A stretch of DNA of 33,794 nucleotides from a virus: positions 1 to 33,794 of IMG/VR virus record IMGVR_UViG_3300032246_001485; one strand, written 5' to 3'. Position 1 is the first letter of the stretch; each line of letters opens with the position of its first letter. The translations under genes were made by a program, and so were the position numbers. Positions 1-33,794 of this stretch are shown here, one piece after another. Under the pieces are notes generated by a model. The model was not told the DNA's origin. It searched no databases and was given only the letters and a program-made list of their open reading frames with translations.

Positions 1-288
1 CTTGGAAATCAGACCAGCAACCGCAGACAACGCAAATGGTAGCGCAACGACTACAGTTGCTATAGGAACTATTGTATAGCAAATCACAATGCCCGATGCT
101 ACCCAAATACTGAAGCACCAGTTACAAGTCATCAGATACCCCAACCAAGTATGTGGTGGGAACCTTTTCCAAATACCGTTTCTTAGCCACTCAAAAATGT
201 TGTCAGTCGTGAACAATCTTGTGATACGAAAGGTCGCAAGTGACAATATAATAAAACTTAGAGGGTCAATGTAATTAGTCAGATTCAA
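1..288 (-). CDS. DUF1360-like membrane protein, partial (runs off left edge)
   Basis: The frame is open from a TTG at 288 to base 1 (96 codons). TTG is chosen because AAAGGA lies 6 nt upstream, and it overlaps the TGA stop of the upstream gene as TTGA, a coupled junction. The product starts MNLTNYIDPLSF, then has LATFRITRLFTTD, a conserved-looking WLRNGIWKRFP stretch, a MTCNWCFSIW Cys pair and two hydrophobic segments. This pattern resembles DUF1360, a family of small phage/bacterial membrane proteins of unknown function. The C-terminus lies outside the window. Confidence 0.75.
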   Translation of the reverse strand, partial: MNLTNYIDPLSFIILSLATFRITRLFTTDNIFEWLRNGIWKRFPPHTWLGYLMTCNWCFSIWVASGIVICYTIVPIATVVVALPFALSAVAGLISK

Positions 289-662
289 AATGTGTCCTTT
301 ACTGAATGAAGTGTGCGATAAGGGTTCCAACTCTTGAGCCTAGAGCCACAGCCACAATTGTTGTCTTTAGAAAACGCAAGTATCTTTCCGCTGACGGTCT
401 TAGCGTGTGCGTCTTGTTCTGGCTTGTCTGCTTTGATGAACTCTGCTAGACGCTCTTGAAAAATAATTTGAGGTCCACTAGGGGCGTCTTGAGCAACCCA
501 AATGGTGAGACCCTGCTCATCTTCAACCAACACAACGCGGGTAATGTCGCGGTAGAAAACTCCGTCTGGATTGCCCTTAGACCTGATAGATGTAAATTCA
601 TCTGAGTAATCCGATGGGGCAACGCTCAGGTGGCAGGGGAAAACATCGTGAACTATTCGCAT
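285..662 (-). CDS. Conserved phage protein with CGCGSRLKSWNP motif
   Basis: 125 aa, no membrane segment. The start ATG at 662 lies 2 nt after the stop of the upstream helix-turn-helix gene, with AGGA as ribosome-binding site inside that gene's end. The C-terminal motif NCGCGSRLKSWNPY, with two closely spaced Cys, recalls small actinophage proteins of unknown function. Its stop overlaps the TTG start of the DUF1360 gene, so the three genes 1186 to 1 form one transcription unit. No function assigned. Confidence 0.8.
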   Translation of the reverse strand: MRIVHDVFPCHLSVAPSDYSDEFTSIRSKGNPDGVFYRDITRVVLVEDEQGLTIWVAQDAPSGPQIIFQERLAEFIKADKPEQDAHAKTVSGKILAFSKDNNCGCGSRLKSWNPYRTLHSVKDTF

Positions 663-664
663 TT

Positions 665-1186
665 TTATTTTCCTAGTCTGCGAGCAATTGCTCTATTGGT
701 TACGCCCGCTGCTTTGGCAATCTCGGCAATCTTTACATTTTTATTGTATAGGTCTTGGACTATCTCGTTCATCTCTTCGTTGGCTGAGCCATTTAGGGAT
801 GTCGACGCCATACCACTTCTATAGTAACGCGCTAGCGGGGCTAGGTAGCGTAAACGCTCTTGGGTATCTAAAGGAATACCTGGAGACTTAGGTCGTTTTG
901 GTTGATACCCCTTGGGTGGTCTTGGCATAGGGGCGTCGACGAAACCGCCCCAAGGAGATGGGACTGGTTTAGGGGTCTCGTATTTAGGATTGCCTTGGGC
1001 TGTCCAGTATTGAACTGTTGAGCGATTGGCTGGTGGAGTGAACGCATTGCCTATTGCTTGAAGTGTCCAGCCCGCGTCGAAGAGTTGCTTAGCACGGTAC
1101 TGTCGTTGCTTCTTACCGACGGTCCTAAGAAAATTAGCCTCGTCGTCGGGAAGAGGAACTTCACGAGCATATTCTCTGTTTTCCAT
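665..1186 (-). CDS. Helix-turn-helix protein with two HTH-like segments
   Basis: 173 aa. The N-terminal part (about residues 25-58) reads as a helix-turn-helix: RAKQLFDAGWTLQAIGNAF followed by the recognition-type helix NRSTVQYW. A second one is at the C-terminus (about 145-172), IVQDLYNKNVKIAEIAKAA then VTNRAIARRLG. The middle is Pro/Arg rich, probably a linker. The plan matches the gene at 4544-5092, which also has HTH-linker-HTH, so the two may be distant paralogues. First gene of a three-gene minus-strand unit. A TAAAAT lies 9 nt before the ATG and no Shine-Dalgarno is visible, so the message may be nearly leaderless. DNA binding is inferred; targets unknown. Confidence 0.8.
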   Translation of the reverse strand: MENREYAREVPLPDDEANFLRTVGKKQRQYRAKQLFDAGWTLQAIGNAFTPPANRSTVQYWTAQGNPKYETPKPVPSPWGGFVDAPMPRPPKGYQPKRPKSPGIPLDTQERLRYLAPLARYYRSGMASTSLNGSANEEMNEIVQDLYNKNVKIAEIAKAAGVTNRAIARRLGK

Positions 1187-1900
1187 AATGTATTGATTTT
1201 AGCATCTGTATTGGAAGCGATTTTTTCAAAAAATCCTGGAGCGCCCTTATGCTATAAAAACTTATTACTGACGAAGAATTTAGATACATTATCGTTTTTT
1301 GGTTTTGGTCGCTGATGCGGAAAGCGTTATATTCCGACCCTCCCGAAATTGTTTCCTAAAAAATGCCGAAAAAAATGCCGTTTTTTTGCCGTCTGAGGAG
1401 TTTTTTTAGCCGCCTTTCGACTTCTTCATGACTTTCTTAGACATATTCATACTTAGTGATGACTTATGAGCAGCCTATTGACACTTGCTTAGACTTCCTA
1501 CATACATAGTGAGCCTAGGTAGCAGCCTCTAGAGACTTATCTACTAGCCGCCTAGAGGCGGCTCCAGGCATAGGTAGGTGGGTTTCTATCTACTAGACTG
1601 CCCCCCAGCCCCCGTCAACAGTCCAGTCGCCAGCCGACTAACCGATGAGTCGGCATCAAGGCTTCGGTCAGTCCCGACGCAAAGAAAGAGGGCAATCAAT
1701 CAACGGGCTGTCCGCATCAGCCTTGCCGACTACTTGTAGGTATAGATGACCTCATCAAAGGCATCAAGTGGCATAGATAGTGCTTGACTAAGGCTTGTGA
1801 GGTAGTGCTATCGAATAATTCACAATCAAAGACGACGCGTAGGCAAAGAGGAGTCAATGTGAGGCGCCGGGTCACCCGTGTTGCCCGCATACCCGCAAAT
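1187..1900. other. Gene-free region with competing hairpins
   Basis: No convincing gene on either strand; a 14-codon frame MNMSKKVMKKSKGG near 1410-1455 has no ribosome-binding site. The DNA holds A/T tracts with repeated ATGCCG (1360-1390), two alternative hairpins at 1525-1563, and a 7-bp stem GCCGACT/AGTCGGC near 1633-1654. It separates the minus-strand unit on the left from the plus-strand phosphatase gene. It could include a genome end, but nothing in the sequence proves that. Confidence 0.5.
1525..1563. other. Two mutually exclusive hairpins
   Basis: GCCTCTAG (1525-1532) can pair with CTAGAGGC (1552-1559). Alternatively AGCCGCCT (1546-1553) pairs with AGGCGGCT (1556-1563) across a 2-nt loop. 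The two stems share bases, so only one can form. No T-run follows, so this is not a simple terminator. Confidence 0.45.
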
Positions 1901-1904
1901 GGGC

Positions 1905-1933
1905 TTGACAAATGTTTATTTATAACATAAAAT
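1905..1933 (+). promoter_or_regulatory. Sigma70-type promoter P1 of the phosphatase gene
   Basis: TTGACA at 1905-1910, 17-nt spacer, TAAAAT at 1928-1933. First of three tandem promoters. Confidence 0.75.
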
Positions 1934-1984
1934 GGTGTATAGGCTATCCGCATAGCCCAACATACACTACAAATGCCTATGGAC

Positions 1985-2013
1985 TTGACAAGAGTCATAA
2001 ATAAGAGTAAGAT
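1985..2013 (+). promoter_or_regulatory. Sigma70-type promoter P2 of the phosphatase gene
   Basis: TTGACA at 1985-1990, 17-nt spacer, TAAGAT at 2008-2013. The preceding GGAC is shared with P3. Confidence 0.75.
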
Positions 2014-2056
2014 TGTAGGTATAGACATCTTCTATTCAATAAGTAACCGCAAGGAC

Positions 2057-2085
2057 TTGACAAAAGATAGTAGATGCTAGATAAT
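2057..2085 (+). promoter_or_regulatory. Sigma70-type promoter P3 of the phosphatase gene
   Basis: TTGACA at 2057-2062, 17-nt spacer, GATAAT at 2080-2085. Transcription would start near 2092, giving a leader of about 34 nt. Confidence 0.75.
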
Positions 2086-2125
2086 AGAAGTATCAATCAC
2101 ACAAAGACGAAAGGAAGTGAGAGAG

Positions 2126-2692
2126 ATGAATACAGTAAAGACTGACGAGCAGTTGGAGCAAGAGTTAGCAGAACTAACTCGACCCGTATACCCAGTGGTG
2201 CCTAAAGACTTATGGACTGAGACTTTGCCAAACCTATGGCAAGGCGGAACTCTAGACAAGTGGGCAGGTGAAGACTGGGCTAAGCAAACCAATGTTATTG
2301 GTAAGCACCAGATTCGCAAAAGCGACTTTGATTGCGTCTACACACTATACGCAGACGCAGAGCCAGCAGACTGGTTCGTAAAGGAACTACGCTTTGGATT
2401 CTGGGACAGCAAAATAATGACTGACCTAGACCCAGAGCAAGACCTGATGGACATTGTCAAGATGGCTCACAAGGATTGGAAGTCAGGCAAGAAAGTTCTA
2501 ATTCGATGCCAAGCAGGTCTCAACCGCAGTGGCATTGTGATGGCACTTGTTCTGATTCGTGATGGCTACTCGCCAGCAGATGCCATCAGGCTAATGCGTG
2601 AGAAGCGTTCAGAAGCAGTCCTTTGTAACCAAGGCTTTGCTCGATGGCTACTCAATCTAAGCGATGAGAAACTAGCCATCTGGCGAAACTAA
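2126..2692 (+). CDS. Dual-specificity/tyrosine-type protein phosphatase
   Basis: 188 aa from ATG 2126. The upstream GTG at 2117 lies directly behind AAGGAA and has no room for a ribosome-binding site, whereas ATG 2126 is 10 nt from AAAGGA. The P-loop CQAGLNRSG (about residues 130-138) fits the CX5R(S/T) signature of cysteine phosphatases, which hydrolyse phosphoprotein or other phosphate monoesters through a Cys intermediate. The usual His before Cys is Arg here (LIRCQAG). The general acid Asp may be in the SDFDCVYTLYADAE or LRFGFWDSK segment. It is the only plus-strand gene, driven by three promoters and ended by a terminator shared with convergent terL. Substrate unknown. Confidence 0.85.
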   Translation: MNTVKTDEQLEQELAELTRPVYPVVPKDLWTETLPNLWQGGTLDKWAGEDWAKQTNVIGKHQIRKSDFDCVYTLYADAEPADWFVKELRFGFWDSKIMTDLDPEQDLMDIVKMAHKDWKSGKKVLIRCQAGLNRSGIVMALVLIRDGYSPADAIRLMREKRSEAVLCNQGFARWLLNLSDEKLAIWRN

Positions 2693-2702
2693 GATACAAA
2701 GC

Positions 2703-2732
2703 AACCCCCAGCCAACAGGTTGGGGGTTTTGC
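2703..2732. terminator. Bidirectional terminator between phosphatase gene and terL
   Basis: Stem AACCCCCA (2703-2710) with TGGGGGTT (2721-2728), loop of 10 nt, followed by TTGCTTT on the plus strand. It lies between two converging stop codons. Confidence 0.8.
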
Positions 2733-2733
2733 T

Positions 2734-4125
2734 TTATCTGAGTCTGAGGAATCCACTCTTTGACTCAGGGATTCGGCGATGTGCCATTGACTTAGCAGTC
2801 AACTTCCCGCCTACAAACCCAGCAGGTGGCTTGATAAGTAGAGCCGTAAGAGCGTGAACCAGTGCGTCTACTCGGTCAGGTGACTTGCCCTCACCTGGAA
2901 TCCAACTAAGCATCTGTGACTCAAGGTCCGCAAGGTATCCAACATGGTGGACACGACCCTGCTCGTAAGCAAGGGTCACAGGTTCAGCACGCAGTTGCTT
3001 GCCATACTTAGAGTGAACCTCAAGCACCTTGATGGTTGGGTCAATGGCATTGATAGCGTTGCGAACCAATGCGCCACCTTGGTTTACTTCAGCAATAACA
3101 GGGCAACCCCACTTGCGTGCCATTGCTACAACTTTGTTAGCCCACACTTCAGGTGACCCCAAGACAGAAGCATCTTCCAATACCCAAGACTGACGCTTAT
3201 ACAAATCACGCTCACCAGTAGAGGCTACGACTACGATGCCACACTCATCGCGAGGATTCTCGGCTACTGACGGGTCAACGCCAATACAGCGAAGAGGAGT
3301 ATTGAAAGGTAGAGCGTTCTCTCTATTCTTCTCAATCAACTCATCTGTCCACAACGCACCCTCGACAGCATCTAGCATCTCACCATAGAGTTCCTGCTGA
3401 GCCAAACGAGTTCCAGCATAGACACCCGTAATAGCATCTAGGTAAGCACCAGACAAGTTGCCTGAGTTGTCAAGAGTAGAACCACGAGTAATTACTACAC
3501 GACCAGTATTCTTACTCTCTTCAATCAACTTGTAGAGTAGAGGCACTCTCTTTGGTGTAGTGGTAACCATAATCTGTGGGTTAGAGCCAAGACGAGTTCC
3601 AACACGCAAGTTGTCAAAGGCGGTCATACCAGCAGCATCTGGTGTCTGACGCCAAGCAGCAATCTCATCTCCCCAAGCGTGTGTGAACTGAGGCCCACGC
3701 AAGGAGTCAGGCTCATCGGCAGTGAAGCAAGTGGCAGTGTTTCCATTAGGCCAAGTAAGACGACGCTTAGATGGCTCATACAAAGGTCTCTCACTCGGTG
3801 GAGACACATTCATAATGCCAGACTCACCCTCAACGATGACATCTCGCACATCGGCAGCAGTTCTAGCAACCAAGGCAAAGCGTCTCTGACCAGTAGTTGT
3901 GTATTTGGCTTGCTCGCGCACCCACTCGGCAGCAGCACGGGTCTTACCAGCACCACGACCACCAAGGTAAAGCCATACAGCCCAATCACCCTCAGGTGTT
4001 TGTTGCTCGGGTCTTCCCCACACACTCCAGTCCCAGAGGAGCGTCTCCGCATCCATACCAGCAAGTGCTAGAGCACGCTCGTCTTCAGGTAACTGAGCGA
4101 GGATTTCCATAAGGGATTTAGCCAT
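2734..4125 (-). CDS. terL: Terminase large subunit
   Basis: 463 aa from ATG 4125. This is the packaging motor that cuts concatemeric phage DNA and pumps it into the prohead. The ATPase domain carries Walker A GGRGAGKT (about 55-62), Walker B HAWGDE (about 150-154) and the coupling motif TTTPKR (about 188-193). The RNase H-like nuclease has acidic residues in IGVDPS (about D284), IAEVNQGG (about E346) and DRVDAL (about D417/D420). Length fits the family. No Shine-Dalgarno precedes either the GTG at 4143 or ATG 4125, but TACAAT (4132-4137) ends 6 nt before ATG 4125, so a leaderless message starting at the A of ATG is likely. Confidence 0.97.
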   Translation of the reverse strand: MAKSLMEILAQLPEDERALALAGMDAETLLWDWSVWGRPEQQTPEGDWAVWLYLGGRGAGKTRAAAEWVREQAKYTTTGQRRFALVARTAADVRDVIVEGESGIMNVSPPSERPLYEPSKRRLTWPNGNTATCFTADEPDSLRGPQFTHAWGDEIAAWRQTPDAAGMTAFDNLRVGTRLGSNPQIMVTTTPKRVPLLYKLIEESKNTGRVVITRGSTLDNSGNLSGAYLDAITGVYAGTRLAQQELYGEMLDAVEGALWTDELIEKNRENALPFNTPLRCIGVDPSVAENPRDECGIVVVASTGERDLYKRQSWVLEDASVLGSPEVWANKVVAMARKWGCPVIAEVNQGGALVRNAINAIDPTIKVLEVHSKYGKQLRAEPVTLAYEQGRVHHVGYLADLESQMLSWIPGEGKSPDRVDALVHALTALLIKPPAGFVGGKLTAKSMAHRRIPESKSGFLRLR

Positions 4126-4131
4126 GCTTTT

Positions 4132-4163
4132 ATTGTATCGCACGGAAAAACTGGCAACCCAGG
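4132..4163 (-). promoter_or_regulatory. Leaderless promoter of terL with upstream repeat copy
   Basis: TACAAT at 4137-4132 sits 6 nt before the ATG. Upstream at 4143-4163 is a copy of the dispersed CCCAGG-N7-TTTTTCCG repeat, whose hairpin CTGG-GTTG-CCAG plus five T could also act as a mini-terminator for the gene upstream. Confidence 0.55.
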
Positions 4164-4167
4164 CAAA

Positions 4168-4473
4168 CTACTCGATGTCATCCTCATCTTCAGGCTCGTA
4201 AGCCATGCTGTCTGGCTCTTGCAAGAACAACTCGATTGTAGTGACAGTCATGTCGGTGATGAGGGCAATCAATGCCTCAACCTTTGCCTCGACTTGGCGT
4301 AGATAGTGAGGCGGAACAGTCCCAGGCTCAATAGTTTGTAGTTGATTCCAGTAAGCCAGCAGTCCTTTATTCAATAAGGCTGTAGCCATTTCATAATGAA
4401 CTGAGTGAGTCATAGCCTCATCAGTTACTTTGCTTTTGTAATCTTCATAGATTTTCTGTGTCAATTTGTCCAT
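4168..4473 (-). CDS. Hypothetical helical acidic protein upstream of terL
   Basis: 101 aa, mostly helical by eye (QKIYEDYKSKVTDEAMTH, LRQVEAKVEALIALITDM), ending in an acidic tail EPEDEDDIE. The position directly before terL would suit a small terminase subunit, but no DNA-binding motif is visible and another gene (29205-30122) is a better candidate. TAATGT at 4485-4480 is exactly 6 nt before the ATG and there is no Shine-Dalgarno, so this is a second probable leaderless gene. Confidence 0.75.
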   Translation of the reverse strand: MDKLTQKIYEDYKSKVTDEAMTHSVHYEMATALLNKGLLAYWNQLQTIEPGTVPPHYLRQVEAKVEALIALITDMTVTTIELFLQEPDSMAYEPEDEDDIE

Positions 4474-4479
4474 ACCTAT

Positions 4480-4485
4480 ACATTA
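4480..4485 (-). promoter_or_regulatory. -10 element for leaderless 4168-4473 gene
   Basis: TAATGT ends 6 nt before the ATG. AATGTCA, the block shared by other promoters here, lies upstream at about 4498-4504; there is no good -35 TTGACA. Confidence 0.5.
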
Positions 4486-4511
4486 CGACGAGGGGGTGAC
4501 ATTTATTAAAG

Positions 4512-4540
4512 AAGAAACCCCCCGATTACTCAGGGGGTCT
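4512..4540 (-). terminator. Rho-independent terminator after HTH gene
   Basis: Read on the minus strand: CCCCC, loop, GGGGG (4537-4518), then TTTCTTCTTT. It lies just after the stop at 4544. Confidence 0.75.
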
Positions 4541-4543
4541 CAA

Positions 4544-5092
4544 CTAACGAACTCTGTTCTTTGGGTTGATTGGCTGATACACCTTACTTGAACCATTCTC
4601 AGACAACTTGTATCCGTAACGAGCCAGTCTGAAGCGCAGTGCTGAGTGGGTAACGCCTAGGCGCTTAGCCAATCGGTATAGAGTGACACCATCTACCTCG
4701 TGGAGTTTGGCAATGAGGGCTGTGTATTCTTCTGCCTCTGCTCGGAAACGGGTTGCGTTTGAACGAACCTGCTTAGCCATAGGCTGTAGTTCAAGTAGAC
4801 GAGCCAATGACTCAGGGTCTGGCTCAACGAACTCGCGCTTTGACTTGGCATCGTGGACTGGTGGCTGTGGAATTGTGAACTCGGTAGTGCTCAACTCATC
4901 CATCGGCATCTCGCAAATCTGTCTCACGCGCTCGCGGGTGAGGTCAATTGAACGAGCAACACTACTCTGAGTCCAACCCGCATTGTATAGTTTACGAATC
5001 AGGTTGTCTCGGTCAGTAGAATTGCTGATTGCGCTGAACAACTGAACAACATCAGTCGGTAGGGACTGGTTTGCTTTCTTAATCTTATTCAT
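4544..5092 (-). CDS. Helix-turn-helix protein, sigma-region-4-like
   Basis: 182 aa. The N-terminal half has LIRKLYNAGWTQSSVARSI followed by LTRERVRQICEM (about residues 32-62). The motif T-R-E-R-V-R-Q-I is typical of sigma factor region 4 and related HTH domains. The C-terminal half has a second HTH, GVTLYRLAKRLGVTHSALR (about 135-155). The start at 5092 follows GAAAG. It ends at a clear terminator, so it is the last gene of its unit. A transcription factor or DNA-packaging HTH protein are both possible. Organisation resembles the gene at 665-1186. Confidence 0.85.
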   Translation of the reverse strand: MNKIKKANQSLPTDVVQLFSAISNSTDRDNLIRKLYNAGWTQSSVARSIDLTRERVRQICEMPMDELSTTEFTIPQPPVHDAKSKREFVEPDPESLARLLELQPMAKQVRSNATRFRAEAEEYTALIAKLHEVDGVTLYRLAKRLGVTHSALRFRLARYGYKLSENGSSKVYQPINPKNRVR

Positions 5093-5230
5093 TTCTGTCT
5101 TTCATCTTTCTTTTGGACCCAACTTGGGTCATTGTCCTAATAAAAACCTTATCCCGCTTGGCAAAACAAAGCAAGTGGTGTTTGCTAACGGGAGAATCGT
5201 CATTTTTTGGTGAAAATCTAAGTTTTACAC

Positions 5231-5250
5231 TGAAAAAGTGGCAGCCCAGG
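5231..5250. repeat. Copy of dispersed repeat CCWGG-N7-TTTTTCCA
   Basis: The 20-mer TGAAAAAGTGGCAGCCCAGG occurs here and again, identical, at 6749-6768, both just after a stop codon of a small membrane-protein gene. Confidence 0.7.
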
Positions 5251-5255
5251 CAAAA

Positions 5256-5426
5256 TTACTCCCTCAGGGACAAAATCGCGAGAGTTACGGCTGATAATCC
5301 AGCACCAACGATGAGTCCAATGTTATTTGGGACCAAAAACGCACTTAAAACGGCGATAATCACTAAAACAACGGCAAATACTGATGTCCAGACGATGTCT
5401 CGAACTCTAATCAACCAACTTGGCAT
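5256..5426 (-). CDS. Small two-TM membrane protein
   Basis: 56 aa, ATG 5426 with AGAGGA 7 nt upstream, beginning MPSWLIRVRDIVW. Two hydrophobic stretches, about residues 13-32 (VWTSVFAVVLVIIAVLSAFL) and 36-52, are separated by PNN. The start follows directly on the stop of the next small membrane gene (TAGATG), so the pair is translationally coupled. Holin-like size and topology, but no other evidence for that role. Confidence 0.75.
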   Translation of the reverse strand: MPSWLIRVRDIVWTSVFAVVLVIIAVLSAFLVPNNIGLIVGAGLSAVTLAILSLRE

Positions 5427-5603
5427 CTATTTTTCCTCTTTTTCTTCTTTTTTAGGTGTAACTACACCCAAAAGTGGTCTAACTTCGTCATTTTCAATGT
5501 CTTCATAGCGTTCATCCCAGTCTGACTTCTTATCAACCATGACCGCAAGCCAAATAATGACTGGCAGGAACACTAATACGAGCACTAACTCCCAAAATCC
5601 CAT
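5427..5603 (-). CDS. Small single-TM protein with charged tail
   Basis: 58 aa, ATG 5603 with AGGAG 8 nt upstream. An N-terminal membrane segment (about residues 3-22, FWELVLVLVFLPVIIWLAVM) is followed by a strongly charged cytoplasmic-type tail ending KKEEKEEK. Its last codons carry the AGAGGA ribosome-binding site of the adjacent gene. Function unknown. Confidence 0.75.
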   Translation of the reverse strand: MGFWELVLVLVFLPVIIWLAVMVDKKSDWDERYEDIENDEVRPLLGVVTPKKEEKEEK

Positions 5604-5643
5604 GATGGGACTCCTCTTCTACCTGGGTTACCAGATTTTCTAT

Positions 5644-5685
5644 GTAAAAAGAGATGCGCGGGAGACTTTCGGTCCCCCACGCATC
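5644..5685 (-). terminator. Terminator after the HDAC-like gene
   Basis: Read on the minus strand: stem GATGCG...CGCATC with inner GGGGGACC/GGTCTCCC-type pairing (5685-5653), followed by TCTCTTTTT. It lies 14 nt after the stop at 5699. Confidence 0.8.
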
Positions 5686-5698
5686 GCAATCTTATCAG

Positions 5699-6667
5699 TT
5701 ACTCAGATTTCTGAGTCTGCTGATAGATGTCTTTGACGACATTAGCCCAAACTCTCGGTGTATGAGTGTATGGTTGATAGCCACCAGCACCACCAATGAG
5801 CACGCGCCCATTGGAATACTTATTGGCTAGGTCCGCAATAATACCAGCGGCATAGTGATAGCCATCATAGGTATACTTCAGACCCCAGTGCTCACCCTCG
5901 TGCCCATCTGCGCCAGTGGCAAGCAGAATCACATCAGGTTCGTAGGTCGCTACTATCTCGGCGATTCGGTCAATAGCCCATTTGAAAGCCACATCTCCCT
6001 CGCCCTGAGTCAGACACCAGTTATACCAGTGCTTGTCCTCATTGAAGTATTCGTAGTTGCCATACTCTCCAGCCCCGCGAATCCAAGTGTCTGAGTGGGT
6101 TGGATAGATTCCGTGTCCGTGGATACTAAAGGTTGGAATGTCAGTCTCCGCAAGCAGATTCTGAACGCCATCACCAGCATTTACATCCCAGTCAATGTAT
6201 ACAACCTTGAGTCCGTTCTTAACAAACTCTTTGGCAGCCCAAGCGTGGTCATTGAATACGCAGAAGCCCTCGGAGTGGTCATACTGAGCGTGGTGCTTTG
6301 CCCCTTGAGGGTTGAAGCCCACCTGAGTTTCACCAGCAATCATCTTCTCGACTAGGCGAGCAGTGCCAGCAAACATCTCGGCAGCAGTCTGCCCCATCTC
6401 AGGTCTTGCGCCATCCCAGTCCCAAGACTGCCCGCTGTCAATAACCTCAGATACATAGGCTTTGTCGTGAACAGATTCAATCTTCTCTCGGTCTCCATCT
6501 AGGAATTCGGGAGCAATGATTTCCACACTGTCCGCACCAAGTTCTTCAACCAAGTAGTCGGTAGCAATCTTCGCACGGATAGGTTTCGTAGGGTGCGAGC
6601 CATCTCCTGAACCAAGTTTCCAGTTCAGGTAGTTGTCGCCATAAGCGACGGTTAGTTTCTTAGACAT
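5699..6667 (-). CDS. Histone-deacetylase-family protein (acetylpolyamine amidohydrolase type)
   Basis: 322 aa. ATG 6667 is chosen because GAAAGGA lies 6 nt upstream; an upstream ATG at 6691 lacks one. Family landmarks: the active-site His pair in KHHAQYDHSEGFCVFND (about 125-126), YIDWDVNAGDGVQ (about 159-168), SIHGHGIYP, GADGHEGEHWG (Asp about 254) and the GGAGGY Tyr (about 297). Canonical enzymes hydrolyse N-acetyl groups using Zn bound by Asp-x-His and a second Asp. Here the Zn-ligand His is Asn (DVN instead of DVH), so activity or metal use may be altered. It has its own promoter and terminator. Acetyl-lysine, polyamine or a phage-specific amide are all possible substrates. Confidence 0.85.
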   Translation of the reverse strand: MSKKLTVAYGDNYLNWKLGSGDGSHPTKPIRAKIATDYLVEELGADSVEIIAPEFLDGDREKIESVHDKAYVSEVIDSGQSWDWDGARPEMGQTAAEMFAGTARLVEKMIAGETQVGFNPQGAKHHAQYDHSEGFCVFNDHAWAAKEFVKNGLKVVYIDWDVNAGDGVQNLLAETDIPTFSIHGHGIYPTHSDTWIRGAGEYGNYEYFNEDKHWYNWCLTQGEGDVAFKWAIDRIAEIVATYEPDVILLATGADGHEGEHWGLKYTYDGYHYAAGIIADLANKYSNGRVLIGGAGGYQPYTHTPRVWANVVKDIYQQTQKSE

Positions 6668-6697
6668 ATTTGTCCTTTCGTCGTTTGTCATACCTCA

Positions 6698-6726
6698 ATG
6701 TTACCAATTCGTTACCAATAAGTCAA
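6698..6726 (-). promoter_or_regulatory. Promoter of the HDAC-like gene
   Basis: TTGACT (6726-6721), 17-nt spacer, TAACAT (6703-6698); the message would have a short leader with GAAAGGA. Confidence 0.7.
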
Positions 6727-6748
6727 GTTAATATTTACTAATCCGCAA

Positions 6749-6768
6749 TGAAAAAGTGGCAGCCCAGG
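6749..6768. repeat. Copy of dispersed repeat CCWGG-N7-TTTTTCCA
   Basis: Identical over 20 nt to 5231-5250. It begins 2 nt after the stop codon of the gene at 6771-6923. Confidence 0.7.
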
Positions 6769-6770
6769 TA

Positions 6771-6923
6771 TCACAGCAAGTCATCCTCATCGAGTCCGTA
6801 ATCCAGCCATGCCTCACTCTTCCCGAAAAACTTAGTAGCAAACCAGCCAACAACTGAAATCAAAACTGTCCACAAGAATACTATGAGCACGACACCAATC
6901 AGTGTCCACAAAATCCAATCCAT
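6771..6923 (-). CDS. Small single-TM protein with acidic tail
   Basis: 50 aa, ATG 6923 preceded by GAGGTG. The hydrophobic segment (about residues 3-27) begins WILWTLIGVVLIVFLWTVL, followed by KFFGKSEAW and an acidic end DEDDLL. Similar in size and topology to the 58-aa protein at 5427-5603. Function unknown. Confidence 0.75.
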   Translation of the reverse strand: MDWILWTLIGVVLIVFLWTVLISVVGWFATKFFGKSEAWLDYGLDEDDLL

Positions 6924-6961
6924 AATTCACCTCTATTCGCTTGACATCTAAACCATAACAG

Positions 6962-6994
6962 AAAACCCCCCAAGCCACTAGAGCCTGAGGGGTT
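6962..6994 (-). terminator. Terminator after 7011-7235 gene
   Basis: On the minus strand AACCCC pairs with GGGGTT (6994-6964), followed by TTCTG. A weak T-run, but correctly placed 16 nt after the stop. Confidence 0.6.
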
Positions 6995-7010
6995 GTAATC
7001 TGTCGGCGTA

Positions 7011-7235
7011 TTATGCCTCTGGTTGAGACACCAAAACCTCAATGTGCTTTGCGCCTCTGGTCTCAAACTTGGTGAGCAGTTCGCTAGTTGAGATGAGCCA
7101 ACTGTTGATTAGAAACTGGTCAACACCTGAATGAGATGAGTCGTGGTTCTCTTGGAGTTTGGTTCGTGCGAATTCAATTAGCGACTTAGAAAATTCAATT
7201 TCTTCATCGGTAAATCCAATTAGAGTTTCTGCCAT
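7011..7235 (-). CDS. Hypothetical helical protein
   Basis: 74 aa, beginning MAETLIGFTDEEIEFSKSL. AAAGGA stands 9 nt before ATG 7235. Mostly helical, acidic, no membrane segment or Cys. Own promoter and terminator, so monocistronic. Not recognised. Confidence 0.7.
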   Translation of the reverse strand: MAETLIGFTDEEIEFSKSLIEFARTKLQENHDSSHSGVDQFLINSWLISTSELLTKFETRGAKHIEVLVSQPEA

Positions 7236-7279
7236 TTGTTTTTGTCCTTTCGGGGTTCTGGCTTATTGCCATTACTAAA

Positions 7280-7308
7280 ATACTACGGGATACTAATTAC
7301 TTTGTCAA
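7280..7308 (-). promoter_or_regulatory. Promoter of 7011-7235 gene
   Basis: TTGACA (7308-7303), 17-nt spacer, TAGTAT (7285-7280). Confidence 0.75.
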
Positions 7309-7325
7309 GTCAATCTTCGGCGTGT

Positions 7326-7541
7326 CTAATAATTATTTTCAATGTAGTCAATGAGGTCTTCATACTCAGCGTCTGTCGCAATCAACTGGAGTAGCCCCTC
7401 ATCGTAGGCAATTACTGTGTAGTCAGTATCCGTATCAACCGCGAGCGCTTTTAAGAGTTCAGCAACTGACGCAAGTAATTCCCTAGTGTCTTTGTTCTTG
7501 CGATGCTTTCGGTAAACAACTAAAGCAACTAGACCAAGCAT
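7326..7541 (-). CDS. Hypothetical protein with short hydrophobic N-terminus
   Basis: 71 aa. MLGLVALVVYRKHRKNKD suggests a short membrane anchor followed by a basic stretch; the rest is acidic (VDTDTDYTVIAYDEG, YEDLIDYIENNY). ATG overlaps the stop of the upstream gene by one base (TAATG), so translation is coupled. Unknown function. Confidence 0.7.
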   Translation of the reverse strand: MLGLVALVVYRKHRKNKDTRELLASVAELLKALAVDTDTDYTVIAYDEGLLQLIATDAEYEDLIDYIENNY

Positions 7542-7774
7542 TACTTATCCAACCTAACTTTTAATTCTTGATACTTAACTACTAGGTAGTCATAGGCGTA
7601 ACCAATTCCGTTTTTGAGGTAGTTCTTGCGATAACGCTTATTGGCTCTATGGCTAGGATAGTTGCTCTTGTCATACATCTTCAGTGAGACCCACTGGATA
7701 GCGTGACCAGTCGAGAACAACAGCCCACTTAGTCGGCGTAGTTGTCGGTAAAGGAATCTGTATACTGCTGTCAT
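7541..7774 (-). CDS. Small basic protein
   Basis: 77 aa, rich in Arg, Lys and Tyr (RFLYRQLRRLSG, ANKRYRKNYLKNG). GGAGAGACAAA precedes ATG 7774. Coupled to the downstream gene by TAATG. The basic surface suggests nucleic-acid or membrane binding, but no domain is recognised. Confidence 0.7.
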   Translation of the reverse strand: MTAVYRFLYRQLRRLSGLLFSTGHAIQWVSLKMYDKSNYPSHRANKRYRKNYLKNGIGYAYDYLVVKYQELKVRLDK

Positions 7775-7798
7775 TTTGTCTCTCCAATCGGTTGAGGT

Positions 7799-8152
7799 CT
7801 ATAGTTTCATAGCATACTCTGGGTCGTAAAGTTCTCCGCCCATGTATTGCTTAATCTTTTCGTAAACCTCAATGTAAAGCAACAAGTATTCGTTGCTATA
7901 GTTCTTAGCGTTGTCGCCACTTTGGGTTCTCTCAAAATACTCAAAGGCAAAGAACAAGTTCATCAACCTACTGAGGGAGAAACCCTCTGCCTCAATGTAA
8001 TCGCTAGGTTCGATGTCACCATCGGCAGTCTGCTCTAGAAACTTCTTGCCCTCTGTTTCAATGAGGGTGTGTAGTTCCTGTTCAGACATCTTGGTAAAGA
8101 GTCTTTCCTCTGCCTCAGAGGTCGGCGTAGGGTTGGTGGGTTCTTCAGCCAT
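7799..8152 (-). CDS. Hypothetical acidic protein
   Basis: 117 aa from ATG 8152 (TAGGA 6 nt upstream; the ATG at 8185 lacks a site). Begins MAEEPTNPTPTSEAEERL, a disordered-looking acidic start, then helical segments with LMNLFFAFEYFERTQ and YLLLYIEVYEKIKQYM. Not recognised. Confidence 0.75.
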   Translation of the reverse strand: MAEEPTNPTPTSEAEERLFTKMSEQELHTLIETEGKKFLEQTADGDIEPSDYIEAEGFSLSRLMNLFFAFEYFERTQSGDNAKNYSNEYLLLYIEVYEKIKQYMGGELYDPEYAMKL

Positions 8153-8200
8153 CGTGTTCCTATCGGGGAATTGGTTTAGTCCCATTATAGCCCAAAGCGA

Positions 8201-9034
8201 CTATCTGTATTCTGGGTGATTTGCTACCCACTTCTCGTGTTCACGCTTGTTCCTCTTAATAGTGGAGTCAACTTTTGCCTGAACCAAAGCACGCTGTTCC
8301 TCAACCGAAGTGCCTCGCTTGTGAGCCAAAGCAATCAAGATAGTTTCGACAGTATCATTTCCACGAGCAATCTCCTCAGGTGAGCGGTGTAGGCTCTGGA
8401 TACCAACGAGCAGGTTGACCGCAGTTGACTGAGCAGTTCTTTCTGCTTTGATTTCACTCTTGTATTTGGAGAAAGCATACTCGTAAACCTTTAGAGGAGT
8501 GCCATCTGGATTCCAGATTCCAGTCTTCTGACGCTTTGCCTCAATCTCAGCCTTACGAGCCTGACGGATTCGGCGAGCCTCAACTACCTCAGGGTCTTCC
8601 AGCCCACACTCGCGTAGGAAATAAGAAGATGGTGCGTGAGCGTAGCAAACAGTGCAAGCCTTTTCACCAGCAAGGTAAGCAATCTCAAGTTCGTCGCGAC
8701 CTGACATCTCGGTAAGCCAAACATACTGAGTGGTGTCAAAGCAAGTTACGCACTCACGGCTCTTGTGAATGTGACCATTGCTGTTGCGAACAAGGAAAGC
8801 GCGAGACCAGCCAGTGTAGAAAGACTTTAGGGTAGCCAACTTTTCCTTGAGTTCCGCGAGCGCAGTCTCAGTCTTAGTTAGTTCAATCTCTTTCGCCTCT
8901 ACCTCTTTCATCAACCAAGAGTGCTTCTGGTTGTAAGCAATGCTTGAGCGAAGACGCGCGATGGCGAAGTTCTTTTCTTCAATAGCCTTTAGAGTTTCTG
9001 CTATCTCGGTATCGATAATTACTGGGGTTGTCAT
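8201..9034 (-). CDS. Coiled-coil protein with zinc-ribbon-like centre
   Basis: 277 aa; ATG 9034 follows AAAGGA, the upstream ATG 9052 does not. Residues about 5-75 form a coiled coil (AETLKAIEEKNFAIARLR, KEIELTKTETALAELKEK). Residues about 85-140 hold HIHKSRECVTCFD and KACTVCYAHA, two CxxC pairs about 35 residues apart with nearby His, a probable Zn site. The remainder is helical and charged. Such proteins are common in actinophage accessory regions; function unknown. Confidence 0.8.
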   Translation of the reverse strand: MTTPVIIDTEIAETLKAIEEKNFAIARLRSSIAYNQKHSWLMKEVEAKEIELTKTETALAELKEKLATLKSFYTGWSRAFLVRNSNGHIHKSRECVTCFDTTQYVWLTEMSGRDELEIAYLAGEKACTVCYAHAPSSYFLRECGLEDPEVVEARRIRQARKAEIEAKRQKTGIWNPDGTPLKVYEYAFSKYKSEIKAERTAQSTAVNLLVGIQSLHRSPEEIARGNDTVETILIALAHKRGTSVEEQRALVQAKVDSTIKRNKREHEKWVANHPEYR

Positions 9035-9058
9035 TGTGTCCTTTCGGTTCATAAGTCA

Positions 9059-9088
9059 AAGTTACATCATACAGATGACATTTGTCAA
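9059..9088 (-). promoter_or_regulatory. Promoter of 8201-9034 gene
   Basis: TTGACA (9088-9083) followed by AATGTCA, the shared block; -10 TAACTT at 18-nt spacing. Confidence 0.65.
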
Positions 9089-9170
9089 GTCTATTTGAAT
9101 TCTTTTTTGCCAGGCGGCTGGAATGTCCATGCACCCGCATCGAGAAGACTTGACGCAAGCATCAAATTTA

Positions 9171-9377
9171 TTAGTTTCCTCGGCGAGTCTTTCGGAAACG
9201 CACGCCTCGGTTATTCCAAAGTTCTACAATCCCAGCAATCCCACCAACAATCAGTAGCATTGCCCCAGTTAGAGCAAAGAGTTGAGTAGCGGTAAGCACA
9301 ATCAGCCCAGCCTTGACTGCAATAGCAGCCCCGATGCAAGCCAGTCCTTGACTAGCACATACAATCATTGTTTTCAT
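9171..9377 (-). CDS. Small two-TM membrane protein
   Basis: 68 aa from ATG 9377 with AAAGGA 6 nt upstream, beginning MKTMIVCASQGLACIGAAIA. Two hydrophobic helices, about residues 4-27 and 31-51, then the basic tail RFRKTRRGN. Function unknown. Confidence 0.75.
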   Translation of the reverse strand: MKTMIVCASQGLACIGAAIAVKAGLIVLTATQLFALTGAMLLIVGGIAGIVELWNNRGVRFRKTRRGN

Positions 9378-9500
9378 CAGAGTCCTTTCGTTTTTATCTG
9401 ATACCCCAAGCATAATCAAACCTAACTACATTGTCAAGTAGAAAACATTCCGCGTCGAGGAGCATGGATAAACCCGCCGCCTAGCCGCGAGGCAAATGAA

Positions 9501-9526
9501 AAACCCCGCCATTTCTGACGGGGTTT
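9501..9526 (-). terminator. Terminator after the NlpC/P60 gene
   Basis: AAACCCCG (9501-9508) pairs with CGGGGTTT (9519-9526); minus-strand reading ends in GGGGTTTTTC. Located 14 nt after the stop. Confidence 0.85.
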
Positions 9527-9539
9527 CTCGAATAAAGTC

Positions 9540-10214
9540 TTATGGGGTTTCGATGAACCTAACATAAGTGACTTCGGAGTAGTTTCCAGCGAACTTCTCG
9601 ATGGATGCTACTTCTGTTCTAGTTCCGGGAATAGCCGAGTCAATCATCTTGCCATTTCCGACATAGATTCCGACATGGTATGCCCACCAGTTCTTATGCC
9701 CGTATGAGAAAACAACCAAGTCCCCAAGTTTCGGGTCTTTGACTACTTCACCATCTTTGTCGTGCTTTTGTAGACTGGCTCGATGCTCTAGGGTTACCCC
9801 CAGTTGGTCGTAAAACCACATCGTGAATCCAGAACAGTCCCAACCACTCGGTGTGTTGCCAGAGAAGACATACCAGACTTTTCCAACATACTTCTTCCGC
9901 ACCTTTTCGATTAGGTTCTCTATTCTGTTTTGATTTCTATTTAGTTGTTCTTGCCGAAGAACTAGCCTCTCTAAGAGAGTTGTCTCTTTTGGCTCTTGTC
10001 CTAAAAGAATCTCAAATACTGATTGTTCTTTTTCGGCGAAGACATCGAGCAGACCATCTGCCTCGTTGTCAACTTTTGGTTTCGATGGCGGTAAAAGCGT
10101 TGCTGTTTGAGCAACGAATGTTTCTCCATCTTTTGCCAACTGACTTGCGTATGCTGATGAACTAGAACAGCCCACCAATACAACACTTGTCGTGATTGCT
10201 AGCAACCATTTCAT
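9540..10214 (-). CDS. NlpC/P60 cell-wall peptidase lipoprotein
   Basis: 224 aa. The N-terminus MKWLLAITTSVVLVGC is a lipoprotein signal with lipobox LVGC, predicting export and lipid anchoring at Cys16. A coiled region (about 75-108, LLERLVLRQEQLNRNQNRI) is followed by an NlpC/P60 domain: catalytic Cys in WDCSGF (about 127) and His in AYHVGIYVGNGKM (about 180). The family cleaves gamma-D-glutamyl-diamino acid bonds in peptidoglycan. As an exported lipoprotein in a phage it may remodel the infected cell's wall or block superinfection, rather than being the lysis enzyme. Own terminator downstream. Confidence 0.88.
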   Translation of the reverse strand: MKWLLAITTSVVLVGCSSSSAYASQLAKDGETFVAQTATLLPPSKPKVDNEADGLLDVFAEKEQSVFEILLGQEPKETTLLERLVLRQEQLNRNQNRIENLIEKVRKKYVGKVWYVFSGNTPSGWDCSGFTMWFYDQLGVTLEHRASLQKHDKDGEVVKDPKLGDLVVFSYGHKNWWAYHVGIYVGNGKMIDSAIPGTRTEVASIEKFAGNYSEVTYVRFIETP

Positions 10215-10394
10215 TAGGCGACCTACCTTTCCAGAACCTTTCGGTTCTTATCTTTTCTTGGTCGTTGTTTGTCTTGGTTCTCCCAATACCTATTTAGTTG
10301 TCCTACTATTTTACCCCAACCTACTTGGTCGGTGTATGGAAATGAGCCAGTTTAGACACTTGACTCAGGTGTTTCCCTGTAAATAGGGGTGGTT

Positions 10395-10910
10395 TTAGCA
10401 GATACGGAATCCGCCAGAGTGTTCCAAGAACTCGGCAAACTCTTTGATGTCGTCAAGGTCAAGCGAGTAGTTGGTGTCCCAGTGGTCGGTCTTGCCCTCA
10501 CCTGAACAGCCATTACACCAGCCCTTTGTGCGACCAGTCAATGATGCCATCTCAGGTTCAAGTTCACGCTCTGGCTGACCAGTCTGAACTCCAACTTCAT
10601 CGGCACGAATACCAGTTCCAGCACAGAACTTACAAGTAGGTCGTGCTAGGTTGGCTAGTTTCTCGTTACGCTCGGCGATGTATTCCTCGGCACTACCATT
10701 GGCAATAGCGAGTTTCATCTCTTCGGCTAAACGGAAACTGTCCTTAGCGTTCAGACCATAGCCTGAGTTGCTGTGCCCATCTTTGACCTTGCCAGCCACC
10801 TCAAAGGTGTCTAGGCAGTAGTCCCAGAGTGGTCGCCAACCCCAGACATTACGGCGAAAGTATTCGCCAGTCTGAGTAGTTGCGTTCTTACCATAAACAT
10901 CCATTCCCAT
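10395..10910 (-). CDS. DnaJ-type zinc-finger protein, paralogue A
   Basis: 171 aa from ATG 10910, GGAG upstream (TTG 10925 has none). Starts MGMDVYGKNATTQTGEYF, then RRNVWGWRPLWDY. Two CxxCxGxG-type elements, CKFCAGTG and CNGCSGEG (about residues 94-101 and 134-141), are the DnaJ zinc-finger signature, here a single two-repeat finger without a J domain. Ends with an IKEFAEFLEHSGGF helix. Same architecture as the gene upstream (11006-11506), so a tandem duplication. Role unknown; DnaJ fingers bind unfolded protein. Confidence 0.85.
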   Translation of the reverse strand: MGMDVYGKNATTQTGEYFRRNVWGWRPLWDYCLDTFEVAGKVKDGHSNSGYGLNAKDSFRLAEEMKLAIANGSAEEYIAERNEKLANLARPTCKFCAGTGIRADEVGVQTGQPERELEPEMASLTGRTKGWCNGCSGEGKTDHWDTNYSLDLDDIKEFAEFLEHSGGFRIC

Positions 10911-10958
10911 AGTGGGGGTCTCCAATCGTTCGGTTTATTGAATGTGAGTTCAGTCTAA

Positions 10959-10987
10959 AGAGTACCTCTGACATTTTATTTTGTCAA
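10959..10987 (-). promoter_or_regulatory. Promoter of 10395-10910 gene
   Basis: TTGACA (10987-10982), 17-nt spacer containing AAAATGTCAG, TACTCT (10964-10959). Confidence 0.75.
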
Positions 10988-11005
10988 GTACATTACAAAA
11001 GATTC

Positions 11006-11506
11006 TTATTGAATCTTTGCCCCACCGCAGTTCTTCAAGAACTCGGCGAACTCTTGCAAATCAACAAGTTCTAAATAGTAAGCACTTTCGGTGGTCTTGT
11101 GAGTGCCTTTACCAAAGCAACCATTGCACCAACCAATCTGTCTTCTGTATTGTTGAGCGAGCCTTGGGTCTAGAACCATGTGGGTCATACCTTTTTCCAT
11201 TCCCACTTCATCGGTTCTGACGCCAGTTCCATCACAGATTTCACATTTGACTTCTTCTAAGTTAGCCTGGTGCTTCTCGAATCCATCGGTGTATGCTTCC
11301 GCAACCCCATTTGTGATGTCGGCAAACAAAGCATTGGCAATCTTCTCTGCTTGGAGTTCAGTTAGTCGGTTTTTCTCAAAAAACTTTTCAAACTTAGGGT
11401 GCTTCTCTGAGATGTAATCAATCAGAGGCTTCCAGCCCCACACATTTCTACCAAACTCTTCGCCAACAGGGTGCTTCGGCTTCAGTCCATGAACAGTTGT
11501 GCCCAT
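11006..11506 (-). CDS. DnaJ-type zinc-finger protein, paralogue B
   Basis: 166 aa; AAAGGA 6 nt before ATG 11506. Shares the order of the downstream paralogue: VHGLKPKHPVGEEFGRNVWGW at the start, CEICDGTG and CNGCFGKG finger elements (about 95-102 and 135-142), and the C-terminal QEFAEFLKNCGGAK. The linker between finger halves includes EVGMEKGMTHMV, encoded by a 21-nt stretch identical to one in the ClgR-like gene. Function unknown. Confidence 0.85.
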   Translation of the reverse strand: MGTTVHGLKPKHPVGEEFGRNVWGWKPLIDYISEKHPKFEKFFEKNRLTELQAEKIANALFADITNGVAEAYTDGFEKHQANLEEVKCEICDGTGVRTDEVGMEKGMTHMVLDPRLAQQYRRQIGWCNGCFGKGTHKTTESAYYLELVDLQEFAEFLKNCGGAKIQ

Positions 11507-11529
11507 CGGAGTTCCTTTCGTCTTTCGTA

Positions 11530-11808
11530 TTACTTACTAATAACTTTTGTTGTATACCCAATCTTATTGAGCACATCTTCGGTATCAACATAATAAATCT
11601 TGCTGATGACATTTTCCCACTGCACATCTTCCCCATCCCAGTCGGAACAAAAGAAAACTGCTGTTTCCTCATAGTTCGGCGTTATTACTGAGGAAACCAG
11701 CACAACTTTGCTGTCGTATTGCCCGCCTTGTAACAAATAGAGGAAAGAAATCCTATTTTCCTCTGCATTGATGAGTTTTAGAGGAGTCGCGGGACTGAAC
11801 TGAGTCAT
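11530..11808 (-). CDS. Hypothetical protein, probably leaderless
   Basis: 92 aa from ATG 11808, starting MTQFSPATPLKLINAEENR. A longer frame to 11874 crosses a repeat copy and has no start signal. TATCTT (11820-11815) ends exactly 6 nt before this ATG with no Shine-Dalgarno, so a leaderless message is likely. Mixed strand/helix composition, no known motif. Confidence 0.75.
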   Translation of the reverse strand: MTQFSPATPLKLINAEENRISFLYLLQGGQYDSKVVLVSSVITPNYEETAVFFCSDWDGEDVQWENVISKIYYVDTEDVLNKIGYTTKVISK

Positions 11809-11814
11809 GAATAC

Positions 11815-11859
11815 AAGATAGCACGGCACGCGGCGGAATGGAAAAACCTCCCACCCAGG
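11815..11859 (-). promoter_or_regulatory. Leaderless promoter preceded by dispersed repeat
   Basis: TATCTT at 11820-11815. The repeat CCCAGG-N7-TTTTTCCA occupies 11859-11839, its T-run falling near the -35 position, as before terL. Confidence 0.5.
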
Positions 11860-11879
11860 GCCCAGGAGAAGCATAAAAA

Positions 11880-11918
11880 GATTCCCGCCCCTCGCGAAGA
11901 GGAACGGGATTCTTTTTT
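11880..11918. terminator. Bidirectional terminator
   Basis: TCCCG...CGGGA with inner CCTC/GAGG. T-runs on both strands (TTCTTTTTT on plus, ATCTTTTT on minus). It follows the stop at 11925. Confidence 0.85.
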
Positions 11919-11924
11919 CGGTGT

Positions 11925-12110
11925 CTAACTCTGCTTGCCCTTGCCCGCAGGGTGTCTTCCGACACTTGCGTCTAGTTCGGCGTCGCAGTCGGAGCAGAGC
12001 ATGAATCTGATGTTCTCTTCCGCATCGTAGTTTAGGTCTTCGGTGGGAAAATCATCAAGGCACTTGGGGCAAGTGCTCATGGGGCTATTGAATAGGTCTT
12101 CGTTAGTCAT
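11925..12110 (-). CDS. Small zinc-ribbon protein
   Basis: 61 aa, MSTCPKCLDDFP and FMLCSDCDAEL give a CxxC...CxxC pair about 26 residues apart, a typical zinc ribbon. GAGGAG lies 8 nt before ATG 12110 in the end of the upstream gene. Function unknown; one of about ten small zinc-ribbon proteins in the window. Confidence 0.8.
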   Translation of the reverse strand: MTNEDLFNSPMSTCPKCLDDFPTEDLNYDAEENIRFMLCSDCDAELDASVGRHPAGKGKQS

Positions 12111-12111
12111 C

Positions 12112-12219
12112 TTAGTTCTCCTCTTTCTTAGGGTCTGGTGCGATTAGGGTCTCCAACTTTACAATGCCCGCAATGGCGTTGTTGAAGTCTTCCCAAGTTT
12201 CGAAGGTTAGAGTAATCAT
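12112..12219 (-). CDS. 35-residue peptide gene
   Basis: MITLTFETWEDFNNAIAGIV, then KLETLIAP and a charged end. AAAGGA is 6 nt before ATG 12219, and its end carries the GAGGAG site of the next gene, so it is the first cistron of a two-gene unit. Codon use and both ribosome-binding sites argue that it is translated. Unrecognised. Confidence 0.7.
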   Translation of the reverse strand: MITLTFETWEDFNNAIAGIVKLETLIAPDPKKEEN

Positions 12220-12229
12220 TTTGTCCTTT

Positions 12230-12270
12230 CGTAGATAGTTCAACTATACATCACTCGTCAGACATTTTGG
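12230..12270 (-). promoter_or_regulatory. AATGTC-type promoter of 12219/12110 unit
   Basis: AATGTCTG (about 12266-12259) and TATAGT (about 12247-12242) without a good TTGACA. Confidence 0.5.
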
Positions 12271-12315
12271 TATTTAGTTCGGCGTGTCCTCGGAATCTTT
12301 TTTATGAGGCACGGC

Positions 12316-12333
12316 ATCGAACACTTGTTCGAT
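12316..12333. promoter_or_regulatory. LexA/SOS box 1
   Basis: TCGAACACTTGTTCGA at 12317-12332 matches the actinobacterial LexA operator TCGAAC-N4-GTTCGA perfectly, and one more base pair matches on each side. It lies about 50 bp upstream of the AATGTC promoter of the 12219 gene. Confidence 0.75.
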
Positions 12334-12369
12334 AGCAAAACGCAATTTGCGATGCACCTCGGCAAAAAG

Positions 12370-12389
12370 CCAGGCGGCAGGATTTTCCA
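12370..12389. repeat. Dispersed repeat copy
   Basis: CCAGG, 7 nt, ATTTTCCA. Confidence 0.6.
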
Positions 12390-12419
12390 TTCCCCTCGAT
12401 GCGCCTCGGCAAAAAAATA

Positions 12420-12443
12420 AGCCCGCATCGGAAGACGCGGGAC
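12420..12443 (-). terminator. Terminator after cREC-like gene
   Basis: CCCGC/GCGGG stem with 10-nt loop; minus strand continues CTTATTTTTTT. Confidence 0.8.
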
Positions 12444-12456
12444 TCATTTCTTATTA

Positions 12457-12789
12457 TTATACGACAAAATGATTGTCGGCGTTCACTCGGACAACCGAAT
12501 ACCCATACTTAGACAGAGTTCGCATCATTACATCTCCACCAACGGGATTGCTGGTGTGGACATAAACAGTTAGTGCCCGCACGGGATTCTCCCAAACGCT
12601 TCTTTCGCACAAGTAATCAATAACGGGATTGATTGTGTCTTCGCCTCCAAGGTCATGGTCTAACCAGATGGAAGTAAAAACAATGTCTTTTTGCAGTTCG
12701 GCGAGCGCTTCCTCACTATTTCTACAAATAATAAGGTTCTTCGGTGCTTTTACAAAGTTCCGCAGGTCGTCAATAAGTAAGTTAGTCAT
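12457..12789 (-). CDS. cREC-like receiver domain protein
   Basis: 110 aa from ATG 12789 (GAGAGGA upstream; the longer frame upstream crosses a repeat and terminator). MTNLLIDDLRNFV carries the acidic pair, IICRNSEEALAEL the helix, SIWLDHDLGGEDT the conserved DHDLG, and VHTSNPVGGDVMM the HxxNPVG motif. Together these match the cyclic-phosphate processing receiver (cREC) family, a CheY-like fold seen in phages and near nucleotide-signalling systems. Action on cyclic phosphates is proposed for the family, not proven. Own terminator. Confidence 0.75.
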   Translation of the reverse strand: MTNLLIDDLRNFVKAPKNLIICRNSEEALAELQKDIVFTSIWLDHDLGGEDTINPVIDYLCERSVWENPVRALTVYVHTSNPVGGDVMMRTLSKYGYSVVRVNADNHFVV

Positions 12790-12861
12790 TATTTTTCCTC
12801 TCGAAGCCCAACTATAACATAAAAAGTTCCAGGCGCAAATAAAAATGCACAACGCGGCGCA

Positions 12862-12882
12862 TGGAAAATCCTCCTGCCCAGG
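12862..12882. repeat. Dispersed repeat copy
   Basis: TGGAAAA, spacer, CCCAGG between a terminator and the 12789 start. Confidence 0.6.
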
Positions 12883-12899
12883 CAAGACTCGAAGATAAA

Positions 12900-12934
12900 A
12901 AAATCCCGCGTCAGTTACGACGCGGAATCTTTTT
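12900..12934. terminator. Bidirectional terminator after 12944 gene
   Basis: CCGCGTC/GACGCGG stem; GATTTTTTT on the minus strand and AATCTTTTTAG on the plus strand. Confidence 0.85.
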
Positions 12935-12943
12935 AGTTCGGTG

Positions 12944-13123
12944 CTACTTCTTGTAGTAGAAAACTCCGATAACCGAGCCAATCATTCCAGCCATAAAGAC
13001 TGCGAACAAAGCCCAGAGAGAATTGGTGTCCCCACCAAATACGATGGCGTTACCCAATCTGCTCCCAACTCGTAAGTCGGCAACGAAACACATAAGTCCG
13101 AGTAGAGCGAAGATAACTCTCAT
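12944..13123 (-). CDS. Small two-TM membrane protein
   Basis: 59 aa, MRVIFALLGLMCFVADLR at the start and SLWALFAVFMAGMIGSVIGV as second membrane segment, ending YYKK. ATG overlaps the upstream stop (TAATG), so it is coupled to the DUF3846-like gene. Unknown function. Confidence 0.75.
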   Translation of the reverse strand: MRVIFALLGLMCFVADLRVGSRLGNAIVFGGDTNSLWALFAVFMAGMIGSVIGVFYYKK

Positions 13124-13491
13124 TACTTCACCCACTCCAAGATAACCTGCTCGTCTTCCTTTGATAGCGGAAGAGTTTCGCCCTCGTCGTCTGAACCACC
13201 TGTGAACACAACCTTACCCATAATGGCATCGGTGTATCCAAAGACCTTAGTCCAGATACGAGTTGCTGCGTAGTTGAGCGGAAGACCAATTAGTTTGCCC
13301 TCTTCGTTACACCACATAGTGATAGTCGGTGATAGTTCCACCATCTGAACCCAACCACCAACTTCTCGTTGTAGGTTTTCTAGTTCCTTGCCATTCTCGG
13401 CAATGTCAATTGCCCGAACCTGAACATCAACCCAAGTAGTCTTGTCGTCTTCCTTGAGTTCGCTCGCGATAGTCAAAGCGTTCTTTGTCAT
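13123..13491 (-). CDS. DUF3846-like phage protein
   Basis: 122 aa from ATG 13491 with AAGGAG 5 nt upstream. Features: REVGGWVQMVEL, ITMWCNEEGKLIGLPLNYAAT and GKVVFTGGSDDEG. This order (a VGG-like start, a strand with EEGK, LPxNxxAT, then G-V-F-TG) matches DUF3846, a small domain found on phages and plasmids with unknown role. Lies downstream of the CIRCE element and its own promoter. Confidence 0.75.
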   Translation of the reverse strand: MTKNALTIASELKEDDKTTWVDVQVRAIDIAENGKELENLQREVGGWVQMVELSPTITMWCNEEGKLIGLPLNYAATRIWTKVFGYTDAIMGKVVFTGGSDDEGETLPLSKEDEQVILEWVK

Positions 13492-13517
13492 TTTTACTCC
13501 TTGTAGTGTTGTCTTCA

Positions 13518-13589
13518 CTACATTATCAATCTTACTCCCGCGTCTGACATTTTGTCAAGCAAATCGGCATAAGTTTTTGTCGTTACCAT
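13518..13589 (-). CDS. Possible 23-residue peptide directly after CIRCE
   Basis: ATG 13589 is 8 nt from AGGAAG, which immediately follows the CIRCE palindrome. The frame reads MVTTKTYADLLDKMSDAGVR, then LIM and stop. It runs through the promoter of the next gene, so the promoter bases also encode it. Translation is only suggested by the ribosome-binding site; it may be a leader peptide or chance. Confidence 0.35.
   Translation of the reverse strand: MVTTKTYADLLDKMSDAGVRLIM
13529..13558 (-). promoter_or_regulatory. Promoter of the DUF3846-like gene
   Basis: TTGACA (13558-13553) running into AAATGTCAG, 18-nt spacer, TAAGAT (13534-13529). Confidence 0.75.
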
Positions 13590-13603
13590 TTCGTTATCTT
13601 CCT

Positions 13604-13634
13604 GATTAGCACTCTCCCACTTCGAGTGCTAATC
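13604..13634. promoter_or_regulatory. CIRCE element (HrcA operator)
   Basis: TTAGCACTC (13606-13614), 9 nt, GAGTGCTAA (13624-13632): a perfect match to the CIRCE consensus, with two further symmetric bases each side. HrcA represses groESL/dnaK operons through this site in many bacteria. Here no chaperone gene is present; on the minus strand an AGGAAG ribosome-binding site follows at once. Confidence 0.9.
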
Positions 13635-13698
13635 ACGGCGTTCTTATGCTTTTCCGAAATCCTATTCATAAACTCCAGGGCCCTGGCTTCTAAAATAA

Positions 13699-13717
13699 CA
13701 GGCGGCTTGTTTTTCCA
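13699..13717. repeat. Dispersed repeat copy
   Basis: CAGGCGGCTTGTTTTTCCA, same spacing as the family. Confidence 0.6.
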
Positions 13718-13749
13718 TCCACCCGCGTCGAGAAAAAAAAAACAAAAAA

Positions 13750-13785
13750 GAAATCCCGCGATTTCTCACGGGATTATTTTTCCTT
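13750..13785. terminator. Terminator after 13799 gene
   Basis: AATCCCG/CGGGATT stem; TCTTTTTTG on minus and ATTTTTCC on plus. Confidence 0.85.
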
Positions 13786-13798
13786 TCGTCAGGTCTGA

Positions 13799-14020
13799 TT
13801 ACCAGATTTCACCTAACTCGTCGTGTGGGTGAGTTGTCGGTGAACCACAGACTAGGCACGCTTGGTCTGCTGGGTCTGCTGGCGAGTTGATTTCGCAAGG
13901 CTCGCACCAACCCCACTTGACCTCTGGGTGTTCGGCAAGGATGAATGCGAAGACGGCATCTTGACCACGCTCGGTGTAAATGCGCTCGCAGGTTTCAGAT
14001 AAGTTGTTTGGTTTTGTCAT
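13799..14020 (-). CDS. Small zinc-ribbon protein
   Basis: 73 aa: WCEPCEIN and CLVCGSPT form two CxxC pairs about 17 residues apart; HPHDELGE follows. Coupled to the upstream gene by TAATG and ends at a terminator. Function unknown. Confidence 0.8.
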   Translation of the reverse strand: MTKPNNLSETCERIYTERGQDAVFAFILAEHPEVKWGWCEPCEINSPADPADQACLVCGSPTTHPHDELGEIW

Positions 14021-14211
14021 TAGGTTTTCTCTACTTTTACTTCTAGTGAGTTGAATAACTCGGTGTTAGTTGCATTGATGATGTCGGTGAACGCTAGGTT
14101 CTTTACGAATCGGATTAGGGTCTCTTCGTCGGCGATGTCTTCAAACATCTCGGCGTGTTCCCCCTCTGGGTAAAACTCAAAGGTGAGTCCTACTTTAATT
14201 ACTTTTGGCAT
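14020..14211 (-). CDS. Hypothetical protein
   Basis: 63 aa, starting MPKVIKVGLTFEFYPEGEH, acidic, a likely strand followed by helices. Overlaps the next gene by one base. Not recognised. Confidence 0.7.
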   Translation of the reverse strand: MPKVIKVGLTFEFYPEGEHAEMFEDIADEETLIRFVKNLAFTDIINATNTELFNSLEVKVEKT

Positions 14212-14225
14212 AATCGGTGTTCTCC

Positions 14226-14492
14226 CTAACCTAGTAGTTCCACTACGAGTTCCATTACCTCTTCAAGTGAACGCCCTTCAAGGTCTTCGCTTAGGTAGTC
14301 GGAGTAGTCGTAGTATGCGTGTGGCTGACGATTGAATAGTTCAAGCGTGTTGCTTTTACCATCCCAAGTTACCAAGTCGCCCTCGGAGTTACTTCCCACG
14401 ATTGCGCCATAGTAGGTTACGATTTCGCTCGGCGACAGGCGAGTTGTCGGAACTCCGCCCTCTACCTTTTGCCCTGAGTCGTTGATTTTCAT
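14226..14492 (-). CDS. Hypothetical protein
   Basis: 88 aa, GAAAGGGGA upstream of ATG 14492. Contains EIVTYYGAIVGSNSEGDLVT and an acidic helical end LEEVMELVVELLG. First gene of a three-gene unit (14492 to 13799). Not recognised. Confidence 0.7.
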   Translation of the reverse strand: MKINDSGQKVEGGVPTTRLSPSEIVTYYGAIVGSNSEGDLVTWDGKSNTLELFNRQPHAYYDYSDYLSEDLEGRSLEEVMELVVELLG

Positions 14493-14542
14493 TTTGTCCC
14501 CTTTCGTAAAGACATCTTTATTATCGGTGTTGCCACAGACAT

Positions 14543-14779
14543 TTATTTAGTTGTCACGCACTCTGGCTGGAATCTGCCAACGCGAACATTCGGCGATTTG
14601 CCGGGAACCATTGTCAAGATGTGCCACCACTTGTCGTAACTAGCACGGCGTTCCCCGAACTCTTCGGGGTAGTAAGAGCGAGTAATCTTTTCGCCACACT
14701 CGGCGCAGACTGACCATAGGTTACTCCATTGGTCGTCAGTAACTTCTGTCGGTGTGTGCTTGACTGCTGGTTCTTTCAT
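14543..14779 (-). CDS. Hypothetical protein with one CxxC
   Basis: 78 aa, AAAGGAG before ATG 14779. VCAECGEKITRSY holds one CxxC and a third Cys lies near the end (QPECVTTK), so a Zn site is possible but incomplete. Not recognised. Confidence 0.7.
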   Translation of the reverse strand: MKEPAVKHTPTEVTDDQWSNLWSVCAECGEKITRSYYPEEFGERRASYDKWWHILTMVPGKSPNVRVGRFQPECVTTK

Positions 14780-14811
14780 CTTTGGTTTCTCCTTTCAAGA
14801 GATACTCTTAT

Positions 14812-14840
14812 AGTAAATCATACCTACGACATCTTGTCAA
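14812..14840 (-). promoter_or_regulatory. Promoter of 14543-14779 gene
   Basis: TTGACA (14840-14835) with AGATGTC following, 17-nt spacer, TTTACT (14817-14812). Confidence 0.7.
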
Positions 14841-14842
14841 GT

Positions 14843-15271
14843 TTATTTCCGAATAAGTTTTGCCATTTCCCAAATGACATTTTCTGGAACAGGATTTTCC
14901 CGCAACGCATTTCGGCGAACGCACTCTTCAATCGGAACATCTAAGAAAGAGTTGTCCAACTCAAACTCGGCGTCACAATCTTCGGCGATACGCTGTAAAG
15001 ATTTAAAAGTCTTCGGCGAAAGATTTGTGTTGTCCACAATCACCAACTCATAACCAAGTCGGAACGAGTTGCGAATAATCTCGGCGCGAACCTTTCCTAA
15101 AAGTTGTGAAGAGTTTGAACTCGGCGCGAACGAACTTCCGAACATCATTGCGCTCAACTCGTCGTTGTTCACTCTCAATGCTGTCCCTGCTTCCGCGAGC
15201 GCGAGCAACTCGCGAGCGTAAGTTGATTTGCCCGAAGCAGGTAGTCCTTGAAGCACAAGTAGTTTTTTCAT
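14843..15271 (-). CDS. P-loop kinase of polynucleotide-kinase type
   Basis: 142 aa from ATG 15271. Walker A GLPASGKST (about residues 9-17), RVNNDELSAMMF (substrate-side Asp/Arg as in T4 Pnk-like kinases), VIVDNTNLSPKTF as Walker B-like strand, and ECVRRNALREN lid Arg residues. These match the AAA_33/Pnk 5'-kinase group that phosphorylates 5'-OH RNA or DNA ends, often in phage RNA repair. No phosphatase domain or ligase is nearby. TATGAT ends 7 nt before ATG with no Shine-Dalgarno: leaderless. Confidence 0.85.
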   Translation of the reverse strand: MKKLLVLQGLPASGKSTYARELLALAEAGTALRVNNDELSAMMFGSSFAPSSNSSQLLGKVRAEIIRNSFRLGYELVIVDNTNLSPKTFKSLQRIAEDCDAEFELDNSFLDVPIEECVRRNALRENPVPENVIWEMAKLIRK

Positions 15272-15278
15272 AAAACTA

Positions 15279-15306
15279 ATCATACTGAACTGAACTAAAA
15301 TGTCAA
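15279..15306 (-). promoter_or_regulatory. Leaderless promoter of the kinase gene
   Basis: TTGACA (15306-15301), 16-nt spacer, TATGAT (15284-15279), ATG 7 nt later. Confidence 0.8.
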
Positions 15307-15371
15307 GAGGAATAGCAGCATTATAAGAATGGAAAAACCAGCAGCCTGGTTATTTCCCGCAGTTCTGCTTC

Positions 15372-15387
15372 TCGAACATTTGTTCGC
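15372..15387. promoter_or_regulatory. LexA/SOS box 2
   Basis: TCGAACATTTGTTCGC, one mismatch to the TCGAAC-N4-GTTCGA palindrome. Confidence 0.65.
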
Positions 15388-15422
15388 CTCGACGCGAAGA
15401 TGGAAGTTTTTATCATAAAAAC

Positions 15423-15451
15423 TTGACAAATCAAAAAGTTCCTGTTACCTG
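15423..15451 (+). promoter_or_regulatory. Plus-strand promoter-like repeat unit 1
   Basis: TTGACA (15423-15428), 17-nt spacer, TACCTG; embedded in AACTTGACAAAT...CCTGTTACCTGG, repeated at 15650. No gene follows. Confidence 0.4.
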
Positions 15452-15518
15452 GATAAGTTATTACTTACAACTCAGTCTTCCTCTGCCGCCAGGTCCTCCC
15501 TTTTTCCATTCAGTTTCC

Positions 15519-15534
15519 TCGAACATTTGTTCGA
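15519..15534. promoter_or_regulatory. LexA/SOS box 3
   Basis: TCGAACATTTGTTCGA, a perfect palindrome of the LexA type, extended by C/G on each side. Confidence 0.75.
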
Positions 15535-15651
15535 GAGGCTTCGCGAAAACTGCTAGACGCGAAGATTTTTTGCTGAGGTGCATAAATCCATCATTTCTTA
15601 TGCTTTTTTGCCAGGGCCTTGGGTAAATCTTTATCCTCAGAAGCAAAAAAC

Positions 15652-15680
15652 TTGACAAATAAAGAAATGCCTGTTACCTG
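15652..15680 (+). promoter_or_regulatory. Plus-strand promoter-like repeat unit 2
   Basis: TTGACA (15652-15657), 17-nt spacer, TACCTG. Nearly identical to the unit at 15421 including CCTGTTACCTGG. Confidence 0.4.
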
Positions 15681-16176
15681 GGAAAACTAAATAAAAGATG
15701 GCAGCATAATGCGAATGGAAAAACCTCCAACCTGGTTCTATCTTCCTTATTTTTTTTATTTTTTATGTTTATGCTCATCATAAAAAAGTATGTTTTGTCA
15801 AGTTTTACTCACCTCAGCCTGTCTTTTGCAGTTCCTCGCCCAATGAGGCTCTGCATAGCCCATCTAGAAGCAAGGTTTTATGTTATAAATCCCTCGACTC
15901 GCATCATTTTTCTCCTCGACGCGAAGTTTTCCTCGACGCATCATTTTTCGATTATTTCGATTATTTCCTAGGTTTTATGATTTTCCATTCGCCTGGCGTC
16001 CTGGAAAATTAAAACTTTCTATTTCTGCATCTTGTTTTGTATTTGTCAAGTGATTTCTCCTCAGTTTCGCTTATTTCCAGCCTTTTATGCTTTTGATGAG
16101 CCTTCTTATGCTTTTCACGCGTCATCTGCATTTGCTTCCATCTGTCCCATCTGCGCTTTTTTGATTAAAAAGGCTT

Positions 16177-16485
16177 ACCGTTGGCTTTTTTCACGCCTAC
16201 ATACATACCACTCAAAAAACGCTCACCGTTAATACTTATTACGCTTGCCGTTAGTCAAAACAGGCGCGAGCCGTTAGAGCGAGCCGTTACACCTGAAAAG
16301 AGCGAGCCGTTAGCACTTGCCGTCAAGCACTAGCCGTTACCCGTCAAAGACCAGCCGTTAGCCCAAGCCGAGCCGTTACCCAAGCCAGCCGTTAGCGCAG
16401 ACCGTATCGGCGTTCAAGGGTGAGCCGTCGCGGGTAAAGGAAAACCCCCGCCGTTATCCAGCGGGGGTGAATCCGTTTGCCGTTA
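16177..16485. repeat. Cluster of about 17 CCGT(T/C)A motifs (AACGGCNNGC on minus)
   Basis: CCGT occurs at 16178, 16226, 16248, 16271, 16284, 16307, 16320, 16334, 16341, 16355, 16373, 16389, 16402, 16425, 16451, 16473 and 16480, all in the same orientation and mostly as GCCGTTA. Gaps are often 13-14 or 22-23 nt. Confidence 0.8.
16442..16470 (-). terminator. Terminator after 16483 gene, inside motif cluster
   Basis: ACCCCCGC pairs with GCGGGGGT; loop contains CGTTA; minus strand ends GGGGGTTTTCC. Confidence 0.8.
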
Positions 16486-16626
16486 GTCGTCTATGTCCGC
16501 ACCGCAAGCCGAGCAGGTCGCGAAGTAGTGACCCTCGCCCTCGTTTGCGGAGTCACCGCACTCATCGCACCACAGCCATAGGTAGTCCGCGTCACAGCAG
16601 ACACTCTGAGCGGTATCCGTAGCCAT
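16483..16626 (-). CDS. 47-residue zinc-ribbon protein
   Basis: Starts MATDTAQSVCCDADYLWLWC; further CDEC and CSAC pairs give up to three Cys pairs, a rubredoxin/zinc-ribbon-like protein ending DIDD. ATG overlaps the upstream stop (TAATG). Its TAA stop is the first three bases of a TAACGGC motif. Function unknown. Confidence 0.75.
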   Translation of the reverse strand: MATDTAQSVCCDADYLWLWCDECGDSANEGEGHYFATCSACGADIDD

Positions 16627-17087
16627 TAGACACGCCCCGAACATACAGGGCCGATTCCGTCGGCGACGGAGCGAGGGTCGGTGAGGAACTTCGCGCAGAC
16701 ACAGCAGAATCCGTATTCCACGCCAAAGGCTTTTGCCTCTTCGACGGTCATACGCATCTCGGCGGTGAGGTGGCGCATTGCCCCAGCCTCAAAGATGAAC
16801 TTGCGTTCGGCGACATCTAGGTGCTTGGCGTAGAGGCGCCCGGTTTCGCGAGACGCCTGAACCTTGTAAATGATTCCAGCGTTGTCGCGATACATACCTT
16901 CTTCCACAGGGAAGTCGGCGCGGACACCAGCGACACGCTTAGGCGCGTTGATGAGAGTTCCAATGAACTCTGAGGCTTGCTTTGAAGAAAGCCCAGCGAA
17001 CTCTACGACCAGCGTGTTCTCACGCTCAGCAAGTAGAGATTGTAGGAACGAGACTTGGCGCTCGCTCGCAGGGGTGATGTTGGTCAT
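16626..17087 (-). CDS. Protein with DUF6011-like C-terminal zinc motif
   Basis: 153 aa from ATG 17087 (AGGAG 9 nt upstream). The N-terminal half resembles helical segments of phage proteins that scan DNA (ASERQVSFLQSLLAERE, SSKQASEFIGTLINAP). The C-terminus CCVCAKFLTDPRSVADGIGP followed by VC is the DUF6011 signature CxxCxxxLTDPxSVxxGIGPxC, probably a Zn knuckle. Often found in actinophage and plasmid proteins of unknown role. Noticeably GC-richer than its neighbours. Confidence 0.85.
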   Translation of the reverse strand: MTNITPASERQVSFLQSLLAERENTLVVEFAGLSSKQASEFIGTLINAPKRVAGVRADFPVEEGMYRDNAGIIYKVQASRETGRLYAKHLDVAERKFIFEAGAMRHLTAEMRMTVEEAKAFGVEYGFCCVCAKFLTDPRSVADGIGPVCSGRV

Positions 17088-17125
17088 TTGTATCATCTCC
17101 TAAGGTAAAACTTCCAACAGTATTG

Positions 17126-17156
17126 AGTATAGCGTATCGCTAGGACATTTTGTCAA
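17126..17156 (-). promoter_or_regulatory. Promoter of 17087 gene
   Basis: TTGACA (17156-17151) running into AAATGTC; TATACT (17131-17126) at 19-nt spacing. Confidence 0.65.
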
Positions 17157-17157
17157 G

Positions 17158-17361
17158 TTACTTGGCAAAGTCCATAGAGACATCTTGAATCTGGAACTTG
17201 TCCCAGAAGTTCTTACCAAACTTAAGTTCAGCAAGAATGTCTGCCATCTCAAAAACAGTGATGACATTTTCTTCGGCGTGGCAGGAAATCTCCAATGGTG
17301 TCTCAACTTCGACATCCACAGTTCTGAGTTTTCCCGCGTAGGTGATAATTAATTTATTCAT
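17158..17361 (-). CDS. Hypothetical protein, probably leaderless
   Basis: 67 aa: MNKLIITYAGKLRTVDVEVE, one Cys/His pair (SCHAEEN), acidic. TACTAT (17373-17368) is 6 nt before ATG and no Shine-Dalgarno is present. Not recognised. Confidence 0.7.
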   Translation of the reverse strand: MNKLIITYAGKLRTVDVEVETPLEISCHAEENVITVFEMADILAELKFGKNFWDKFQIQDVSMDFAK

Positions 17362-17367
17362 ACCCTG

Positions 17368-17398
17368 ATAGTAACAACACCCCCTGACATTTTGTCAA
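17368..17398 (-). promoter_or_regulatory. Leaderless promoter of 17361 gene
   Basis: TTGACA (17398-17393) followed by AAATGTCAG, TACTAT at 19-nt spacing. Confidence 0.65.
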
Positions 17399-17418
17399 GG
17401 GGTGTCGCACATTTATTT

Positions 17419-17634
17419 TTAGTCAGCGTCAATCCAACGCCAGATGGTTGGTAGGAATAGCCAGACCACAAGCCAAGCAAAACTCAGCGCAGGGAAGTTA
17501 GCCACAGCATCACGCCACGAACCAACAGGGCCAGTGCCTAGCATTACCAATAGCGCGTAAAGGACAAAGTATCCCGCGAGCGCAAAAGGTAGCGTCAGCA
17601 AGCCAGCAAAGAATCTACGAACTACAAACTTCAT
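17419..17634 (-). CDS. Small two-TM membrane protein
   Basis: 71 aa from ATG 17634 (GGAGATTGAG upstream). MKFVVRRFFAGLLTLPFALA starts a basic N-terminus and first membrane segment; a second is around ALSFAWLVVWLFLPTIW. A longer frame upstream crosses a repeat and a terminator and is rejected. Unknown function. Confidence 0.75.
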   Translation of the reverse strand: MKFVVRRFFAGLLTLPFALAGYFVLYALLVMLGTGPVGSWRDAVANFPALSFAWLVVWLFLPTIWRWIDAD

Positions 17635-17678
17635 CTCAATCTCCAATCGAAATCGTGAGTCAATCAACTCACAACACA

Positions 17679-17706
17679 AAGGTATCAAACCACAATCTTT
17701 TGTCAA
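17679..17706 (-). promoter_or_regulatory. Promoter of 17634 gene
   Basis: TTGACA (17706-17701), 16-nt spacer, TACCTT (17684-17679). Confidence 0.6.
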
Positions 17707-17746
17707 GCATTTCGCAAAAGTTTTTTTTTTAGAAATCCCGCGAGCG

Positions 17747-17810
17747 CCAGGTCCCCTGTTTTTCCATTCACTCGACGCGCAGCGAGGCGCATGGAAAAAG
17801 TGGCGGCGTG
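17747..17810. repeat. Inverted pair of dispersed repeats
   Basis: CCAGG-N7-TTTTTCCA (17747-17766) faces TGGAAAAA (17792-17799), giving an interrupted palindrome of about 60 bp just before a terminator. Confidence 0.65.
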
Positions 17811-17832
17811 CTTCCGGGAAGCGCATAAAAAA

Positions 17833-17866
17833 ATGCACCTCTCAGGAGAGGCGCATCTTTTTTTTT
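17833..17866. terminator. Bidirectional terminator
   Basis: ATGC-CCTCTC pairs with GAGAGG-GCAT (17833-17856); long T-runs on both strands. It follows the stop at 17869. Confidence 0.85.
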
Positions 17867-17868
17867 GA

Positions 17869-18021
17869 TTAGTTAGCGAGCGCGTATTGTGTTTCGTGCG
17901 TTGCGTCACATTCTGGGCAAGTCCACGAAACTAAATCTTCGTCTCCAACTCGCTCAGTGTAAATGTTTGACTCAGGCACGATTCCATCAAAGTGGTCGCC
18001 ACAAGTTCCTAGTAGGTTCAC
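17869..18021 (-). CDS. 50-residue zinc-ribbon protein, GTG start
   Basis: GTG 18021 lies 6 nt after AAAGGA. Product begins MNLLGTCGDHFDGIVPES, then SWTCPECDATHETQ: C..H and CxxC fit a zinc ribbon. The longer frame upstream overlaps the real 50-aa gene at 18086 in another frame and is rejected. Function unknown. Confidence 0.7.
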   Translation of the reverse strand: MNLLGTCGDHFDGIVPESNIYTERVGDEDLVSWTCPECDATHETQYALAN

Positions 18022-18085
18022 TTGGTATCCTTTGTAGTTTTGGTTAGGTGAGCAGTTTGGGGACTTACTCAGGTCACAGGTTCTG

Positions 18086-18238
18086 CTAGTCGCAGAAAGG
18101 CACGAGTTGAGCCTTGATGTGAAGGTCGCTGTCCTTGTTGTAATCCTCAACAAAAGCAACAGACTCTTCAAAAGTGCTGAACGAAAGAATCTTGCGTGAA
18201 AGCAAAATGCTGTCGTAAATGGCGACATCAAAAGTCAT
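18086..18238 (-). CDS. 50-residue hypothetical protein
   Basis: MTFDVAIYDSILLSRKILSF, then a helix FEESVAFVEDYNKDS and an end HIKAQLVPFCD. AGAGGTGATAAAG precedes ATG 18238. Looks like a small ferredoxin-like fold, not recognised. Confidence 0.7.
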   Translation of the reverse strand: MTFDVAIYDSILLSRKILSFSTFEESVAFVEDYNKDSDLHIKAQLVPFCD

Positions 18239-18281
18239 CTTTATCACCTCTCTTTCCGCTCCCCCTGGGAACTACTTACAG

Positions 18282-18311
18282 TCTATGCGCTGCTATGGAC
18301 ATTTTAGTCAA
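18282..18311 (-). promoter_or_regulatory. Promoter of 18238 gene
   Basis: TTGACT (18311-18306) running into AAAATGTCC; CATAGA (18287-18282) at 18 nt. Confidence 0.6.
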
Positions 18312-18328
18312 ACACGATACATTTTGCT

Positions 18329-18345
18329 GTTTGCTCTGAGCGAAC
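18329..18345 (-). promoter_or_regulatory. ClgR-like box A
   Basis: GTTTGCTCTGAGCGAAC, palindrome of type GTTCGC-N5-GCGAAC with one mismatch. It ends 17 nt upstream of the -35 of the 18238 promoter. Confidence 0.55.
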
Positions 18346-18890
18346 AAGATTTGCCCCCTCGCCAGATGACCCGGAAAAACATAAGACCTTCTCGAAGAAA
18401 AAATCGAAGCAAAGCGAAGCATGAGTTTTTTTTGAAATCTAAAAAACTTTCCTCACAAAAATCTAAAAAAGTCAGGTCATCCCTTTTTCCATTCGCTCGA
18501 AGATGCGAAAAAATAAAACCTTACGACGCGTTTTTCCTCTGCATCTCAGTTCTTTGCTTTTTTTTTCAGTTCTTCTGCTTTTTCTAGCATCTTTTCTCCT
18601 CAGCGTCTTTCCTGAATGGAAAATCCACACACCCAGGTGCATCTATCGCATTTCTTATGCTTTTCAGCATTCTCCTCTGCATCTGGAATGTTCCCTCTGC
18701 ATCTGAGGCAAAAACACGACCCGTCAAGTTCTCCACACTGCACATACATAAAACACGACCCGTCACTCTTCTCAACACCTACCCGTTAAGGTTCACGCAT
18801 TATTGCTTAGGGCTAGCCGTCACACGCAATGGGGGCTTGCCGATTGCGCTTGCCGTCTTATCCGTTAGGGGCTAGCCGTTAAAGGAGAAA
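18346..18890. other. Gene-free region
   Basis: A/T-rich tracts, GGAAAAACATAAG and TTATGCTTTT motifs, two CCWGG-N7-TTTTTCCA copies (18473-18491, 18617-18637), then from 18720 a run of CCCGT and GCCGT motifs in one orientation. No supported gene. Confidence 0.6.
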
Positions 18891-19117
18891 CCCCCTAACA
18901 GATTGGGGGAATCTGCTAGGGGGCGAGCCGTCGGGAGTTCGTTAGGGGGAACGGAGATGTCCCGACGGGGTTTTGGGGGCGAGCCGTATCGGTTACTGGG
19001 GGGAGGTCTCGATACGACCCGCCGTGCTGGTCTCCACGGGCTACCGTGGTGGTTACTTGTTATCACTCATAACCAGCAGGTGACGGGGGCGGTGCGTTTG
19101 GGGACACCGCGCCCGTC
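18891..19117. ncRNA. Candidate GC-rich structured RNA, five hairpins
   Basis: Five consecutive stems: CCCCCTA/TAGGGGG with inner AGATT/AATCT (18891-18923); CCGTCGGG/CCCGACGG (18928-18968); CGTATCG/CGATACG (18985-19016); CCACGG/CCGTGG (19034-19049); GACGGG/CCCGTC with inner CGGTG/CACCG (19082-19117). The first and last share a two-stem plan with a 2x2 internal loop. Much GC-richer than its surroundings. Frames here have low-complexity products, so coding is unlikely. Strand and function unknown. Confidence 0.5.
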
Positions 19118-19125
19118 AGGTCTTG

Positions 19126-19449
19126 TTAGGAAAGAGCCTTGATGTAGTCGTAAGACGAGTCTTTCATAATCGCCTCGTAGACTGCTGGATACTGCTCTTT
19201 GAGCATCTGGCGGTCTGGGTCTTGCTTAGACACAGCCAGAATCTTGAAGACGATTTCGCCACCCATAGTGGCTAGTTCGGCGTCTCCTAGTTTTGCTCGG
19301 AGAATGACCTCTGCCTTAGCCTTAGCCTCGTCAGCGTCTTTCTTTGCTTGTAGAGACTCTTTGAAAATACGAAGAGCCTCGCGGACTTCGGCGTCGAATC
19401 CAAGTTCGATTGTCTTGCCTTTTACAGTGGGGGTCAGCGCTTTTGCCAA
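19126..19449 (-). CDS. YqaJ-associated-type protein
   Basis: 107 aa; TTG 19449 is 9 nt from AAGGAG, while TTG 19458 abuts it. FKESLQAKKDADEAKAKAEV is a helical linker, followed by ILRAKLGDAELATMGGEIVF and DRQMLKEQYPAVYEAIMK. The helix-then-beta unit followed by L-K-x-x-x-P-x-x-Y-E resembles the tail that accompanies YqaJ-type phage exonucleases, but no exonuclease domain is in this window. Inference from motif shape only. Confidence 0.65.
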   Translation of the reverse strand: MAKALTPTVKGKTIELGFDAEVREALRIFKESLQAKKDADEAKAKAEVILRAKLGDAELATMGGEIVFKILAVSKQDPDRQMLKEQYPAVYEAIMKDSSYDYIKALS

Positions 19450-19508
19450 TGACCTCAACTCCTTATGTCGTTTTGTCGTTCATCAAATCTTTTGACCTGA
19501 TACTTACT

Positions 19509-19538
19509 ACATTAGGCTATCCCTCTGACATTTGTCAA
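19509..19538 (-). promoter_or_regulatory. Promoter of 19449 gene
   Basis: TTGACA (19538-19533) running into AATGTCAG; TAATGT (19514-19509) at 18 nt. Confidence 0.7.
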
Positions 19539-19652
19539 GTTTATTAGATAACAACTTGATAACGCCTCTTGATGCCTAAATCTTGCTTTCGCTTGATACA
19601 TAAATAGTAACACGATACACAGACATTTTATGCGTGTTTCGCAAACTATTTT

Positions 19653-19669
19653 GTTCGCTGTCAGAGAAC
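19653..19669 (-). promoter_or_regulatory. ClgR-like box B
   Basis: GTTCGCTGTCAGAGAAC, one mismatch from symmetry. Overlaps the stop of the 45-aa gene and lies upstream of an AATGTCTG/TACTAT promoter-like stretch at 19604-19628. Confidence 0.55.
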
Positions 19670-19806
19670 TAAAAGTTCTCGTTCACCCAAGCCAAAAGTT
19701 CGGCGTAGGGTGTGTTGTTTTTTATTAGGTTGAATAGTTCCTGACTCTCAGCGAGCAAGTTCACATCAACAGTAGATTCGTTGGACAACATCAGTAATGT
19801 ATTCAT
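19669..19806 (-). CDS. 45-residue hypothetical protein
   Basis: MNTLLMLSNESTVDVNLLAE, then helical SQELFNLIKNNTPYAEL and LLAWVNENF. AGGAG precedes tandem ATGs (19809, 19806); the second has better spacing. Cotranscribed after the ClgR-like gene, 15 nt gap. Not recognised. Confidence 0.7.
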   Translation of the reverse strand: MNTLLMLSNESTVDVNLLAESQELFNLIKNNTPYAELLAWVNENF

Positions 19807-19821
19807 CATCTCTCCTATGAT

Positions 19822-20115
19822 TTACCAGGTAAGGACTTTTTCCATTGTGTCGAGTTCGACATCTCGTGTGATGTAATCAAACTCCTCGGAGTCGCGCAGT
19901 TTGCGTGATGCCTCGTCAATAATCTTATAGAGGGGGAGTGACAATCCCTGAACGACACATTCCAAAACTAACGAGGAAGCATCTTTTGTTCCTCGCTCAA
20001 CTTCGGAAAGGTAGCCCAATGAAATGTGTGACTTAGCGCTTAGGTCACGCAGGGTCATACCTTTTTCCATTCGCGCTGTGCGAATCGACTCTCCAATAGC
20101 AGTTGCTAGATTCAT
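19822..20115 (-). CDS. ClgR-like XRE-family transcription regulator
   Basis: 97 aa. The HTH spans about residues 7-60: IGESIRTARMEKGMTLRDLS, then ISLGYLSEVERGTKDASS and LVLECVVQGLSLPLYKII. The combination T-L-R-D-x-S, S-L-G-Y-L-S-E-V-E-R-G-x-K-x-A-S-S is diagnostic of ClgR, the actinobacterial activator of clp and lon protease genes and of chaperone-linked stress genes. The family normally ends in an ssrA-like or AA degron; this one ends instead EKVLTW, encoded by a CCAGG-N7-TTTTTCCA repeat. Five ClgR-type palindromes occur in the window, so it may control phage promoters, host genes or both. Confidence 0.85.
   Translation of the reverse strand: MNLATAIGESIRTARMEKGMTLRDLSAKSHISLGYLSEVERGTKDASSLVLECVVQGLSLPLYKIIDEASRKLRDSEEFDYITRDVELDTMEKVLTW
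19825..19844. repeat. Dispersed repeat copy inside ClgR-like coding end
   Basis: CCAGG, 7 nt, TTTTTCCA; encodes the C-terminal MEKVLTW. Confidence 0.6.
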
Positions 20116-20145
20116 TTGTCTTTTTGTCTCTTTCGTTTTGGCAGA

Positions 20146-20421
20146 TTAGTCTGCTTGTTCAGTTTCTTTTGACTCTTCTTCTTCTGACTTGTCATTAGGG
20201 TCAAAGCCAGCAACAACCTTGCCATCTTTGTCGAGGATAGAAACCTCGCCAGCAATGAACTCGGGAGTCGGAAGAACTGGGTATTCTGCTTTGTATTCGT
20301 CGGCGATTGGGTCGTTCAGAATGTATTTCAGAACGCACGCAGTCGCTTGACGCTGTGCTACAAACTCGTCGAGGTCTTCAATCTCGAATCGCACTTGGGC
20401 GACAACTGTGAACTTTTCCAT
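20146..20421 (-). CDS. Hypothetical protein with acidic tail
   Basis: 91 aa: MEKFTVVAQVRFEIEDLDEF suggests a strand-helix start; middle PEFIAGEVSILDKDGKVVAG; acidic low-complexity end. GAAGG is 8 nt upstream. Followed by the ClgR-like gene in the same unit. Not recognised. Confidence 0.75.
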   Translation of the reverse strand: MEKFTVVAQVRFEIEDLDEFVAQRQATACVLKYILNDPIADEYKAEYPVLPTPEFIAGEVSILDKDGKVVAGFDPNDKSEEEESKETEQAD

Positions 20422-20488
20422 TTGGAAACCTTCTTTCTTTTCTAAATCATTTTACACCACTTCGGAAAGTGGAGTTTCGGTAGCAAGT

Positions 20489-20533
20489 AGCCACCTACCC
20501 TCTATTGTAGGGCAGGTGGCTCTCGCTTGTCAA
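20489..20533 (-). promoter_or_regulatory. Promoter with inverted repeat across -10
   Basis: TTGACA (20533-20528), 18-nt spacer, TACAAT (20509-20504) for the 20421/20115/19806 unit. AGCCACCT (20489-20496) and AGGTGGCT (20514-20521), with inner CCCT/AGGG, form an inverted repeat centred on the -10, a likely operator or a terminator of the preceding gene. Confidence 0.7.
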
Positions 20534-20536
20534 GGG

Positions 20537-20767
20537 TTAGTTTTTGAGTTGCTCCTGAGTGAGTGAACACTCGTCGCAACGATTCTCAAACTCAGGGTTG
20601 AACTCGTGTTCTCCCTTTGCGAAGTGGTCTGAGAGCGAGGGGCGACTATTGTCTGTCGCGCTCTCAATCTCTTCCCACATTGCGTCAGTCCAGTCGGAAA
20701 TGTCGTGGACTTCTAATCCACTAGCGTCTCCATACGAACCATCAGATGCGAAATAGAACTTAGACAT
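20537..20767 (-). CDS. Hypothetical acidic protein
   Basis: 76 aa, MSKFYFASDGSYGDASGLEV, then DISDWTDAMWEEIESA and RCDECSLTQEQLKN with one CxxC. GAGAGGAAG precedes ATG. Not recognised. Confidence 0.7.
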   Translation of the reverse strand: MSKFYFASDGSYGDASGLEVHDISDWTDAMWEEIESATDNSRPSLSDHFAKGEHEFNPEFENRCDECSLTQEQLKN

Positions 20768-20778
20768 AACTTCCTCTC

Positions 20779-21183
20779 TTAGTAACTCGCGTGAGTAATG
20801 TTCGAGCCAAGAGTCTTGGCTTTGTCGTAGATGTCGTCAAGGTTGATTGAGACTGCCTCGCCCTTGTTGTTGTAGGCAACAGCCCAGCCATTGACATAGC
20901 GAATCTTCTCTGAGCCAGCGCCCATTACGATTGCTACTTCGTCGTCTGCTAGGTGACGCTTGAAGAACTCTTCCCAGTCGATTTCGATTTCGTCTTCGTT
21001 CTCGTCGCGTAGCCATACAGGGAATCCATACTCCTGAGAGCCTAAGATTCCAAAGTAGGTCTTGCCATCTCGTTCCTGAGTGACGACTTCGGAGTCGCCA
21101 ATGAACGAACACTCTTTCTTGAACGCCTCAGCGTCTTTGACCAAGAAGTAGTTAGTGCGTGCTGTTTCGTAGTAGTTTGCCAT
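20779..21183 (-). CDS. Conserved phage/plasmid protein
   Basis: 134 aa. MANYYETARTNYFLVKDAEA is a recurring start of actinobacterial phage and plasmid proteins; then GILGSQEYGFPVW, an acidic region ENEDEIEIDWEEFF, and EKIRYVNGWAVAYNNKGE. AAAGGAG before ATG. Function unknown. Confidence 0.8.
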   Translation of the reverse strand: MANYYETARTNYFLVKDAEAFKKECSFIGDSEVVTQERDGKTYFGILGSQEYGFPVWLRDENEDEIEIDWEEFFKRHLADDEVAIVMGAGSEKIRYVNGWAVAYNNKGEAVSINLDDIYDKAKTLGSNITHASY

Positions 21184-21228
21184 AAGGCTGTTCTCCTTTC
21201 AAAAGAACTTTTGTCACTCTTTGATTCT

Positions 21229-21256
21229 AGTGTATGGGGCTGACATTTATTGTCAA
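21229..21256 (-). promoter_or_regulatory. Promoter of 21183 gene
   Basis: TTGACA (21256-21251), AATGTCAG in the spacer, TACACT (21234-21229) at 16 nt. Confidence 0.7.
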
Positions 21257-21272
21257 CCCCACACCCTAAGTT

Positions 21273-21650
21273 TTAGAACTCGTGTTCGCAGTCAATCTGT
21301 CCACACTCGGCGCACATCTGATTGTCGCAGTCGTGACACATCTCCCACTGGGCGATTGCCTCTGGTGAAGTTGGCTTGTCGCACTGGGGGCAGATAACTT
21401 CTTCCACCTTTACTACTTGGCAGACCAAGCAGATTACTTCGTGGTCGTCAGATAGGTTATCGACTCCCCAAGTGTGTTGGTGTTCCTTAACTCCAAAGAA
21501 ATCCGCGAGCGCCTCTTGCGTTCCACAAGCGGAACAGATTTCAGTCTTGTTGTCTTTGCGAGACAACGCACCTGAGTAGGCTCCCGGAGTTTCGTTGTTC
21601 GGAATCTGTCCATCACAAGATGGGCAGGGGTGGGTTCGTAGGTCGCTCAT
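21273..21650 (-). CDS. Multi-zinc-ribbon protein
   Basis: 125 aa from ATG 21650 (TAATG overlap with upstream stop; the longer frame to 21743 is out of register with that gene and rejected). CxxC pairs in HPCPSCDG, EICSACGT, VICLVCQV, EVICPQCDK, EMCHDCDN and QMCAECGQ suggest three zinc ribbons. The N-terminal SGALSRKDNKTEICSACG block is common in actinophage proteins. Nucleic-acid or protein binding is likely; function unknown. Confidence 0.85.
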   Translation of the reverse strand: MSDLRTHPCPSCDGQIPNNETPGAYSGALSRKDNKTEICSACGTQEALADFFGVKEHQHTWGVDNLSDDHEVICLVCQVVKVEEVICPQCDKPTSPEAIAQWEMCHDCDNQMCAECGQIDCEHEF

Positions 21651-21904
21651 TAGCGTGCCTCGCTTTCTAGGAACAGACTCGCGTTTAGAACGAAGTCGTT
21701 GTTGGAACTGACAAAACCTTTTTGCCAGTCGTTTTCGGCGCAAGCAACCAGAGTTGCGAATCGTGCCAAAGCCAGAGATAGCAGTGGGTAATACTCCTGC
21801 CAGTCGTTAGCAACTCCATCAGTCCAAGATAGTTCGTAGTCACGCTCACGCTTTGTGATTGTCACTGGAACATCTGCGACCATTACCTGAATAACATTTT
21901 TCAC
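21650..21904 (-). CDS. Hypothetical protein, GTG start
   Basis: 84 aa; GTG 21904 with AAAGGAG 10 nt upstream. Begins MKNVIQVMVADVPVTITK, contains YELSWTDGVANDWQEYYPL. Coupled to the zinc-ribbon gene. Not recognised. Confidence 0.7.
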   Translation of the reverse strand: MKNVIQVMVADVPVTITKRERDYELSWTDGVANDWQEYYPLLSLALARFATLVACAENDWQKGFVSSNNDFVLNASLFLESEAR

Positions 21905-21939
21905 TTTGGGTTGTCTCCTTTCAAAGACCTTGTAGTAAT

Positions 21940-21969
21940 AGTAAACACTACTACTGACATTTTTGTCAA
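21940..21969 (-). promoter_or_regulatory. Promoter of 21904 unit
   Basis: TTGACA (21969-21964) running into AAAATGTCAG; TTTACT (21945-21940) at 18 nt. Confidence 0.65.
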
Positions 21970-21988
21970 GTTTATTTTTAGGCGTGTC

Positions 21989-22294
21989 TTAGATTGGGTT
22001 AGCAACTTCAACAGGCTCGTATCCTTTGTCAACCTTTGAGTAGTATTTCTCCCAAGCAAACTTCATTGCTTGCTCTTTGGTCTGGAAAGACTTGACCTGA
22101 ACTTGCCACCAACTCTGTGATTGCTCAGCACGACCCCAGCGAACTGCGACATACCAAACAGGTAAGTTGTTCTGCGTGCCGGGGAATACATCTACTCTGT
22201 ATCCCTTGCGACGACCTTCCTCGCCACGCTCGCCAGTTGACTCAGCGAAAAGCAGGGCTGAAATCTTGTTGCCCTCTACTTGTCTAAATGACAT
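21989..22294 (-). CDS. WGR-domain-like protein
   Basis: 101 aa. LPVWYVAVRWGRAEQSQSWW, FQTKEQAMKFAWEKYYSKV and the ending KGYEPVEV follow the WGR domain plan (WxxxxRWGR, then F-x-s-x-x-x-A-x-x-F-x-K, then K-x-x-G-Y), a domain that binds nucleic acid in poly(ADP-ribose) polymerases and occurs alone in bacteria. GGAG before ATG 22294. Confidence 0.7.
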   Translation of the reverse strand: MSFRQVEGNKISALLFAESTGERGEEGRRKGYRVDVFPGTQNNLPVWYVAVRWGRAEQSQSWWQVQVKSFQTKEQAMKFAWEKYYSKVDKGYEPVEVANPI

Positions 22295-22336
22295 CTTGTA
22301 TCTCCTTCATTTCGTCATTACAAGAACTATAACTCA

Positions 22337-22364
22337 ATGGTATGACATCTTGTTCCTTTGTCAA
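22337..22364 (-). promoter_or_regulatory. Promoter of the WGR-like gene
   Basis: TTGACA (22364-22359), GATGTCA in the spacer, TACCAT (22342-22337) at 16 nt. Confidence 0.65.
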
Positions 22365-22385
22365 GGGTTTTTATACAACTTTCTT

Positions 22386-22402
22386 GTTCGCCCTGAGAGA
22401 AC
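22386..22402 (-). promoter_or_regulatory. ClgR-like box C
   Basis: GTTCGCCCTGAGAGAAC, GTTCGC-N5-GxGAAC palindrome, 21 nt upstream of the -35 of the WGR-like gene. Confidence 0.55.
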
Positions 22403-22474
22403 AGTCTTCCTCCTCTCGACAAAGTTATTTCATAAGCGTCGAGCGCAAAGCGCGAGATGCGCGAACCTCGTGAA

Positions 22475-22534
22475 TGGAAAAACTGGTAACCCAGGTTTTC
22501 CAGGTCCTCCTTTTTTCCATTCACGCGTCGCGTG
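22475..22534. repeat. Two dispersed repeat copies back to back
   Basis: TGGAAAAA-N7-CCCAGG (22475-22495) then CCAGG-N7-TTTTTTCCA (22500-22519), followed by a further TGGAAAAAA, producing nested palindromes. Confidence 0.7.
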
Positions 22535-22541
22535 GAAAAAA

Positions 22542-22565
22542 ATAACCCCCTCATTTCTGAGGGGA
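22542..22565 (-). terminator. Terminator after 22580 gene
   Basis: CCCCTC/GAGGGG stem; minus strand continues GTTATTTTTTT. Confidence 0.85.
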
Positions 22566-22579
22566 TTATCTTTTGGTGC

Positions 22580-22984
22580 TTACGCGATTGCTCGCTTGAA
22601 GAACTTGTGATTCCCAATGGTTTCTGTGGTGTAGACAATGTTGAAAATCTTTTCAAAAGCCTCGCGAATCTGAGGCGTAATGTCTACATACTGAGCCTGA
22701 GCCAAAGCGTAGATGGCGTCTGCCCCAACAAAGCCAGGGATAGCATCTGCTTTTGTGTAGTCACCTACAATCAAAACTCTGTCTCCAACCCATCTTCCTG
22801 ACACCTCAGTGAATGGAAAATCTCCACCACCCTCACTAGGCGATGTCATTGTGAGGACATACATAGCGTCTGATAAAGACGCGTCACATCCAGTCTGCTC
22901 GTATTGCTTTGAGCCTAAACCTAAGCCGTGAGGGTCTACCCACTCCTGCTTATCTATGTTTACTAATCTGTGATACTGACCCAC
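22580..22984 (-). CDS. Conserved phage hypothetical protein, GTG start
   Basis: 134 aa; GTG 22984 is 7 nt from AGGAG (TTG 22990 is too close). MGQYHRLVNIDKQEWVDPHG, LGLGSKQYEQTGCDA, GGGDFPFTEVSGRWVGDRVL and a C-terminal helical part. The GLGxGxKQ and GRWxGDRVxIVGDY motifs recur in actinophage proteins. A repeat-like GATTTTCCATTCAC lies within. Function unknown. Confidence 0.8.
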   Translation of the reverse strand: MGQYHRLVNIDKQEWVDPHGLGLGSKQYEQTGCDASLSDAMYVLTMTSPSEGGGDFPFTEVSGRWVGDRVLIVGDYTKADAIPGFVGADAIYALAQAQYVDITPQIREAFEKIFNIVYTTETIGNHKFFKRAIA

Positions 22985-23009
22985 CGTCAATCTCCTTTTA
23001 TCTTCCTAT

Positions 23010-23131
23010 GGCGTGCCGTTTACGCACGCCGTCATTGTGTCTCTTAGGCGAGCCGTTGCGCTCGCCGTTTTGTTTTGTAGACGAGGCTTGCCGTTTGACA
23101 AGCCCCGCCTACCGCGAGCCGTTAGACTCGC
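23010..23131 (-). other. Array of four hairpins with AACGG loops
   Basis: Between the VWA stop and the ribosome-binding site of the next gene: GCGAG/CTCGC (23131-23114), GGCTTG/CAAGCC (23104-23085), GCGAGC/GCTCGC (23065-23048), GGCGTG/CACGCC (23030-23010). On the minus strand every loop carries AACGG although stems differ in sequence. Confidence 0.65.
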
Positions 23132-24996
23132 GAGCCGATTGCCGACAGAGCCTTGGCCGCTGCCTCGCCGATGATGGCAGAGGCGGTGGTCGGTGACTCC
23201 GTTGACTTGAGGTCGACTACGCGACCAGCCGTTCCGTGTAGCAACTCCGTTGGCTCGTGAACCTTGCCATCGAAAGTTAGCCACAGGATTGCGACACCGT
23301 TCTTGTCAGCCTCGCGGAGCAACTTCTTGGCGTGTGCTTTTTGGTCTGGTCGGTAGTGACCGTCAGAGACGACCACAAGCAACTTAGCGCCATCGGCACG
23401 AGTCAGGTTCATTGCTCCGTCAAGAGCCTTGAACGCCTTGTCAAACTCTTCAGTAGAGTCAGACGCGGTGTAGGTCTTGACTTCAGTCAGGCGCTGTCCC
23501 GGCTTGAGAGTCGGGAAGACATCTTGACCACAGTAGACCATCGCGCACTTGCCCTGAACTCGGCGCACAGCCTCGCTCATAACCCAAGCAGTGATAGCCA
23601 TAGGTTGCATAGCCATCTTCATCGAACCAGAGATGTCCACGATAACGCCAACATTTAGAGTTGGGTCGTCAGTGGTCTTGCGCTTGGTCGTGCGCCACGC
23701 CTCGACTGGAGTGTGAACGCCACGAGCCTTGAGTGCCTGACCCTGAATGAAAGCGCGTGAGCGCAGACGACCTGGTGGCACAACGCTAGCAACACGAGTC
23801 TGAGAGCGCTCGCGGTATTTTGCTTTACGCAGTGCGTTAGCAATCTTGTTCGCTGCTGCCAACTCTTCACCCTTTGGGGCGCGAGTTTCGATTAGGCGTG
23901 AGCGAGTCTTCTCGCCACTGACATGAGAGCCAGTAGAAGTTGGGTCTTGGTTGAACACCTTGTCTGCCAAGTCCTTAGATTCTTTGCGCTCCTTAGACTC
24001 CTGCTCGCGAGACTCGGCCTCTTCCTTGCGCTCCTCGACCTCGATTTCATCATCGAGTTCGTTCTGGGTCGCAATGCCAGCAGCCTCTTGGTTGTCCTTG
24101 ATGGCTTGCTTGACTTTCTGGATGAAGTCCTTGAAGTCTTCGATTTGCTGAGGAGTTGGCTGACCACCCTCGCCAGTGCCCGGTTCGCCCGGCTGACCAG
24201 GTGTGCCACCCTCGCCCGGCTCCTGACCCTCGCTCTCGCCAGTCTCTTCCTTGCGCTCGTCAAGAACCTTTAGGAACTCACGAGTTAGGTCATAGAGTGG
24301 CAAAGCATTGGAGTGCTGGTCGTGCTGCTGGAAGTCTTTCCAGATGGCACGCAACTTGGCGATAACTTCATTGCTAAGAACTTCGCCTACGATTTGGTGA
24401 ACAGAGTCAACGATGTCGCGCTCGTCAAGAACGCCAGCGTCAACGCGAGCCAAAGTTAGCAAAGCCATAAACGCAGCAGCATCAACCTTGGAAACATTCT
24501 TGGCTTGCTCTTCGATTTCGTCTAGGACAATCTCAACAGCGCAAGCGCGAAGTAGCGCCCTGTTCTTTGGTAGGAACTGGCAACCCCAGTATTCGATACG
24601 CGACTCTTCCATTGCGTGAATGAATCGGAGTTCGCGAGGGGTCAAGTCTTTGGCTGCTTGCTCTAGCGACCAGCGAGAGAGACGAGCGTGAAGTGCCTCG
24701 TGGTAAATCGCGCCAGCGCCCATTGCGTGCTTGAGTTGATTCTTGCGCTGAGTCATTTCGCCAACTTGGTCTGGCGTAACGCCAACACCAAAAGCCTTAG
24801 GGATAGAGACTTCAATCTCGGCGCTAGCCGGGTTGAAACAAGCAGGTGCGCCAATAGTGGTGTCTCCCGCGAGCGCGACTACTAGGTCTTGGCGCAGTGA
24901 CCACTGGTTGACAAGTTTGCCAACGCTAGCGTTCACGCCTAGCCATTCGTAGTCAACGCGACCAATAGGTCGAGTGTTTAGAGTGTGGTGTCCCAT
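23122..24996 (-). CDS. VWA-domain protein, CobT/DUF2201-like, with HExxH motif
   Basis: 624 aa from ATG 24996 (AAAGGAG upstream). An N-terminal alpha-helical part carries AIYHEALHARLS with HExxH (H99-E100-H103) and a downstream HAMEESRIEYWG, as in metallopeptidase-like VWA partners. A Pro/Gly/Glu-rich linker (about 250-285) and a highly charged coiled region (about 310-345) follow. The C-terminal VWA domain has the MIDAS motif DISGSM (about 454-459) and VVSDGH. Such proteins pair with MoxR ATPases as metal-binding or remodelling modules, like CobT of cobaltochelatase. The upstream gene is that ATPase. The TAA stop is part of a TAACGGC motif. Confidence 0.9.
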   Translation of the reverse strand: MGHHTLNTRPIGRVDYEWLGVNASVGKLVNQWSLRQDLVVALAGDTTIGAPACFNPASAEIEVSIPKAFGVGVTPDQVGEMTQRKNQLKHAMGAGAIYHEALHARLSRWSLEQAAKDLTPRELRFIHAMEESRIEYWGCQFLPKNRALLRACAVEIVLDEIEEQAKNVSKVDAAAFMALLTLARVDAGVLDERDIVDSVHQIVGEVLSNEVIAKLRAIWKDFQQHDQHSNALPLYDLTREFLKVLDERKEETGESEGQEPGEGGTPGQPGEPGTGEGGQPTPQQIEDFKDFIQKVKQAIKDNQEAAGIATQNELDDEIEVEERKEEAESREQESKERKESKDLADKVFNQDPTSTGSHVSGEKTRSRLIETRAPKGEELAAANKIANALRKAKYRERSQTRVASVVPPGRLRSRAFIQGQALKARGVHTPVEAWRTTKRKTTDDPTLNVGVIVDISGSMKMAMQPMAITAWVMSEAVRRVQGKCAMVYCGQDVFPTLKPGQRLTEVKTYTASDSTEEFDKAFKALDGAMNLTRADGAKLLVVVSDGHYRPDQKAHAKKLLREADKNGVAILWLTFDGKVHEPTELLHGTAGRVVDLKSTESPTTASAIIGEAAAKALSAIGSRV

Positions 24997-25028
24997 AAGA
25001 GACTCCTTTCGTTTTTGTTCATACCTCA

Positions 25029-25058
25029 ATTTTAGGGTATACCCTGACATTTTGTCAA
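25029..25058 (-). promoter_or_regulatory. Promoter of the VWA gene
   Basis: TTGACA (25058-25053) running into AAATGTCAG; TAAAAT (25034-25029) at 18 nt. Confidence 0.75.
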
Positions 25059-25084
25059 CATCATTTTGAAAGTTTTTGGAGAGG

Positions 25085-25156
25085 GAGTGGGGACATAGGT
25101 CGACCCACTCCCCCTCGTTCAACCAAAATCTCGATTAGGGGAGACCTAGATTTTGG
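25085..25156 (-). terminator. Two hairpins between moxR-like and VWA genes
   Basis: CCAAAATCT/AGATTTTGG (25156-25123) covers the ATPase stop; GAGTGGG/CCCACTC (25110-25085) follows. T-runs are short, so this may attenuate rather than fully stop read-through; a new promoter follows. Confidence 0.5.
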
Positions 25157-26174
25157 CTGGCTTTGATTCCATCGCGAACACGCGAGTGAAAACATCGGCG
25201 ACAATCGCCCGGTCCTCGAAAGGTGCTTGAGCGATGATGTTGCTAATCGCCCACTCAGTCCCTAGGTCTTCTGCGATGTCGCGGAAGTCGAGGAGTTCAC
25301 GCATCTGAGGTGACCAAGAAATCTCGTCACTCTTCTGCTTTTTGAAAAGGTTCTGGGCAACATTGACAGCAGGAGTCGGAACGCCCAACTTGCCAGCGAG
25401 AATCCAGTCAGTAGTCATTTCTGCCTGAATACCAAAACGCGATAGCAGTGCCTCAGAGAGATTGACTCCCGGCGCGTTTGGGTTGGTGGCAGCAACCACA
25501 AAGAAACCATCCTTTGCCTTGACGATTGCTCGCTCAGGGTTGGCAGTTACTTTGAGTTCTCTACGACCATCCATCAAGCCATAAACAACAGACAAGACCT
25601 TAGGGTCAATCAGACCAATCTCGTCAATGAGCAAGACCTTGCCCTCTTCTGCTGCTCGCACTAGCGGCCCATCGACCCACTCGAAACCACCAGCGACAGT
25701 CTGAACATAGCCACCAACTAGGTCGCCAACTTCAGTGTCACCAGTTCCGAGAACAGTGATTAGGTCGTCACCAAAAGCGCCTTCAAACATTGCTGTCTTA
25801 CCAGTGCCCGGTGCGCCATAAAGCAGGATGGACTTGCCACGAGGTGACACACGCTGACTGCGAGCAACCTCGACATCAGTGTGCTTGCCCCAAGCGCGAG
25901 TGAAATACTTGTCGCCATTAGGTCGAACATAGAAGGACTCACCCTCAAGAGCGTCAACTGCGTTCACGCGCACATTCCTTACTTTAGTTGCGCCATCGCG
26001 ATTGCGAATGACTGCCTTGCCAGTTGTTTCATCAAATACAAGGTTAAGGTCTGACGCGACAACTGAGTTGAGCGCCTGTCCAACTACTGCGTTGAGTAGG
26101 TTGGGGAGATTCTCGTGGAATCTAACTTGGTCGGCAACCCACGCTTGTGGGGTGCCCGGTGTGTATGTAGTCAT
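25146..26174 (-). CDS. MoxR-type AAA+ ATPase
   Basis: 342 aa, AGGAG upstream of ATG 26174. Walker A YGAPGTGKT (about 119-127), Walker B VLLIDEIG (about 180-187), sensor 1 VVAATNPN (about 227-233) and the Arg-finger region EALLSRFG (about 241-248). MoxR ATPases act as ring-shaped chaperones that work with VWA proteins to insert metal or remodel partners. Next gene downstream encodes the VWA partner. Likely regulates a phage or host complex; target unknown. Confidence 0.92.
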   Translation of the reverse strand: MTTYTPGTPQAWVADQVRFHENLPNLLNAVVGQALNSVVASDLNLVFDETTGKAVIRNRDGATKVRNVRVNAVDALEGESFYVRPNGDKYFTRAWGKHTDVEVARSQRVSPRGKSILLYGAPGTGKTAMFEGAFGDDLITVLGTGDTEVGDLVGGYVQTVAGGFEWVDGPLVRAAEEGKVLLIDEIGLIDPKVLSVVYGLMDGRRELKVTANPERAIVKAKDGFFVVAATNPNAPGVNLSEALLSRFGIQAEMTTDWILAGKLGVPTPAVNVAQNLFKKQKSDEISWSPQMRELLDFRDIAEDLGTEWAISNIIAQAPFEDRAIVADVFTRVFAMESKPAKI

Positions 26175-26195
26175 AATGTATGGTCTCCTAACTTA

Positions 26196-26699
26196 TTACG
26201 CTACTGGTGCTGATACTGGCTCGTCAAACAGAGCCTCTGGGAATCCAAAGGCCTTGCGTGAACGCTCAATGCGTCTAACGAGGTCGTTGGAAGTCTTACC
26301 AGACTTGATTGAATCCAAGTCTTTGTAAGTGGCCTCTACTGCCACAGGTTGCTTGAACAAAGTCCAGCCCTTGTGGAAGAGAGAGTCTAGGGTTCGCGCT
26401 AGCAAACGATTGATGTGCTGAGCGCCAATCGCTTGTGCGCCCTCAACTTCAATCTGAGTGAATCCACCAGCAGCGTCACGCTCAATGGCGTAGTCGCGAC
26501 TGGTTGGAATCGAACTGAAGTTCCAGTTTCTGCGTGGATGCCACGAAGAGATTCTGCGCTCCATCATTGCTGCTGGAACATAGTTGCCCTCGACATCGAT
26601 GGCAGGTGGAGTGACTATCACCTGGTAGGTGTAGTTGTCCTTGCGTAGTTCAAGGTAAAGCGCCTTACCAGCGCAGTCCTTTTCTGTCTTTGCGTTCAT
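26196..26699 (-). CDS. Hypothetical protein upstream of the MoxR-like gene
   Basis: 167 aa. EKDCAGKALYLELRKDNYTY, VTPPAIDVEGNYVPAAMMER, YAIERDAAGGFTQIEVEGAQ, and a basic C-terminal helix KSGKTSNDLVRRIERSRKAF. GGAG lies about 12 nt before ATG 26699, a long spacing. Only 21 nt from the ATPase gene, so probably part of the same MoxR-VWA system. Not recognised. Confidence 0.8.
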   Translation of the reverse strand: MNAKTEKDCAGKALYLELRKDNYTYQVIVTPPAIDVEGNYVPAAMMERRISSWHPRRNWNFSSIPTSRDYAIERDAAGGFTQIEVEGAQAIGAQHINRLLARTLDSLFHKGWTLFKQPVAVEATYKDLDSIKSGKTSNDLVRRIERSRKAFGFPEALFDEPVSAPVA

Positions 26700-26747
26700 A
26701 GTGTTTTGGTCTCCTAAATGTTGAACACTGTTTTGTTGTTATTAGTA

Positions 26748-26776
26748 ATTGAATCAGAGTTTCAATCACTTGTCAA
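26748..26776 (-). promoter_or_regulatory. Promoter of the 26699-moxR unit
   Basis: TTGACA (26776-26771), 17-nt spacer, TTCAAT (26753-26748); ATTGAA/TTCAAT inverted repeat spans spacer and -10. A second possible promoter (AATGTCAG, TATACA at about 26833-26828) lies upstream. Confidence 0.6.
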
Positions 26777-26847
26777 GTCTATTTCCAAAAATCTTTTTTT
26801 TGGCGTGTCGACCTGACTCTTTCGAGTGTATAGACACCCACTGACAT

Positions 26848-27081
26848 TTAATCAGTGAGCGCTACCCACTTGAGTGATTCCTCAACTACAGCGACTGCTC
26901 GCTTTGCCTTGGTCTTTGTATTGTCGATGATGCCTAGGACATTATCTAGATACTCGATGCACTCGATGGTCGGAACCCCTGCCTCTTTCATGGCGTGCGA
27001 CACTGCCAAGAGAACTGACATTGGGTCAGTTGCTTTGTGGTGGGTCGACACCTTGATGTCTGGGTATTTTGGATTGGACAT
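26848..27081 (-). CDS. Hypothetical helical protein
   Basis: 77 aa from ATG 27081 (GAGGAG 6 nt upstream; the longer frame has no signal). MSNPKYPDIKVSTHHKATDP then helices LLAVSHAMKEAGVPTIE and KAKRAVAVVEESLKW. Not recognised. Confidence 0.75.
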   Translation of the reverse strand: MSNPKYPDIKVSTHHKATDPMSVLLAVSHAMKEAGVPTIECIEYLDNVLGIIDNTKTKAKRAVAVVEESLKWVALTD

Positions 27082-27125
27082 TTTGTCTCCTCGTAATTTG
27101 TCGTTGTGATTCATAACTCCATTGT

Positions 27126-27150
27126 TGCGTATTTGATTCCCAGATGTCAA
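27126..27150 (-). promoter_or_regulatory. Probable promoter of 27081 gene
   Basis: TTGACA (27150-27145); -10 uncertain (AACAAT at 18 nt). Confidence 0.45.
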
Positions 27151-27158
27151 GTTTATTA

Positions 27159-27175
27159 TTTCGCTGTGAGCGAAC
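27159..27175 (-). promoter_or_regulatory. ClgR-like box D
   Basis: TTTCGCTGTGAGCGAAC, CGC-N5-GCG exact, 8 nt upstream of the -35 of the 27081 promoter. Confidence 0.6.
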
Positions 27176-27244
27176 GCGATTTGTCAGGCTTGCCTAACTC
27201 GATTGGAAAAGCATAAGGAAAGAAAATAGCCCAGACGCAAAAAA

Positions 27245-27312
27245 CCTGGGTCTGCACTTTTTCCATGCATCAGCATGGAAATCCACTTGCATGGAAAAAA
27301 GGGCAGCCCAGG
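27245..27312. repeat. Inverted dispersed repeats
   Basis: CCTGGG-N7-TTTTTCCATGC (27245-27267), GCATGGAAA (27273-27281), and TGGAAAAA-N7-CCCAGG (27292-27312): two right halves facing one left half. Confidence 0.7.
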
Positions 27313-27320
27313 TATTTTAG

Positions 27321-27530
27321 TTACAAGACAGGCTTCGCGCACTCAGCGCAGACAACCCACTCAGCCTCATCGTCGAGAAGAAGTACAAAAGGAACAAAGG
27401 TTCCATTTACTTCACCAACAGGTTTGAAACACTCCTCACAAATTTCATCGTCGCCAATTTCTAGCCCAACATTATTTGCAGAGGTTGAATCTTTAGTCGA
27501 TTCAATAAGGTGCATCTCGATGTGTCTCAT
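27321..27530 (-). CDS. Small zinc-ribbon protein
   Basis: 69 aa from ATG 27530 (alternative ATG 27551). MRHIEMHLIESTKDSTSANN, then EICEECFKPVGEVNG and WVVCAECAKPVL: two CxxC pairs about 31 residues apart. TATGAT lies 9 nt before the ATG and no Shine-Dalgarno is seen, so near-leaderless. Function unknown. Confidence 0.75.
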   Translation of the reverse strand: MRHIEMHLIESTKDSTSANNVGLEIGDDEICEECFKPVGEVNGTFVPFVLLLDDEAEWVVCAECAKPVL

Positions 27531-27575
27531 AATGTTTTTATCATAAAACATTACGAGATGTGTGATTTTGGTAAT

Positions 27576-27824
27576 TTACTCCAGTTCGGATACACCAAGT
27601 CCACGGTTACTTGCACGCCATACTGATGGAGAGTGATTCTCTTCTACTTCCATCTTTTCCTCTACCGTTGAGTAGAGACGCAGTATGTTGATGCACGGGT
27701 CAGAACCTTCCTCAAATTCTGCTTCTTCGCTTGCCGTCATTGGCACGCCGTCATGTGTATCGCATACGGGAGCACCAACCCACCCGTTGTCAAACCCAAT
27801 CTTCAACCAGTCTTCAAAATCCAT
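27576..27824 (-). CDS. Conserved actinophage hypothetical protein
   Basis: 82 aa. DWLKIGFDNGWVGAPVCDTH followed by DGVPMTASEEAEFEEG, DPCINILRLYSTVEEK, and HSPSVWRASN. The pattern NGW-x-x-x-PVCxTHDG and HSPSxWRA recurs in many actinophage proteins of unknown function. Contains two GACGGC motifs. The site AGATAACGGAT precedes ATG, so its ribosome-binding site is weak and part of the motif family. Confidence 0.85.
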   Translation of the reverse strand: MDFEDWLKIGFDNGWVGAPVCDTHDGVPMTASEEAEFEEGSDPCINILRLYSTVEEKMEVEENHSPSVWRASNRGLGVSELE

Positions 27825-27883
27825 ATCCGTTATCTTTCTATCCGCTATCGCTTGCCGTTATTAGTCTAACGCGCTCGCCGTTA

Positions 27884-27933
27884 CCAGGCTACCCGTTTTT
27901 CCATGCGCGTGCATGGAAAAAGTGGCAACCTGG
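27884..27933. repeat. Full palindromic copy of the dispersed repeat
   Basis: CCAGG, 7 nt, TTTTTCCATGC, 4-nt loop, GCATGGAAAAA, 7 nt, CCTGG: an 11-bp perfect inner stem and outer CCAGG/CCTGG. Confidence 0.8.
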
Positions 27934-28098
27934 TGTAAACGGGAAAAGCGCTCGCCGTGCTCGCTGACCCGCGCGTTCACGCGGAAGCCGCCGTCGGTAG
28001 AAAAAGCATAAGGTTTATTATAAAGCGAATTCTTCTTGTGCTTCAGACTGGAAGCCCTTATATTTACTGGGCTGTAGCGGGAATTGTATCTTTTTTTG

Positions 28099-28146
28099 CT
28101 TTAAACTGTCCGAGGACAGTTTAAAGTTAATTTTGCCGTTTGTCAA
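28099..28146 (-). promoter_or_regulatory. Promoter overlapped by a perfect 13+13 palindrome
   Basis: TTGACA (28146-28141), 17-nt spacer, TAAACT (28123-28118). Arms CTTTAAACTGTCC (28099-28111) and GGACAGTTTAAAG (28114-28126) are exact complements and cover the -10 and start region: a candidate operator. Confidence 0.65.
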
Positions 28147-28269
28147 GTTAAAAACATAAGGCGTTATGCTTTCGTTACATTTCCCGATTTCCCGAACTTC
28201 CCTGGGACCCTGGGAACCCGGAATAGCATAAGAGTTTTATGCTTCAAAAATAAATGTCGGTCCCTTGTG

Positions 28270-29046
28270 CTAGGTCTGCTTTGCGTTGAAGAACCCAGTA
28301 AGTTCGCCCAACAACTTCAATGAATTGAAGTCAGCATCGCCAGACGCAGAGATGCCAATGTAACCAATGTCCCTTTGGAACTTTGAGTACGCAAGTTTGG
28401 TCTTTGTATCGAAGTGCCCTCTTTGGAAACGAGTAATCCCTGTTACTTGCGTCAACGCAAGTTGTACCAACTCGACGCTCTTATGCTTCATACCTTTACG
28501 CACTTGTGCAGTGCTCACCGTTGGGGCGTTTAGGTTTGCTACTAATTGGCTTGCCGTTACATATCTTGGGCGACCATATCCGATGACTTCGCTTTGATGA
28601 CGCGTTCTTACATATACACCCGTTGGCGTATTGGCTTGCCGTTGATTACCGCTTGCCGTCATACCCTCTACCGTTTGTATAATACCGTCAGTGGCGTGCC
28701 GTGATGTATCCGTTACTATACCTATATGTGGCGAGCCGAACTCGCTTGCCGTCGACATCTGTAAGAACACAATGTCTCCCCGCTTCGGTCTTACATGGAA
28801 AAAACCCCTACCCAGGTAGTCCGCGAGCGCAACCGTTGACACCGTGTGGGCTACGGGTAAACGCACGCCCGCTTCTACCGCGACGACATCAATAAAGATA
28901 CCGTTCCAAGGCTTGCCGTTTAGTCCCCGTCGCTGGCCAAAGATATTTTCCATGCCCGTCGGCGCTTCGTAACCAACATACTCTAATGCTTTATTTATGA
29001 AGCGCTCGCGGAGTTCACTCGCCGTCGGTAAGTTTCTCGGTGTCAC
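28270..29046 (-). CDS. CHAP-like/peptidoglycan-binding protein lacking catalytic Cys
   Basis: 258 aa if GTG 29046 is the start; no Shine-Dalgarno, 32-nt overlap with the upstream gene, start uncertain. The N-terminal part has the CHAP/NlpC fold plan: PWNGIFIDVVAVEAGV where PWC is expected (Asn48), RPKRGDIVF, SPHIGIV (His107) and a later NGVYVRT-like segment. The C-terminus (about 175-255) has a peptidoglycan-binding_1-like helical repeat, SVELVQLALTQVTG and KLAYSKFQRDIG. The loss of the Cys suggests a wall-binding protein or an unusual hydrolase. The DNA is dense in GACGGC/AACGGC motifs and holds one CCWGG-N7-TTTTTTCCA copy (28796-28816) read as LGRGFFH. Confidence 0.75.
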   Translation of the reverse strand: MTPRNLPTASELRERFINKALEYVGYEAPTGMENIFGQRRGLNGKPWNGIFIDVVAVEAGVRLPVAHTVSTVALADYLGRGFFHVRPKRGDIVFLQMSTASEFGSPHIGIVTDTSRHATDGIIQTVEGMTASGNQRQANTPTGVYVRTRHQSEVIGYGRPRYVTASQLVANLNAPTVSTAQVRKGMKHKSVELVQLALTQVTGITRFQRGHFDTKTKLAYSKFQRDIGYIGISASGDADFNSLKLLGELTGFFNAKQT

Positions 29047-29218
29047 TTGATATGACCGTCGCTTCCTGGAGATGCATAAGGTTATGTAATATGTTGACCG
29101 CTTCGTTTGCTCGAGCCGCCGTTCTAATGTGCTCGACGCGATTTGATGCTTGCTTCACATCATCGTGGAGTCCGTTAGCGAGGTCGACCATCTGGTCAAT
29201 TACTTCATTTAGTGTCAT
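29015..29218 (-). CDS. Small helical protein
   Basis: 67 aa, MTLNEVIDQMVDLANGLHDD, then VKQASNRVEHIRTAARANEA, predicted helical throughout. AGAGG before ATG 29218, inside the end of the upstream gene (14-nt overlap). Ends TDGE with a GACGGCGAG motif. Not recognised. Confidence 0.75.
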   Translation of the reverse strand: MTLNEVIDQMVDLANGLHDDVKQASNRVEHIRTAARANEAVNILHNLMHLQEATVISSDTEKLTDGE

Positions 29219-30122
29219 CTTGAACTACCTCTGCGTCTACGGTCTCTTCTACTATAACTGTCTCTGGCTCTTGGGTCGCCTCGAAACGCCGCTGCGCCTC
29301 AATTGCGTTTGTGGCTAGTCTTTGTAGACGCTCAGCAATAATCGATGCGGCGGGGCGGACATCAAGAGTGACATCGGTATTGATGTCGATACCAGCGCGG
29401 ATACCAGCGCGGTCAAGAATCTCGGTGGCCGCTTTTAGTTTGACTGGTTCGGACTCTGCGTTGTCCATAAGTTGTTCAAGAACATCGACGGCGGTTGGTG
29501 TGGCTTGCGTCAACCGAGAGCGGGCGCGTTCCACTGAGTCGGTAGGTTTATTCCTTAGTGAGCCGAGGTGAACGCGACATAGCCCGTCATCGGCAGCCCT
29601 CCCGCCAGACCAAAGTTGGCAACGGATACCGTCATCTTTGATTGCCTTGCATCGACGCGGGAGCGGGAGTTCCTTTTTTCCATGCGCGAGTTCGCCTGAG
29701 TTCTGTTGCTTAGCCCAAGCGCGTGTTGCTCCTAGAACCCAAGGTGGGGCGATGTAGTCTGCTGCTGACTCGGCTATGAGATTGTAGCCAGTTATATAAT
29801 CAGAATTTTTATCGTCTGGTTCAGACAAGATTGCTATCTTCTCGTCAAGAGAAAGTAGACGCTGTTGAGATTGCATCTCGGGAGACAGTGCTTGAATCAA
29901 ACCAGTGGGAACGCCATTAAGGGCGTAGACAGGAAGCCAGTTGAACTTTGCTCGACGCAATGCTTGTCTGTTTTCAAAAGTATCTAGACATACGCCACGG
30001 TCTGTCTCTTCGATTCCGTACTGGGATAGGTCTGGTCTGAGATTTATAGGGGTGTCGATTTGGACATCTGGCTGTTCCAACTCAGGTTTGGCAAACGGGT
30101 CTCTCTCAATTGCGTCTGACAT
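29205..30122 (-). CDS. Putative terminase small subunit-like protein with zinc motif
   Basis: 305 aa, AGAGGA before ATG 30122. Middle motif RRCKAIKDDGIRCQLWSG with a following GLCRVHLGS gives C-x7-C-x12-C-x3-H, a short zinc knuckle seen in phage proteins. The C-terminal third VDVLEQLMDNAESEPVKLKA, then ATEILDRAGI and a RPAASIIAERLQRLA helix, resembles C-terminal parts of actinophage small terminases or terminase-associated HTH proteins. Distant from terL, so assignment is tentative. Confidence 0.55.
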   Translation of the reverse strand: MSDAIERDPFAKPELEQPDVQIDTPINLRPDLSQYGIEETDRGVCLDTFENRQALRRAKFNWLPVYALNGVPTGLIQALSPEMQSQQRLLSLDEKIAILSEPDDKNSDYITGYNLIAESAADYIAPPWVLGATRAWAKQQNSGELAHGKKELPLPRRCKAIKDDGIRCQLWSGGRAADDGLCRVHLGSLRNKPTDSVERARSRLTQATPTAVDVLEQLMDNAESEPVKLKAATEILDRAGIRAGIDINTDVTLDVRPAASIIAERLQRLATNAIEAQRRFEATQEPETVIVEETVDAEVVQDDTK

Positions 30123-30345
30123 AAATGGTGTCCTCTGTTTAAGAGTTGAGCGGCCAGACTGGGGAGAGACTGCTGACCGCCCAACCCATAACTTTGCGAT
30201 GCGCTCGCAGTTTGAGGATGTCTCTGCCCGTCGGAGTAAGGTCCGACAGTTATCACTATACGCTATGAGCGAAATCTGCTCCGGGCGAAATTTTGCCCCT
30301 GGTGAGGGACCGGGGTACCTTTTTCATTTACAAACGAAGAAAAAA
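30123..30345. other. Gene-free stretch before 30122
   Basis: Contains ClgR-like box E (30258-30274), a CGGGGTACC-TTTTTC repeat-like end, and possible -10 TATAGT; no gene. Confidence 0.5.
30258..30274 (-). promoter_or_regulatory. ClgR-like box E
   Basis: ATACGCTATGAGCGAAA; minus strand CGCTCATAGCG is an exact CGCYNANRGCG. A TATAGT -10 overlaps its end. Confidence 0.55.
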
Positions 30346-30379
30346 CCCCGAAAAATCAAGGGTTCGATTTTTTCGGGGC
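30346..30379 (-). terminator. Strong terminator after 30404 gene
   Basis: CCCCGAAAAA pairs with TTTTTCGGGG; minus strand continues TTTTTTC. Confidence 0.9.
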
Positions 30380-30403
30380 TAATTCTAAAAAGTGTTTTGA
30401 AAA

Positions 30404-30757
30404 CTACTTCTTTTTCGGTGCTGGCTTTTTCTTAGCGACTGGCTTTTCGGCGAGGTCACTCTTGATAGCCGTCTTCTTTTCAGTCGACTTGGTTGGGGCT
30501 TTCTTTGCGACTGGCTTACAGTCGCACTTGCCACCACACTTACAAGTTGACTCTGACTTATTCTTCTCGATAGTCATTGCAACGGTTCTTAGGGTGCGCT
30601 CTTTGTCGCGCTGAAGTGACTTAGCCTTTGCTTTTTCAATCTCATCTACTGGAGAATCGGTGTAAAGCATTTCGCCTTTGTCATTGGATAGGAAACGACC
30701 AATGTGGTCGCGGGCTGGAAGACGCTTCTTCCTGAATAGGTTTCTGAACCAACTCAT
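30404..30757 (-). CDS. Lys-rich protein with Cys cluster
   Basis: 117 aa. MSWFRNLFRKKRLPARDHIG, a middle helix, the cluster STCKCGGKCDCKP and a Lys/Pro/Ala-rich tail (AKKKPAPKKK). ATG overlaps the stop of the Mom-like gene (ATGA). The tail resembles histone H1-like DNA-binding ends; the Cys cluster may bind metal. Function unknown. Confidence 0.8.
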   Translation of the reverse strand: MSWFRNLFRKKRLPARDHIGRFLSNDKGEMLYTDSPVDEIEKAKAKSLQRDKERTLRTVAMTIEKNKSESTCKCGGKCDCKPVAKKAPTKSTEKKTAIKSDLAEKPVAKKKPAPKKK

Positions 30758-31398
30758 ATTGTTGTTTCTCTTTTCGGATAAGGCTGGACTTTGTATTTCA
30801 ACTTGTCCAGCAGTTCACGCTTTCTCTTTTTAGAGGAAGCATTGAAATACACATAGCGATGCTTTCGCGGTCTCTCGTGTCTTTCAAGTCTATCGCCAAA
30901 GAACGCTTTTGCGCCATTGACTCCACCGTGTTCATCGAATAGGTGGCGTGAGTGTGACCCAGAAATTCCATCTAGTCGCCACTCGACATGGCGGTCAGAC
31001 ATTCCTGTGCAAATCCAGTTGGTCGCTTGATACACAATTCCAATGTGACCAGCGCCAATCTCTGCGTAAGAAACTACTATATCTTTTTCTTTAGGAAGAA
31101 GTCTTAGACTTCGACCAATGAGATAAGACTCTGTGTTCTTTGGAGTTCCATCTTTAATCCAAAGGCGGGTTAGTTCTAAAACTTTAGAAGATTCTTCTTT
31201 GCCACAAACTCCATCGCACAAACTTGGCGAGGCGGGCTTTCCGTAGATAACGCAACCAATCATCTCGTCTCCATCAAAGAGACCAAACGCAAACATCGTA
31301 GATGCGCGACGATGAAGATAGTGGCTCTCAACCACCATCTCATTTGCCTCTTTCGACGCTATGGGTTTGATTGTGTAATTAATCACTTTTATCTTCAT
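30754..31398 (-). CDS. mom: Mom-like DNA-modification acetyltransferase-fold protein
   Basis: 214 aa. ESHYLHRRASTMFAFGLFDG, IGCVIYGKPASPSLCDGVCG, VLELTRLWIKDGTPKNTESY, IVVSYAEIGAGHIGIVYQAT and NWICTG follow the Mom family in order. Mom of phage Mu carries out methylcarbamoyl modification of adenine in DNA, protecting it from restriction. Here it is followed by a Lys-rich protein and preceded by a zinc-ribbon peptide. The start is uncertain: ATG 31398 has AAGAAG directly before it. Confidence 0.85.
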   Translation of the reverse strand: MKIKVINYTIKPIASKEANEMVVESHYLHRRASTMFAFGLFDGDEMIGCVIYGKPASPSLCDGVCGKEESSKVLELTRLWIKDGTPKNTESYLIGRSLRLLPKEKDIVVSYAEIGAGHIGIVYQATNWICTGMSDRHVEWRLDGISGSHSRHLFDEHGGVNGAKAFFGDRLERHERPRKHRYVYFNASSKKRKRELLDKLKYKVQPYPKRETTI

Positions 31399-31516
31399 CT
31401 TCTTGCTTATGACATATCGGGCAATAACATAGCCAGACTTTGTCGTAATACTTTATTTCTTTTTTACAGTTGAGGTGGTGTCCAGTCATACAGAAACCAC
31501 ATAGTCTAGTTGTCAC
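31379..31516 (-). CDS. 45-residue zinc-ribbon protein, GTG start
   Basis: GTG 31516 overlaps the glycosyltransferase stop as GTGA. Begins (V/M)TTRLCGFCMTGHHLNC, then YDKVWLCYCPICHK and an acidic end. LCGFC and YCPICH pairs suggest one Zn site. It ends 20 nt into the Mom-like gene. Coupling on both sides and the Cys/His pattern support a real gene. Confidence 0.65.
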   Translation of the reverse strand: MTTRLCGFCMTGHHLNCKKEIKYYDKVWLCYCPICHKQEDEDKSD

Positions 31517-32193
31517 GCTGGCGAGAGTTTGTAGACGGTGGACTTGTGGTGGCTCACCCTAACATTGGGGTCAACCATAATCTTGAATCCGTTTTCCCTA
31601 GCATTTATACACCAAGAATAATCTTCACCGACATTTATTGGCGCTGGGTCAATACCTTTTTGCATATGACGAATCTTGAACCAAGGGCGACTACACGCTT
31701 CAAAGACACCTTGCTTCATAGCAACAAACCCAAAGCCAACTCCAAATACTTGTACTGGCTCTTTTATTTCTATAAAGTCTTTTTGATTTGTAAATTTAGG
31801 TAAGTACTCTTCATCAAAAAGAGAACACGCTACTGTGCCAAGTTGGTCAAGTAAATATAGACCAGAGGTGATTGGAAACTCTGAGTCATAGATTTTTTCA
31901 AAGTCTTTGACACTCCACTCAATATCAGAATCAATCCAGAAGATTTTGTCGTAGGTGTATTGACCACACCCTATTTCGTTAGCGTACCAATCCGTGCCAG
32001 GTTCGTCTAAGGCAGTTTGTTCTCTGGCAGATGGGATAAACGAAGATACGCTGTTCAACCACTTATAAGTTAGCCCTCGCTGTTGTAGCCATTTAGTAGT
32101 TTCAATCAGGGATTGTATGTAAGTGTTATGTGCCATTTTTCCTGGTGTGGCAATTAGCACATTGTAATGTGGCTTGCTTATCTCAGATGCCAT
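31513..32193 (-). CDS. Glycosyltransferase-like protein, copy 2
   Basis: 226 aa from ATG 32193 (AAGGAAAG upstream, inside copy 1). KPHYNVLIATPGKMAHNTYI, FWIDSDIEWS (DxD, metal/nucleotide-sugar binding), FGVGFGFVAMKQGVFEA, INVGEDYSWCINARENG. These are the family features of GT-A type phage glycosyltransferases. About 45-50% alike to copy 1 by eye. Substrate could be DNA, capsid or host glycan; unknown. Confidence 0.8.
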   Translation of the reverse strand: MASEISKPHYNVLIATPGKMAHNTYIQSLIETTKWLQQRGLTYKWLNSVSSFIPSAREQTALDEPGTDWYANEIGCGQYTYDKIFWIDSDIEWSVKDFEKIYDSEFPITSGLYLLDQLGTVACSLFDEEYLPKFTNQKDFIEIKEPVQVFGVGFGFVAMKQGVFEACSRPWFKIRHMQKGIDPAPINVGEDYSWCINARENGFKIMVDPNVRVSHHKSTVYKLSPA

Positions 32194-32867
32194 ACGCTTT
32201 CCTTGTGGTGGTCTACCTTGATACTTGGGTCTAGCATAATCTTCATACCTGCTCGTCTTGCGTTCATACACCACGAGTAGTCCTCACCAATATCTAATGT
32301 GATTTTCTTTTCGGGGTGGTCGATTCTTTCGATTCGGAACCAAGGTCGTTGCATACTTTCAAAGACACCAGACTTCATTGAGATAAATCCAAATCCAACT
32401 CCGAAGACTTCGATTGGCTCTTCTTCAAAAAAGAAATCTAATTCTTTACAGTTGATTGGGCTAATCCCGTCTGGGGCAAATTTAGAAACGGAAACTGACA
32501 TATCGCCAATCTGTGTGTAATACATACCGCTAATGATTTCGTGCTCACTTGTGATTAGTTTTTCAAATGCCTCAGGTCCCCAAGAGATATCTGAATCAAT
32601 CCAAACAACTCGGTCATAGGTATATTTGCCTGAGCCAATCTCATTGGTGTCCCAGTTGGCGTGAGGCTCGTCAATCGCTGTCATTTCTCTAGCGTGCGAG
32701 ACAAGTGAAGACGCGCAGTTGATGAACTTGTAAGTCATACCGCGAGCAGTCAACCACTTAGTCGTCTCAATCAAAGAACCAACATAAGTGTTGTGTAGCA
32801 ATCTGCCGGGTGTGGCAAAAACAATGTTGTAGTGTGGCTTACTCAAATGGGTCTCCCATCGCTTCAT
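32178..32867 (-). CDS. Glycosyltransferase-like protein, copy 1
   Basis: 229 aa from ATG 32867, or 222 from TTG 32846, which has GGGAG 6 nt upstream. KPHYNIVFATPGRLLHNTYV, VWIDSDISWGPEAF (DxD), VFGVGFGFISMKSGVFE, LDIGEDYSWCMNARRAG. Tandem with copy 2, the stop overlapping copy 2's start by 16 nt, so a duplication with coupled translation. Role as in copy 2, unknown. Confidence 0.8.
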   Translation of the reverse strand: MKRWETHLSKPHYNIVFATPGRLLHNTYVGSLIETTKWLTARGMTYKFINCASSLVSHAREMTAIDEPHANWDTNEIGSGKYTYDRVVWIDSDISWGPEAFEKLITSEHEIISGMYYTQIGDMSVSVSKFAPDGISPINCKELDFFFEEEPIEVFGVGFGFISMKSGVFESMQRPWFRIERIDHPEKKITLDIGEDYSWCMNARRAGMKIMLDPSIKVDHHKESVWHLR

Positions 32868-33153
32868 CGGAACTCTTCTGAGTCCAGTCGTCTACAAACT
32901 TCATAAACTTTTTAGTGTTGAGTTGTTGAACCTTATTGAAATCTTTCGGGTCAACAAGGCACAACTCTACCAGTCCAAACATCTGAACCAACTTATCATT
33001 GTTATCAGCGAGCATAAAGCCCATCATCTTCCCTATTGGAATTTCCGACATTGAAGTGATTTGTATCTCTTCATCTTCCAGTGATACAAAAACTACAGCA
33101 ACATTATCAAATGCTGCGTCTACAAGTTCTTCAAAGAATTCAGGGTCTTCCAT
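32839..33153 (-). CDS. Hypothetical acidic protein
   Basis: 104 aa from ATG 33153 (TAATG overlap with upstream gene). MEDPEFFEELVDAAFDNVAV, VSLEDEEIQITSMSEIP, KLVQMFGLVELCLVDPKDFN, KKFMKFVDDWTQKSSDEAM. Helical; the end vaguely resembles tail-assembly-chaperone proteins, but that is weak. Overlaps the start of the next gene. Confidence 0.7.
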   Translation of the reverse strand: MEDPEFFEELVDAAFDNVAVVFVSLEDEEIQITSMSEIPIGKMMGFMLADNNDKLVQMFGLVELCLVDPKDFNKVQQLNTKKFMKFVDDWTQKSSDEAMGDPFE

Positions 33154-33704
33154 TAGTCCCAACCTCGGCAACCGTCATAGGTATCATCGTACTGGCGATA
33201 TGGAGTTAGAGTCCACATACCAAAATACTTTTTATTCTCTGAATCCCAATCATAAAGTTTTCCGCAAGAGCATCTTGCTTGGCGTGGTGTCTCCTCGGTA
33301 ACTCCCATCATTTTGAAATCTCTTTCAATTTGAATAGCAGTCTCTGAGAATTGCTCGCGTGCTTGGTCAAGGGTCTCAAACGAGTTCTTCTCGTATGGAC
33401 CAATTAGTCCAAAGGTCTTAGAGTCCCAACTGTTCTTGTAGCAAATCTTCCAAGGCTTTGGCTTTGGGTCTATTTCGTAGAAGTTTGAAGAGCGTGGTTT
33501 AGAGTCAATGTCAAATCCAATGACCATACGGAATCCACCAATTTGGTTGGGGAACATATGCCACCCACCAATCTCCCACTCCCACTTGGGGTCATACTCT
33601 TTGGCTTGTAGTTCATTGTAGGCTTGGAACTCTTGAGTCAGTTCTTCTTCAGTCCATAGTGCTTTTGCTAGACCAAGTCTTTTTTGTAAAGGTGTCGGTG
33701 TCAT
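33153..33704 (-). CDS. Hypothetical protein
   Basis: 183 aa, AGGAGACAAA before ATG 33704. LTQEFQAYNELQAKEYDPKW, a middle aromatic region (WHMFPNQIGGFRMVIGFD, WKICYKNSWDSKTFG) and a C-terminal ARCSCGKLYDWDS with CxC. First gene of the glycosyltransferase-Mom unit. Not recognised. Confidence 0.75.
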   Translation of the reverse strand: MTPTPLQKRLGLAKALWTEEELTQEFQAYNELQAKEYDPKWEWEIGGWHMFPNQIGGFRMVIGFDIDSKPRSSNFYEIDPKPKPWKICYKNSWDSKTFGLIGPYEKNSFETLDQAREQFSETAIQIERDFKMMGVTEETPRQARCSCGKLYDWDSENKKYFGMWTLTPYRQYDDTYDGCRGWD

Positions 33705-33731
33705 TTTGTCTCCTGTCTTTCTTTATACCAG

Positions 33732-33758
33732 TTTATAGACTGTCTTCAGTTTTGTCAA
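33732..33758 (-). promoter_or_regulatory. Promoter of the 33704 unit
   Basis: TTGACA (33758-33753), TATAAA (33737-33732), spacing 15 nt. Confidence 0.55.
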
Positions 33759-33794
33759 CTTCTTCGTAATCTTTTAATTTATATTCCCAGCGAA

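Follow-up and report, generated by a model that had tools for sequence, protein, structure and literature searches.

ClgR of Actinobacteria (Streptomyces, Corynebacterium, Mycobacterium and Bifidobacterium) is an activator of clpP1P2 and clpC. Its published binding motifs read GTTCGC-5N-GCG (PMC9775585) and TNCGCT-N3-GGCGNAA (PMC9004370), and in Streptomyces lividans the C-terminal AA of ClgR is the signal that marks the protein for ClpP (PMC9775585). The sigma-H consensus of Corynebacterium glutamicum is GGAAt-N18-19-GTT (PMC10012870), and clpP1P2 belongs to the sigma-H regulon of this bacterium (PMC3489674); the -10 region of M. tuberculosis clpP1 (TAGTGT) has been assigned to sigma-A (PMC3613350). 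We analyzed a stretch of viral DNA of 33,794 nucleotides (IMG/VR record IMGVR_UViG_3300032246_001485), referred to here as the window. What it encodes resembles the bacterial ClgR systems in the fold and the recognition helix of the regulator, in the operator GTTCGC-N5-GCG, and in the position of the box upstream of a GGA-N18-GTTA core. Unlike bacterial ClgR, the regulator is phage-encoded, shares 35-41% of its aligned residues with ClgR chains and has no AA ending, and the targets that we observed belong to the phage and are not clp genes. Our search of the open literature turned up no earlier account of a ClgR regulon encoded by a phage.

Host regulator families are represented in actinophages by WhiB-type proteins as well, here in the related Actinomycetia phage DSL-LC01 (OQ999401); WhiB is a different protein family, whereas the phage ClgR is accompanied by operator sites in the phage genome. 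The TerL of DSL-LC01 is 77% identical, and the gene order around the AAA+ and VWA genes is shared. Unlike the window, DSL-LC01 carries WhiB and an HslV-like protease subunit, and a search of it for ClgR and ClgR boxes found neither.

The phage ClgR-like protein

The original prediction of a ClgR-like protein was borne out by its sequence, its fold and its recognition helix.

19822..20115, minus strand: phage ClgR-like regulator P0001, 97 aa, XRE-type helix-turn-helix, recognized by sequence and fold matches

A PDB sequence search with this protein placed ClgR of Mycobacterium smegmatis (5woq, E 5e-15) and of C. glutamicum (3f51) at the top, and its AlphaFold model (mean pLDDT 85) has only ClgR chains among its 10 best fold matches. 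The NCBIfam equivalog model for ClgR, NF041677, matches it with E 2.7e-21 at 75.8 bits, a score under the curated cut-off of 170. We derived the consensus of the recognition region from the invariant columns of 10 phage ClgRs and, for the bacteria, from 80 ClgR proteins. The window protein follows SLGYLSEVERG-x-KE-x-SS with K-D for K-E as the sole change, and its SLGYLSEVERG is the same as in the 80 bacterial ClgRs. Judged from these sequence and model comparisons, the 97-aa protein is a divergent ClgR. In a tree with the 80 bacterial ClgRs, built without an outgroup from a short alignment with long branches, the phage proteins occupy one separate side with a support of 90/72, and they group with one change in 88% of the bootstrap trees. 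A C-terminal AA is found in none of 25 phage ClgRs versus 27 of the 80 bacterial proteins, and is thus absent from 53 of the latter.

ClgR boxes and the promoter core

Five palindromes with at most one mismatch to GTTCGC-N5-GCGAAC had been predicted in the window. Four of them, boxes A to D, deviate by one mismatch each, and the fifth, site E, by three; a direct count confirmed that none of the five has more than one mismatch to CGCYNANRGCG on the minus strand, and site E has no mismatch to this core.

18329..18345, minus strand: ClgR box A, GTTCGCTCAGAGCAAAC, 26.6 bits, with orthologues in the phages G002, G009, G010 and G011
18306..18311, minus strand: TTGACT, 3' of box A, near the place of GGAA(G/T) in the orthologues
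19653..19669, minus strand: ClgR box B, GTTCTCTGACAGCGAAC, 23.9 bits, with orthologues in four phages
19607..19634, minus strand: degenerate promoter core B, CGCAT-N18-GTTAC, in register at 35 nt
22386..22402, minus strand: ClgR box C, GTTCTCTCAGGGCGAAC, 25.4 bits
22329..22356, minus strand: promoter core C, GGAAC-N18-GTTAT, 46 nt from the box start, about one helical turn beyond the usual 35-36 nt
27159..27175, minus strand: ClgR box D, GTTCGCTCACAGCGAAA, 24.5 bits, with orthologues in four phages
27113..27140, minus strand: promoter core D, GGAAT-N18-GTTAT, with GGAAT 35 nt from the box start
30258..30274, minus strand: site E, rejected as a ClgR box

Against these four matches with one mismatch, 200 simulations of the window with an order-2 Markov model gave 0.09 on average and never more than 2. 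With a scoring matrix built from all phages of the group, boxes A to D reach 24-27 bits, and the top score in 20 simulated windows was 15.2. These palindromes are real and far above chance, and site E is at chance level: its 9.4 bits lie below the mean simulated maximum of 10.4, and it has neither a promoter core in register nor an orthologue in the relatives. That the palindromes are products of chance or parts of hairpins holds for site E and for a site at 32223 of G002, which lies in a terminator-like hairpin without a promoter core; for boxes A to D, the simulations, the footprint, the spacing and the synteny refute this explanation, leaving it hardly credible for the set as a whole. Since almost every gene here is encoded on the minus strand, all sites point in the direction of transcription.

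When 21 boxes of the phage group were aligned on the box alone, 19 of them were followed by GGAA(T/G/C)-N17/18-GTTAT, matched at 9 or 10 of 10 positions. GGAA starts 35-36 nt from the box start in 16 of these 19, 46-47 nt from it at site C of two phages, and 30 nt from it at site D of G002; the spacer within the core is N18, or N17 in two cases. The G002 site at 32223 and a G009 site at 64242 were excluded for having no promoter core. Unsupervised dyad counts in two phages returned GGAAT-N18-GTTA as the top dyad, and the core is also found without a box in these phages. In the window, it is clear at C and D only; core B is degenerate (GGAAT-N18-GTTAT in its orthologues), and no core is recognizable at A.

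The original prediction had placed boxes A, C and D 17, 21 and 8 nt upstream of a TTGACA block, taken as the -35 region. The distances are correct, but the hexamer at A is TTGACT, and TTGACA is probably not a -35 element: no -10 region follows about 17 nt further, and GGAA(T/G/C)-N17/18-GTTAT is conserved instead. We rejected the hexamer as a -35 at C and D; at A in the window, it may still serve as one. From the alignments, the -35 element is probably GGAA(T/G/C), located 17-18 nt before GTTAT. The proposed activator-like position of the boxes withstood this revision, since they lie upstream of the promoter core at positions kept between phages.

In sequence and spacing, the core matches the sigma-H promoters of C. 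glutamicum. Unlike plain sigma-H promoters, its GTTAT-type -10 region contains an AT-rich TATAGT overlapping GTT that also resembles a sigma-A -10, and the use of sigma-H is putative. Searches of related phage records for a phage sigma factor detected no Sigma70_r2 domain among 12 of them and, among eight, no Sigma70_r4_2 domain that reached the cut-off. Most likely, the host supplies the sigma factor, perhaps the ECF factor sigma-H; SigH_actino is encoded by 18 of 20 genomes of candidate hosts.

Related phages, host clpP1 promoters and the genes behind the boxes

Boxes A to D occupy the same syntenic promoters in four further related phages (G002, G009, G010 and G011). Their half-sites are 90-100% identical, compared to 35-43% for the 40 nt that precede A, C and D. 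Deviations in the half-sites are specific to each site and common to the phages; at box B, for instance, the left half is GTTCTC in all four orthologues. This pattern indicates that boxes A to D are under clear constraint in the clade of the window; since the closest phages form one clade, their conservation does not represent four independent events. Relatives in IMG/VR were found with TerL as query, and direct IMG/VR searches with ClgR or the VWA protein yielded no matches. Box and core occur together as one element in 12 of 2.9 million viral contigs, all of the phage group of the window; clgR was confirmed in 10 of these, and all 10 box-bearing contigs whose fetched stretch covers the clgR locus encode a close phage ClgR. 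More distant relatives possess ClgR homologues with near-identical recognition helices but without such boxes; phage ClgR and phage boxes are therefore separable. Gapped-palindrome and dyad searches of these distant phages for an alternative palindrome revealed hairpins and other repeats, and no ClgR-like operator.

A comparison with host ClgR targets such as clpP, suggested along with the original prediction, revealed matching boxes and a matching box-to-core layout. The clpP1 promoters of freshwater actinobacteria, which are candidate-host lineages, carry ClgR boxes and GGAAG-N18-GTTA at 30-51 nt; our scan recovered at least 27 boxes, a lower bound, as loci with an unrecognized start motif (e.g., SCGC AAA027-J17) were missed. 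The clpP1P2 promoter of SCGC AAA027-J17 itself has a ClgR box, 36 nt to GGAA, N18 and GTTA, which is exactly the phage layout. Box C equals the box of the actinobacterial clpP1 promoter L328 (TTTCTCTCAGGGCGAAC) at 16 of 17 bases. The host promoters have GGAAG and GTTA(A/G)(T/G)GT, whereas the phage promoters mostly have GGAAT and GTTATAGT and more symmetric boxes. In ten related bacterial genomes, the strict palindrome TTCGCY-N3-RGCGAA hardly occurs, so that host boxes are less symmetric.

The genes close to and behind the boxes are as follows.

18086..18247, minus strand: small protein gene behind box A, 53 aa, its ORF 98 nt from the box start
19126..19440, minus strand: gene behind box B, 104 aa, similar to phrog_434 / phrog_1956
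19669..19809, minus strand: 46-aa ORF (MMNTLLML...LLAWVNENF) directly after clgR, its stop codon touching box B
21989..22294, minus strand: gene behind box C, 101 aa, WGR domain
23122..25017, minus strand: VWA/CobT-like protein after the AAA+ ATPase, weak VWA_CoxE match
25146..26174, minus strand: AAA+ ATPase behind box D, PF07728, E 8e-21
26196..26699, minus strand: second gene behind box D, 167 aa, no family
26848..27081, minus strand: first gene behind box D, 77 aa

In the other phages, site A is followed by counterparts of 51-56 aa, and the 46-aa ORF is kept in G002, G009, G010 and G011 as well as in the more distant G017 and G024. The clgR gene lies about 2 kb further along from the WGR gene on the same strand, and the VWA/CobT-like gene is syntenic with a DSL-LC01 gene annotated as cobalamin biosynthesis protein. 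Family searches of the genes downstream of boxes A to D recognized no clp or lon gene. Thus, the notion of a self-contained phage regulon that employs a protein-quality-control regulator stands with regard to the ClgR-like protein and the boxes, but not with regard to clp genes as targets; by sequence comparison, the link to protein quality control is the promoter layout, which appears to copy that of the host clpP1P2 promoter.

Reading the boxes

We consider it probable that the phage encodes a ClgR regulon of its own, in which phage ClgR and host RNA polymerase activate phage genes via clpP1P2-like promoters. This reading builds on computed evidence: the kinship of the protein, the sites with their conservation and spacing, and the resemblance to host clpP1 promoters. 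The phage would produce a 97-aa ClgR that has kept the bacterial recognition helix and that, presumably as a dimer, would bind the near-perfect palindrome GTTCGCY-N3-RGCGAAC at the four promoters A to D, which lie in the block of genes that precedes the terminase. Bound upstream of the core promoter, it would recruit host RNA polymerase to GGAA(T/G/C)-N18-GTTAT, presumably at an early time. The whole layout would be a copy of that in front of the host clpP1P2 operon, with its ClgR box, its spacer and GGAAG-N18-GTTA, and the targets would be phage genes, including the run with the AAA+ ATPase and the VWA protein. These features suggest that the phage took over a host stress circuit to run its own genes. 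Points against this reading are the degenerate core at B and the missing one at A in the window, the descent of the closest phages from one clade, the occurrence of phage ClgR without boxes and of the core without a box, the sigma-A assignment of M. tuberculosis clpP1, and the box-to-core spacings of 30 nt at site D of G002 and of 30 or 45 nt in hosts, which do not all agree with a single helical face.

The near identity of box C to a host clpP1 box, the identical recognition helices and the matching layouts of box and core promoter would also be expected if host ClgR mainly read the boxes, phage genes rose under host protein stress, and phage ClgR were secondary or redundant. We regard this as unlikely, given that a close phage ClgR accompanies the boxes in every contig covering the clgR locus, and that the phage boxes have a symmetry nearly absent from the bacterial genomes. 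It is doubtful, too, that host clpP1P2 and clpC are the first targets of the phage ClgR lineage, and that a single clade later acquired boxes at its phage promoters. The distant relatives with clgR but without phage boxes, the still bacterial recognition helix, the separate grouping of the phage ClgRs and their lack of the AA ending are in keeping with this; the clear constraint on the boxes in the clade of the window argues against it, and the AA ending is missing from most of the bacterial ClgRs, too. Many repressors and controller proteins are found among XRE-type folds, and phage ClgR could likewise repress at the boxes as many phage XRE proteins do. This is very unlikely: the boxes do not overlap the core promoter, as GGAA starts 30-47 nt after the box start, and ClgR has been described as an activator in Streptomyces, Bifidobacterium, C. 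glutamicum and M. tuberculosis.

Beyond the phage-encoded regulon that we favor, it is possible, and we put this forward tentatively, that the phage captured the whole control logic of the Clp stress response. Its ClgR, devoid of the AA signal for ClpP, would then not be shut off by this protease, host sigma-H would read the copies of the clpP1P2 promoter, phage gene expression would depend on the protein-stress state of the host or be locked on by it, and the ClgR of related phages would act on host clp genes. If the favored reading is true, phages of lake actinobacteria mimic a host stress promoter down to its spacing and bring their own regulator, and a connection between a phage and the protein quality control of its host could then be put to the test. 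Together, the naturally occurring boxes and spacings would also detail the ClgR operator and its promoter geometry beyond the few published host sites that we found.

The ClgR-like protein and the phage that encodes it

The window is a virus contig of 33.8 kb from IMG/VR. Its TerL (2734-4143) shares 77% identity with the TerL of DSL-LC01, a 129-kb phage that was assembled from Dishui Lake and assigned to Actinomycetia (PMC10611076); the next best matches are those of Microbacterium and Gordonia phages. Since DSL-LC01 also possesses the AAA+ ATPase/VWA gene neighbourhood in the same order, the window most likely represents a fragment of an approximately 130 kb phage infecting an actinobacterium. 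Besides TerL, the window carries the following features.

2117-2692 (+): 191-aa tyrosine-phosphatase-like protein with CQAGLNRSG, identified by eye, on the strand opposite to nearly all other genes
5699-6691 (-): 330-aa histone-deacetylase-like protein, identified by eye
18329: box A, followed by a small protein gene
19653: box B, located after clgR and the conserved 46-aa gene
19669-19809 (-): 46-aa ORF, directly 3' of clgR
19822-20115 (-): clgR, encoding the 97-aa protein P0001
22386: box C, followed by a WGR-domain gene; some 2 kb farther along is clgR, with potential promoters in the interval, so that autoregulation of clgR from box C is no more than a possibility
27159: box D, followed by a small gene, a 167-aa gene, the AAA+ ATPase gene and the VWA protein gene, in that order
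30754-31398 (-): Mom-like DNA modification gene (Pfam Mom, E 1e-43; phrog_1384, E 6e-59)

As had been predicted, the window encodes a ClgR-like protein: the best sequence matches of P0001 are the ClgR structures 5woq (M. smegmatis; E 5e-15) and 3f51 (C. glutamicum), ClgR structures are also closest by fold, and the recognition helix region is the same as that of bacterial ClgR. Because its score of 75.8 bits against the NCBIfam ClgR model falls under the cut-off of 170, we class P0001 as ClgR-like and not as an equivalog accepted by that model. A tree that also included 80 bacterial ClgRs, built from a short alignment with long branches meeting and no outgroup, has a single branch separating the phage proteins from the bacterial ones (90/72; a single change in 88% of the bootstrap trees), and the clade containing the ClgR of the window is strongly supported (100/97). 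A C-terminal AA, which marks the S. lividans ClgR for ClpP (PMC9775585), is found in 27 of the 80 bacterial proteins but in none of the phage ClgRs, which suggests that the latter may escape ClpP feedback. The conserved 46-aa ORF adjoins clgR in the more distant records G017 and G024 as well, and its product is a possible partner of ClgR.

A TerL scan for relatives of the window yielded 495 related loci, of which 80 were kept. Whole-record searches detected clgR in 31 of 50 related records. No ClgR was found in DSL-LC01; this phage encodes an HslV-like protease subunit (37959-38648) beside a WhiB gene in the block corresponding to that of the window, a further link to protein quality control within the phage family.

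Predicted ClgR boxes and the putative promoter core that follows them

The original prediction comprised five palindromes with at most one mismatch to GTTCGC-N5-GCGAAC. This holds for boxes A-D, with one mismatch each; four such matches stand against a mean of 0.09 and a maximum of 2 in 200 order-2 simulations of the window. Boxes A-D score 24-27 bits with a phage-group matrix (best simulated score, 15.2); since they were themselves included in building this matrix, the match count is the cleaner test. The fifth palindrome, site E (30258), has three mismatches and scores 9.4 bits, below the best simulated score, and was dropped as a ClgR box.

Sites with at most one mismatch occur in eight of the 50 related records. 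Seven of these also encode the closest ClgRs; the eighth (G044) has a single site within a coding region and lacks the promoter core. G005, G006, G007 and G009, with identical ClgR and identical sites, were counted once, and the comparison set comprised five phages (the window, G002, G009, G010 and G011). Each of the five has boxes A-D at corresponding positions, and in the approximately 135 kb records G009 and G011 all matches are confined to a single block spanning 10-15 kb. The half-sites of every box share 90-100% identity and the spacers between them 50-76%; identity over the 40 nt preceding the box is 35-43% for A, C and D and 89% for B, where the conserved 46-aa gene ends. Site-specific deviations are kept across the phages: all B sites read GTTCTC and all A sites GCAAAC. 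ClgR homologues about 36-52% identical to P0001 are encoded in G012-G025, G032 and G046 (L146-L166), and no ClgR boxes were found in the stretches of these records that were examined; as clgR is present there without boxes, the ClgR of these distant phages may act on host genes.

When 21 boxes were registered on the box alone, 19 proved to be followed by GGAA(T/G/C)-N17/18-GTTAT with 9 or 10 of the 10 positions matching. The two exceptions are boxes A and B of the window, the latter degenerate yet in register. Of the 19, 16 have GGAA 35-36 nt after the start of the box; the distance is longer by roughly one helical turn, at 46-47 nt, for box C of the window and of G002, and it is 30 nt for box D of G002. 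An unsupervised count returned GGAAT-N18-GTTA as the top dyad in non-coding DNA of G010 and G011 (7 occurrences against about 0.05 expected); copies of the core lacking a box are likewise present in the phage set and in G029. Among 2.9 million viral contigs, box plus core was present in 23 stretches of 12 contigs, and all 15 distinct sequences derive from the phage group of the window. clgR was identified in ten of these contigs, nine times intact in the fetched stretch or record and once (3300043391_000492) split across two fetched stretches; the fetched stretches of 3300008107_000478 and 3300048670_000327 contain none.

Likeness to host clpP1 promoters and the putative activator

For ClgR, an activator of clpP1P2 and clpC (PMC3613350), the published sites take the form GTTCGC-5N-GCG in S. 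lividans (PMC9775585) and, in B. breve, TNCGCT-N3-GGCGNAA (PMC9004370). Comparison with host clpP targets, as the original prediction had proposed, revealed ClgR boxes together with GGAA-N18-GTT in clpP1 promoters. That of SCGC AAA027-J17 has the same layout as the phage promoters (AATCGCTAACGGCGAAC, with GGAAG 36 nt after the box start and GTTAAGG behind an N18 spacer), and the box of the actinobacterial clpP1 locus L328 differs from box C at one base in 17 (16/17 identical). Among the 27 clpP1 loci of actinobacterial genomes at which the scan located a box, GGAA...GTT matched at 7/7 positions in 15 and at 6/7 in eight, with chance estimates of about 0.5% and 11% per locus, respectively, for loci that are related and hence not independent; all 23 have N18, with spacings of 30-31, 40-41, 45 or 50-51 nt.

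Sigma-H promoters of C. glutamicum have the form GGAAt-N18-19-GTT (PMC10012870), the sigma-H regulon of this bacterium is reported to include clpP1 and clpP2 (PMC3489674), and SigH_actino is encoded in 18 of 20 candidate hosts. Sigma-H is only a candidate for the core, since in M. tuberculosis the clpP1 -10, mapped at TAGTGT, was attributed to sigma-A (PMC3613350); in our alignments this TAGTGT forms the last part of GTTAGTGT. Searches for a phage sigma factor detected no Sigma70_r2 in 12 records and no Sigma70_r4_2 above cut-off in eight records.

These sequence comparisons are best read as phage promoters patterned after the host clpP1P2 promoter, at which the phage's own ClgR would bind the boxes upstream of the core and activate transcription with host polymerase. 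An activator role is favoured by the position of the box upstream of the core and by spacing that changes by one turn. The chief alternative, recognition of the phage boxes by host ClgR, is retained because both the boxes and the recognition helices are nearly the same in host and phage. No clp gene was recognised among the targets of boxes A-D; from the small genes among them and their position before TerL we infer early expression. We found no report of a phage-encoded ClgR regulon in the open-access literature.

Other repeats and motifs

A repeat of about 24 bp, CC(A/T)GG-N6-8-TTTTTCCAT(T/G)C, occurs at about 22 places in the window (e.g., 27898-27930, 22505-22530 and 17757-17800), with 22 core copies versus about 0.6 expected, in either orientation and frequently paired as inverted copies; two copies lie within genes, one of them clgR. 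Cognates in distant relatives include AAGGG..TTTTCCACGCA (G014) and CCAGGGGG..TTTTCCACC (G012). The largely intergenic AACGGCNNGC is present in 16 copies in the window (0 expected; 28550-28920, 27850-27890, 23010-23130, 18880 and 16280-16400) and in 16-24 copies in the other close phages.

In DSL-LC01, CTAAA-N14-ATCA recurs 14 times ahead of genes, from position 24285 through 32853 and beyond, embedded in GATTCTAAAG..GTTATAATAGAATCA. With its TATAAT -10 enclosed by a palindrome, this element is, judged by its sequence, a promoter/operator of another class, carried by a relative in which no ClgR was detected. TTGACA-N2-5-TGTCAG inverted repeats, perhaps the sites of a second regulator, lie at other promoter-like stretches, without a ClgR box, in the block of the window that holds boxes A-D (21220-21260, 21940-21975 and 19515-19545), and G014 has five copies of TTGACA-N2-TGTCAG.
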